44,708 bases of DNA. It comes from a virus. Shown in pieces: positions 1-44,708 of the stretch. How positions within the stretch are numbered: position 1 is the first letter of the stretch; every line of letters begins with the position of its first letter. Where the stretch lies: IMG/VR virus record IMGVR_UViG_3300044712_000253, positions 1 to 44,708 of that record. The stretch is one strand, 5' to 3'. The position numbers were made by a program, and so were the translations under genes. The notes beneath the pieces were generated by a model that saw nothing but the letters and a program-made list of their open reading frames with translations, made no database searches and was not told the origin of the DNA.

Positions 1-538
1 TCAAAAACCTTTTCACCTTTTAATGAATTGTTTTCTGAAACATTATCAAAAACCTTTTCACCTTTTAATGAATTGTTTTCTGAAACATTATCAAAAACCT
101 TTTCACCTTTTAATGAATTGTTTTCTGAAACATTATCAAAAACCTTTTCACCTTTTAATGAATTGTTTTCTGAAACATTATCAAAAACCTTTTCACCTTT
201 TAATGAATTGTTTTCTGAAACATTATCAAAAACCTTTTCACCTTTTAATGAATTGTTTTCTGTGATGTTTGAAAATAGTTCTTCATTTTTTAATGAATTG
301 TCTTCTGAAACATTGTCAAAAACCTTTTCACCTTTTAATGAATTGTTTTCTGAAACATTATCAAAAACCTTTTCACCTTTTAATGAATTGTTTTCTGAAA
401 CATTGTCAAAAACCTTTTCACCTTTTAATGAATTGTTTTCTGTGATGTTTGAAAATAGTTCTTCATTTTTTAATGAATTGTTTTCTGTGATGTTTGAAAA
501 TAGTTCTTCATTTTTTAATGAATTATCTTCTGTGATGT
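1..538 (-). repeat. 45-bp tandem repeat array inside the leftmost gene
   Basis: About 12 direct copies of a 45-bp unit, each encoding 15 residues on the minus strand. Copies 1-5 from the left edge are nearly identical; a second variant (encoding NITENNSLKNE) occurs at about 260-305 and 440-540. Near identity at the DNA level points to recent expansion or homogenisation. The array runs past the window edge. Confidence 0.9.
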
Positions 539-797
539 TTGAAAACAATATTTCATCGTTCAATTTATTTAAATCTAATATATTTGAAAATAAGATTTCA
601 TTACCTGGTGTTTTAGTTCTTTCTAATTTTGTCGGAATAAACATATTATCATTACTTGGTGTTTTATCCCGATCATTTTCAGTATTTGTAATATCACCAT
701 TTTTATAAATATAACCTTCTGGTATTTTATTTAAAAGTCCATGGTTATTAACTACGAGTTTATCAATAACAATATTCGATTTCTTTTTATTAGCCAT
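1..797 (-). CDS. Partial repeat protein with 15-residue tandem repeats, unknown function (C-terminus beyond the left edge)
   Basis: Reading the minus strand from ATG at 797 gives an open frame to the window edge. It begins MANKKKSNIVIDKLVVNNHG, followed by a linker of about 85 residues, then about 12 tandem 15-residue repeats of two kinds: A (VFDNVSENNSLKGEK) and B (ELFSNITENNSLKNE). Each repeat is 45 bp. The start overlaps the stop of the upstream gene by 8 bases (ATGGCTAA), so translation is probably coupled. The composition (Asn, Lys, Glu, Ser) is ordinary for this genome, whereas the opposite-strand frame is Phe/Ser-rich and starts inside the repeat, so the minus strand is preferred. The regular repeats would suit a fibrous or solenoid structural protein, but I do not recognise the family. 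Confidence 0.75.
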   Translation of the reverse strand, partial: MANKKKSNIVIDKLVVNNHGLLNKIPEGYIYKNGDITNTENDRDKTPSNDNMFIPTKLERTKTPGNEILFSNILDLNKLNDEILFSNITEDNSLKNEELFSNITENNSLKNEELFSNITENNSLKGEKVFDNVSENNSLKGEKVFDNVSENNSLKGEKVFDNVSEDNSLKNEELFSNITENNSLKGEKVFDNVSENNSLKGEKVFDNVSENNSLKGEKVFDNVSENNSLKGEKVFDNVSENNSLKGEKVFDNVSENNSLKGEKVF

Positions 798-1242
798 TTT
801 CTAATTTTCTTTTTTTAATCATTTCTTCTATATATTGATCTGTTGGTAATTTTAAATCTGGATTTTTTTTCTTATTTTCTACCGTATGGACATCTTCTTT
901 AATACCTTCTTTTTCGTTAATTTCTTGCACAATTGATGCCAAATATACTTCAGGTTTTACTTTTGCATCTTCTGATGTATAATTAAGCCCATATATAGTT
1001 TCATCGTTAAATATATAAAATTCATTATCTGGTAAAGTATAATCTTGATAGAACTTCAATTTTCCTATTATACCATAGGTCATAACTTGTTTTCCTGTCA
1101 TATTTAAATATTTTAACATGAATGGGTCTTTAATCATTACACGTTCTTCTCGAAATGAAATAAAATTTGTACCCAAATCCAATTTAAATATTGGTATTTG
1201 TTTAAAAATATTTAACATCTTTGTGTTTGCAACTACTATCAT
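790..1242 (-). CDS. Hypothetical phage protein (150 aa)
   Basis: I do not recognise this family. The protein starts MIVVANTKMLNIFKQ, has mixed alpha/beta composition in its first 110 residues and a charged, Lys/Glu-rich tail from about residue 108. It shows no signal peptide, membrane segment or metal-binding pattern. It is coupled on both sides: its ATG overlaps the stop of the upstream gene (ATGA) and its stop overlaps the start of the downstream repeat gene (ATGGCTAA). The three genes therefore form one transcript. Its neighbours suggest a virion or head-associated role, but that is inference only. Confidence 0.7.
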   Translation of the reverse strand: MIVVANTKMLNIFKQIPIFKLDLGTNFISFREERVMIKDPFMLKYLNMTGKQVMTYGIIGKLKFYQDYTLPDNEFYIFNDETIYGLNYTSEDAKVKPEVYLASIVQEINEKEGIKEDVHTVENKKKNPDLKLPTDQYIEEMIKKRKLENG

Positions 1243-1982
1243 TTGGTATAAATATTATCCTTTAAATCATTTTGATCAACACCAGTATCATCAGATTTAT
1301 CTTTTAATTGACCCAATTTATCAATCAAAAAATCTTCTTTTATTTCTGTAATATCTACTTCTTCTAACAATTCACCTTTTTTCTTATAATTTTCATCAAA
1401 TTGTAAAATTTTCAAAAAAACTTTATTAATTTCAAATGGTGAATTTTCAGGTTGTGTGGGTCCATCTTGCATAGGTTGTGCTTGTGCAGTTGGTTGTGCT
1501 TGTGCAGTTGGTTGTGCTTGTGCTGGTTGTGCTTGTGCAGTTGGTTGTGCTTGTGCTGATTGTGCTTGTGCAGCTGGTTGTGCTTGTGCAGCTGGTTGTG
1601 CTTGTGCTAATTCATCTGCTTCTCTTATAATTTTAACAGATTCTTGTGCTGGTTGATTCATATTACCCAATTTTATAGTAAATGTTACCCTATATTCAAA
1701 AATTGGATCCTGTCTATCATTTTTTTCGACAAATTTAAAACCTAAAATTTTTGTCATTGGATTATTTGAAATATAAAAATCATAATCATCATCATCATCA
1801 GAACCACCCTTTTTAACCAATTCACAACCTTGGGCTGCTAGGGAACCTTCTGTAAACCATTTTATAATTTGTGATTTTAATTCTTCAAATTCATCTAAAA
1901 TCTTATTATCTACTGATTCATAATCATTAACATCTTCTTTAATAAGTGATTTAACATATTCTTCATATAATTTTAATTTCAT
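1239..1982 (-). CDS. Acidic protein with head-targeting-like N-terminus and AQAQP repeats
   Basis: ATG at 1982 is chosen over a TTG nine bases upstream. The protein begins MKLKLYEEYVKSLIKEDV, resembling the T4 capsid-targeting sequence (MKTYQEFIAE), including an I-K-E stretch like the T4 prohead protease site. The middle holds a GGSDDDDDYDF acidic stretch and a beta-like segment ending DPIFEYRVTFTIKL. An Ala-Gln-Pro repeat (AQAQPTAQAQPA) follows, then a charged C-terminus. The DPIFEYRVTFTIKL segment matches EPIYRMRFKIKL near the end of the acidic protein at 10300-10962, so the two are probably paralogous. It heads a three-gene transcript. A TATATACTAATAAAAT element lies 11 bases upstream. Prohead core or internal head protein is the best guess. 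Confidence 0.7.
   Translation of the reverse strand: MKLKLYEEYVKSLIKEDVNDYESVDNKILDEFEELKSQIIKWFTEGSLAAQGCELVKKGGSDDDDDYDFYISNNPMTKILGFKFVEKNDRQDPIFEYRVTFTIKLGNMNQPAQESVKIIREADELAQAQPAAQAQPAAQAQSAQAQPTAQAQPAQAQPTAQAQPTAQAQPMQDGPTQPENSPFEINKVFLKILQFDENYKKKGELLEEVDITEIKEDFLIDKLGQLKDKSDDTGVDQNDLKDNIYTK
1468..1612 (-). repeat. Ala-Gln-Pro-coding repeat
   Basis: Irregular tandem repeat (GGTTGTGCTTGTGCA units on the plus strand, 15-18 bp) encoding AQAQPTAQAQPA on the minus strand. It probably forms an extended, flexible linker between the folded segment and the charged C-terminus of its gene. Confidence 0.85.
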
Positions 1983-1993
1983 AATTATCAATT

Positions 1994-2009
1994 ATTTTAT
2001 TAGTATATA
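1994..2009 (-). promoter_or_regulatory. Putative phage late-type promoter element
   Basis: The minus strand reads TATATACTAATAAAAT, 11 bases before ATG 1982. A nearly identical element (TATATACTATTAAAAAAT) sits 12 bases before the paralogous gene at 10962. AT-richness makes chance matches likely, but placement and paralogy support function. Confidence 0.4.
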
Positions 2010-2059
2010 TAAAATAATATCACATACATTTTATAAAAAAAATATTAATATATAATAAT

Positions 2060-2296
2060 ATGAAAAAATATGAAAGTGCTGAAATATCAATAGGTAGTGC
2101 ATCTGGTAAAGCTGGTGTGGGTTCTGTTCCATTTGGTAGAGGATATTTTCAATCGGGTTCGAATAATGGTGCATCAGGTATTAACTTTACACCTGATGAA
2201 GAACCAAGATTTAAATCATATAAAAATATGAAGCATTCAAAAAAGAAATTAAGAAAAATAAAAAAATATAAAGATTTTTTAAATGAAACCGAATAA
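2060..2296 (+). CDS. Small Gly/Ser-rich protein with C-terminal head-targeting-like motif
   Basis: This 78-residue protein starts MKKYESAEISIGSASGKAG. It has a Gly/Ser/Asn-rich middle (residues 10-45) and a basic tail (KHSKKKLRKIKKYKDFLNETE-like, residues 58-78) whose end KKYKDFLNE closely resembles the T4 head-targeting motif, here at the C-terminus. The same layout, a Gly/Ser-rich centre followed by a Lys-rich tail ending in K-F-D-D-F, occurs in the protein at 3338-3589. It is the first gene of the rightward cluster and lies opposite the gene starting at 1982 across a 77-bp AT-rich divergent promoter region. Its last 14 bases overlap the endonuclease gene. An internal head or scaffold-related role is inferred; no family is recognised. 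Confidence 0.65.
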   Translation: MKKYESAEISIGSASGKAGVGSVPFGRGYFQSGSNNGASGINFTPDEEPRFKSYKNMKHSKKKLRKIKKYKDFLNETE

Positions 2297-3344
2297 TACA
2301 TCAAATTTTGTAAATAATGCAAAAATTATACATAAGAATAAATATGATTATTCATTATGTGAATATAAAAATGCAAATACAAAAGTAAAAATAATTTGCC
2401 CTGAACATGGTATATTCGAACAAATACCATATAAACATTTAAAAAAACAAGGTTGCCCAAAATGTAGTGGAAAAAATAAATCAACAACAAGTGAATTTAT
2501 TAAAAAAGCTAAAGAAATACACAAAGATATATATGATTATTCTTTAGTTGATTATATCAACTGCGACACAAAAGTGAAAATGATTTGTCCTGAACATGGT
2601 ATATTTCAACAAACGCCATCATCACATCTATCTAAATCTGGTTGTCCAAAATGTAGTGGTAAAATTAAATCAACAACAAGCGAATTTATTAAAAAAGCTA
2701 AAGAAATACACAAAGATATATATGATTATTCTTTAGTTGATTATATCAATTGTGATACAAAAGTAAAAATAATATGCCCTGAACATGGTATATTTCAACA
2801 AACACCTGAAAAACATTTAAAAAAGCAAGGTTGTCCTATTTGTTGTGATAATAAAAAAATGACAAATATGGATTTTATAAAAAAAGCCAAAAAAATACAT
2901 AAAAATAAATATGATTATTCATTAGTAAATTATATTAACAATCATACTAATGTAAAAATAATATGTCATAAACACGGTGAATTTGAACAAGCACCAACCA
3001 ATCATTTAAAAGGTGAAGATTGCCCTAATTGCAAAATTAAATCCAAAGGTGAAATTGAAATAAAAAATATTTTAGATTATTTAAAAATAGAATATATTCA
3101 ACAAAAAAAATTTAAAGATTGTAAGAATATTTTATCATTACCATTTGATTTTTATTTACCAAAACATAACATATTAATTGAATTTGATGGAAGACAACAC
3201 TTTAATATAAATACTAAGTATTATACACCACAAATAACTAAAAATGATAATATTAAAAATAATTATTGTATTAAAAATAGTATCACATTATTAAGAATTA
3301 AATTTGATGAAGATATAAAAGAAAAAATAAAAACAATATGCTAA
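2283..3344 (+). CDS. Zinc-ribbon-repeat endonuclease, Vsr/DUF559-like (probable homing nuclease)
   Basis: Four repeats of about 63 residues (roughly 8-66, 67-130, 131-192, 193-250) each contain FIKKAKEIHK, YDYSLVDYIN, V-K-I-I-C-x-E/K-H-G, and most end in GCPxC, giving paired Cys/His typical of a small zinc-binding module. The C-terminal part (about 255-353) has the PD-(D/E)XK-type nuclease signature of Vsr/DUF559 proteins: LPFDFYLPKHNILIEFDGRQHF, with D, E and D as likely metal ligands and Q-H following. Such proteins are frequent free-standing mobile endonucleases in large phages. It overlaps both neighbours (14 bases with 2060-2296; 7 bases with 3338-3589), an unusually snug fit for a mobile gene. 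The repeats probably bind DNA. Confidence 0.8.
   Translation: MKPNNTSNFVNNAKIIHKNKYDYSLCEYKNANTKVKIICPEHGIFEQIPYKHLKKQGCPKCSGKNKSTTSEFIKKAKEIHKDIYDYSLVDYINCDTKVKMICPEHGIFQQTPSSHLSKSGCPKCSGKIKSTTSEFIKKAKEIHKDIYDYSLVDYINCDTKVKIICPEHGIFQQTPEKHLKKQGCPICCDNKKMTNMDFIKKAKKIHKNKYDYSLVNYINNHTNVKIICHKHGEFEQAPTNHLKGEDCPNCKIKSKGEIEIKNILDYLKIEYIQQKKFKDCKNILSLPFDFYLPKHNILIEFDGRQHFNINTKYYTPQITKNDNIKNNYCIKNSITLLRIKFDEDIKEKIKTIC
2481..2800 (+). repeat. 189-bp internal duplication in the endonuclease gene
   Basis: The stretch starting TCAACAACAA at 2481 recurs at 2670 with only a few differences over more than 100 bases, an offset of exactly 63 codons. It represents two of the four zinc-binding modules and indicates recent module duplication. 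Confidence 0.8.
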
Positions 3345-3589
3345 AATTTAAAGAATTTATAAATGAAGAAGCTTGTGCAACTATGGGAAATAACGGTGGT
3401 ATGGGTAATGTCGTATCAGCACAACCATCATCAACACCAGGATCAGTAAACGCATCTGATGCAACAATTGGATCAGGTGATATCGGTCAAAGTTTTGGTA
3501 CAGCTTATACTAAACCCCAACTAAAATTAAAAAAAGACAAAAAACGAAAATTGAAAAAATTTGATGATTTTTCTAATTTTAAACCATAA
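3338..3589 (+). CDS. Small Gly/Ser-rich protein with head-targeting-like motifs at both ends
   Basis: The 83-residue protein begins MLKFKEFINEEACATMGNNG. KFKEFINE is a close match to the T4 capsid-targeting sequence, and I-N-E fits the (I/L)-x-E cleavage rule of the T4 prohead protease. The centre is low-complexity (Gly, Ser, Ala, Pro, Thr). The tail is Lys-rich and ends KKRKLKKFDDFSNFKP, echoing the motif again. It overlaps the endonuclease gene by 7 bases and is followed 13 bases later by another motif-bearing small gene. I infer a small internal head protein, processed or packaged during prohead maturation. No known family is recognised. Confidence 0.65.
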   Translation: MLKFKEFINEEACATMGNNGGMGNVVSAQPSSTPGSVNASDATIGSGDIGQSFGTAYTKPQLKLKKDKKRKLKKFDDFSNFKP

Positions 3590-3602
3590 AAAAATTAACA
3601 AT

Positions 3603-3779
3603 ATGAAAATAACTAAATTTAATAGTATATTTGAAGATGATTCAAATGAAATAGATAATTTCACAGCAAGATACTATGATAATTATGATGATGAAGAAGA
3701 TATAAATAGTTATGAGGAAAATTCTATTGAAGCATTAAAAAAAATTCAAATGTTTGAAGAATTCATAAAAAATGATTAA
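3603..3779 (+). CDS. Small acidic protein with motif-like sequences at both termini
   Basis: ATG at 3603 is preferred over an in-frame ATG at 3561, because the longer form would overlap the preceding gene and its extra residues look random. The 58-residue protein starts MKITKFNSIFEDDSNE, has an acidic centre (YYDNYDDEEDINSYEE) and ends KKIQMFEEFIKND. Both ends resemble the head-targeting motif (K-F-x-x-I-F-E; M-F-E-E-F-I). The stop overlaps the next start by 8 bases (ATGATTAA). Its small size and acidic centre would suit an internal head protein or core component, which is inference. Confidence 0.6.
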   Translation: MKITKFNSIFEDDSNEIDNFTARYYDNYDDEEDINSYEENSIEALKKIQMFEEFIKND

Positions 3780-4704
3780 AAAATTTATAGAATATAATCC
3801 GATATTAGAACGTGTAAGTGATATTGTTTATCACTTTACATATTTTACATATTTATTAGAGATATTAAAAGAAAATGTATTTAATGCATCAACAAATATT
3901 GGCGCAACTAGTGATTTTGAAATTAGTAAAGGTAGATTTTTCTTTTTTTCAACAACTAGAAGCAAAAGTTCGGGTTTTTCAAAAGGTGATGTTAAACTTG
4001 TCTTAGATGGTCAAAAACTATCACAAAATTATAAAGGAATCCCTGTTGATTATTGGAAATATTCAAAAAATCCCAAAGATTGGGATAAATATTCTTATAA
4101 ATATGCATTTAAAAGTGAAATGGAAGATAGAATAATTTTAGATTCACCAACAATCAAAAATGCAACAAAATATATCAAAGAAATACATATTTTTTTAAGT
4201 AGAAATATGAAATATATTTCAAAAAAAGATATTGAATACATATTATCGAAATCTAGGCAATTTAACATTCCCACGTTTTTTTATGATAATGAAAATAATT
4301 GGTATAACCAAATTAAACCTATTGATCCATATACATTCAACGGATATATTGAAAAAAGAAATACATATAATGATACTGAAATATCATATCAATTTTTAAA
4401 TATTGCATCATTACTATCATATAACGATGATAAAAATTATAATTTGATAATTAAAAATATGAATTTCGATGATGATAACATCGAAAAATTAGATACACAA
4501 ATAAAAAAGGATACTTGGAATTATTTTAAAAATTCTTATAAATCAAATTTGGATGAATACTATTCTGTAATTAAATCGTATATAAATAATGATAGACATA
4601 AAAAATCATTTCGATTTTTATTTAAAATGCTTGCGGATGATATGAAAAAGTATAAAGTTAACGATTTATATGATTATATAAATAAAAAAATAAACAATTT
4701 ATAA
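3772..4704 (+). CDS. Possible ADP-ribosyltransferase-like protein with head-targeting-like N-terminus
   Basis: This 310-residue protein opens MIKKFIEYNPILERVSD, similar to the capsid-targeting motif (K-K-F-I-E-Y, then I-L-E). Residues about 18-145 show a pattern seen in mono-ADP-ribosyltransferase-fold families: an early His (VYHFTYFTYLLEIL), then FFFFSTTRSKS (S-T-x-R), then KLVLDGQKLSQNYKGIPVDYW, and an E-M-E-D-R segment (SEMEDRIIL) that could supply the catalytic glutamate. The C-terminal half (160-310) is alpha-rich and unrecognised. In T4, Alt is an ADP-ribosyltransferase packaged in the head through such an N-terminal signal, so the combination makes sense. Fold assignment rests on motif order only. 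Coupled to the preceding gene by an 8-base overlap. Confidence 0.45.
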   Translation: MIKKFIEYNPILERVSDIVYHFTYFTYLLEILKENVFNASTNIGATSDFEISKGRFFFFSTTRSKSSGFSKGDVKLVLDGQKLSQNYKGIPVDYWKYSKNPKDWDKYSYKYAFKSEMEDRIILDSPTIKNATKYIKEIHIFLSRNMKYISKKDIEYILSKSRQFNIPTFFYDNENNWYNQIKPIDPYTFNGYIEKRNTYNDTEISYQFLNIASLLSYNDDKNYNLIIKNMNFDDDNIEKLDTQIKKDTWNYFKNSYKSNLDEYYSVIKSYINNDRHKKSFRFLFKMLADDMKKYKVNDLYDYINKKINNL

Positions 4705-4744
4705 TTTTTTAATTAAATATTCGTGTCAGCAAAATTAAAAAATT

Positions 4745-5857
4745 ATGAATAATGTACTTTTTACAATTGATTCTTACTTATCAACAGAAGACCGATCCAT
4801 TAATTGTAAAAATCTTATTTTACAAATAAGAAAAAATTATCCCGAAAAAAAAATATTATTAATAAATAAATTTAGTAAATCATGGGGACTAGAATCTATT
4901 GTTGATCATTATTATTTTTTTGGTGATGGTTTTTTAGTTGGATATCCACCAACAGATATATTAAATTCTGAAAAATACGAAAGACCTTATACGTATGTTT
5001 CCATTGATTGTGGAATATGTGAAAATTGGTATCCATTGATTAATGTAACTGATCATGTTGGTAATGTTTTTAATAGCTTTATAATTTCTTGTAATATCGC
5101 AAAAATGTTAAATTATGATAAAATTTTTAAAATTGAATATGATACAATATTAGATGATAATGAATTTCTTAGTATATCTAATGATATAGAATCATTTCAA
5201 GATTATTTAGTTTATGGTAAAAGAAAAGAAGGTGATTGGGCAAAACAAGAACATTCATTAGTTGATGTACATATGATTGGTTATTCTATTAAATGCTTTG
5301 ATAATTATCAAATATTAAAAAACGATGATGATTTTTGGAATCTTTGTGAAAAAATTGGATATTATGGTAAATGGATAGAATATTTAATATCAATATTAAT
5401 TGATATTGAAAAAAACACAAAACATCTTAATGGAATAGAATACAGTGAAAAGATTAGAAATAAATTTTTTAAATCTAAATTTGATAATATAAGTTCTTCT
5501 AGTGAATGGGAAAAATCTTGGAAAAATGTTCCTAAAATTTGTAAAATGACAAAAACTGAAAATGTTATAGAAAAAGATATCGAAAAAAATATAATATTAT
5601 TTTATTGGAATAATAGTGAAACTGTTGATTCTATTGAATCTGAATGTATTATTCAAGATGAAAAAAGTGGAAATGAAATATATCGAAAAAATATAACATT
5701 ACTATCAAAGAGAAATTGGATGTTTGATTCTATATTTGTAGATAACCCAATAAAAATAACAACAATAACAAAATACCCAAACGAAAATTATATTGAAGAA
5801 CAAATAATAACCCCCGAAAATATCAAACAGCTAAATGCTAGATTTATATTTAAATAA
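4745..5857 (+). CDS. Glycosyltransferase-like protein
   Basis: This 370-residue protein has an N-terminal GT-A-like arrangement: strand-rich start (NNVLFTIDSYLSTEDR), a nucleotide-binding-like ILLINKFSKSW segment, then FKIEYDTILDDNEFL at about 130-145, placed like the metal-binding acidic motif of GT-A enzymes. A Lys/Trp/Glu-rich middle follows (220-275), then a small beta-rich C-terminal part from about residue 285. No signal peptide or membrane segment is visible, so action in the cytoplasm is expected. It lies directly upstream of a methyltransferase and a UDP-glucose dehydrogenase, which supports a role in sugar transfer. Donor and acceptor cannot be read from sequence. Moderate confidence in the class, low in the exact family. 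Confidence 0.5.
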   Translation: MNNVLFTIDSYLSTEDRSINCKNLILQIRKNYPEKKILLINKFSKSWGLESIVDHYYFFGDGFLVGYPPTDILNSEKYERPYTYVSIDCGICENWYPLINVTDHVGNVFNSFIISCNIAKMLNYDKIFKIEYDTILDDNEFLSISNDIESFQDYLVYGKRKEGDWAKQEHSLVDVHMIGYSIKCFDNYQILKNDDDFWNLCEKIGYYGKWIEYLISILIDIEKNTKHLNGIEYSEKIRNKFFKSKFDNISSSSEWEKSWKNVPKICKMTKTENVIEKDIEKNIILFYWNNSETVDSIESECIIQDEKSGNEIYRKNITLLSKRNWMFDSIFVDNPIKITTITKYPNENYIEEQIITPENIKQLNARFIFK

Positions 5858-5870
5858 TTTGAACACATAA

Positions 5871-6416
5871 ATGGACAGTATTCGATCAAAATATCAAAAA
5901 TATGGTGTTAAAAATTTTTATCAGTTTAATTTTGATCAATATAAAAATCCACATGAATCAATAATTTATAAGTCAATAATATTTGTTAATGATAATTGGG
6001 ATGTTAATTTTAACAAAACATTAGATTTAGCTTGTGGAACTGGAATAGTAACTACAGCTTTAAGCAAACTTGGATATAATTATATTGATGCTTGTGATGC
6101 ATATTCCTGTAAATATTACCAAAAAGAAACCAATAAAATATGTAAAAATATATCATTCGATGATATAATAAATGGATCGTTAGATAATGAAAAATATGAT
6201 ACGATAATATGTAGTTTTGCTCTTCATTTATTAGAAGATTCAAAAATGGCTATTTTTCTTTATAAATTAACACAAATTAGCAAACAATTGTTAATATTAT
6301 CACCACACAAAAGACCAATAATAAAAGACGAATGGGGTTGGTTACTACAAAATGAAATAATTATTGATAAAGTTAGAATTAGACTATTCAATAATATTTT
6401 TCTAAAACATTTTTAA
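5871..6416 (+). CDS. Class I SAM-dependent methyltransferase
   Basis: Motif I is clear at residues 50-58 (LDLACGTGIVT), followed by an acidic residue at the end of strand 2 (DACDAYS) and a motif IV-like YDTIICSFALHLL at about 104-116, typical of the Rossmann methyltransferase fold. At 181 residues it is a minimal catalytic domain with no extra substrate domain. It sits 13 bases after a glycosyltransferase-like gene and 33 bases before UDP-glucose dehydrogenase, so a sugar or glycan acceptor is plausible; small molecule, DNA or protein targets cannot be excluded. Confidence 0.75.
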   Translation: MDSIRSKYQKYGVKNFYQFNFDQYKNPHESIIYKSIIFVNDNWDVNFNKTLDLACGTGIVTTALSKLGYNYIDACDAYSCKYYQKETNKICKNISFDDIINGSLDNEKYDTIICSFALHLLEDSKMAIFLYKLTQISKQLLILSPHKRPIIKDEWGWLLQNEIIIDKVRIRLFNNIFLKHF

Positions 6417-6449
6417 AAAATTCACATATATTAAGAAAAATAAAAATTT

Positions 6450-7748
6450 ATGAAAATAGCAATAATTGGTACAGGTTATGTTGGACTTGTTACTGGCACG
6501 TGTTTAGCAGGATTAGGAAATGATGTTATTTGTGTGGATGTAGATTCTGATAAAATAAAAAATTTAATTATGGGTAAATTACCTATATATGAACCAGGAT
6601 TAGAAGATTTAGTCTTTAAAAATGTTAAAGAAGATAGATTACATTTTACAACTGATATAAAATATAGCATAGAAATATCTGATGTTGTTTTTATTACTGT
6701 TGGAACACCTTGGTTTGGGAATGGAAATCCAGATATGACATATGTTAATACTGCTGCTTATGATATTGGTACATATATGAATAAATATACTGTTATTGTA
6801 GATAAAAGCACCGTTCCTGTTGGAACATCGGATGTAATTAAACAAATAATTAAAAAAACCCAATCACATAATTATGATTTTGATATCATATCAAATCCAG
6901 AATTTTTAAGAGAAGGTGAAGCTATCAAAGATTTTATGAATCCGGATAGAATTGTTATCGGATATGAAACAGAAAAATCTAGAAAAATTATGGAAAAAAT
7001 ATATTCTGGAATAGAAAGAACAGGCAAACCAATTATGTATACCGATATTAAAAGTGCGGAAATAATTAAATATGCATCAAATGCGATGTTAGCTACTAGG
7101 ATATCTTTTATGAATATGTTAGCACCATTGTGTGAGAAAGTAAATGCTAACATAAAAGAAGTATCTAAAGGACTAGGACTTGATTCAAGAATTGGTCCAA
7201 GATTTTTACAAGCTGGTGTTGGATATGGTGGGTCTTGTTTTCCGAAAGATGTTAAAGCACTAATAAAAACACTTGAAGAATATAATTGTAATGCAGATTT
7301 ATTGAATGCTGTTGAAAATATTAATGAATTACAAAAAAAATATATCATCCCAAAAATTGAATCTGTTGTTGGAAAACTAAAAGGTAAAAATATTGCAATT
7401 TGGGGACTTGCATTTAAACCAAAAACTGATGATATGAGGGAAGCCCCATCAATTATAATTATTGAAGAATTACAAAAAATGGGTGCAAATATAAAAGCGT
7501 TTGATCCCGTAGCTAAAAAAAATGCAACCAAGATATTAAAAAATATAGAATATGGTAATACACCTTATGATACAATTAAAAATTGTGATGCTTTAGTAAT
7601 AATAACAGAATGGGATGAATTTAGACAACTTGATTTAGAATTAATTAAATCATTATTAAAAACACCAACTATAATAGATGGTAGAAATATATATGATCCA
7701 AATGAAATGGAAAGCCTTGGATTTAAATATATATCAATAGGAAGATAA
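6450..7748 (+). CDS. ugd: UDP-glucose 6-dehydrogenase
   Basis: It oxidises UDP-glucose to UDP-glucuronate with two NAD+. The 432-residue length is standard. The N-terminal Rossmann motif is MKIAIIGTGYVGLVTGTCLA. The central domain has IISNPEFLREGEAI and SAEIIKYASNAMLATRISFMN, with the conserved Lys and Asn. The catalytic cysteine is intact in GVGYGGSCFPKDVKAL at about 257-272. The C-terminal domain carries IAIWGLAFKPKTDDMREAP. Downstream, 12 bases away, is dnaJ. The enzyme probably feeds uronic acid precursors to the phage glycosyltransferases; a second dehydrogenase at 31937 lacks the catalytic cysteine, so this copy should be the active one. UDP-sugar specificity beyond glucose cannot be settled by reading. 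Confidence 0.92.
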   Translation: MKIAIIGTGYVGLVTGTCLAGLGNDVICVDVDSDKIKNLIMGKLPIYEPGLEDLVFKNVKEDRLHFTTDIKYSIEISDVVFITVGTPWFGNGNPDMTYVNTAAYDIGTYMNKYTVIVDKSTVPVGTSDVIKQIIKKTQSHNYDFDIISNPEFLREGEAIKDFMNPDRIVIGYETEKSRKIMEKIYSGIERTGKPIMYTDIKSAEIIKYASNAMLATRISFMNMLAPLCEKVNANIKEVSKGLGLDSRIGPRFLQAGVGYGGSCFPKDVKALIKTLEEYNCNADLLNAVENINELQKKYIIPKIESVVGKLKGKNIAIWGLAFKPKTDDMREAPSIIIIEELQKMGANIKAFDPVAKKNATKILKNIEYGNTPYDTIKNCDALVIITEWDEFRQLDLELIKSLLKTPTIIDGRNIYDPNEMESLGFKYISIGR

Positions 7749-7760
7749 AAAATTAAAAAT

Positions 7761-8783
7761 ATGGATTACAACAAAAATTATTATAATGTGTTAGGTGTCA
7801 ATAAAGATGCATCAGAAGATGAAATAAAAAAAGCCTATAGAAAATTATCAAAGATACATCATCCTGATATAAACGAAACAGGTAATGATGATGAATTTAA
7901 AGAAATAAGTTCAGCATATTCAGTGTTATCTGATTCCAAGCAAAAACAAGAATATGATATTCGAAGTCCACATGGTAATTCATATAAACCATTTGGTGGA
8001 TTTGGTGGTTTTGGTGGTGATTTTGGTGGTGGTTTTGGTGGTGGAATCAAATTTGAATTTAATGATATATTTAGTTCTTTTTTTGGTGGTGGATTCAATC
8101 CATTTAATCCCTTTGGTCAAAATGAATTTAGAGAAAATTTAGATATTAATATTACTACAACCATAAATCTTAAACAAATATATTTAAATGATATTTTGAA
8201 ATTTAAATATGATAAGTTTGTTCATTGTGATAAATGTAATGGAACTGGTTTTGACACCAATAGTGAATCAGATGTTTGTGAAATATGTAATGGTACAGGC
8301 AAACATAATGGTAGAACTTGTGAATATTGCCTTGGCTCAGGTAAAATATATAATGAAAAATGTAAAAACTGCAACGGTGAAAAAGTAATATTAAATGAAA
8401 CTGAAATAAACATTCAGAATATATCACAATTACGAAATAGCAGTAAAAATGTTCATAATGGATATGGACACCAATCAAAATATTATAGGGATAGAGTTGG
8501 AAAAATAATATTAAATATCAATGTTGATCGAAATGATGAATATACAATATCAAATGGATATGAACTAAATAGAAACATAGATATTCACTTTCAAGATGCT
8601 ATTGATGGTAATGATATTAAATTTACTCATGTTGATGATACCATTATAAAAATTAAATTACCAACAAAAACAAAAAATGGTGATATAATAAAAATAAAAG
8701 AACACGGATTGTTAAAAAATGATAATACTAGGTCCGATCTTTATCTAAAAATTAATATAATAATTGATTATGAAAGATTATAA
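7761..8783 (+). CDS. dnaJ: DnaJ (Hsp40) co-chaperone, type A
   Basis: The full type A layout is present. The J domain (residues 4-68) has YYNVLGVNKDASEDEIKKAY and the essential HPD (HHPDINE), which stimulates the Hsp70 ATPase. A Gly/Phe-rich linker (72-118) follows. The zinc-finger region (about 150-200) has four Cys pairs (CDKCNGTG, CEICNGTG, CEYCLGSG, CKNCNGEK), the last degenerate in its glycines. The C-terminal substrate-binding region includes the repeat of the family's GD-I-x-I element (NGDIIKIKEHGLL). At 340 residues it is slightly shorter than bacterial DnaJ. No dnaK is in the window, so it probably recruits host DnaK, perhaps for virion assembly or replication. Confidence 0.92.
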   Translation: MDYNKNYYNVLGVNKDASEDEIKKAYRKLSKIHHPDINETGNDDEFKEISSAYSVLSDSKQKQEYDIRSPHGNSYKPFGGFGGFGGDFGGGFGGGIKFEFNDIFSSFFGGGFNPFNPFGQNEFRENLDINITTTINLKQIYLNDILKFKYDKFVHCDKCNGTGFDTNSESDVCEICNGTGKHNGRTCEYCLGSGKIYNEKCKNCNGEKVILNETEINIQNISQLRNSSKNVHNGYGHQSKYYRDRVGKIILNINVDRNDEYTISNGYELNRNIDIHFQDAIDGNDIKFTHVDDTIIKIKLPTKTKNGDIIKIKEHGLLKNDNTRSDLYLKINIIIDYERL

Positions 8784-9051
8784 ATTTTATGACTATGATG
8801 AAAATAACGACATTATAAAAATTTATGGTGATGATATGTCTAATTATTTTTCAAAAAATTTTGAAATTGTTGTTGATAGTATTGATTTTGATAAATATAA
8901 AAATGTAATTCTTTATATCGAAGACATAAAAAAGAATGAAATTTCACTAGAACAAGATTTATTAAATTCTATTGAACATTTGAATGATGTTGAAATAAAA
9001 AAAACTAAAATAATTTTAACATTTAATACAAAAGAAATCGAACTTAATTAA
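8770..9051 (+). CDS. Hypothetical protein (93 aa)
   Basis: ATG at 8770 is chosen over TTG at 8764; it lies inside the end of dnaJ, overlapping by 14 bases. The protein starts MKDYKFYDYDENNDIIKIYG and is acidic with alternating strand-like and helical stretches. No known motif is visible. Overlap with dnaJ suggests co-translation. Its end overlaps by four bases the end of the convergent gene 9048-9332. Function unknown. Confidence 0.6.
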   Translation: MKDYKFYDYDENNDIIKIYGDDMSNYFSKNFEIVVDSIDFDKYKNVILYIEDIKKNEISLEQDLLNSIEHLNDVEIKKTKIILTFNTKEIELN

Positions 9052-9332
9052 AGTTCTTCCAATGACTTTCTTAATTCATCCAATTCTAAATTTAAATTAT
9101 TGATATAATAATCTAGAATATTTTCGATAAATATTATAGTTTCCAAATCACCATCAATCAGATTAACAGTACACCAACCACCATCACTTTCATCTTTATT
9201 AAAATGTGCATTATAACCATTAATTTCAAAATTCTTTTTATTTGAAATATCTTGTAATTTAAAAATAGTATCTTCAAGTTTATCCATTCTTTCTACTATT
9301 CCAGCTGCAATATCAAATTTTTCTCTATTCAT
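9048..9332 (-). CDS. Hypothetical protein, helical (94 aa)
   Basis: It starts MNREKFDIAAGIVERMDKLE. Residues 10-35 and 62-94 look like amphipathic helices or short coiled coils (IVERMDKLEDTIFKLQ; YINNLNLELDELRKSLEEL), flanking a middle strand-like segment with GWCTVNL. It is transcribed leftward, alone, from an AT-rich region containing TATATAAAAG on its own strand. No family recognised. Confidence 0.65.
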   Translation of the reverse strand: MNREKFDIAAGIVERMDKLEDTIFKLQDISNKKNFEINGYNAHFNKDESDGGWCTVNLIDGDLETIIFIENILDYYINNLNLELDELRKSLEEL

Positions 9333-9371
9333 TTTTTATTTTTCTTTTATATATTAAAAATGTACAGTTCG

Positions 9372-9403
9372 TTTGCTAATTGGTTAAATATTGTGTATCT
9401 TTG
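9372..9403 (+). promoter_or_regulatory. Bacteroidota-type primary-sigma promoter
   Basis: TTTG at 9372-9375, a 20-base spacer, then TATCTTTG at 9396-9403 matches the Bacteroidota consensus TTTG-N19-21-TAnnTTTG. The gene start lies 20 bases downstream at 9424. This suggests transcription by unmodified host RNA polymerase, therefore early or constitutive expression. Confidence 0.75.
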
Positions 9404-9423
9404 TATTATAATTAAAGATAAAT

Positions 9424-9729
9424 ATGAATATATTACAAATAAAAAATGGTAAAGTTGAAATCCGAAAAGATAACGGAAATCTCATTAGAACAATCGGAAA
9501 CGGTGATGCTATTTCAACAGACTTCAATAATGACCAATCTATTGTAGTTATTACCACAAATAGTGGTAAAGTTGAAATCCGAAAAGCCAACGGAAATCTC
9601 ATCAGAACAATTGGAAATGGTGATGCAATTAATGCTAGATACTACGGTTCTGATATTGTTATTACCACAAAAAGTGGAAAATCTGAATTGCGAAACAGTA
9701 ATAATGGTTCATTAATCAGAACAATATAA
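9424..9729 (+). CDS. Small repeat protein, WD40/beta-propeller-blade-like
   Basis: This 101-residue protein is built from about 2.5 copies of a 39-residue unit: KVEIRK-x-NGNLIRTIGNGDA followed by a variable stretch and IVVITT-x-SG. The pattern of short strands separated by NG or GN turns, about 40 residues long, resembles a single blade of a WD40-like propeller, too few for a closed ring unless it oligomerises. It follows a host-type promoter and is directly abutted by the next gene (stop at 9729, ATG at 9730). Function is unknown. Confidence 0.7.
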   Translation: MNILQIKNGKVEIRKDNGNLIRTIGNGDAISTDFNNDQSIVVITTNSGKVEIRKANGNLIRTIGNGDAINARYYGSDIVITTKSGKSELRNSNNGSLIRTI

Positions 9730-9730
9730 A
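9448..9730 (+). repeat. 117-bp direct repeat in the small propeller-like gene
   Basis: GGTAAAGTTGAAATCCGAAA at 9448 recurs at 9565 (offset 117 bp, 39 codons), with a diverged third partial copy from about 9676. High DNA identity between the first two copies indicates recent duplication. Confidence 0.85.
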
Positions 9731-10272
9731 TGCCATCAGAAAAATCTATATCATTAATCGAAAATCTTAAAAGTCAAACGGAAAGTTTAAGAATTCAATA
9801 TTTAGAAAAAACTAGAGATTGGGCTGATAAATATTTCGATAGAATGGTTGAAAAAAGAAATTGGACTGAAGTTAAATGGTGTAAATATTTCGGATTAACA
9901 CCCAAAATAGCAAATCAAGGTATTATTGGTTGTGAATTTTTATCGTTTCCAGAAGGTTTTTATAGCACAAAAGAATCAAAAGAATATCGAAACTTAAAGC
10001 ACGAAATTGAATATTTATATAAGTGTGGTAAAAATAATTATATAGAAAAAGAATTAAAACAAGCCGAATTAAAATACATTTATAGTATTGAAAAATTAGC
10101 CAAACGTATTACTACAAAAAATTTAAATCAAGATAAATTAGTTATAACAACTGCACATATTGGAATAAATATCGAAACCACATTTACCGATGGTACAAAT
10201 ATTGTAAAAGCGTGGACTATTGTCGCAGAAGGTGATATTCAAAGACCACATTATAGATATTTGGTAAAATAA
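9730..10272 (+). CDS. Hypothetical phage protein (180 aa)
   Basis: It starts immediately after the stop of the preceding gene, MPSEKSISLIENLKSQTESL. The N-terminal two thirds is helical and charged, with Trp-rich stretches (KTRDWADKYF, RNWTEVKWCKYFG). The C-terminal 40 residues form a compact segment (TTAHIGINIETTFTDG ... KAWTIVAEGDIQRPHYRYL) that looks conserved and strand-rich. No catalytic motif recognised. It is probably expressed from the host-type promoter at 9372-9403 and ends at a strong terminator. Confidence 0.7.
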   Translation: MPSEKSISLIENLKSQTESLRIQYLEKTRDWADKYFDRMVEKRNWTEVKWCKYFGLTPKIANQGIIGCEFLSFPEGFYSTKESKEYRNLKHEIEYLYKCGKNNYIEKELKQAELKYIYSIEKLAKRITTKNLNQDKLVITTAHIGINIETTFTDGTNIVKAWTIVAEGDIQRPHYRYLVK

Positions 10273-10301
10273 AAAATGGGAAGTAAAACTTCCCATTTTT
10301 T
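10271..10301. terminator. Bidirectional intrinsic terminator
   Basis: A perfect 13-bp stem (AAAAAATGGGAAG / CTTCCCATTTTTT) encloses a five-base TAAAA loop between two convergent genes. A-runs and T-runs on both sides let it work on both strands. The end of the minus-strand gene touches it. Confidence 0.9.
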
Positions 10302-10962
10302 ATTTCTTTTTTTTCTTATCATCAGTTTCCACTTCTGATAATTGTTTTAATTTAATTTTAAATCTCATCCTATATATTGGTTCTTTATCTGAACCTTCTT
10401 TTGCTTTTGAATCATAAACTAATGAAACTTGATAAAATCTTTTATCAACATCATCTGCATCAGTCATTAATGGTTCATTATAACTAATTTTAAAATCACC
10501 ATAATTTACATCAAAATAAACATTTGCTGGTTCACCATCACGTTGTTCTCCTGAAAATTTTATATTATCAGCAACCGTAAAAACATCTTCAATGATTTTC
10601 TTAACTTCACCTTTTACACCACCTTCAGGTTTAGTTTTTTTTGGTTTAGAATCCACATCTTCATCTTCATCATCTTCATCATCTTCATCATCTTCATCAT
10701 CTTCATCATCTTCATCATCTTCATCATCTTCATCATCTTCATCATCTTCATCATCTTCATCATCTTCATCTTTTGATGATTTTTTATTCTTTTTCTTTGA
10801 AGTTTCTTTTTCTTCGTCTTTTTCTTCGTCTTTTTCTTCGTCTTTTTCTTCGTCTTTTTCTTCGTCTTTTTCTTCGTCTTTTTCTTCGTCTTTTTCTTCG
10901 TCTTTTTTTTCTTTTTCAGCTTTCTTTTCTAAGAAAAGACTAAAATCATATAAATTTTTCAT
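10300..10962 (-). CDS. Acidic, highly repetitive protein with head-targeting-like N-terminus
   Basis: ATG at 10962 is chosen over GTG at 10971. The protein starts MKNLYDFSLFLEKKAEKE, similar to the T4 capsid-targeting motif. A 4-residue repeat (DEEK, about 8 copies), a Lys/Ser stretch, and a long Asp/Glu run (DED/DDE units) follow. The C-terminal 110 residues form a folded-looking domain ending GSDKEPIYRMRFKIKLKQL, matching DPIFEYRVTFTIKL of the 1239-1982 protein. The upstream element TATATACTATTAAAAAAT also matches. The strong acidity and the motif suggest a prohead core or packaged internal protein. I infer that the two genes are paralogues with different low-complexity inserts. Confidence 0.7.
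   Translation of the reverse strand: MKNLYDFSLFLEKKAEKEKKDEEKDEEKDEEKDEEKDEEKDEEKDEEKDEEKETSKKKNKKSSKDEDDEDDEDDEDDEDDEDDEDDEDDEDDEDDEDDEDEDVDSKPKKTKPEGGVKGEVKKIIEDVFTVADNIKFSGEQRDGEPANVYFDVNYGDFKISYNEPLMTDADDVDKRFYQVSLVYDSKAKEGSDKEPIYRMRFKIKLKQLSEVETDDKKKKK
10655..10910 (-). repeat. Asp/Glu-coding microsatellite-like repeats
   Basis: Two arrays: a 9-bp unit (ATCTTCATC on the plus strand, Asp-Glu-Asp) at about 10659-10770, and a 12-bp unit (TTTTTCTTCGTC, Asp-Glu-Glu-Lys) at about 10806-10905. Such arrays slip readily, so length probably varies among relatives. Confidence 0.9.
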
Positions 10963-10974
10963 AATATACACATT

Positions 10975-10992
10975 ATTTTTTAATAGTATATA
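10975..10992 (-). promoter_or_regulatory. Putative phage late-type promoter element
   Basis: The minus strand reads TATATACTATTAAAAAAT, 12 bases before ATG 10962. It matches the element before the paralogous gene at 1982 in sequence and spacing. Confidence 0.4.
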
Positions 10993-11014
10993 TATTAAAA
11001 TAATAAATCAATTT

Positions 11015-11188
11015 TTACAAAAAAGAAAAGCCATCAAAATTGATGGCTTTTTTATTATATTTTCTATCGTACTGTTTTTTACTTTTATGAACTTTGTGTA
11101 CTGATACCCAACCAGTACTATTCATTAATTCAGCTTCTCTACTACCTTTTCGATTAGCCTTTACATAATCAGTTATTGTTGTTTTCAT
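11015..11188 (-). CDS. Small basic protein (57 aa)
   Basis: The ATG at 11188 comes one base after the stop of the Nudix gene; longer in-frame starts would lie inside it. The protein MKTTITDYVKANRKGSREAE ... continues to a Lys/Arg/Tyr-rich C-terminus (KSKKQYDRKYNKKAIN). The strong positive charge would suit nucleic acid binding, but no family is recognised. The terminator hairpin lies within its last codons, so it is the last gene of the RtcB operon. Confidence 0.65.
   Translation of the reverse strand: MKTTITDYVKANRKGSREAELMNSTGWVSVHKVHKSKKQYDRKYNKKAINFDGFSFL
11026..11053 (-). terminator. Intrinsic terminator overlapping the 3' end of the small basic gene
   Basis: GCCATCAA-AA-TTGATGGC forms an 8-bp GC-containing stem flanked by A-runs and T-runs, in an otherwise very AT-rich region. 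On the minus strand it falls in the final codons of gene 11015-11188, and could work on either strand. Confidence 0.65.
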
Positions 11189-11189
11189 A

Positions 11190-11600
11190 TTAAAATTTAT
11201 AATTTTCTTTTTCAATAAAATTTTTAAATGGTAAAAATAAATTTTTTGGTAATTCATTATAAGCAAAAAATTTCCATTCACTTAATTTATCAGGTTCCAT
11301 TATTTTTATTTTTCCTATATACACATCAACTTCATATATTATTGTTATATAATGTGTTTCATTATCATATACTGCATTTGTAACACCAATAAATTTAAGA
11401 TTATCAGTTGTGGTTATTAAATTTGTTTCTTCTTTTAATTCACGAATAGCACAATTTTTTATATCTTCACCAAATTCTAATTTGCCACCAGGCAACCCCC
11501 ACGTATCATATCCTAATTGACTTAATCTATGACCTAATAATATTTTATTATCTCGTTTTATTACCGTTGCAACACCAACCCTTGGTCTACGTTCTTCCAT
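11190..11600 (-). CDS. Nudix hydrolase
   Basis: The Nudix box is complete: GGKLEFGEDIKNCAIRELKEE at residues about 38-59 fits G-x5-E-x7-R-E-x2-E-E, with Asn-Leu after it. The MutT/NUDT-like N-terminus (PRVGVATVIKRDNKILLGHR) and the WGLPGG lead-in are typical, and 136 residues is the usual size. Substrates may be nucleoside diphosphate linked compounds, oxidised nucleotides, or capped RNA; sequence alone does not choose. It is part of the leftward operon with RtcB and the aldolase-like gene. A role in nucleotide or NAD/RNA-end metabolism is plausible given RtcB nearby. Confidence 0.9.
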   Translation of the reverse strand: MEERRPRVGVATVIKRDNKILLGHRLSQLGYDTWGLPGGKLEFGEDIKNCAIRELKEETNLITTTDNLKFIGVTNAVYDNETHYITIIYEVDVYIGKIKIMEPDKLSEWKFFAYNELPKNLFLPFKNFIEKENYKF

Positions 11601-11616
11601 AATGTATTTATTTTTT

Positions 11617-12642
11617 TTATCTACGATACGAAAATGTTAATCCATCAATAACAAATTTCATATTTTCTATTGTATCTGAAAACAATAAAAACCCGTGTTT
11701 TTTTAAATTTATTGTCCCAAATTTTTTATCACCAATAATTTCAATAACTTCTTTTGCTTCTCTTAAATCACCACACAAAAAATATTTTTTTGTTTCTATT
11801 GATCCATCAATAAATGCATGACCATGTATTAAATAATTTACCTGATTACAATATTTATATATTTGTAATTGTATTGGTGCATCTACTGATGGTTTTCGAT
11901 CCCCAGTATAAAATACTTCATTATCAACAAATCCATTAACACAATAAACCATATCATACATTGTGATATATTCCTTGTTAATATTTCTAGGTGATACATA
12001 TATACCACCATTTCGTGTTGATGGAAATAATTTAGAACATCTTGTTGATAAATTTCCAAAAAATCTTTCACCACACGATTTTTGAATATAACTAGATAAT
12101 GATTTATTAATTTCTATAAAATCAGCCAATTCTACTTTGTTTATTTCTTCATCATTAATTACTTTTCGACAATAAGGTTCAACACAAGTATTAACAGTTT
12201 TACATCGAATTGCACTTTTTGTAAAATCATATATATTTTTTATACCATAACATAATAATTCCAAATCTGTACCATCATACCAAATATTACCAAGTGCATC
12301 AATAAGTTTAAATCTAAATACATCTTCTTTGTATATTGCTATCACAGCATTCCCGTGCATGTTAAATATTCGTTCAACCGCATCAACAATTGTATAACCA
12401 TCCCTCATAACTTTTGAAACAATTAAAACATTACCAATAGATTTTATCGGATATTGTTTAACACTTTCATTAGAAATATTAGGCATCCAAATGGTCAAAT
12501 CATAATTAATATTTGTTGGTAAATTTTCCAATTTACCACCATTAATTATTTCGGATTCAGAAAATTCTAATCCAATCATATTTAATATATTTGATGATTT
12601 TGGTATATCCCCAAAATCACCACCAACTATTAATGTTTTCAT
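11617..12642 (-). CDS. Class II aldolase/adducin-like protein with extra N-terminal domain
   Basis: Residues about 165-341 match the class II aldolase/adducin pattern: FFGNLSTRC and GGIYVSPRNINKE, then GDRKPSVDAPIQLQIYK, then YLIHGHAFI (metal-binding His pair), and NLKKHGFLLF near the end. In L-fuculose-phosphate aldolase relatives these form the zinc site and phosphate-binding loop. The first 160 residues (MKTLIVGGDFGDIPKSSNIL ...) look Rossmann-like but are not recognised. The usual family length is about 210, so the N-terminal part is an addition. It lies between RtcB and a Nudix gene. Substrate unknown; sugar-phosphate cleavage is possible, though an altered enzyme is equally possible. 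Confidence 0.6.
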   Translation of the reverse strand: MKTLIVGGDFGDIPKSSNILNMIGLEFSESEIINGGKLENLPTNINYDLTIWMPNISNESVKQYPIKSIGNVLIVSKVMRDGYTIVDAVERIFNMHGNAVIAIYKEDVFRFKLIDALGNIWYDGTDLELLCYGIKNIYDFTKSAIRCKTVNTCVEPYCRKVINDEEINKVELADFIEINKSLSSYIQKSCGERFFGNLSTRCSKLFPSTRNGGIYVSPRNINKEYITMYDMVYCVNGFVDNEVFYTGDRKPSVDAPIQLQIYKYCNQVNYLIHGHAFIDGSIETKKYFLCGDLREAKEVIEIIGDKKFGTINLKKHGFLLFSDTIENMKFVIDGLTFSYRR

Positions 12643-12672
12643 ATTTTATTATATTAAAAGAAAAATGAAAAG

Positions 12673-14091
12673 TTACCTTTTCATTTTTCTCATTTCCCTT
12701 CGATCCAAATCACGGTTTTTTTCCGCTTTTTGTCGTTCTTTACGTTCTTTCCAAGTCATAGAATCACCACCATCTTTTAAATTTAAAATAGGTTTTACTC
12801 TATCTAATATTTTTACAGTTGGTTCAATCGCATCTTCTATCATTTTTGCTGACTTATATGCCTGTGGTGCTTCATCTAAAGTTGATTTACAAACAGATGT
12901 TGATACAACATTTTTCATACTATATTTAAATTTTTCCAAATCAATTTTTCTAGATGCATCACCTCTTGACATAAGCCGACCTGCTCCATGTGGTGCTGAA
13001 TAATTCCAATCAGAATTAGACTTTCCTTCACATATAAGTAAACCTTCTGCCATATTGAATGGAATTATCATTCGTTCACCAACATAAGAAGATATCGCAC
13101 CCTTACGAATTATTAAATCATCAAAGTTAATGTAATTATGTATACATTCTATTTGATCTTTGACCTTACATCCCAATGCTTTAGATATATTTTCTAATAT
13201 TCTCGCACGATTAAACTTAGCGTAAACCTGCGTAAAAATCATATCGAAAAAATAATTCATTGCGTCTTGACCTTCTAAAGATTCCATACCATTGATATTA
13301 ACACCGTCAAAACTAACACCAGAATTCTTTTTTAATTCAGCTATTCTTTTTGATATTGTTTGTTTATCACCAGAATTTCTAATATTTTCAATTTCACCAC
13401 TCAAATCTACACTACGCTTATTGTTTAAGTTTTTCTTAGCTACATCTTGATGATATTCGCAAAGTTCTTTACCAAAATTTCTCGATCCACAATGAATAGT
13501 TACCCACATATCACCATTTGTAGCTTTACCTACTTCGATGAAATGGTTTCCACCACCAAGTGTACCAACACCCAATTCAGCATCTTGTCTCATACCTATT
13601 TGTTTTTGTTTTTCAACAAACCAATTGTATGAATAATTAACAGATTTAAAATCAGTACCAAATTTCTTGTTATATGTAACAGTAAATTTTTTCGCTATAT
13701 CATTTGCTTCAGTCCAAGGAAAATTCTTTTCAAAATAATGCGATGGAACTGCTGATCTTTGTTGTATTTGATTACCAAATGGCACAATTGCCCGTATTTT
13801 TTCATCAATTTTCAATAATTGATCTTTATTTTCAGTAACATAATTACCAACATTGAATGATAACATACCACAACCAATATCAACACCAACAACGTTGGGT
13901 ATAATCATTGTTGTCAATGGCATTGTGAATCCGATGACAGATCCCTTACCTGCGTGTGTATCTGGCATAATAACAATTTGTTCGGTAAATGCTGGGTTGT
14001 TAACCATGCGATTTATTTGATTGATGCATTCTTCTTCAACATCATCAATTGTTACTATTGCAGTTGTATATTTTCCTCTAATTTCTAACAT
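12673..14091 (-). CDS. rtcB: RtcB RNA-splicing ligase
   Basis: RtcB joins RNA 2',3'-cyclic phosphate or 3'-phosphate ends to 5'-OH ends using GTP and Mn2+. The family's motifs are intact over 472 residues: MPDTHAGKGSVIGFT, NVVGVDIGCGM (metal-binding Asp/Cys), GTLGGGNHFIE, IHCGSRNFG, and the SAPHGAGRLMSRG segment near residue 365 with the His-Gly-Ala-Gly-Arg of the guanylylation region. The C-terminal about 30 residues are a basic tail (RKERQKAEKNRDLDRREMRK), longer than usual. It is the second gene of a leftward operon after the UVR-motif gene. In phage it probably repairs tRNAs or other RNAs cut by host defence nucleases; that is inference from the family. Confidence 0.93.
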   Translation of the reverse strand: MLEIRGKYTTAIVTIDDVEEECINQINRMVNNPAFTEQIVIMPDTHAGKGSVIGFTMPLTTMIIPNVVGVDIGCGMLSFNVGNYVTENKDQLLKIDEKIRAIVPFGNQIQQRSAVPSHYFEKNFPWTEANDIAKKFTVTYNKKFGTDFKSVNYSYNWFVEKQKQIGMRQDAELGVGTLGGGNHFIEVGKATNGDMWVTIHCGSRNFGKELCEYHQDVAKKNLNNKRSVDLSGEIENIRNSGDKQTISKRIAELKKNSGVSFDGVNINGMESLEGQDAMNYFFDMIFTQVYAKFNRARILENISKALGCKVKDQIECIHNYINFDDLIIRKGAISSYVGERMIIPFNMAEGLLICEGKSNSDWNYSAPHGAGRLMSRGDASRKIDLEKFKYSMKNVVSTSVCKSTLDEAPQAYKSAKMIEDAIEPTVKILDRVKPILNLKDGGDSMTWKERKERQKAEKNRDLDRREMRKMKR

Positions 14092-14102
14092 AATATTATT
14101 TT

Positions 14103-14561
14103 TTAATAAGTTTTAATATAATCCCTTAATTCAGCAGCTTTTTCATATTCTTCATTAAGAGCAAATTCATTCATTTTTTCAGTTAAAAACCCAATTTGAA
14201 TTGCCCGAATTTCTGGATCTTCATATTTATAGTTCAACATTAAATCTTCACAAATCGTTTGATATTTCTTTACGTGATCAATAATACTTTCTTTTTTGAT
14301 GCCTGATGGTATAGATACACGATCTAACAATTCTTCAAAATCAGATTGTGTTTTTTTCATTTTTAGATAAACTTTAAATGCATCTACCATAAATTCATCA
14401 ATATGATGAATTTGTGTATCCAATGGGGTATTTTTAAATTTATATGTTTCAGCTTGATCATATAAATTTTGATAAGGAAAACATTTTCCTTCAAATTCAA
14501 TCGTTGTTTTTACCCAATTGATTATTATTAGAAAATCTTCAATATCTATTTTACTTTTCAT
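14103..14561 (-). CDS. Protein with C-terminal UVR motif
   Basis: The last 28 residues (LTEKMNEFALNEEYEKAAEL, then RDYIK) fit the UVR motif (L-x-x-x-M-x-x-A-x-x-x-x-x-F-E-x-A-A-x-x-R-D) of UvrB/UvrC and McsA, a helical hairpin for protein interaction. The preceding 120 residues are helical and unrecognised. No nuclease motif is visible, so it is not UvrC. It is the promoter-proximal gene of the operon containing RtcB, 11 bases upstream of it. An adaptor that binds a host UVR-partner such as UvrB or Clp-type components is a possible role. Confidence 0.7.
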   Translation of the reverse strand: MKSKIDIEDFLIIINWVKTTIEFEGKCFPYQNLYDQAETYKFKNTPLDTQIHHIDEFMVDAFKVYLKMKKTQSDFEELLDRVSIPSGIKKESIIDHVKKYQTICEDLMLNYKYEDPEIRAIQIGFLTEKMNEFALNEEYEKAAELRDYIKTY

Positions 14562-14567
14562 AACACT

Positions 14568-14603
14568 ATTCGTACATTTAAATTATGCTACAAATATACG
14601 AAT
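14568..14603 (-). promoter_or_regulatory. Possible host-type promoter with flanking inverted repeat
   Basis: On the minus strand TATATTTG (14591-14598) fits the Bacteroidota -7 element TAnnTTTG, 29 bases before ATG 14561. A recognisable -33 TTTG is not evident. Seven-base arms ATTCGTA (14568-14574) and TACGAAT (14597-14603) bracket the start region, 22 bases apart, and could be an operator. Confidence 0.4.
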
Positions 14604-14613
14604 ATTTTTTTAA

Positions 14614-14940
14614 CTATTTCGATATTTTTTTAGAAATTTTCTGAAGTTTTATTTTTCTTATTATTCGAAGACCATCCAATACTTCAATTGAATCAAATTT
14701 AAATGGATCACCAAGGTTATTTATTTTTTTTGCAACATAAACTCGATCACCATACAATGTACACAAAAAATAATCTTCTTTAAAAACCGGATGACTTTCT
14801 TTAATTTTATTAGTAATATGAAAATGTTTTAACTTAAAAAGAAAAGTTTTAAATGCTTCACTTTTTGTTTTTAAATCTATTTGAATTTTCCTATCAATAT
14901 GAAAATCAATATCTTTTTTAAAATCATATATTTGGTACAT
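14614..14940 (-). CDS. Hypothetical protein (108 aa)
   Basis: It begins MYQIYDFKKDIDFHIDRKIQ and is basic, with a folded-looking strand/helix mixture and a Lys-rich tail (IRKIKLQKISKKISK). It shows no motif I can name. It starts one base after the end of the preceding gene (14942-15814), so the two are co-transcribed. Function unknown. Confidence 0.6.
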   Translation of the reverse strand: MYQIYDFKKDIDFHIDRKIQIDLKTKSEAFKTFLFKLKHFHITNKIKESHPVFKEDYFLCTLYGDRVYVAKKINNLGDPFKFDSIEVLDGLRIIRKIKLQKISKKISK

Positions 14941-14941
14941 G

Positions 14942-15814
14942 TCAGGTTTTTATAACTAATTCCTTATTTAGTATTTGTTTGTTACTTCTATATTCTGTTA
15001 TTTTATAAATTAGAATTGGAACATTTTCTCTGACTTCTATTTCTTTTTCTTCATTAAGACTCCACGCACTTTTAAATATAGTATTAACCCAATTTATATA
15101 TTCGGGGTTTATCATACCGTGTAAAACAAATGTATTATTTTTTCCCCAACCACCGTGTGGTTCAGCACCACGTAAATCATATGACCAATAAATACCAACC
15201 CCTTGATATTCTTTTTTTAATTCCGAATATATGTCACCATCATTATTAAATGATACTGCCCTATAAATAGGTAATAATCCATTAGTTTTCAAATTTTCTT
15301 GAATTATATATGATACATCATTTTCATCTAAACGATTATCGAATACTTCCCTAAATATTTCTCTATTTATTTTTTTCAATTCTTCATTATCAGAATTTGT
15401 ATATTCAGGTAAATCATAATATAAATTAAATTTACTTATAATATCATTAGAATTACAATCAGGGGTTTCAATAATATAATTATTAATTTCATCATTGAAA
15501 TATTCTTGATTATCTACAATATCGTATTTATCTAAAAATATACAAGCCATTTCATATTGATACGATGAATCATATAATTCGTGATCTATAAACACATCAA
15601 AAGCAGAATCTAAATTTTTTTTCCACGCCGTTTCAATATCATATTCATTCCAATTAGAATGATAATCTTCTGGTTTTATTTTTATTTCATCTGATATTTC
15701 TTCTAATCTATCTATGATATGAACATGTGATGGTTTGCCATAAATAGGGTGTTTATTATCAAACGGGATTTCCAATTGATTTCTAAATTCATTTATTTTA
15801 AAGATATATTTCAT
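14942..15814 (-). CDS. Possible ADP-ribosyltransferase with head-targeting-like N-terminus
   Basis: The C-terminal half (about 175-290) has, in order, PIYRAVSF (candidate NAD-binding Arg), GVGIYWSYDLRGAEPHGG (candidate S-x-S-like position), and SLNEEKEIEVREN (candidate E-x-E), which is the R-S-E order of arginine-type mono-ADP-ribosyltransferases. The N-terminus MKYIFKINEFRNQLEIPF contains K-I-N-E-F and resembles the T4 head-targeting signal. The acidic helical N-terminal region (20-160) is unrecognised. It overlaps by one base the end of the Trp/Gly repeat gene. T4 Alt is a packaged ADP-ribosyltransferase that modifies host RNA polymerase, so a similar injected effector is plausible. The motif match is suggestive rather than decisive. 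Confidence 0.45.
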   Translation of the reverse strand: MKYIFKINEFRNQLEIPFDNKHPIYGKPSHVHIIDRLEEISDEIKIKPEDYHSNWNEYDIETAWKKNLDSAFDVFIDHELYDSSYQYEMACIFLDKYDIVDNQEYFNDEINNYIIETPDCNSNDIISKFNLYYDLPEYTNSDNEELKKINREIFREVFDNRLDENDVSYIIQENLKTNGLLPIYRAVSFNNDGDIYSELKKEYQGVGIYWSYDLRGAEPHGGWGKNNTFVLHGMINPEYINWVNTIFKSAWSLNEEKEIEVRENVPILIYKITEYRSNKQILNKELVIKT

Positions 15815-16959
15815 TATTTATTATATAATTTTGGTGGTATTGTAATTGAAGTTGAATTATTTATTGAATATGTGGTTTGTGGTGGCTGATAACCCAATTG
15901 TCCATTATTAAAAATAACATTCTTAAATATACCTTGAACAATATAACCATCGTTTATGTTACCATCTAACCAATATCCATTATACCAATATCCATTATTA
16001 AATGTTCCACCAGACCAAAATCCACCATACCAATATCCATTATTAAATGTTCCTGATATATGTGTACCACCATACCACAAACCATTTTGCCACGTACCAC
16101 TATGCCAAATTGTTCTTTTGTGATAATCTGATATAAATGTTTTACCCGATATTATATTTAACCCTGAATGAAATTCACCATTAATAAAATTACCACCATA
16201 CCAATTTACTGTTGAATATGTAGTAGTTCCTGTTATTGGCATTGAACCAAATCTACTTTTAATATTTGGGTTTGCTTGATTTAAATTACCATCCATCCAA
16301 TCACCAGCAACAAAATCACCACCAGTAAAATTACCTGTCCACCATTTAGCACCTTGAAATGTACCATTTGAAAATGTACCATCTAACCATTGACTATTAT
16401 AAAATATCCCATTTGAAAAAATAGATTTTAATCCCGTTATTGGTTGTAACCATACAGCATTTCTAAATATGCCATCATAAAAAGTCCCACTTTCCCATCG
16501 GGTATCCCAATATATTATTTCAACTTTAGAATATCTTGACCATTCAACATCTAAACCTTGAACTAAATATGATTCTGGACCAAAATATCCACCATAAAAT
16601 TCCCCACGTCTCCAAATCCCACGTCTAAATTGTGAATATGTTGGATTATCTTTTTCTAAAATTCTTTTATTTCTCGATAATAATTGTTGTTTATCAAATC
16701 GAATGGAATAAAATTTACCATTTTTCCATTCCCCATCATACCAAATACCAGAATACCATGTACCATCTTCCCATTCACCTGCTAACCAATTTCCTGAATA
16801 CCAAACTAACCCATAATCATCTTGTCCAATTATAGCATCTTCAACCAAAGCGTTTAATAACCAAATGTATTTTCGCTTAATTATATCGAGTGATAATCCA
16901 TCAATTAATGTAAAATTTATCACTGTATCCTTATATTCTGATATATCGTAATTTTTCAT
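15814..16959 (-). CDS. Trp/Gly-repeat protein, probable fibre-associated structural protein
   Basis: Between residues about 50 and 350 there are dozens of short imperfect repeats of the form W-x-x-G-x-W/F (GEWEDGTWYSGIWYDGEW; GTFSNGTFQGAKWWTGNF; NNGYWYGGFWSGGTFNNG). Such spacing of aromatic residues and glycines suits a beta-solenoid or beta-meander, reminiscent of MORN-like repeats but distinct. It has no signal peptide. It is the last of four tandem minus-strand genes whose other members are collagen-like fibres, so a receptor-binding or fibre-decorating role is likely. A sugar-binding function is possible given the exposed aromatics, but not shown. Confidence 0.65.
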   Translation of the reverse strand: MKNYDISEYKDTVINFTLIDGLSLDIIKRKYIWLLNALVEDAIIGQDDYGLVWYSGNWLAGEWEDGTWYSGIWYDGEWKNGKFYSIRFDKQQLLSRNKRILEKDNPTYSQFRRGIWRRGEFYGGYFGPESYLVQGLDVEWSRYSKVEIIYWDTRWESGTFYDGIFRNAVWLQPITGLKSIFSNGIFYNSQWLDGTFSNGTFQGAKWWTGNFTGGDFVAGDWMDGNLNQANPNIKSRFGSMPITGTTTYSTVNWYGGNFINGEFHSGLNIISGKTFISDYHKRTIWHSGTWQNGLWYGGTHISGTFNNGYWYGGFWSGGTFNNGYWYNGYWLDGNINDGYIVQGIFKNVIFNNGQLGYQPPQTTYSINNSTSITIPPKLYNK

Positions 16960-16978
16960 ATTCTATATATTATTTTTA

Positions 16979-18064
16979 TTAAACGGTACAAATATCTGAT
17001 GATGTAAATGCTGAACCATTCCAAAATTTCCAAATACTACCATCTGAATAATAAGATGCTGATGCTGATGTCGTACAAGAACTATTGGTATATAATAATG
17101 ATGCACCAGCAAAAGTACCAGAATTTATATAATATGTATTTAGTGCCGCAAGACAAGCATTATTTGCCGAAATTGAACTTACACCTAACGATACAGATGC
17201 ACATGTACCAGCAGGGCCTGTCGGACCAGTTGACCCCCTCGATCCAATTGGTCCAGGTGAACCTATACTACCTTGTGGTCCACTTGATCCAATTGGGCCT
17301 GTTGGTCCTGTTGCAGTTCCTCTTGATCCAATTGGGCCTGTTGGACCTGTTGACCCTATTGACCCTGTTGACCCCGTTGGGCCTGTTGGGCCTGTTGGAC
17401 TATTACCACTTGGACCACTTGGTCCGGTTGAACCAACCGACCCTGTGTTGCCAGTACTACCAATTGACCCAATTGATCCAGTGACGCCTCTAGGTCCAGA
17501 TGACCCAATCGTACCCTGAGGACCTGTTGGGCCTGTTCCTCCTTGTGGACCTGTTGGGCCTGTTCCCCCTTGTGGTCCCACACCCCCTTGTGGACCAGAA
17601 CCCCCTTGTGGACCAGTACTTCCTTGTGGCCCAATACTTCCTTGTGATCCAATTGACCCTCTCGACCCAATATCCCCAATCAGTCCAATATCACCCTGTG
17701 ATCCAACATAAGTTGGACCAACTGAACCCTGTGGACCACTTGACCCCGTTGGGCCTCTTGACCCTATAGACCCTATAGAACCTGTTGGGCCTCTTGATCC
17801 AATAAGACCATTTTGTGTTGAACCCCTTGACCCAATTAATCCTATTGGACCTGTTGGGCCTGTTGAACCCTGTGGACCACTTGGACCTGTTGGGCCTGTT
17901 GGGCCTGTCGGACCACCACCACTCAAATAAATTTCCTTACCAACACCACCCACAACTACATACAAATGACTTCCATCATATGTTATTGTGCCATCTGTTG
18001 CAGAACTACCACCTGCACCAATTATTAATTTGCCTTCATTGGGTAATATTGTTACATCTGCCAT
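16979..18064 (-). CDS. Collagen-like fibre protein with Flavobacteria-type C-terminal domain
   Basis: A 50-residue N-terminal domain ([20 protein letters not shown]) is shared with the next two genes. Residues about 52-285 are Gly-X-Y repeats ([20 protein letters not shown]) forming a collagen-like triple helix, with one short break (RGSTQN). The C-terminal 75 residues (from [11 protein letters not shown]) include [12 protein letters not shown] and [16 protein letters not shown] and two or more Cys, a small domain of the kind I associate with secreted Flavobacteria proteins. A trimeric tail or capsid fibre is expected. It is part of the tandem fibre gene set at 16979-20450. Ser/Thr-rich repeats are possible glycosylation sites. 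Confidence 0.85.
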
Positions 18065-19260
18065 TAAACATTCAATTTTTTTAGAATATCATCAATTTGA
18101 ATTTGTTGTTTATCAATTTGTGATTTCAAACCATTTATTATTTCTTGTTGTTCTTTAATTGCTTGAACTAAAACACCAGCTAAATGTGGATAATCAACAC
18201 CCAAATAACCATCACCAATTTCAACTATCAATTCAGGAAATACTTGTTGTATTTCTTGGGCTATAACACCTACCTGATTTCCGATACCATATTTTTCATC
18301 AATAAAGTTATAAGATACACCCCTTACTTTTTCTAACTTGGTTATTACATCACTTAACGTTTCTATATTTTCTTTCAATCTTATATCTGATAATCCAATT
18401 GATCCTTGTGGACCCCTATTTCCAATAGCACCCGTTCCACCAATTGGTCCTTGCGGACCTGTTGAACCTGCTGAACCTTGTGATCCAGTTGCACCATTTG
18501 ATCCAATTAGACCCTGCGATCCTGTTACACCAATCCCACCCCTAGGCCCACTTGGGCCTATTGATCCCGTCGATCCAGTTGGACCAACTGGTCCAGTTGG
18601 TCCAGTCGATCCAACTGATCCACGAGGCCCAGTCGATCCGATTGATCCAATCAAACCCTGAGATCCATTAGCCCCGGTTGGTCCAATTGATCCTTGAAAA
18701 CCAGTTGGTCCTGCTGATCCAGTTGAACCCACCGAACCTGTTGAACCCACCGAACCTGTTGAACCAATTGTTCCTGTTGGCCCAACAGAACCTGTTGATC
18801 CAACAGAACCCTGCGGACCACTTGAACCAATTGGACCACTTGAACCAATTGGGCCAGTTGAACCTTGTGAACCAATTGAACCGATTGATCCTATTGGGCC
18901 TGTTGGGCCTGATGATCCAATTGATCCTATTGGGCCTGTTGGGCCTGATGATCCAATTGATCCTATTGGGCCTGTTGGGCCTGATGATCCTATTGATCCT
19001 ATTGGGCCTGTTGGGCCTGATGAACCATCTGGGCCTGTTGGACCTGTAAACGTTGGGCCTGTTGAACCCTGCGGACCTGTTGGGCCTATTGGACCAGTTT
19101 GTCCTTCACCTGTATATAATATTCTTCTAGTTAGGCTACCAATAGTAAAATATAACCCATCATTATAAAATTCAAGATTTCCATCACCGCCAATTAATCC
19201 ATCAGGATTAGAAATATTAACTGTGCCATCTGAAGGTCTTATGGTTATATCTTTTGCCAT
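18064..19260 (-). CDS. Collagen-like tail fibre with S74 intramolecular chaperone domain
   Basis: N-terminal attachment domain ([20 protein letters not shown], residues 1-52), Gly-X-Y repeat (53-290), then a C-terminal S74 peptidase/chaperone domain starting [20 protein letters not shown], with [12 protein letters not shown] and [16 protein letters not shown] and ending in a coiled coil ([20 protein letters not shown]). S74 domains trimerise phage fibres and often self-cleave; the Ser of the conserved SDIRLKEN start is the expected cleavage position. The last 323 bases are identical to those of the neighbouring gene. It ends at its stop by the start of the next gene. Confidence 0.93.
18069..18391 (-). 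repeat. 323-bp direct repeat, copy 1 (S74 chaperone domain)
   Basis: Every base I compared is identical to 19262-19584, including third codon positions, at a constant offset of 1193 bases. Identity starts near the stop codon and ends at the junction with the collagen-like part, so the whole chaperone domain is duplicated or kept identical by gene conversion. Confidence 0.9.
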
Positions 19261-20450
19261 TCATTCAATTTTTTTAGAATATCATCAATTTGAATTTGTT
19301 GTTTATCAATTTGTGATTTCAAACCATTTATTATTTCTTGTTGTTCTTTAATTGCTTGAACTAAAACACCAGCTAAATGTGGATAATCAACACCCAAATA
19401 ACCATCACCAATTTCAACTATCAATTCAGGAAATACTTGTTGTATTTCTTGGGCTATAACACCTACCTGATTTCCGATACCATATTTTTCATCAATAAAG
19501 TTATAAGATACACCCCTTACTTTTTCTAACTTGGTTATTACATCACTTAACGTTTCTATATTTTCTTTCAATCTTATATCTGATGTTGGACCAGATGGGC
19601 CTGTTGGACCTGTTGAACCTTGTGACCCAGTAACCCCCATTGGACCGGTTGCACCTATCGAACCCCTTGATCCGATTGGACCTTGTGGTCCGCTAGACCC
19701 TTGAGGACCAGATGGTCCGTTCGTACCTGTTGGTCCCGTTGGGCCTGTTGAACCTATTGGACCAGAAGTACCAACACCACCCGTTGGGCCTGTTGAACCT
19801 ATTGGACCAGAAGCACCAACACCACCCGTTGGGCCTGTTGAACCTTGTGGGCCTGTCGGGCCTGTCGATCCTTGTGGTCCACTAGAACCTTGTGGGCCTG
19901 TCGGTCCGGATGATCCTATTGACCCCCTCGGTCCGGATGATCCTATTGGTCCAATTGGGCCTGTTGGACCAGTCGAACCCCGGAGCCCAATGCTTCCGAT
20001 TACCCCTTGTGACCCAATTGGGCCTGTTGAACCCATCGACCCAATTGGACCTAATGACCCCCTAGACCCAATTGGGCCTTGTGATCCAATTGGGCCTTGT
20101 GGTCCAATTGGGCCTTGTGATCCCGTTGGGCCTGTTGAACCTATCGACCCCTGTGGCCCCGTTGGGCCTGTTGAACCTATCGACCCCTGTGGCCCCGTTG
20201 GGCCTGTTGAACCTATCGACCCCTGTGGCCCCGTTGGGCCTGTTGAACCATTTGGGCCTGTTGATCCTTGTGGACCAGTTGGTCCAGTCGGTCCAGTTGG
20301 ACCTGGAAAAAAAAATAAAGTTTTTCTAACACTACCAACAGTTAAATATAAATTAGCACCATCATATTCAATAGCACCATCACTTGTTGACCCCATTGAA
20401 CTTGATATATTTATAACACCTTGTGCTGGAATTACATTAACATCAGCCAT
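19245..20450 (-). CDS. Collagen-like tail fibre with S74 intramolecular chaperone domain
   Basis: First gene of the fibre operon. N-terminal domain [20 protein letters not shown] (1-50), Gly-X-Y repeats (50-290; [14 protein letters not shown]), then an S74 domain identical to that of the next gene except for a four-residue extension at its C-terminus (EWQKI instead of V). The collagen-like segments of the two genes differ, so only the chaperone domain is identical. Trimer folding assisted by S74 is the expected role. The 16-base overlap with the downstream gene couples translation. The divergent region at 20451-20515 separates it from the rightward glycan island. Confidence 0.93.
19262..19584 (-). 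repeat. 323-bp direct repeat, copy 2 (S74 chaperone domain)
   Basis: Partner of 18069-18391; see that entry. It could recombine and delete or exchange the collagen-like segment between the two copies (1193 bases). Confidence 0.9.
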
Positions 20451-20489
20451 AAAAACAATTATTTTTTAAACATTTAACTATATTTTACA

Positions 20490-20500
20490 TATATATTAAA
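20490..20500 (+). promoter_or_regulatory. Putative promoter element of the glycan island
   Basis: TATATATTAAA at 20490-20500 lies 15 bases before ATG 20516, in the divergent gap between the fibre operon and the island. It resembles late-type elements (TATATAAA/TATATTAAA) placed similarly before other genes here. No host-type TAnnTTTG is seen in the gap. Confidence 0.35.
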
Positions 20501-20515
20501 AAGAATTTATCGAAA

Positions 20516-22474
20516 ATGAAGATTGTTTATAAGCCTTGGGGGAAAGAAGAATGGATAGAACAAAATGAATATTATTGCTACAAAAGAATTTATATAAATA
20601 GTGGTTATAAGACTAGTTATCAATATCATAATGAAAAAATAGAAACCAACTACATTATATCAGGTAAAGCTGAAGTTTGGCTCGAAAATGATAATGGTGT
20701 TGTTGAAAAAAAAGAAATGCAAACCAATGATTTTTTTACTGTACAAAAGAAAAGAAAACATAGAATAATTGCTAAATCAGACATAATATTACAAGAAGTA
20801 TCAACACCACAAGTTGATGATGTTATAAGAATCGAAGATGATAATAATAGAAAAAATGGAAAAATTGAAGAAGAACAATATAATCCAACGTGTGTTATAC
20901 TTGCATCAGGCAAAGGATTAAGATTGGGTGATTATACAAAAAATATTAATAAAGCACTATTACCAATAAATGGAAAAGCAATTATATCTCACATCATTGA
21001 AAAAATACCAAAATATATTGATATAATAATCACAATTGGATATAAAGGTGAATTAATTAAAGAATATTGTGATGCCGCACATTCAGAAAGAAATATAATA
21101 TTCGTAAATGTTGATGATTATGATAAAATAGGCAATGGTCCTGGTGCATCCTTATTAAAATGTAAAGATATGTTACAAAAACCGTTTTATTTTATAACAG
21201 CAGATTGTATCATAGATGATAAAACATTACCAAATATTGATAGTGATTGGATTGGTGTTTCTTATACAGAATCCCCCGATATATATTCTACTGCTAAAAT
21301 TGATGATAATTGGAATGTTATTGATTTTAAAAATAAATCAAAAAATGGATTTGAATATGCGTATATTGGATTATCTGCAATATATAATTATGATATATTT
21401 TGGAAATCACTTGAAAATAATATAAATGATGGTGAAGTAATCAACGTTTATATGGATAAAAATTATAAAGTAAAAGCCAAAAATATATCATGGGCTGATA
21501 CCGGAACAATCGAAAATTATAAAATAACTAAATCATATTTAGAAACACAATATTGTGAACTTCCAAAAAACGATGAATATTTTTATAATGTTAATAATAA
21601 CATAATTAAAATATTTATTGATGAAAAAATATGTCAAAATAGAATTGAAAGGTGTGAATATTTAAAAGATTATATTCCCGAAATAACATATAAAGGTAAA
21701 AATACTTACGCTTATGCATTTGTTGAAGGTGATACACTATATGCAATAGATAATTTTCATACGTATGATAGATTTTTAAAATTTTTAAAAGATTTTTGGA
21801 AAATAGAAAATGTTGATATTTCAAATGATGCTAAATTATTTTATCACGATAAAACATATAGTAGATTAAATAAAATATTAGAAAAATATCCAAATTTGGA
21901 TAAATTCGAATATATAATTGATGGTATTCAATATAAAAGTTTAGAATATTATCTATCAAAAATAGATTGGAAAATGTTGGAAAATTGTTTACCAAGTAAA
22001 ACATTTCATGGTGATTTACAATTTGACAACATCATTTATAACCGATGGTTAATAACAGATACATATGATGATTTCAAATTGATAGATTGGAGACAATCTT
22101 TTGGAAATTCAACTGAATATGGTGATATTTATTATGATTTAGCTAAACTTTATGGTGGATTATTAATATCATATTATGATATTAAACGAAATAATTTTTC
22201 ATTTTATGATGTTGAATTTGATACATTATTTGATCATTCAGCAAAATATACATTTATACCAAGAAATGTTAAATTGCAATATGTTCCATCCAAAAATTTA
22301 ATTAATTTTAAAAACCATTATGAAGAATGGATAATTGAAAATGGCTACGATCTAAACAAAATTAAAATTTTAACATTTATTATATATTTAAATATGATGC
22401 CACTACATGAAAAACCATTTGATTTATTTTTATTTTATTTTGCAAAAAAATTAATTGGTAATATTTATGAATAA
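20516..22474 (+). CDS. Fusion: cupin (mannose-6-P isomerase type) + sugar nucleotidyltransferase + APH-like kinase
   Basis: Three domains are visible in 652 residues. Residues 1-115 form a cupin (KPWGKEEW, YQYHNEKIETNYIISGKAEV) like the small mannose-6-phosphate isomerase domain. Residues about 120-345 are a nucleotidyltransferase: CVILASGKGLRLGDYTKNIN with K-ALLP-INGK, and FITADCIIDD as the metal-binding Asp region, ending WADTGTIENY. Residues about 385-640 are an aminoglycoside-phosphotransferase-like kinase: TFHGDLQFDNIIYN (H-x-D-x4-N) and KLIDWRQSFGN. The combination suggests synthesis of an activated sugar from a phosphorylated or free sugar by one polypeptide. First gene of the island. 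NDP identity and the sugar are unknown; a mannose- or heptose-type sugar is plausible. Confidence 0.85.
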   Translation: MKIVYKPWGKEEWIEQNEYYCYKRIYINSGYKTSYQYHNEKIETNYIISGKAEVWLENDNGVVEKKEMQTNDFFTVQKKRKHRIIAKSDIILQEVSTPQVDDVIRIEDDNNRKNGKIEEEQYNPTCVILASGKGLRLGDYTKNINKALLPINGKAIISHIIEKIPKYIDIIITIGYKGELIKEYCDAAHSERNIIFVNVDDYDKIGNGPGASLLKCKDMLQKPFYFITADCIIDDKTLPNIDSDWIGVSYTESPDIYSTAKIDDNWNVIDFKNKSKNGFEYAYIGLSAIYNYDIFWKSLENNINDGEVINVYMDKNYKVKAKNISWADTGTIENYKITKSYLETQYCELPKNDEYFYNVNNNIIKIFIDEKICQNRIERCEYLKDYIPEITYKGKNTYAYAFVEGDTLYAIDNFHTYDRFLKFLKDFWKIENVDISNDAKLFYHDKTYSRLNKILEKYPNLDKFEYIIDGIQYKSLEYYLSKIDWKMLENCLPSKTFHGDLQFDNIIYNRWLITDTYDDFKLIDWRQSFGNSTEYGDIYYDLAKLYGGLLISYYDIKRNNFSFYDVEFDTLFDHSAKYTFIPRNVKLQYVPSKNLINFKNHYEEWIIENGYDLNKIKILTFIIYLNMMPLHEKPFDLFLFYFAKKLIGNIYE

Positions 22475-22489
22475 AAAAAGAAAGAAGTT

Positions 22490-23143
22490 ATGAATATAAA
22501 TAAAGACACTAAAATTTTTGGTTCATTTTCATTAAATGCCGGAAATAATGGAAATATTTTTTTTAACAACAATTTTCAAAATCTTAATATTAATGCGATA
22601 TATAGATCATTTTCAATTACAAATATTGAAGATGCAATTAAAGCCGCCAAATGTTTAAATTTTGGTGGTTTTGCTATTAGTATGCCATTCAAAAAAGAAG
22701 TTATAAAATTTGTTGATGATATTAGTGACGAAGTTAAAGAAATCGGTGCGTGTAATACAATTATTAATAATAATGGTAAATTAATTGCATATAATACTGA
22801 TTATATAGGTGTAAGAGAAACAATTAAAAATAAAATTAATGAAAATACATTAACTGAATTAGAAAATGTTTATATTCTTGGTGATGGTGGTATGGCAGCA
22901 GCGACCAAATACGCATTAACCCAAATATATTTAAAATACAAAATAATTAACAGAAATAATTGGAATGAAATTGAAACTTTAAAAAATAAAATCATTATAA
23001 ACTGCACACCAGTTAAAGATATAAAATATGATGATAGTAATATGTTTATTGATACACTACCTGACAGTGAAGATGGAAAATATATTCATAATGTTCAAGC
23101 AAAAAAACAATTTTATTTATATACAGGAATTGATTTATGTTAA
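22490..23143 (+). CDS. Shikimate-dehydrogenase-like (AroE family) protein, shortened
   Basis: The AroE pattern is recognisable: FGGFAISMPFKKEVIKF at about 58-74 (the Lys of the catalytic Lys-Asp pair), EIGACNTIINNNGKLIAYNT with DYIG following (the Asp), and a nucleotide-binding region VYILGDGGMAAATKYAL at 127-143. At 217 residues it is about 50 shorter than usual, mostly at the C-terminus, where NADP-site elements are reduced. It overlaps the GatZ-like gene downstream by seven bases. A shikimate role is unlikely in this setting; I infer an oxidoreductase acting on a cyclic sugar or quinate-like intermediate of the glycan pathway. Confidence 0.7.
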   Translation: MNINKDTKIFGSFSLNAGNNGNIFFNNNFQNLNINAIYRSFSITNIEDAIKAAKCLNFGGFAISMPFKKEVIKFVDDISDEVKEIGACNTIINNNGKLIAYNTDYIGVRETIKNKINENTLTELENVYILGDGGMAAATKYALTQIYLKYKIINRNNWNEIETLKNKIIINCTPVKDIKYDDSNMFIDTLPDSEDGKYIHNVQAKKQFYLYTGIDLC

Positions 23144-24135
23144 ATAAAGAAAAATTAAAAAATACAAAATTCTATATTGGTCCAATGTCTAAAAACATTG
23201 TAGATACAATATTAGATTTTTCAATTAATGAAAAAACTAATGTTGGTATTATTCCAACTAGAAGACAAATAGATTACAATGGTGGTTATGTAAACGATTG
23301 GACAACTGATAATTTTTTTAAATATGTAGAAAATAAAAAAAATGACCACATAATTTTTGAAAGAGATCACGGTGGCATTAATCAGGGTGTATATCAAGAC
23401 AATGGAACATCATCACTATATACAGATGCTAAATTATTTGATATAATACACATTGACCCTTGGCGATATTATAATAGTCCAAGCTATAGATTCGATGCAT
23501 TAAAAGAAACTGCTAATAATATAAAATACATTAATAAATTAAACCCAAATTGTTTCTTTGAAATTGGAACAGAAGAATCCATTTACAAATTCGATGAAAT
23601 CAAATTAAAACAAATGTTAATTTATTTGAAGAATGATTTAGGGAATGAATTATTTGATAAAATTATATATTGTGTCATTCAATCTGGAACAAAATTAGAA
23701 GGAACAAAAAACATTGGAAATTTTAATATTAACAGATTAAAAAAAATGTTAAACGTATGTGATGAATATAATATTTTATCAAAAGAACATAACGGTGATT
23801 ATTTAACACCTGAACAATTAAAACTTAGATTTGATGTTGGATTATCAGCAATTAATATTGCACCAGAATTTGGTGTATATGAAACTGATATATTATTAGA
23901 ATATATGAATAATGAACAAATAGAAAAATTCTTCAAAATTTGCTATTTATCTAATAAATGGGAAAAATGGGTTAATGAAAAATTTAATCCTATGAAAGAT
24001 AAAATAGAATTAATTCGAATTTGTGGTCATTATAATTTTTCTAATCCCGAATTTATTAATATGAACATAAACATTGATGATATTATCAAACAAAGATTAT
24101 ATGAAAAATTAAAAAAATTAAATAAAATATTATGA
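23137..24135 (+). CDS. GatZ/KbaZ-like TIM-barrel protein (tagatose-bisphosphate aldolase non-catalytic subunit family)
   Basis: Several family landmarks appear in order: GIIPTRRQIDYNGGYVNDWT (compare the GatZ N-Q-x-N-Q-x-G-G-Y-T region), IIFERDHGGINQG (D-H-x-G-x-N), FEIGTEESIY (IGTE), YCVIQSGTKLEG (V-x-P/S-G-x-E), LSKEHNGDYLTPEQL (EAHSTDYQT-like) and AINIAPEFGVYETDILL. Length 332 compares with about 420 in GatZ. It overlaps the AroE-like gene (7 bases) and the HAD gene (ATGA). Known relatives assist or perform sugar-bisphosphate aldol chemistry; here a step in making an unusual sugar is inferred. The assignment is by motif order, not by close identity. Confidence 0.6.
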   Translation: MLNKEKLKNTKFYIGPMSKNIVDTILDFSINEKTNVGIIPTRRQIDYNGGYVNDWTTDNFFKYVENKKNDHIIFERDHGGINQGVYQDNGTSSLYTDAKLFDIIHIDPWRYYNSPSYRFDALKETANNIKYINKLNPNCFFEIGTEESIYKFDEIKLKQMLIYLKNDLGNELFDKIIYCVIQSGTKLEGTKNIGNFNINRLKKMLNVCDEYNILSKEHNGDYLTPEQLKLRFDVGLSAINIAPEFGVYETDILLEYMNNEQIEKFFKICYLSNKWEKWVNEKFNPMKDKIELIRICGHYNFSNPEFINMNINIDDIIKQRLYEKLKKLNKIL

Positions 24136-24491
24136 TTGAAATGAAAAAAACTTTATTTATCGACATCGACGGAACCTTATTTAAACATCAAAGAAATTTA
24201 TCTGAAATGTTTATAAAAAATATGGAAGTACTACCTGGTGTTATTGAAAAATTTAATGAATGGGATGCAAAAGGATATAAAATTATATTAACCACAGGAA
24301 GAAAAGAATGTTTAAGAAAAATAACTGAAGAACAATTACTTAAAAATGGTATTTTCTTTGACCAATTGGTAATGGGATTAACTCGTGGTGAACGAATTCT
24401 AATTAATGATATAAAACCAAATAATGATATGTCTGTTGCAACAGCAATTCAAATTAATAGGGATGAAGGGTTAAAAAATATAGAAATTTAA
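24132..24491 (+). CDS. HAD-superfamily phosphatase, small (119 aa)
   Basis: Motif I FIDIDGTLF (nucleophile Asp, acid/base Asp) at about residues 9-17, motif II ILTTGRKE (Thr) at 50-57, and LINDIKPNN (motif IV Asp) at about 90-98. This is the compact cap-less type found in many capsule loci and related to GmhB/KdsC-like phosphatases. The ATG at 24132 overlaps the upstream stop in ATGA. It could remove a phosphate from a sugar bisphosphate (GmhB-like step), which fits the heptose kinase and isomerase elsewhere in the island; that link is inference. Confidence 0.8.
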   Translation: MIEMKKTLFIDIDGTLFKHQRNLSEMFIKNMEVLPGVIEKFNEWDAKGYKIILTTGRKECLRKITEEQLLKNGIFFDQLVMGLTRGERILINDIKPNNDMSVATAIQINRDEGLKNIEI

Positions 24492-24492
24492 T

Positions 24493-26004
24493 ATGAAATT
24501 TTCAATAATTACACCAATATATAAAACACCCGAATATAAAATTAAGCGATTATATAATTCATTAGTAAATCAAACATATTCTGATTGGGAATGGATTGTT
24601 TTTGATGATTCTCCAACAGATTATAAAGATTCTTATAATTTTGTTAGTAATTTATCAAAATCGGATGATAGAATAAAGTTATATTCTGAAAATAAAAATT
24701 GTGGAATTATTGGTGAAGTAAAAAGAAATGCTTTTTATTTAGGTAGTGGTGACATTTTAGTTGAAGTTGATCATGATGATGAACTAATAAATACGTGTCT
24801 TGAAAATTTAAAAATTGCATACGAATATTCTGATGAAATCGGATTTGTTTTTGGATTTTGTTGTGAAATATATGAAGACGAAGAAAATATATTAGACTAT
24901 GGTGATCTTTGGGCTTTTGGGTATGGTGGATATACTGATATTGTTTATAATAATAAAAAATATAAAGTTGCAACTGTTGGAAATGTTAATCCAAAAACAA
25001 TTAGGCACATTGTAAGTATACCAAATCATGTTAGAACCTGGAAAAAAGATGTCTATTATAAAATTGGTGGACACAATAAACATTTACACGTTGCGGATGA
25101 TTATGAACTATATGTGAGAACATTTTTAAATACTAAAATTGCAAAAATTAATGCGTTTACATATATACAATATTTTGAAAGAAATGCCACCAATACACAA
25201 TTTGTAAAAAATAAGGATATACAAGATTTAGTTGCATTGACTGCAAATTATTATAATGATAAAATTCACAATAGATTTATAGAACTTGGTGTCAATGATT
25301 ATGTTTGGATTGATTCAAAAACATATGATTTAAATCTACCAAATCCACAAAAAGAAGAATATGCAAACATTATAATACCTAACAATTTATTAATAAACAA
25401 TTTAGATTTTGACAAAAATATAAATTATGATATTGTGGAAAATGATGATTTTTTAAATACGTTTGCATATTCAAGACTTTATAATATACCTTCAACTATT
25501 AAATATAAACAAACTGAACATTACTATAATTTAATAAAATGGTTAATCAAATTAACAAATTGCCAGTCGTATTTAGAATTGGGTAGTGAAACTATTCAAG
25601 AAATTAAAAAAATCGTTAAAACTTGTGTATGTGTTGATAATATAAATATAAAAAATAATGATATAGAATTATTTCAAATGACAACAAATGAATTTTTTAA
25701 AATAAATAATCAAAAATTCGATATAATATTTATAGATAAAAATCACAATTTTAAACAAACAAAAATAGATTTTGATAATTCGCTGAATATATTAAACAAA
25801 CATGGTATTATTATAATACATGATACAGATCCGATAACCGAAGAATTATTAAAGCCAAATCATTGTGATGATTGTTATAAAATAATTGATTATATTGAAA
25901 AACAAGAATATTTGAATGTAATTACATTACCATTACAAGAAACCGGGATGACAATTGTAATGAGAAAAAACGATAAAAGAATTATCAACATTAAAAATAA
26001 TTAA
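24493..26004 (+). CDS. Fusion: GT2 glycosyltransferase + methyltransferase-like domain
   Basis: Residues 1-280 form a GT-A family 2 transferase: FSIITPIYKTPEYKIKRLYN, then QTYSDWEWIVFDDSP, and ILVEVDHDDEL (DxD-type metal site). Residues about 345-500 resemble a SAM-dependent methyltransferase of the Methyltransf_24 type: SYLELGSETIQE (motif I, weakened), KFDIIFIDKNHNFKQTKIDF (motif IV with the typical H), and GIIIIHDTDP. Motif I lacks the usual GxG, so activity is uncertain. Cytoplasmic transfer plus methylation of a sugar in one protein is the likely role. Two bases separate it from the HAD gene. Confidence 0.8.
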   Translation: MKFSIITPIYKTPEYKIKRLYNSLVNQTYSDWEWIVFDDSPTDYKDSYNFVSNLSKSDDRIKLYSENKNCGIIGEVKRNAFYLGSGDILVEVDHDDELINTCLENLKIAYEYSDEIGFVFGFCCEIYEDEENILDYGDLWAFGYGGYTDIVYNNKKYKVATVGNVNPKTIRHIVSIPNHVRTWKKDVYYKIGGHNKHLHVADDYELYVRTFLNTKIAKINAFTYIQYFERNATNTQFVKNKDIQDLVALTANYYNDKIHNRFIELGVNDYVWIDSKTYDLNLPNPQKEEYANIIIPNNLLINNLDFDKNINYDIVENDDFLNTFAYSRLYNIPSTIKYKQTEHYYNLIKWLIKLTNCQSYLELGSETIQEIKKIVKTCVCVDNINIKNNDIELFQMTTNEFFKINNQKFDIIFIDKNHNFKQTKIDFDNSLNILNKHGIIIIHDTDPITEELLKPNHCDDCYKIIDYIEKQEYLNVITLPLQETGMTIVMRKNDKRIINIKNN

Positions 26005-26009
26005 AAAAA

Positions 26010-26975
26010 ATGGCAACATACGAAGATGGAAAAGCAATATCTGATTTTTTAAGATTTAAAATAAAAGATAAAATAGAAATATCAGATCGTGGTGCAACAA
26101 TTACACCAATTGGTAAAAAATTATCACCTGGTTGTTATTCTTGCAAAAATGGTAGTTGGATATGTATTTATATTGGTGTTAATTGTAATTTAAAATGTAT
26201 ATCATGTCCACAAATATCAAGACATAGTGAATCTGAATTCATTTGGGCTAATGGTGGTGCAGATGATATTCATTCAACAGAAGATTTAAAACGGGTTATA
26301 GATAAAAATAAAAGAATAACTGGAATTTCTTTTTCTGGTGGTGAACCATTTATGTATTTAGATAAAATTGTAGAATGGTTACAATTTATAAATAAAAATT
26401 TTACTGATTTAAATTTGTATAAATGGATTTATACAAATGGAACCAAAGTAACACAAGAAAAATGCTTACTGTTAAAAGAAAATGGAATTAATGAAATTAG
26501 ATTTGATTTAACCGCCACAAATTACAGTGATAAAATTATAAAAAAAATAAAATTTTGTAAAGATATTTTTGATAAAATTACAGTCGAAGTTCCTGTTGAA
26601 CCATGGAAAACTGACAAATTAATTTCAGTATTACCTAAATTAAATGATATTGGTTTAGATTATTTAAATCTACATGAATTAGCTATTTGTCAAGATAATT
26701 ATGATAGACTAGTAAATGGTGGTTATATTGATCCACGATTAATTTACAATAGTTATGATCAACATTATTTGGGTTCAATTATAGACACATATAAAATTAT
26801 AAATTATATTGAAGATAATAATTTAAATATTATATATAATGATTGTAGTTGTAGAAATATGGTAAATCAAACATTGGGTTGGTATTATCAAAGAAATAGA
26901 CAAAATCCTAATTATATATGGGAAAGTTGGGAAGATTTCTTAATCAGAGCTGAAAATGATGGTAACACACCTTAA
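26010..26975 (+). CDS. Radical SAM protein
   Basis: The [4Fe-4S] motif C-N-L-K-C-I-S-C (CxxxCxxC) lies at residues about 55-62, after two further cysteines (CYSCKNGSWIC at 38-48), followed by the family's SFSGGEPFMY (SAM-binding GGE) and YTNGTKVT. The barrel continues with FDLTATNYSD. C-terminal cysteines (NDCSCRN) may bind an auxiliary cluster or metal. At 321 residues it resembles activating-enzyme or PflA-like radical SAM proteins. Within the glycan island it could perform an unusual sugar modification such as epimerisation or deoxygenation, or activate another enzyme; sequence does not decide. Confidence 0.88.
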   Translation: MATYEDGKAISDFLRFKIKDKIEISDRGATITPIGKKLSPGCYSCKNGSWICIYIGVNCNLKCISCPQISRHSESEFIWANGGADDIHSTEDLKRVIDKNKRITGISFSGGEPFMYLDKIVEWLQFINKNFTDLNLYKWIYTNGTKVTQEKCLLLKENGINEIRFDLTATNYSDKIIKKIKFCKDIFDKITVEVPVEPWKTDKLISVLPKLNDIGLDYLNLHELAICQDNYDRLVNGGYIDPRLIYNSYDQHYLGSIIDTYKIINYIEDNNLNIIYNDCSCRNMVNQTLGWYYQRNRQNPNYIWESWEDFLIRAENDGNTP

Positions 26976-27040
26976 AAAATAAATAAAAGAATATGTTTAC
27001 ATTAGATTTACCATATAAAGTAAAAATAATAAAAAGAATT

Positions 27041-28642
27041 ATGAAATTTTCAATAGTAATATTAACAAAAAATGATAGTGAAAACTTATCAACATTATTA
27101 AATTCTCTAGTGGAATTTAAAAATTGTGGTGGGGAAGTATGTATAATAGATATTGGGTCTACAGATAATACACTAGAAATAGCAAATGATTGGGGATGTA
27201 AAATTGACAATGGTACAATATATTTAAGAAATATTGATAATGATATGGTTAATATTATTAATGAAAAATTTGATAATTTAATCAATAATACAGACAATTA
27301 TTTTGATTATTCGGGTCTTAAAAATTATGCTGCTTCTATTGTTTCAAATGATATGTTATTTATTATAAACGCAAATATTAATTTAATTAATTTTGATATT
27401 CAAGATATACAAAATTATATTGATGCTGGATATGATTTAATTAATTTTGAAACATTAGATAACAATATAATAAATTCCATTTATAATAGACAAAAATTTA
27501 ATTGGGAAAATATAGTCTGTGAAAAATTAATTAAAATCACACCAGATGAAACTAAAGAAATTTTCACACAATCATTAAAAATATTATCATTAAATAATAA
27601 AAATTTCACTGAAAATGACCGTGAAATGTTGGTTGGTTTAGTCATATCATGTTTTTTAAATCCAACCGATAGGTTTATGAATCAAAAACTTTTATATGAA
27701 TTAAATAATAATTATGCAAATTTTACATTAAAAGAATTAGACAGACAATTAAATATTTATGATGATATCGAAAAATGTAAATTATTAGTTGATTATGGTG
27801 ATTTGTTATTAAGAAAAAATAATGATGATTTAGCTATAGAATATTATCATAAAGCATATTTGATATGTAGTAAATTACGATTACCTCTTTATAAATTAGG
27901 ACAATATTACTATAACAAAAAAATATGGGATAGATGTATTTTTTATTTAGAAGGTTGTTTAAATATACCAAAAACTGATATGTCTGATGACGATTTTATG
28001 TATAAAGATGGTCCATATTCTATGCTATATGTAGCATGGTGGTGGAATGGTGATATTAAAAAAGGTAAATATTATTTTGATAAAGCAATTGAAATTGATC
28101 CACATAATATTTTATATATCGAAGAATCAATATATCACTATAACTATAAAGGTAATAATATTGATGGTAATGAAACTTTTCAACAACTTCAATTTTTATA
28201 TAATAACGGTATAAAATATAATTCAATATTGGAAGTGTATCCAAATGCGAGAAGCACTGAAGCATTATTGTCTAGTACAAATAATATTGTAACTGTTATA
28301 AGAAAATCTGAATGTAATTGTTTTATACTAGGATTAGATAATCCAGGAAATTTAAAAATAATGTATACAATTGAAGAATCTATAAACTATTTCGAAAAAG
28401 AGAATATAAAATTTGATATGATCGTTCTACATAATTATAATGACATAATTCAAGATTATAATGATTTTTGGTTTATTAGAATTTGGGAAAAGTTTGCTAA
28501 TAAACTATTGTGTGGTTTCGATTATATTGAAAATAAAAAAATGATTGATGATACATTTGAAATATCAGGTGTTACAGATAATATTTGGTATAAAAATATA
28601 AGTTCATTCGAAAAAACAACAATCTATAAAAAGAAAAATTAA
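27041..28642 (+). CDS. GT2 glycosyltransferase with TPR repeats and C-terminal methyltransferase-like region
   Basis: ATG at 27041 is chosen because MKFSIVILTKNDSENLSTLL is the typical GT2 start; an ATG at 26993 would add 16 atypical residues. GT2 signatures: VCIIDIGSTDNTLEIA at about 31-46 and the following D-rich region. Residues about 225-390 contain helical TPR-like repeats (DDLAIEYYHKAYLICSKLRL; GKYYFDKAIEIDPHNILYIE), a layout shared with SunS-type and other processive or protein-directed transferases. The final 120 residues (YNSILEVYPNARSTEALLSS) look like a degenerate methyltransferase fold. TPR modules suggest protein acceptors or partners. One base before the next gene's start context. 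Confidence 0.75.
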   Translation: MKFSIVILTKNDSENLSTLLNSLVEFKNCGGEVCIIDIGSTDNTLEIANDWGCKIDNGTIYLRNIDNDMVNIINEKFDNLINNTDNYFDYSGLKNYAASIVSNDMLFIINANINLINFDIQDIQNYIDAGYDLINFETLDNNIINSIYNRQKFNWENIVCEKLIKITPDETKEIFTQSLKILSLNNKNFTENDREMLVGLVISCFLNPTDRFMNQKLLYELNNNYANFTLKELDRQLNIYDDIEKCKLLVDYGDLLLRKNNDDLAIEYYHKAYLICSKLRLPLYKLGQYYYNKKIWDRCIFYLEGCLNIPKTDMSDDDFMYKDGPYSMLYVAWWWNGDIKKGKYYFDKAIEIDPHNILYIEESIYHYNYKGNNIDGNETFQQLQFLYNNGIKYNSILEVYPNARSTEALLSSTNNIVTVIRKSECNCFILGLDNPGNLKIMYTIEESINYFEKENIKFDMIVLHNYNDIIQDYNDFWFIRIWEKFANKLLCGFDYIENKKMIDDTFEISGVTDNIWYKNISSFEKTTIYKKKN

Positions 28643-28645
28643 AAT

Positions 28646-29410
28646 ATGGCTAAGAAAAAAATTGCATTATGTATTTCTGGATATCTTAGAACATTTGAAG
28701 AATGTTATCCAACAATTTTTAAAAATATTATTGAAGATAATGATGTTGATATTTTTATTCATACTTATGATAAAGTTGGTAATAGTAGTGGATGGAGATC
28801 ACCTATGGATTTAAGTGAAGATATTAATATGGAATTTTTAGAAAATATTCCAAATATAAAAACGATTGCAATACAGAAATTTGAAGATATTAAATATCAA
28901 TTTGAAAAATTTAGAATATATCAACCTTCTATAACAAATATAAATGTTATTGCTTGTGTTTTTTATAAAATATATCAATGCAATGAATTAAGAAAACAGT
29001 ATGAGTTAGAAAATAATATCAAATATGATTTAATAATAAGAACTAGGGGTGATCAAATATTTGAAAAGAAAATTAATTTTGATTTTCCCGAAAATAAGAT
29101 TTTGATAAATGCTTATCCTTGGGGTGATGAAGATTATGTTGATCATTTTATAGGTGAAGATAGTGGTCAACCTGGATGTAGAAATGAAGATGAATGGGTT
29201 AATGATAGATTTGCTGTTGGTAATAGTGAAAATATTGATTATCTATGTGATTTATACAATCATTTTGGTGAATTAATTGAAAATGAACAATACTGTGAAT
29301 TAGAACATTTATTATACAAACATATTAATAACAAGGGCATAGAATTCGAAAAAAGAAAATTAAAATTCTATGTCAAACATAAACCACCTAGATTACAAAA
29401 ACCGGAATAA
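28646..29410 (+). CDS. Capsule-type glycosyltransferase-like protein
   Basis: This 254-residue protein starts KKKIALCISGYLRTFEECYP and has DVDIFIHTYDKVG and DLIIRTRGDQIFEKKI. The order ISGxxRTF / DIFIHTxD / IIRTRxD defines a family common in capsule and LPS gene clusters and in phages, GT-A-like and distantly similar to WavE; I know no biochemical data for it. Single domain, no membrane segments. It sits between the TPR glycosyltransferase and the heptose kinase. The transfer role is inferred from motif and context. Confidence 0.6.
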   Translation: MAKKKIALCISGYLRTFEECYPTIFKNIIEDNDVDIFIHTYDKVGNSSGWRSPMDLSEDINMEFLENIPNIKTIAIQKFEDIKYQFEKFRIYQPSITNINVIACVFYKIYQCNELRKQYELENNIKYDLIIRTRGDQIFEKKINFDFPENKILINAYPWGDEDYVDHFIGEDSGQPGCRNEDEWVNDRFAVGNSENIDYLCDLYNHFGELIENEQYCELEHLLYKHINNKGIEFEKRKLKFYVKHKPPRLQKPE

Positions 29411-29411
29411 T

Positions 29412-30404
29412 ATGATTATAGTTAGAACACCGTTTAGATTACCATTAGGTGGTGGTGGAACAGATTTGCCAACATATTATAATAAATATGAAGGATCATT
29501 AATTACCGCTTCGATAAATAAATATATGTTTGTTAATATTAATGAACCTGCTATTGTTGATAAGATTAAAATAAGTTATTCAAAAACTGAAATTGTAGAT
29601 TTGGATTCAATCGAAAATATTCAACACGAAATAGTACGAGAAACACTTAAATATCTTAATATTAAAAAACCTATTGAAATACATTCGATGGCTGACTTAT
29701 CCGCAGGAACAGGTATGGGGTCATCAAGTGCTTTTACTGTTGCTTTATTAAAAGGATTGAATACTATGAATAGAAGATTCATTTCATTACAGGATATTGC
29801 TGAAGAAGCTTGTAAAATTGAAATAGATTTATGTAAAAAACCAATAGGCAAACAAGATCAATATGCTTCAACATTTGGTGGAATTAATGAATTACAAATA
29901 GATAAAAATGGTATCGTTACTGTTACACCACTTCTATTAAAACAAGAAACTATTTTTGAATTAGAAAATAGATTAATGATGTTTTATACAAATATAAATA
30001 GAGACACTAATCAAATATTATCTGAACAATGTAATAAAATTAACAACGATAATGATGTTATTGAATCTATGCATAAAATAAAAGATATTGGAAAACAAAT
30101 AAAAAATTCATTATTAAATGATGATATTGATAATTTTGGATACTTATTAAATGAACATTGGTTAATAAAGAAAGGAATATCAAATCAAATGTCATCATCT
30201 AATATTGATAAATGGTATAATATTGGTATTCAAAATGGTGCATTGGGTGGAAAAATCATGGGTGCTGGTGGTGGTGGATTTTTACTATTTTGTGTAAAAT
30301 CAGAAAATAGAAAAAAATTAAAACTTGCTATGGAAAATCAGGGATTAAAATATATGAATTTTAAATTTGATTTTGAAGGTGTAAAAGTTTTAGCAAATAT
30401 ATAA
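29412..30404 (+). CDS. hddA: GHMP kinase, D-glycero-D-manno-heptose 7-phosphate kinase type
   Basis: ATG at 29412 (after the upstream stop at 29410) is preferred over an overlapping start at 29370. The protein reads MIIVRTPFRLPLGGGGTDLP, nearly diagnostic for HddA-type sugar kinases, then SAGTGMGSSSAFTVALLKG (ATP-binding GHMP motif) and KIMGAGGGGFLLF (motif 3). At 330 residues it is the family length. HddA phosphorylates D-glycero-alpha-D-manno-heptose 7-phosphate at C1. Together with the SIS isomerase at 35009 it points to an activated heptose. L-fucose kinase-like substrates remain an alternative. Confidence 0.85.
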   Translation: MIIVRTPFRLPLGGGGTDLPTYYNKYEGSLITASINKYMFVNINEPAIVDKIKISYSKTEIVDLDSIENIQHEIVRETLKYLNIKKPIEIHSMADLSAGTGMGSSSAFTVALLKGLNTMNRRFISLQDIAEEACKIEIDLCKKPIGKQDQYASTFGGINELQIDKNGIVTVTPLLLKQETIFELENRLMMFYTNINRDTNQILSEQCNKINNDNDVIESMHKIKDIGKQIKNSLLNDDIDNFGYLLNEHWLIKKGISNQMSSSNIDKWYNIGIQNGALGGKIMGAGGGGFLLFCVKSENRKKLKLAMENQGLKYMNFKFDFEGVKVLANI

Positions 30405-30430
30405 CGTTTAACTTAAATTTGGAATATTTA

Positions 30431-30438
30431 TATATAAA
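30431..30438 (+). promoter_or_regulatory. Putative internal promoter element
   Basis: TATATAAA lies 15 bases before ATG 30454 in a 49-bp intergenic gap, one of the few real gaps in the island. It resembles the T4 late consensus TATAAATA. The next gene differs in kind from its neighbours, which supports separate control. Confidence 0.4.
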
Positions 30439-30453
30439 GTAAAACATTATGAA

Positions 30454-30918
30454 ATGATAGATATAGTAAAATCATTCAAACAATTTGTGAATGAAAATGT
30501 GAATAATATTACATATAAGAAATCTATTAATGAAAACAGAACAACCTTAACTGCTTTAATTGATAATAAAAAAATTGGTTTGTTATCAATGGAAGTTTTA
30601 TTTGATGCATATCAATACGAATTTGATGATGTATTCGATGAAGATACTTTTGAAAAATTATATCCAAATAGTGAAATTGTAAAAATCGAACATATTGAAG
30701 TTGATGATAATTATAAAAATTTTGGTATTGGTTCTGAATTAATGAAACTTGGAATGGAATTAATGAAAAAGAATGGCTATAATCAATTTTATTTAAATGC
30801 TTCACCAATAGGTTTTAAGGGATTAGAAACAATGGAGTTAGTTGATTTTTATAAGAAATTCGGGTTTAAAGAATTATTAAATCAAGGTCACAATGTTTTA
30901 ATGGGTGTAGTATTTTAA
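30454..30918 (+). CDS. GNAT N-acetyltransferase with head-targeting-like N-terminus
   Basis: The GNAT core is visible at residues about 70-154: KIEHIEVDDNYKNFGIGSEL (the beta4-alpha3 acetyl-CoA loop, N-F-G-I-G-S-E), FYLNASP, and a C-terminal LVDFYKKFGFKELL typical of these enzymes. The first 18 residues (MIDIVKSFKQFVNENVNN) precede the fold and match the terminal motif K-S-F-K-Q-F-V-N-E. It may acetylate a sugar amine, since it lies in the island, but the motif suggests instead a packaged protein-modifying enzyme inserted into the locus. It has its own putative promoter element. Confidence 0.8.
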   Translation: MIDIVKSFKQFVNENVNNITYKKSINENRTTLTALIDNKKIGLLSMEVLFDAYQYEFDDVFDEDTFEKLYPNSEIVKIEHIEVDDNYKNFGIGSELMKLGMELMKKNGYNQFYLNASPIGFKGLETMELVDFYKKFGFKELLNQGHNVLMGVVF

Positions 30919-30943
30919 TCAATTTTAAAAAACGAAAAACAAT

Positions 30944-31876
30944 ATGAAAATACTTATCACAGGAGTTGCAGGATTTATTGGTTCAAATCTAGCAGAACGA
31001 TTAATTAAAGAAGGTCACAAAGTTATTGGAATAGATAACTTAGAATATGGTATTTATGAACAAATACCAAAAGGTGTTAAATTTCATAAAGTTGATATCC
31101 GTAACAAATATATTGATCCTTTATTTAAAGGTGTCGATTATGTATTTCATTTAGCAGCAAAAAATTGTATAAATGATTGTCAAAATGATCCAGTTGAAAC
31201 ATTCGATATTAATGTAACCGGAACAGCAAATGTGTTTGAAGCAGCAAAACAAAATAATGTAAAAAAGGTAATATATGCAGAATCTTCCGCTATGTATGAA
31301 GGTTGTACAACATATCCAACATCAGAAAATAATGTTAATCCACAAAGTTTTTATTCAATAAGTAAAATGTGTACATCAATATTAGCAGAAGGATATGAAA
31401 GATATTCTAATTTAAAATTTACTGCCCTTAGATATTTTTGTGTTTATGGACCTAAACAAGATTATAGACGATCAATACCACCCGTATTTAGTTCATTCAT
31501 CATTAAACTTCTTAGAAATGAACAACCTATAATTTATGGGACAGGTGAAAAAAAACGAGATTTTATTCATGTTGATGATATAAATGATTTTCATATTCAA
31601 TGTTTAACAGATGATAGAACAACAGGCAAAGTATTTAATCTTGGATATGGTTCTAATTATTCGATTATAGACATTTATAAAACCATATCAAATTTACTTG
31701 ATTCTAATATTAAACCAAAATATAAAAAGGATTTACCTGGAGAAGCTTATGAAAATCTTGCTGATATATCAGAAGCTAATAAGATAGGATGGTATCCTAA
31801 AATAAAATTGGAAGAAGGATTAAAAACTTCAATTGATTACATAAAAAATGAAATAAACAAAGGTAATGTACAATAA
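30944..31876 (+). CDS. NAD-dependent nucleotide-sugar epimerase/dehydratase (extended SDR)
   Basis: The NAD-binding motif ITGVAGFIGSNLAERL (GxxGxxG) is at the N-terminus; VFHLAAKNCINDC, then SSAMYEG, and the catalytic YSISKMC (YxxxK) at about 150-155 follow. PIIYGTGEKKRDFIHVDDIN is the typical substrate-binding stretch of UDP-sugar epimerases and 4,6-dehydratases. At 310 residues it matches UDP-glucose/UDP-glucuronate 4-epimerase length. UDP-glucuronate from the dehydrogenase at 6450 is a possible substrate. Exact reaction not readable. Confidence 0.9.
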   Translation: MKILITGVAGFIGSNLAERLIKEGHKVIGIDNLEYGIYEQIPKGVKFHKVDIRNKYIDPLFKGVDYVFHLAAKNCINDCQNDPVETFDINVTGTANVFEAAKQNNVKKVIYAESSAMYEGCTTYPTSENNVNPQSFYSISKMCTSILAEGYERYSNLKFTALRYFCVYGPKQDYRRSIPPVFSSFIIKLLRNEQPIIYGTGEKKRDFIHVDDINDFHIQCLTDDRTTGKVFNLGYGSNYSIIDIYKTISNLLDSNIKPKYKKDLPGEAYENLADISEANKIGWYPKIKLEEGLKTSIDYIKNEINKGNVQ

Positions 31877-31903
31877 AAAATAATATCAACTTACTGTAAA
31901 TTA

Positions 31904-31917
31904 AATAATATATTATT
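31904..31917. other. AT-rich palindrome in an intergenic gap
   Basis: AATAATATATTATT is a perfect 14-base palindrome in the 60-bp gap between the epimerase and the second dehydrogenase. It may be an operator or a weak hairpin, or simply reflect composition; no T-run follows directly. Confidence 0.3.
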
Positions 31918-31936
31918 AAAAATATTATGTTAATTT

Positions 31937-33187
31937 ATGAAAATTGGTGTATTTGGATTATGGCATTTAGGTTGTACTATTGCTGCAAGTTGGTCAAAGT
32001 TAGGGTTTAATGTAATCGGTTATGATTATGATTATTTGACAATTGATAAATTAAAAAATGGTATAATTCCTATATTTGAACCATTTTTAGAAGAAATTAT
32101 AAATGAAAATTTAATTTTAGGTAAATTAAAATTTACACATAATCAAAATGATCTTAGTGATTGTGATTATGTGTTTATATCATATGATACCCCTGTTAAT
32201 AATGATGATACAAGTGATATAAGTATCTTAACAAATTCCGTAACTGATCTCAGTAAAATACTAAAAGATAATTCTATCGTAATAATAAGTTCACAAACAC
32301 CTGTTGGTATTTGTGGTGAATTGTGTAAAAAATTAAAGAATTATAATCCAACACTAGAATTAGCTTATTCACCAGAAAATTTAAGATTAGGTGAAGCAAT
32401 CGAATGTTATTTACATCCTGATAGAATTATATTAGGTATAAATAATAAAAAAACAGAAACTGCATGTTTAAATTTATTTAGTAATATCCAAGGTGATGTA
32501 ATGTGTATGAATTTAGAAAGTGCTGAAATGGTTAAACATGGTATAAATTCATACTTATCAATGAGTATAGTTTTTGCAAATCACTTAGCTGATGTGTGTT
32601 CTGAAAAAGGTGCTAATATTAAAGATGTTATAATGGGAATAAAATCTGATCCACGTATTGGTAATAAAGCATATTTATCTCCCGGAATTGGTTTTTCTGG
32701 TGGTACACTTGGTAGGGATTTAAAAGCACTAAAAAATACAAATGTTGAAGGTTCTAAACTTTTTGGAATTATATATGATTTAAATGAAGAAAGAAAATAT
32801 GGCATTATCAGAAAAATAAAAAAGTGTTTTGGTAATTTAAAAGGTAAAAACATTGGTGTATTAGGTTTAACATATAAAGCGGGTACAAGTACATTAAGAC
32901 GAAGTTTACCTATTGAAATTATTAACTTAATGATAGAAGAAGAAGCAAAAGTAATTGCATATGATCCAAAAGCTGATTATAATGATCTAATATTGACTGA
33001 TATAAATTTCTTGATAGCTGAGTCGATTTCGGATTTATTGAAAAAAGTTAATTATATTATAATATTGACAGATTGGATAGATTTTAAAAATTTTGATTGG
33101 TCATCAATTAATAAAAATATAAGTATACTAGACACAAAAAATTATTTAGATATAAATAATGAAAAAATTAAATATTATACATTATGA
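31937..33187 (+). CDS. UDP-sugar dehydrogenase family protein lacking the catalytic cysteine
   Basis: The overall architecture is that of UDP-glucose dehydrogenases: Rossmann start MKIGVFGLWHLGCTIAASWS, TPVG (SQTPVGICGEL), SPENLRLGEAIECYLHPDRI, SAEMVKHGINSYLSMSIVFAN (Lys and Asn retained), and IGVLGLTYKAGTSTLRRS. The catalytic stretch reads GIGFSGGTLGRDLKAL where active enzymes have GGSCFPKD, so the nucleophilic cysteine is a threonine. Length (416) is normal. Loss of cysteine should prevent the thioester second oxidation. It may make an aldehyde-stage product, act on another substrate, or be regulatory. The stop overlaps the SDR start (ATGA). Confidence 0.85.
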   Translation: MKIGVFGLWHLGCTIAASWSKLGFNVIGYDYDYLTIDKLKNGIIPIFEPFLEEIINENLILGKLKFTHNQNDLSDCDYVFISYDTPVNNDDTSDISILTNSVTDLSKILKDNSIVIISSQTPVGICGELCKKLKNYNPTLELAYSPENLRLGEAIECYLHPDRIILGINNKKTETACLNLFSNIQGDVMCMNLESAEMVKHGINSYLSMSIVFANHLADVCSEKGANIKDVIMGIKSDPRIGNKAYLSPGIGFSGGTLGRDLKALKNTNVEGSKLFGIIYDLNEERKYGIIRKIKKCFGNLKGKNIGVLGLTYKAGTSTLRRSLPIEIINLMIEEEAKVIAYDPKADYNDLILTDINFLIAESISDLLKKVNYIIILTDWIDFKNFDWSSINKNISILDTKNYLDINNEKIKYYTL

Positions 33188-34032
33188 TATTAGATAATAA
33201 AACAATAATTGTGACAGGTGGAAGTTTGGGTATTGGATTTGAAATATCTAAAAAAATAGCATTAGAAGGTGGTACTGTTATTATGGTTGCAAGAAATAAA
33301 GATGATCTCATTAACGCTACCAATTATTTAGAAAAAATATCAGGAAATAAGCATTATTATTTTTGTACTGATATTAGTAAATTAACAAATTGTCTAAAAT
33401 TTGCGAAATTTACATATGAATCATCAGATATTTATGGTTTAATAAATTGTGCAGGTATATATGGTCCAATTGGAAGTACTAAAGATGTAAATATGAAAGA
33501 TTTTTTCGAAACAATTGAAATTAATCTAATGGGTACTATTTATATGTGTAATTTATTTTCTAATTCAAAAACATATATCACAAACAAAAGAAAAATAATT
33601 AATTTTTCTGGTGGTGGTGGAACTTCACCCTTTCCAAATTATTCTGCATATGCGACAAGTAAAGCTGCAATTATTAGATTTACTGAAAATTTAGCAATAG
33701 AATTATCTGAAAATTTTGATGTTAATTGTATAGCACCAGGATTTGTTGCAACAAGATTACACCAAGCAACATTAGAAGCGGGTTCCGATATAGTTGGTGA
33801 AGATTTTTATCAAAGTACAATCAATCAACTAAATAATGGTGGGGTATCACCCGAATTGGCAGCAAATTTAGCGATTTTTTTATTGTCAGATGACTCAAAT
33901 GGTATTACAGGAAAAATTATATCAGCACCTTGGGATGATTGGTCAAATTCTGATTTTCAAGAATTATTAAAAAATGATAAAGATTTTGCAACATTAAGAA
34001 GAATTGATAATAAAAATTATTTTAAAAAATGA
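33184..34032 (+). CDS. Short-chain dehydrogenase/reductase (classical SDR)
   Basis: Cofactor motif TGGSLGIGFEISK (TGxxxGxG), NCAG (NNAG equivalent) at about 89-92, the catalytic Ser region NFSGGGG, and YATSKAA (YxxxK). PGFVAT follows, as in typical classical SDRs. The 282-residue length includes a short C-terminal extension (RRIDNKNYFKK). It overlaps both neighbours by four bases, in a coupled string of sugar-modifying genes. It probably oxidises or reduces a sugar or nucleotide-sugar carbonyl, in concert with the adjacent Gfo/Idh/MocA protein. Confidence 0.92.
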   Translation: MILDNKTIIVTGGSLGIGFEISKKIALEGGTVIMVARNKDDLINATNYLEKISGNKHYYFCTDISKLTNCLKFAKFTYESSDIYGLINCAGIYGPIGSTKDVNMKDFFETIEINLMGTIYMCNLFSNSKTYITNKRKIINFSGGGGTSPFPNYSAYATSKAAIIRFTENLAIELSENFDVNCIAPGFVATRLHQATLEAGSDIVGEDFYQSTINQLNNGGVSPELAANLAIFLLSDDSNGITGKIISAPWDDWSNSDFQELLKNDKDFATLRRIDNKNYFKK

Positions 34033-35012
34033 AAGTAGCAATAATAGGTTGTGGTTTAATCGGAAAAAAAAGATTACAAGCATTAGATGAAGATGATACA
34101 CTAGTTGCTTGTTGTGATATAGATTCAAAATTATCATTTGATTGTAAATTTTATGATGATTATAAAGAATTAATTCGAGAATCTGAATGTGATATTGTTA
34201 TTGTTTCTGTTATAAATAAATTTGCTAAAAATATCGTCGAATTTGCTTTAGAACACAAAAAACACGTATTAGTTGAAAAACCAATGGGAATGAATCATGA
34301 AGAATCGTTAAGTATGTATAATACATCACAAAATAACAATATTATTTTATATGTTGGATTTAATCATCGCTTTCATCCAGCAATTTTAAAAGCTAAAAAA
34401 TTACAAAATACCATAGGTAAAACTATAATTATCCGTGGCACATATGGTCATGGTGGAAGATTAGGAATGGAAAATGAATGGAGATGTAACAAAAATCTAT
34501 GTGGTGGTGGTGAATTATTAGATCAAGGTGTACATTTAATTGATTTAAGTAGATGGTTTGCGGGTGATATTAAATCTGTATTTGGAAAGACAAAAACAAA
34601 ATATTGGAACATTGAAGCAGAAGATAATGTGTTTATGTTATTAAAATCATATACAAATGTTGATATACAATTACACGCTAGTTGGACTAATTGGAAAAAC
34701 ACATTTCAATTTGAAATAATTGGTGAATATGGTTATTTAAAAATAAATGGTTTAGGTGGTTCATACGGCAAAGAAACTTTAGAATATGGGTTAAGAAATG
34801 TAGATAAAGGTGTTCCTGATATTGAATATTTTGAATTTGATAATGATGATTCATGGAAAATACAATGGAAGCATTTTAAAACCAATGTTGAAAATTTTAA
34901 CAATGGAAACCCAATCAGCGAAATTAATGGTGCTATTGATGGACTTAAAGCAAACAAAATTATAAAAGCTATTTACAAATCATCAAGAAAAAATAAAGTA
35001 ATAAAAATATGA
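34029..35012 (+). CDS. Gfo/Idh/MocA-family oxidoreductase
   Basis: Rossmann start KVAIIGCGLIGKKRLQAL, then HVLVEKPMGMNHEESLSMYN (the EKP motif with catalytic Lys) at about 80-99, VGFNHRFHPAILKAK, and GGGELLDQGVHLIDLSRWF (D-x-G-x-H-x-x-D), all typical of the NAD(P)-dependent sugar oxidoreductases of this family. 327 residues, family length. It overlaps the SDR upstream and the SIS gene downstream by four bases each. It likely acts on a sugar or nucleotide sugar; the partner of the SDR in two-step redox is plausible. Confidence 0.92.
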   Translation: MKVAIIGCGLIGKKRLQALDEDDTLVACCDIDSKLSFDCKFYDDYKELIRESECDIVIVSVINKFAKNIVEFALEHKKHVLVEKPMGMNHEESLSMYNTSQNNNIILYVGFNHRFHPAILKAKKLQNTIGKTIIIRGTYGHGGRLGMENEWRCNKNLCGGGELLDQGVHLIDLSRWFAGDIKSVFGKTKTKYWNIEAEDNVFMLLKSYTNVDIQLHASWTNWKNTFQFEIIGEYGYLKINGLGGSYGKETLEYGLRNVDKGVPDIEYFEFDNDDSWKIQWKHFKTNVENFNNGNPISEINGAIDGLKANKIIKAIYKSSRKNKVIKI

Positions 35013-35593
35013 CATTTTCGGAAGAATTTATTGGTAATTGCCAATTGATAACAAAAAAAATAAACACAGATATAATTGAAGATATTGTTGATATTTTAGT
35101 TGAAACTAGAGACCATAAAGGAAGATTGTTTATTATTGGATCAGGTGGTGGTGCAGGTCACGCATCACATGCAGTATGTGATTTTAGAAAATTATGTAAT
35201 ATTGAATCATATGCACCATACGATAATATATCGGAATTGACAGCAAGAATTAATGATGATGGTTGGGAATCATCAATTGTTAATTGGTTAAAAATTAGTA
35301 ATTTTAATTATAGTGATTGTATTTTTATTATTTCTGTTGGTGGTGGAAGTAAAGAATATAACATAAGTATGAATCTCGTAAACGCATTAATATATGCTAA
35401 AGATTTAGGATCAAAAATTGTTGGTATTGTTGGTAAAGATGGTGGAATAACTAAAAATTATGGTGATGCTGTTGTTATTATACCAACTATTGTAGATGAT
35501 CAAATTACACCAATGACAGAAGGATTTCAATCTATAATTTGGCATCTTTTGGTATCACACCCAAAATTAAAAATAAATAAAACAATATGGTAA
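35009..35593 (+). CDS. SIS-domain sugar isomerase, GmhA-like
   Basis: The sugar isomerase core shows FIIGSGGGAGHASHAVCDFR (phosphosugar-binding Gly/Ser loop), then FIISVGGGSKEYNISMNLVN and KIVGIVGKDGGITKNYGDAV, similar to phosphoheptose isomerase (GmhA), which converts sedoheptulose 7-phosphate to D-glycero-D-manno-heptose 7-phosphate. 194 residues matches GmhA length. It is followed by, and overlaps, a transaldolase-type gene whose product could supply the C7 ketose. Close relatives with other phosphosugar substrates exist, so the heptose assignment depends on context. Confidence 0.75.
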   Translation: MTFSEEFIGNCQLITKKINTDIIEDIVDILVETRDHKGRLFIIGSGGGAGHASHAVCDFRKLCNIESYAPYDNISELTARINDDGWESSIVNWLKISNFNYSDCIFIISVGGGSKEYNISMNLVNALIYAKDLGSKIVGIVGKDGGITKNYGDAVVIIPTIVDDQITPMTEGFQSIIWHLLVSHPKLKINKTIW

Positions 35594-36279
35594 AAATATT
35601 CGCAGATGGTGCAGATAAAAAATCTATGATTGAAATGTACAATAATCCATTAATATATGGACTAACAACAAACCCAACATTAATGCGTAAAGCTAATATA
35701 TCCAATTATAAAGATTTTGCAATAGAAATTTTATCAGAAATTAAAAATAAACCAATATCATTCGAAGTTTTTTCTGATGATTTTCAGGAAATGGAAAAAC
35801 AAGCACTAGAAATATCTTCGTGGGGTAATAATGTGTATGTTAAAATACCAATAACAAACACAAAAGGTGAATCAACATATCAAGTAATTGATAATTTATC
35901 AAAAAATAGTGTAAAACTTAATATAACGGCAATTACAACAATCGAACAACTTAAATTTATACCACTATATAATTTAACTGGATTTATTTCAATTTTTGCT
36001 GGAAGAATTGCAGATACTGGCATCAATCCATTACCAATAATGTCAGAAGCTTTAGATATATTAAAGAACTATTCGAACATCGAATTAATTTGGGCATCTT
36101 GTCGTGAAGTATATAATATAAAACAAGCAGATGATATTGGGTGCCACATAATAACAGTAACTAATGATATACTTAATAAAGCATTTAAAAACCTTGGGAA
36201 GGATTTAAAAGATATGTCACTAGAAACAGTTAAAATGTTTTATGATGATGCATTACAATCTGGTTATATAATAAAATAA
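35587..36279 (+). CDS. Transaldolase / fructose-6-phosphate aldolase-like protein
   Basis: TIM-barrel transaldolase signatures: FADGADKKSMIEMYN (catalytic Asp region), GLTTNPTLMRKA (T-T-N-P), VYVKIPITNTKG (Schiff-base Lys) at about 97-108, and FAGRIADTGINPLP (F-x-G-R-I-x-D). At 230 residues it is the small FSA/TalC type. It overlaps the SIS gene by seven bases. Transaldolases exchange a three-carbon unit and can yield sedoheptulose 7-phosphate, the substrate of GmhA, so the pairing is suggestive. Activity and donor remain to be tested. Confidence 0.88.
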   Translation: MVKIFADGADKKSMIEMYNNPLIYGLTTNPTLMRKANISNYKDFAIEILSEIKNKPISFEVFSDDFQEMEKQALEISSWGNNVYVKIPITNTKGESTYQVIDNLSKNSVKLNITAITTIEQLKFIPLYNLTGFISIFAGRIADTGINPLPIMSEALDILKNYSNIELIWASCREVYNIKQADDIGCHIITVTNDILNKAFKNLGKDLKDMSLETVKMFYDDALQSGYIIK

Positions 36280-36287
36280 AAAATGAT

Positions 36288-38507
36288 ATGAGATTTCACG
36301 TTTTAGGTGTTTCTTTTGCACCAACAAATAAAGAATATTCATGTGAAGGATTTTCACAAAAAGTTAGATTATTCTGTAAAATGATGACAGAACTTGGTCA
36401 TACAGTATTTCATTATGGTGTTGAAGGTTCTAATCCAATTTGTACTGAAAATATAATTGTTGTTTCAAAAGAAACATATGAAAAAGTTCATAAAATATAT
36501 GATTATAAAATAGATGGATTTTCTTATTTTTCAGAAACAGAAGCACAGGAAGAATTCAATTTTAATGCTATAATAGAAATTCAAAAAAGAAAACAGACAA
36601 ACGACTTTTTATGTTTTAGTTTTGGTTTTCCACAAAGACCAATTTATGATGCTCATAAAGATTTAATTTCAACTGAAATTGGTGTCGGATTTGATGGTTC
36701 TTTTGCACCACATCGAGTATTTGAAAGCTATGCGTGGATGCATACAATTTATGGAAAAGAAAATAAATTACAAAATCCAAGTTTTTATGATGCTGTTATC
36801 CCAAATTACTATGATCTCGATGATTATATTTATTCAGAACAAAAAGACGATTATTTTTTCTTTATTGCTAGATTAGACCCATTAAAAGGATTGGAAATAG
36901 CTTTAAGATCAGCAGAATATGTTGGATCTAAATTGATTGTTGCGGGTATTGGTAAACCTCATCTAATAAGTCCAAATTTAATTCATATTGGGGTTGTAGA
37001 TTTTGAACAACGAGCTAAATTAATGAGTAGGGCTAAAGCCACGTTTATCCCAACAAATTATATTGAACCATATGGATCAACTGTTGTTGAATCATTATTA
37101 TGTGGAACACCTGTAATAACTACTGATTTTGGGGCATTTACTGAAAATGTACAACACGGTAAAGTTGGATATCGTTGTAGAACACTTGAACAATTTTATT
37201 GGGCAACAAAAAATATCAACAACATAAAACCAATTGATTGTCGTAATTATGCGGTGGAAAATTATTCAATGAATAGGATTAGTAAAATGTACGAAGAATA
37301 TTTTTATTCATTATATAAATTATCAACAACAAATGAAGGTTGGTATCAAAAAAATATCGGTAGAAATAATTTAAATTGGTTATATAAATATATTCCTGAT
37401 GTAAAAATTCAAGAAAAAGATAACCGACCAATACTATGTTTTTTAGTTGGTTATACCCCAGATTTATTTGATATTAGAACAAAAAACAATTATGGTAGTG
37501 AAATAACACTAGTTAAATTGGCAGAACAATTTTCTAAAAAATATCGAGTTTTAATATTTGGTAATGAATTTTATAATGAAAAAATTGTCAATAATATTGA
37601 ATACTTAAATGCTTCAAGATTTCAAGACTTTCAAGATGAAAATGATATTGAAATTACAATAATATCAAGATATATATACCATATTGTTGAAAATGAGATA
37701 AAATCAAAAAAAATATATATTTGGGTTCACGATGCAAATATATTACCATACTACCAAGGTAAAGAATATCCAAATAGCGGAATTGATGATTTACGTAATA
37801 TTTTAAATAATATTGATGGTATTATTACATTATCAAATTGGCACAAAGAATATTTTATTGATTTTTATAATATTGACAATCCCAATAAAATTTTTGTTAT
37901 CCCAAGCGCAATTGATACTAATATGTTTAGTGGTAATTTTAAAAAACAAAAAAATAAATTTATTTGGACTTCACATGGATATAGAGGAATTGATAAATTA
38001 TTAGAATATTTTCACGATATAAGAGCAAAATTACCTGATGCTGAATTATATATATATCGAGACATAACTGCATTTAATGAAAATGCTTTAAATGAAATGG
38101 AAAAATATGATTATTTTCATTATTGCGGAAAACTCGATCACACAAAAATACCATCAGAATTTGAAAATTCAGAAATTTGGTTTTATCCAACAAACTTTAC
38201 TGAATCATATTGTATGAGTGCTGTCGAAGCACAAATGTCAAAATGTGTTTGTATTGGTACAAACATTGGTGCATTAACTGAAACTATTGGAAATAGGGGT
38301 GTTATAATAAATGAAGAAATTTGGAGTGAAGAATATAAAGAAAAAGCTATTAATGAAATTGTTGATATTTTAACTAATGATGAACGTAAAAAAAATTATC
38401 AAGAAGCTGGATATAATTGGGCAAAGGAACAAACTTGGGAAAATAGAGCTGAACAATGGTATAAATTATTTGATATGAAATCAAATATTAAAAAAAAAAA
38501 TAAATAA
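36288..38507 (+). CDS. Tandem GT4-type glycosyltransferase (two GT-B domains)
   Basis: Two GT-B transferases are fused in 739 residues. The first (1-350) has FFFIARLDPLKGLEIALRSA (donor-binding R..KG) and EPYGSTVVESLLCGTPVITT with DFGAFTENV (E-x7-E). The second (385-730) has FVIPSAIDTNMF, IWTSHGYRGIDKLLEYF and ESYCMSAVEAQMSKCVCIGT. Both resemble family 4 retaining enzymes. No membrane segment. Such doubles can add two sugars in sequence or polymerise a disaccharide. It lies eight bases after the transaldolase gene. Sugar specificity unknown. Confidence 0.88.
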   Translation: MRFHVLGVSFAPTNKEYSCEGFSQKVRLFCKMMTELGHTVFHYGVEGSNPICTENIIVVSKETYEKVHKIYDYKIDGFSYFSETEAQEEFNFNAIIEIQKRKQTNDFLCFSFGFPQRPIYDAHKDLISTEIGVGFDGSFAPHRVFESYAWMHTIYGKENKLQNPSFYDAVIPNYYDLDDYIYSEQKDDYFFFIARLDPLKGLEIALRSAEYVGSKLIVAGIGKPHLISPNLIHIGVVDFEQRAKLMSRAKATFIPTNYIEPYGSTVVESLLCGTPVITTDFGAFTENVQHGKVGYRCRTLEQFYWATKNINNIKPIDCRNYAVENYSMNRISKMYEEYFYSLYKLSTTNEGWYQKNIGRNNLNWLYKYIPDVKIQEKDNRPILCFLVGYTPDLFDIRTKNNYGSEITLVKLAEQFSKKYRVLIFGNEFYNEKIVNNIEYLNASRFQDFQDENDIEITIISRYIYHIVENEIKSKKIYIWVHDANILPYYQGKEYPNSGIDDLRNILNNIDGIITLSNWHKEYFIDFYNIDNPNKIFVIPSAIDTNMFSGNFKKQKNKFIWTSHGYRGIDKLLEYFHDIRAKLPDAELYIYRDITAFNENALNEMEKYDYFHYCGKLDHTKIPSEFENSEIWFYPTNFTESYCMSAVEAQMSKCVCIGTNIGALTETIGNRGVIINEEIWSEEYKEKAINEIVDILTNDERKKNYQEAGYNWAKEQTWENRAEQWYKLFDMKSNIKKKNK

Positions 38508-38508
38508 A

Positions 38509-39129
38509 TTGGATTTAGATTTTTTAGAAATCGGAACATCAGATGTTGATACACTTATAGAAAAATGTACAGATGATACTATTGGCATTAGCGTAGAACC
38601 CATAAAATATTATTTGGATAAATTACCAACTAAAAAAAATGTTAAAAAAATAAATATAGCCATCACTGGTGATCAAATTAGTAATAAAATTAAAATATAT
38701 TATGTGCCATTTGATACTATAATAAAAGAAAATTTACCTTTATTTTTTAGGGGATGTAATAAAGTTGGTGACTATCATCAATTACATATTGATTTTAATA
38801 TTCAACATCTTGTTAAAATAGAAGAAGTTGATTTAATTAATATCGGCGATTTCTTAATACATAATAATATAAGAAAAATAAATCATCTTAAAATTGACAC
38901 AGAAGGATATGAAATTAATATATTAAAAGGATTATATAATCACATTTCAAAATTACCAGAAATTTATCATCCAAATGAAATATTATTTGAGACAAATACA
39001 TATGGTGTAAAGTTTTTTAATGAAGTTAATGAAATTTTAACATTATATTATAATATCGGATATGAATTAGAATATAGTAATATTATACCAAGACAATGTA
39101 CAGATACATTAATAAAAAAAATAAAATAA
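38509..39129 (+). CDS. FkbM-family methyltransferase
   Basis: There is no in-frame ATG at the beginning; TTG at 38509, two bases after the upstream stop, is the likely start, giving MDLDFLEIGTSDVDTLIEKC, which places the FkbM motif I (EIGTSDxDT) at the N-terminus as in small family members. IDTEGYEINILKGLY (about 125-139), with the characteristic D-T-E-G, confirms FkbM. 206 residues. FkbM proteins methylate hydroxyl groups of sugars or small molecules with SAM. It is translationally close to the tandem glycosyltransferase and the WavE-like gene, so a glycan O-methylation is inferred. Confidence 0.85.
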   Translation: MDLDFLEIGTSDVDTLIEKCTDDTIGISVEPIKYYLDKLPTKKNVKKINIAITGDQISNKIKIYYVPFDTIIKENLPLFFRGCNKVGDYHQLHIDFNIQHLVKIEEVDLINIGDFLIHNNIRKINHLKIDTEGYEINILKGLYNHISKLPEIYHPNEILFETNTYGVKFFNEVNEILTLYYNIGYELEYSNIIPRQCTDTLIKKIK

Positions 39130-39133
39130 AATT

Positions 39134-41227
39134 ATGTCAAATTATTCAGATGAATATTTAAATAAATATATTTTAGATAACGATTTACCCAAAATTTCAA
39201 TTTTAGATTTTTGGCCTGCATATAATCGAGGAAAATATACATTTTATTTGGAAACATATGATAAATATCCCACAGATAAAATTGAAATTATTTCAAATAT
39301 TAATGATATGACAGGTGATTATGTAATATCAGCAAATAAAAGAGATTCTTCAACATTTTTAATAATTAACTATTTAAAAAAAATTAATGGTGAAAATTCA
39401 TATTTATTTACTAAGGATGAATATATTTCAAAATATCTTAATCCAGGTAAAATTGCAATTTGTATAAAGAATTTCGAAAGAAATGAAAGTTCAAATCTTG
39501 TTGCAATATCTGTAAAACATTTTATTCCTGATGCAAAAATATATTTATTTAATTTTTATGATGAACGAAAAAATATTAATGTTGATTATTTGGATCAAAA
39601 TTTATATCAAGATATTGTAAATATTCCTACAAAATATTTACTTGGTCAAATTTTAACTAACTGTAGTAATGCAAGAAATAATGGATTATATTATACGGAA
39701 GGTTTTAATTTAATGTATAAATATTTTCAAGATTATAATGGCAAATTACTAATGTTAGATGATAATCATTTTTTTACAAACGGAAATACATTAAAAGAAA
39801 TACTAGATAATGATTTTGATATTGCTTGGGCATTTTTTGGTGGAACTCCACCAAAATTAAACGGTGATTATTTAATAATTCCACATAAATCAATGGGTAA
39901 TATTTGTTGTGGTGGTTATATAAATGCATCTATATTATGTATAAATCCAATTAAATTTAAAAATTTAAATGTTTTCCCATTACCAGAATATCGTGAATAT
40001 ATTGAAACTATATTAACCGAAAAATTAATTGATAACAATAATTTAGTAAAGTATCAAATAAAAAGTAGATATGATGGTGATTATTCTAATGATGGAATAT
40101 ATTCAAATAATGCCGAAGAAATGAAACAGATGATGATGGAATATAATATTTTAGATAAATTTGGAAATCAAATAAAGAATATATTAAGTACAAATAATGA
40201 AAAAATCGCAATAATTATACAGGGACCATCATTATATGTAAATGAAATAAAAAATGCTTGGTATGGGTTTGATAATAATATAATTTTTTCAACTTGGAAA
40301 GGTGATGAAAATAAATATAATGAAAATGATATAGTTATTTTTAATGATATACCTACTATATCTGGACCAAAAAATTTTAATTATCAAAAAATTTCAACAT
40401 ATAATGGATTACTTAAAGCTAAAGAATTAGGATATACACATGTATTAAAAATTAGAAGTGATTATTTACCAACAAACGCAAACGAATTTATTAAATTATT
40501 AGATTTTAATAAATTGAATTTTTTAATGTGGGATTATACAACATATCTATGGACAAAATATCCAACATTTAATGGTTATTTTGATGATCATTTTTCATTT
40601 GGAAAAGTAGATGATATGATCACATTATGGGACATCCCATTTAATTTTTGTGATTCACCAGAAACAATGCTAACATGGAATTATATCAATAAATTAAAAG
40701 ATGTTGATGTAAATTATATACTACCACATTTAAACGAAAATAATGATTTATATTATATTAAATTTGATAATAATGATTTAAATAATTGTTATGCACACAA
40801 TATTATAAATAAAAATTTTGGTGATCGTGAATTAATTGGAAGATATGAAAGTGTATTTAATAATAATTCTGAATACAAAAAAACACCAAATGAAACAAGA
40901 AAATTTATGAATGATGATTATTTAAATTTCTTAAAATTTTATAATAATCTACCAAAAATTAGTATTAATTTAAATAGTGATATTAAAAAAAATATTATAT
41001 ATCCTGAACATAAATTAGAATTCATTTCAAATATTGATGATGCCACGGGAGAATATATTATAAATTCTTGTGACATTTTATCAAACACAACATTAATATT
41101 AGAATATTTTAAGAAAAAAAATATTATTTATATTAATCCGACTACAAGTTTAGTTGAAAATAATATATATGAATCAAATCTTCTAACATTAGAAGAATAC
41201 AAAAAAAAAAAATATAAATATAAATGA
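39134..41227 (+). CDS. Two-domain transferase with C-terminal WavE-like domain
   Basis: The C-terminal part (about 355-600) shows the WavE lipopolysaccharide-synthesis pattern: IAIIIQGPSLYVNEI, then IIFSTWKGDE, FNDIPTISGPKNFNYQKIST and HVLKIRSDYLP (K-x-R-x-D). The N-terminal part (95-330) is another transferase-like region with KLLMLDDNHFFTNG and NICCGGYINASILCI, GT-A-like but not assigned. A repeat-like pair, KIEIISNINDMTGDYVIS near 50 and KLEFISNIDDATGEYIIN near 645, flanks both ends, which suggests internal duplication of a small module. It overlaps the next gene by four bases. Donor unknown. Confidence 0.7.
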   Translation: MSNYSDEYLNKYILDNDLPKISILDFWPAYNRGKYTFYLETYDKYPTDKIEIISNINDMTGDYVISANKRDSSTFLIINYLKKINGENSYLFTKDEYISKYLNPGKIAICIKNFERNESSNLVAISVKHFIPDAKIYLFNFYDERKNINVDYLDQNLYQDIVNIPTKYLLGQILTNCSNARNNGLYYTEGFNLMYKYFQDYNGKLLMLDDNHFFTNGNTLKEILDNDFDIAWAFFGGTPPKLNGDYLIIPHKSMGNICCGGYINASILCINPIKFKNLNVFPLPEYREYIETILTEKLIDNNNLVKYQIKSRYDGDYSNDGIYSNNAEEMKQMMMEYNILDKFGNQIKNILSTNNEKIAIIIQGPSLYVNEIKNAWYGFDNNIIFSTWKGDENKYNENDIVIFNDIPTISGPKNFNYQKISTYNGLLKAKELGYTHVLKIRSDYLPTNANEFIKLLDFNKLNFLMWDYTTYLWTKYPTFNGYFDDHFSFGKVDDMITLWDIPFNFCDSPETMLTWNYINKLKDVDVNYILPHLNENNDLYYIKFDNNDLNNCYAHNIINKNFGDRELIGRYESVFNNNSEYKKTPNETRKFMNDDYLNFLKFYNNLPKISINLNSDIKKNIIYPEHKLEFISNIDDATGEYIINSCDILSNTTLILEYFKKKNIIYINPTTSLVENNIYESNLLTLEEYKKKKYKYK

Positions 41228-42591
41228 TTAAATTGTTGATATTCGATTTAGATGGTGTTTTAGTTTCAACAAAAGATATTCATTATAAATCCCTCAATAA
41301 AGCATTATCAAATATAGATAACAAATATGAAATATCTTTAAATGATCATGTTGAAAGATATGATGGGTTACCCACAATAAAAAAACTACAAATGTTGACA
41401 ATAGATAAAAATCTTCCTGTTGAATTTTATGATCAAATTAATAGAGATAAACAAAATTATACATTTGATATTATTAGGCAAATTATCAAAAAGGATAATA
41501 GATTGATTAATATTCTTAAAAAATTAAAAAATGATGGATTCAAAATATATGTTGCTTCTAATTCTATTCGAGAAACAGTTAAATTACTTTTATATTATAC
41601 TGGATTGATAGAATATGTTGATTATTATATATCAAACGAAGATGTTAAAAATGCTAAACCAAGTTCCGAAATATATTTAACATGTATGGTTCATGCCGGA
41701 TTTGATCCAGATGAAACACTAATCATAGAAGATTCACCACGTGGAATAGAATCAGCACAAAATGCTAAAGCACATTTATTAATTGTTGAAAATCCAGAAT
41801 GTGTTACTTATGAAAAAATAATTGATAAAATGAATAAAAATAAAAATAAAAATAAAGTTAAAATTGATAATTTAAATATTTTAATACCAATGGCAGGTTT
41901 GGGTAGTAGATTTGAAAAATATTATAGTTATCCAAAACCATTAATTGATATTTATGGTAAGACTATGATACAAGTTGTTGTTGAAAGTTTAGGTATAGAT
42001 GCTAATTATATTTATATTGTTAGAAAAGAACATTGTGATAAATATAATCTAAAAATGTTATTAAATATTATAACACCAAATTGTGAAATAATTGAAATAG
42101 ATAATGTTACTGAAGGTGCTGCATGTACAACCTTGAAATCAGAAAAATATATAAATAATGATAATATGTTATTAATTGCCAATTCTGATCAATATATTAA
42201 TTGGAATCCAATGAATTTTTATTATAAAATGATCGAAACAAAATCTGATGGTGGTATATTAACATTTGAATCTAACCACATTAAATGGAGTTATGTTAAA
42301 TTAAATGAAAAAAATTTAGTAGAATTAGTTGCGGAAAAGCAGCCGATATCAAATCATGCGACCTGCGGTATATATTTTTTTAAAAAAGGTTCTGATTATG
42401 TGAAATATGCAAATCAAATGATAAATAAAAACATAAGAGTTAATAATGAATTTTATGTAGCACCTATTTATAATGAATTTATATTAGATAATAAAAAAAT
42501 AACAACATATGATGTTGATAAAATGATGGGTTTGGGTGATCCAGAATCATTAAATATATTTTTAACTGAATATAAGAAAGAAGATTTATAA
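41224..42591 (+). CDS. Fusion: HAD phosphatase/phosphoglucomutase-like + sugar nucleotidyltransferase
   Basis: Residues 1-205 are a HAD of the beta-phosphoglucomutase/phosphatase type: LLIFDLDGVLVSTKDI (nucleophile Asp), VASNSIRETV, AKPSSEIYL (Lys) and LIIEDSPRGIESAQ (motif IV). Residues about 217-455 are an NTP transferase: ILIPMAGLGSRFEKYYSYPK (G-x-G-S-R-F, Lys), TEGAACTTL and LLIANSDQYINW (metal Asp). The linker is a Lys/Asn stretch (NKNKNKNKVK). One polypeptide could move or remove a phosphate and then activate the sugar. It is the last gene of the island; the sugar could be hexose or heptose. Confidence 0.88.
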   Translation: MIKLLIFDLDGVLVSTKDIHYKSLNKALSNIDNKYEISLNDHVERYDGLPTIKKLQMLTIDKNLPVEFYDQINRDKQNYTFDIIRQIIKKDNRLINILKKLKNDGFKIYVASNSIRETVKLLLYYTGLIEYVDYYISNEDVKNAKPSSEIYLTCMVHAGFDPDETLIIEDSPRGIESAQNAKAHLLIVENPECVTYEKIIDKMNKNKNKNKVKIDNLNILIPMAGLGSRFEKYYSYPKPLIDIYGKTMIQVVVESLGIDANYIYIVRKEHCDKYNLKMLLNIITPNCEIIEIDNVTEGAACTTLKSEKYINNDNMLLIANSDQYINWNPMNFYYKMIETKSDGGILTFESNHIKWSYVKLNEKNLVELVAEKQPISNHATCGIYFFKKGSDYVKYANQMINKNIRVNNEFYVAPIYNEFILDNKKITTYDVDKMMGLGDPESLNIFLTEYKKEDL

Positions 42592-42605
42592 ATTTAATTC
42601 AGTAT

Positions 42606-42674
42606 TTACACAATATAATTTAATTTTTTATGCAATTCTTTATCAATTGTTACAGATTTAACATTATTATTCAT
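42606..42674 (-). CDS. Tiny reading frame resembling the N-terminus of a ribbon-helix-helix protein (possible remnant)
   Basis: On the minus strand ATG at 42674 opens 22 codons, MNNNVKSVTIDKELHKKLNY followed by IV and stop. VTIDKELHKKLN is the usual start of Arc/CopG-like ribbon-helix-helix proteins, which then continue for about 25 more residues. A perfect TATAAATA (42689-42696) stands 14 bases before the ATG. It is either a truncated pseudogene left beside the island or a micropeptide. Chance cannot be excluded in 69 bases. Confidence 0.35.
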   Translation of the reverse strand: MNNNVKSVTIDKELHKKLNYIV

Positions 42675-42688
42675 ATGTGAAATGTTTT

Positions 42689-42706
42689 TATTTATATATA
42701 AAAATA
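42689..42706. promoter_or_regulatory. Bidirectional late-type promoter elements
   Basis: The minus strand has TATAAATA (42689-42696), identical to the T4 late consensus, 14 bases before ATG 42674. The plus strand has TATATATAAAAATA (42693-42706), 14 bases before ATG 42721. The two overlap. Confidence 0.45.
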
Positions 42707-42720
42707 AAAAATAAATAATT

Positions 42721-43209
42721 ATGATATACATATCACATAGAGGTAATATTAATGGAGAAAACCCAGAAAGAGAAAATTCCCCTGAATATATTTCAGAAGC
42801 ATTAAATAACGGTTATGATGTTGAAGTAGATATTTGGTTTATTAATAATAAATGGTATTTTGGACATGATGAACCTAAATATGAAATAGATTTAGAAAAT
42901 TTTAAATTTTCATTTAATAAGTTGTGGCTACATTGTAAAAATTTGGAAGCATTAACTAAATTATATGAATATCAATCGTCGTTAATTTATTTTTGGCATC
43001 AGCATGATTCATTCACGTTAACTTCAAATAATTATATTTGGACTTTTCCTGATAATAAATTAAGTAATAAATCTATTTGTGTTTTACCAGAAATTCCAAT
43101 ATCAAATTTACACAATAGATACACAGAAAAAGATTTTAATAATTGTGCTGGTATATGTAGTGATTATATAGAAAAATATAAATTGAAATTTTTGTCATAC
43201 CCAAACTAA
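42721..43209 (+). CDS. Small glycerophosphodiester phosphodiesterase-like protein
   Basis: The core GDPD pattern is present: MIYISHRGNINGENPERENS (catalytic HRG), ALNNGYDVEVDIWFINNKWY (E-x-D metal ligands) and FGHDEPKYEI (second His). Later, WHQHDSFTLT and CAGICSDYIEKY resemble late barrel strands. At 162 residues it is shorter than bacterial GDPDs (about 240), so several barrel helices must be reduced, as in related phage and capsule-locus proteins. It lies alone between the island and a fibre gene. It may cleave glycerophosphate-linked glycans or lipids at the cell surface, or trim a phosphodiester-containing glycan made by the island; no signal peptide is seen. Confidence 0.75.
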   Translation: MIYISHRGNINGENPERENSPEYISEALNNGYDVEVDIWFINNKWYFGHDEPKYEIDLENFKFSFNKLWLHCKNLEALTKLYEYQSSLIYFWHQHDSFTLTSNNYIWTFPDNKLSNKSICVLPEIPISNLHNRYTEKDFNNCAGICSDYIEKYKLKFLSYPN

Positions 43210-43221
43210 ATATTTATAGTC

Positions 43222-44708
43222 TTATTTATTTATTTCTGTTATTAATTTTGGTATATCTTTTCTTTCACCAGTCAAAAGCCAATAAAATTCATATATTTTA
43301 CCATCATATTTTTCGACTGATACTTCAAAATAATTATTTTCAATATTTATAATATCAACACTAATTGCTTTATGATGTTTAATTGGTGTTATTTGAATAG
43401 TTACATTATCGAAATGTATTAATTTATAAATATAATTTGGTAATATAACTTTACATGTTATTCCACTAATTAAATCTTGACCTGTTATTTGAATTCCATT
43501 ATATGGTGATTCTATCGAAGAATAAATTAATCGTTTATCATTTTTAGTTGGATGCTGTATTGCAAAGTGTTTTTCTGTTGCATAAAATGCACCAGATCCT
43601 GGGACAACATATATTGCTGCTGCTGTATTATAACCATTTGCTGCACCAGTATCTCTATATAATAATTGATAATTGGAACCAATTCCAGGTAATAATCCTG
43701 AAGAACCCGAACTTCCTGATGTGCCATTCGTTCCACTAGAACCCGAACTTCCTGATGTGCCATTCGTTCCACTAGAACCCGAACTTCCTGATGTGCCATT
43801 CGTTCCACTAGAACCTGAACTTCCTGATGTGCCATTCGTTCCACTAGAACCTGAACTACCATTCACACCACTAGAACCTGAACTACCTGATGTTCCATTC
43901 ACACCACTAGAACCTGATGTTCCATTCACACCACTAGAACCTGATGTTCCATTCACTCCACTAGAACCTGAACTTCCTGATGTTCCATTCACTCCACTAG
44001 AACCTGAACTACCATTCACTCCACTAGAACCTGAGCTTCCTGATGTGCCATTCACTCCACTAGAACCTGAACTACCATTCACACCACTAGAACCTGAACT
44101 TCCTGATGTTCCATTCACACCACTAGAACCTGATGTGCCATTCACGCCACTAGAACCTGAACTACCATTCTTACCACTAGAACCTGAACTACCTGATGTT
44201 CCATTCACACCACTAGAACCTGAACTACCTGATGTTCCATTCACACCACTAGAACCTGAACTACCTGATGTTCCATTCACACCACTAGAACCTGAACTTC
44301 CTGATGTGCCATTCACGCCACTAGAACCTGAACTACCATTCACACCACTAGAACCTGAACTTCCTGATGTTCCATTCACGCCACTAGAACCTGAAGTTCC
44401 ATTCACGCCACTAGAACCTGAAGTTCCTGATGTTCCATTCACACCACTAGAACCTGAACTACCATTCACGCCACTAGAACCTGAACTACCATTCACGCCA
44501 CTAGAACCTGAAGTTCCATTCACACCACTAGAACCTGAACTTCCTGATGTTCCATTCACTCCACTAGAACCTGAACTACCATTCTTACCACTAGAACCTG
44601 AACTTCCTGATGTTCCATTCACTCCACTAGAACCTGAACTTCCTGATGTTCCATTCACTCCACTAGAACCTGAACTACCATTCACTCCACTAGAACCTGA
44701 GCTTCCTG
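43222..44708 (-). CDS. Partial collagen-like fibre protein with C-terminal phage fibre domain (N-terminus beyond the right edge)
   Basis: The frame is open to the window edge; the GTG at 44685 is internal to the repeats, so the real start lies outside. About 330 residues are Gly-X-Y triplets without proline (GSSGSSGVNGTS, GKN, GTN). The C-terminal 150 residues (from LLPGIGSNYQLLYRDTGAAN) include FYATEKHFAIQHPTKNDKRL, then IYSSIESPYNGIQITGQ, LPNYIYKLI and VTIQITPI, a domain common in T4-like cyanophage fibre and structural proteins (K-H-F-x-I-x-H-P, then Y-x-S-x-E-x-P). The fibre is probably trimeric and Ser/Thr-rich, hence a possible glycosylation target. It ends 13 bases from the convergent GDPD-like gene. 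Confidence 0.85.
   Translation of the reverse strand, partial: GSSGSSGVNGSSGSSGVNGTSGSSGSSGVNGTSGSSGSSGKNGSSGSSGVNGTSGSSGSSGVNGTSGSSGVNGSSGSSGVNGSSGSSGVNGTSGTSGSSGVNGTSGSSGVNGTSGSSGSSGVNGSSGSSGVNGTSGSSGSSGVNGTSGSSGSSGVNGTSGSSGSSGVNGTSGSSGSSGKNGSSGSSGVNGTSGSSGVNGTSGSSGSSGVNGSSGSSGVNGTSGSSGSSGVNGSSGSSGVNGTSGSSGSSGVNGTSGSSGVNGTSGSSGVNGTSGSSGSSGVNGSSGSSGTNGTSGSSGSSGTNGTSGSSGSSGTNGTSGSSGSSGTNGTSGSSGSSGLLPGIGSNYQLLYRDTGAANGYNTAAAIYVVPGSGAFYATEKHFAIQHPTKNDKRLIYSSIESPYNGIQITGQDLISGITCKVILPNYIYKLIHFDNVTIQITPIKHHKAISVDIINIENNYFEVSVEKYDGKIYEFYWLLTGERKDIPKLITEINK
43700..44708 (-). repeat. 9-bp-based Gly-Ser-Ser / Gly-Val-Asn coding repeats
   Basis: Multiples of a nine-base unit (ACTAGAACC, TGAACTACC, TGATGTTCC on the plus strand) are arranged in 27- and 36-base higher-order units over at least 1 kb, running beyond the window. 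Local copy order varies, consistent with repeated slippage and recombination. Confidence 0.9.

What the first reader, a model, noticed from the sequence alone, without database searches (positions are those of the whole stretch)
20516..42591. A 22-kb glycan biosynthesis island inside a phage genome
About eighteen consecutive, mostly overlapping plus-strand genes encode sugar-nucleotide synthesis, sugar redox chemistry, methylation and at least six glycosyltransferase-like proteins (motifs given in the features). Phages seldom carry more than a few such genes. The organisation resembles a bacterial capsule or O-antigen locus, yet it lacks any visible flippase, polymerase or transporter, so a membrane-exported polymer is less likely than cytoplasmic glycosylation of protein or DNA. 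The adjacent Ser/Thr-rich collagen-like fibres are obvious candidate acceptors, which is inference.
Basis: partly seen in the sequence, partly recalled or inferred. Interest (0 to 1): 0.9.

Follow-up and report, generated by a model that had tools for sequence, protein, structure and literature searches.

The report
Phage sugar-making island beside collagen fibres
A fragment of a giant-phage genome carries about twenty conserved genes for building unusual heptose-based sugars, placed between collagen-like tail-fibre genes, and comparison with many other phages suggests the sugars are attached to the phage's own fibres rather than to the host cell surface.

Summary
Twenty tightly packed plus-strand genes (20516-42591, plus 42721-43209) encode sugar-nucleotide, redox, methylation and glycosyltransferase (GT) proteins between collagen-like fibre genes. 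The core is a heptose route: transaldolase, GmhA-like isomerase, HddA-like kinase, HAD phosphatase and nucleotidyltransferase. No island protein has a transmembrane helix. The island is stable: two other viral contigs carry the same fibre|island junction and gene order, and genes in one show dN/dS 0.14-0.45, so it is neither stuffer DNA nor bacterial contamination. A fibre gene matches 635-735-kb Mahaphages, predicted to infect Bacteroidetes. Large phage glycan islands are already known from T4-like cyanophages, so "phages seldom carry these" is only partly right. New here: two island GTs have lone relatives inside virion-structure operons. The GT4 family lies near Thr-rich collagen-like genes in other viruses: 33 of 64 loci within two genes, against 17 expected. 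In megaphage LR756501 the GT2 relative follows the capsid gene. Bacterial precedent: C. difficile SgtA glycosylates Thr in the collagen repeats of the adjacent BclA3. Best reading: cytoplasmic O-glycosylation of the phage's own collagen-like fibres (about 0.6). Main rival: modification of host surface glycan using host export. No glycan has been measured.

The parts
16979..20450 (-). three collagen-like fibre genes (16979-18064, 18064-19260, 19245-20450); GPT/GST/GSI triplets, no Lys in triplets; the latter two end in an S74-type chaperone; proposed acceptors
   Evidence: same divergent arrangement in G004 and L043
20516..22474 (+). cupin + nucleotidyltransferase + kinase-like (HGDLQFDN) fusion
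   Evidence: Pfam PF01050, PF12804, PF00483; the kinase part is read from the sequence only; full-length relatives in L043, L203, L217 and, as two adjacent genes, L038
22490..23143 (+). truncated shikimate-dehydrogenase-like protein
   Evidence: PF08501 5e-18
23137..24135 (+). conserved protein with weak GatZ/KbaZ (aldolase-like TIM barrel) similarity; travels with 20516, 22490 and 24132
24132..24491 (+). small HAD phosphatase
24493..26004 (+). GT2 glycosyltransferase fused to Methyltransf_24; GT2 relative follows the capsid gene in megaphage LR756501
26010..26975 (+). radical SAM enzyme (CxxxCxxC)
   Evidence: PF04055 1e-13; 79% in G004
26993..28642 (+). GT2-TPR protein
28646..29410 (+). DUF7796 / phrog_13607 protein, adjacent to the heptose kinase here and close to it in cyanophages
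29370..30404 (+). HddA-like D-glycero-D-manno-heptose 7-phosphate kinase
   Evidence: NF049969 5e-59 but below its cut-off; PDB 4n3o, 3k85
30454..30918 (+). GNAT acetyltransferase with a capsid-targeting-like N-terminus (possibly an unrelated internal protein)
30944..31876 (+). NAD-dependent sugar epimerase/dehydratase
   Evidence: PF01370 1e-56
31937..33187 (+). nucleotide-sugar dehydrogenase family with catalytic Cys replaced by Thr
   Evidence: TIGR03026 5e-90
33184..34032 (+). short-chain dehydrogenase/reductase
   Evidence: PF00106 7e-37
34029..35012 (+). Gfo/Idh/MocA sugar oxidoreductase
35009..35593 (+). GmhA-like sedoheptulose-7-phosphate isomerase (SIS)
   Evidence: TIGR00441 1e-10, below cut-off; PDB 1tk9; 48% viral relatives
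35587..36279 (+). transaldolase (S7P supply)
   Evidence: TIGR02134 311.7 bits, above cut-off 282
36288..38507 (+). two fused GT4 glycosyltransferases; N-terminal one is phrog_3408, linked to collagen-like genes in other viruses
38509..39129 (+). FkbM methyltransferase
   Evidence: PF05050 1e-11
39134..41227 (+). WavE-like putative glycosyltransferase (borderline)
   Evidence: PF07507 27.1 bits against cut-off 27
41224..42591 (+). HAD phosphatase fused to nucleotidyltransferase (GmhB/HddC-like roles proposed)
42721..43209 (+). phrog_34507 protein; cyanophage relative sits beside the heptose kinase, so the island extends to here
43222..44706 (-). second collagen-like fibre gene closing the island (GSS/GVN/GTS repeats), cut by the record end
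15814..16959 (-). WxxGxW-repeat fibre protein; marker of Mahaphage relatedness
4745..7748 (+). upstream mini-cluster: protein without a family match, methyltransferase, canonical UDP-glucose 6-dehydrogenase

Best explanation
The island is a self-contained cytoplasmic pathway by which a Mahaphage-like giant phage decorates its own collagen-like fibres with a short, modified heptose-containing glycan. Proposed order: transaldolase supplies sedoheptulose 7-phosphate; the GmhA-like isomerase makes heptose 7-phosphate; the HddA-like kinase makes the 1,7-bisphosphate; a HAD phosphatase removes the 7-phosphate; a nucleotidyltransferase activates heptose 1-phosphate; SDR, Gfo and NDP-sugar dehydrogenase-family enzymes and methyltransferases modify the sugar. 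The soluble GT4, GT2 and WavE-like enzymes then build the glycan on Ser/Thr, most likely Thr/Ser in the Gly-X-Thr/Ser triplets of the flanking fibres. Shown: gene content, conserved order with the fibres, purifying selection, no membrane proteins, family association of the GTs with virion and collagen-like genes. Inferred: each reaction, the nucleotide used, the acceptor and the effect (fibre stability, masking, altered adsorption).
For: Heptose module; GmhA-transaldolase-HddA-epimerase run in order in L003. Fibre|island junction kept in window, G004 and L043. GT4 family: collagen-like ORF in 49 of 64 non-redundant viral loci, 33 within two genes against 17.3 expected (maximum 28 in 5000 permutations), 58 of 59 on the GT strand; its neighbours include head-tail adaptor, GT25, prohead protease, capsid and 2OG-oxygenase. 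In cyanophages S-CAM7 and ACG-2014f the lone GT sits with a 2OG-oxygenase just before the giant tail fibre, with a collagen-repeat protein upstream in ACG-2014f. GT2 relative (58%) directly after portal-protease-capsid genes in LR756501 and next to collagen-like genes in L049, L066, L068, L077, L112. Collagen ORFs near GT4 have Thr at Y in 65% of triplets and no Lys. No proteins with two or more TM segments in seven other phage islands. Precedent: SgtA adds GlcNAc to Thr of the collagen repeats of the adjacent BclA3 (PMC7157674).
Against: No glycan has been measured. Association is not activity. Thr-rich Y positions are common in bacterial collagens generally (32% in all bacteria, 48% in Gram-positives; PMC8968730). 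Heptose-kinase loci other than the window lineage showed no collagen ORF nearby. The pathway resembles LPS/capsule chemistry, and one four-gene module also occurs beside a polymerase-like membrane protein in a Flavobacteriaceae genome. HddA- and GmhA-like scores are below equivalog cut-offs.
Confidence: 0.58

Rival explanations
1. The island remodels the host's LPS or capsule during infection (superinfection exclusion or receptor masking): phage GTs act on host lipid-linked intermediates at the inner membrane and the host's own flippase and ligase export the product.
For: Enzymes are of LPS/capsule type; published readings of cyanophage and pelagimyophage clusters favour this (PMC7824862, PMC7029224); part of the module occurs in a Flavobacteriaceae locus with a polymerase-like membrane protein.
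Against: No membrane protein or initiating phosphoglycosyltransferase in any phage island examined; lone relatives of two GTs sit inside virion-structure operons beside collagen-like genes.
Confidence: 0.27
2. The glycan is attached to other virion proteins (capsid, tail tube), not mainly the collagen-like fibres.
For: GT2 relative directly follows the major capsid gene in LR756501; mycobacteriophage capsid and tail-tube glycosylation is reported (Freeman 2023, cited in PMC12619734).
Against: In the window and two relatives the island abuts fibre genes, and the GT4 family follows collagen-like genes.
Confidence: 0.09
3. The genes glycosylate phage DNA.
For: Known for T4-like phages; many GTs in the island.
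Against: No family match to a DNA glucosyltransferase and no hydroxymethyl-base synthesis found in the window; heptose synthesis is unnecessary for known systems; partners are virion genes.
Confidence: 0.02
4. The island is non-functional filler or a chance capture.
For: Sullivan 2010 raised 'stuffer DNA' for cyanophage clusters (PMC3037559).
Against: Conserved order in three contigs and dN/dS 0.14-0.45.
Confidence: 0.02

Closest known systems
LPS-type gene clusters of T4-like cyanophages (P-SSM2, S-SSM7, Bellamy gp200-228, SynMITS9220M01 187-212)
   Same: 15-30 co-directional genes; in Bellamy and SynMITS9220M01 HddA-like kinase, phosphoheptose isomerase, cupin, nucleotidyltransferase, epimerases, GTs, methyltransferases; no export genes
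   Different: Different lineage (Mahaphage-like, predicted Bacteroidetes host); cupin, nucleotidyltransferase and kinase-like parts fused; island bounded by collagen-like fibres; about 20-42% protein identity
Marine virus AG-345-E15 island (MH319741)
   Same: 20516-, 23137- and 24132-type genes contiguous, plus HddA, cupin, nucleotidyltransferase, dehydrogenase
   Different: about 24-45% identity; more 2OG-oxygenase-like genes and a carbamoyltransferase-like protein (read by eye); no fibre junction seen in the piece read
SgtA-BclA3 of Clostridium difficile
   Same: GT gene next to a collagen-like GPT-repeat glycoprotein; O-linkage to Thr (PMC7157674)
   Different: GlcNAc donor, spore protein, one initiating GT; no homology tested
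Mimivirus collagen hydroxylase-glucosyltransferase L230
   Same: virus-encoded glycosylation of viral collagen-like protein (PMC4691112)
   Different: acts on hydroxylysine; fibres 16979-20450 have no Lys in their collagen triplets
GDP-D-glycero-D-manno-heptose pathway (GmhA, HddA, GmhB, HddC)
   Same: isomerase and kinase homologues, HAD and nucleotidyltransferase present
   Different: scores below equivalog cut-offs; HAD and nucleotidyltransferase fused; viral transaldolase added

Membership tests
Phage-encoded large glycan (LPS-type) island, as in cyanophages | 15 or more contiguous sugar-nucleotide/GT genes in a phage genome | tested here: met
Phage-encoded large glycan (LPS-type) island, as in cyanophages | homologous gene set with cyanophage islands | tested here: met
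   29370, 28646, 42721, 20516 N-terminus, 41224 C-terminus, 30944
Phage-encoded large glycan (LPS-type) island, as in cyanophages | cyanobacterial host | tested here: inconclusive
   fibre gene matches Mahaphages, predicted Bacteroidetes phages (PMC7162821); host not shown
Wzx/Wzy or ABC-exported capsule/O-antigen locus | flippase, polymerase or ABC transporter and initiating phosphoglycosyltransferase | tested here: not met
   record is a fragment, so genes elsewhere remain possible
GDP-heptose (Hdd) pathway | HddA-type GHMP kinase above equivalog cut-off | tested here: inconclusive
   NF049969 200 bits against 600; closest PDB entries include heptose kinases
GDP-heptose (Hdd) pathway | GDP as the nucleotide and heptose as the product | not testable with these tools
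   needs enzyme assay
UDP-glucose/GDP-mannose dehydrogenase (31937) | catalytic Cys in GGxC motif | tested here: not met
   Thr at that position; the paralogue 6450 keeps Cys
Collagen-like glycoprotein modification system (SgtA-BclA type) | GT encoded next to a Thr-rich Gly-X-Thr/Ser collagen-like protein | tested here: met
Collagen-like glycoprotein modification system (SgtA-BclA type) | sugar on Thr of the repeats | not testable with these tools
   needs mass spectrometry
Mimivirus-type hydroxylysine glycosylation | Lys in collagen triplets and lysyl hydroxylase | tested here: not met
   no Lys in triplets of 16979-20450; two in 43222-44706; no Pfam 2OG-oxygenase match among the window proteins scanned
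Mahaphage clade | marker phylogeny (terminase or capsid) | not tested
   window holds neither gene; only fibre and GT2 similarity

The most novel reading that the evidence does not exclude
Tailed phages widely encode a collagen-glycosylation system: a GT4 family (phrog_3408), often with GT25 or 2OG-oxygenase partners, that O-glycosylates Thr-rich collagen-like virion proteins. In this giant-phage lineage it has expanded into a complete heptose-sugar factory, so the virus builds its own heptosylated fibres independently of host sugar supply.
Probability: 0.35. Interest if true: 0.85.

Novelty: new variant of a known kind. Interest (0 to 1): 0.62.

Why it matters
The purpose of phage 'LPS clusters' has been open since they were seen in cyanophages (host masking, metabolite or stuffer DNA). 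Linking their GTs to collagen-like virion proteins in many phages gives a specific, testable answer. If right, phage fibres would be glycoproteins made with virus-encoded rare sugars, which bears on host recognition, virion stability and immune recognition of phages, and would make collagen glycosylation a recurring viral invention in prokaryotes as well as in mimiviruses.

Tried and rejected
Wzx search of the record: none. Bacterial contamination: rejected by phage flanks and two colinear viral contigs. DNA glycosylation: no supporting enzyme. Lysine-type collagen glycosylation: rejected for 16979-20450 (no Lys). Cyanophage origin: weakened by fibre matches to Mahaphages. tblastn with the GmhA-like protein against named phages found nothing, although IMG/VR relatives exist. 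Structure search of the GT4 domain gave only soluble GT-B enzymes with varied acceptors (closest: alpha-1,2-glucosyltransferase 7fg9), so fold does not settle the acceptor. As a control for collagen base rate the DnaJ scan gave too few loci (3), so a within-locus permutation was used; 14 other viral loci gave 1 with a collagen ORF. UGDH 6450 scan: one relative. Rfam: nothing. The promoter/terminator scan found no more sites than shuffles. Paper searches for phage collagen glycosylation found no direct prior report in the held library, which is not proof of novelty.
Full report
1. Observation. The window is a complete 44,708-base IMG/VR virus record, classed linear and so probably a fragment. 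Genes from 20516 to 42591 are all on the plus strand, 20 in number, with junctions of -41 to +60 nt; gene 42721-43209 follows after 129 nt. No protein of the island has a transmembrane segment by a Kyte-Doolittle scan (in the whole window the only segment above threshold is in the open frame antisense to the repeat protein at the left edge), so flippase, polymerase, transporter and initiating phosphoglycosyltransferase are absent from this record.

2. Pathway. The island holds a GmhA-like isomerase (35009), a transaldolase above its NCBIfam cut-off (35587), an HddA-like kinase (29370; nearest solved structures include heptose 7-phosphate kinases), two HAD phosphatases (24132, 41224 N-terminus) and two nucleotidyltransferases (20516, 41224 C-terminus). 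This is the content expected for NDP-heptose from fructose 6-phosphate. HddA and GmhA scores are below the equivalog cut-offs, so 'HddA-like' and 'GmhA-like' are the right words. In viral contig L003 the isomerase, transaldolase, kinase and epimerase genes follow one another. Redox enzymes (30944, 31937, 33184, 34029) and methyltransferases (24493 C-terminus, 38509) would diversify the sugar. 31937 belongs to the UDP-glucose dehydrogenase family but has Thr where the catalytic Cys should be, so it should not make a uronic acid in the usual way.

3. Stability and lineage. IMG/VR contig G004 repeats RtcB, two small genes, the WxxGxW fibre, collagen fibres and then the first nine island genes in the same order and orientation at 48-80% identity; it has one of them (28646) twice. 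L043 repeats the fibre|island junction and seven genes. dN/dS between window and G004 is 0.14-0.45 for the nine island genes, against 0.21 for RtcB. A 147-kb relative (G001) is largely colinear with window 1-17 kb but has other fibres beyond 15814 and none of the island; it carries instead a split HldE, the ADP-heptose enzymes. The 15814 fibre matches five uncultured phage records of 635-735 kb; five genomes above 634 kb form part of the Mahaphage clade and are predicted to infect Bacteroidetes (PMC7162821). I equate the two sets by size; this was not checked by accession. Closest bacterial relatives of 23137 are mostly marine Bacteroidetes, and one Flavobacteriaceae genome has 20516-22490-23137-24132 in the window's order.

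4. What is the acceptor? Two GTs give independent evidence. (a) The N-terminal GT4 domain of 36288 is phrog_3408, with at least 597 relatives in IMG/VR. Among 64 non-redundant loci, 49 contain a collagen-like ORF, 33 within two genes of the GT; random placement within the same loci gives 17.3 on average and never more than 28 in 5000 trials; 58 of 59 collagen ORFs are on the GT's strand. Neighbours include the SU10 adaptor, GT25, prohead protease, capsid, S74 and 2OG-oxygenase families. In the cultured cyanophage S-CAM7 and in ACG-2014f the gene stands alone among tail genes with a 2OG-oxygenase, before a 5.9-kb tail-fibre gene. (b) The GT2 domain of 24493 has a 58% relative directly after portal, protease and capsid genes in LR756501, and weaker relatives immediately next to collagen-like genes (L049, L066, L068, L077, L112). 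Structural roles of the LR756501 genes were read from the sequences by eye.

The fibres beside the island are rich in GPT, GST and GSI triplets, without Lys in the triplets of 16979-20450; collagen ORFs near the GT4 have Thr at position Y in 65% of triplets and essentially no Lys. This excludes the mimivirus hydroxylysine route for those fibres and fits O-linkage to Thr, for which C. difficile SgtA-BclA3 is a demonstrated bacterial case with the GT gene immediately upstream of the collagen-like gene (PMC7157674).

5. Limits. Adjacency is not biochemistry. The permutation controls for position within loci, not for the base rate of collagen genes; a separate control scan failed for lack of loci. 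Heptose-kinase loci outside this lineage do not show collagen genes nearby, so heptose and fibre glycosylation may be joined only here. Published readings of related clusters favour changes in host LPS, and a phage could use host export. The second half of the island (30944-42591) has no colinear relative in hand because G004 and L043 end earlier. The GT4 model (pLDDT 86) is a soluble GT-B enzyme but does not reveal the acceptor.

6. Novelty. Large phage glycan islands are known in T4-like cyanophages, so the island is a new variant of a known kind: a Mahaphage-like phage, a fused cupin-nucleotidyltransferase-kinase-like protein, collagen-fibre boundaries. The general GT4-collagen link across phages was not found in the held literature and is the more interesting result.

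Noticed in passing
window 31937-33187: UDP-glucose/GDP-mannose dehydrogenase homologue whose catalytic Cys is replaced by Thr while the paralogue at 6450-7748 keeps it; may stop at the aldehyde or do other redox chemistry.
   Followed up: partly
window 30454-30918 and 3338-3589; G001 (L021-L028): Several small proteins start with sequences like MLKFKEFINEE or MKTYNQFIE, resembling the T4 internal-protein capsid-targeting sequence; 38 of 153 G001 ORFs fit a loose pattern against about 17 for internal segments (maximum 29 in 200 trials). They may be packaged and injected, including the GNAT inside the island.
   Followed up: partly
L023:3689-4648 and L028:4606-5094: The 147-kb sister phage carries HldE as two separate genes about 100 kb apart (heptose 7-phosphate kinase and heptose 1-phosphate adenylyltransferase), so this lineage may use ADP-heptose too.
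   Followed up: partly
L120-L199: GT25 (collagen galactosyltransferase/LPS-type) and 2OG-Fe(II) oxygenases recur beside the GT4 and collagen-like genes, suggesting hydroxylation plus glycosylation cassettes.
   Followed up: partly
L043:6359-7195: Extra ORF between the 23137 and 24132 homologues, absent from the window; looks like a mobile endonuclease, not tested.
   Followed up: no
L001 last 300 bases (end of contig G004): A reading frame after the heptose kinase resembles an IS605/TnpB-type transposase start, so the second half of the island may differ in that phage.
   Followed up: no
window 3-797 (-): Highly repetitive protein of unknown function (phrog_23259-like), cut by the record end; also present in G001.
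   Followed up: no
window 2283-3344: Protein with tandem IICPEHGxF-type zinc-finger-like repeats and an endonuclease-like C-terminus; relatives recur several times in G001 and in LR756501.
   Followed up: no
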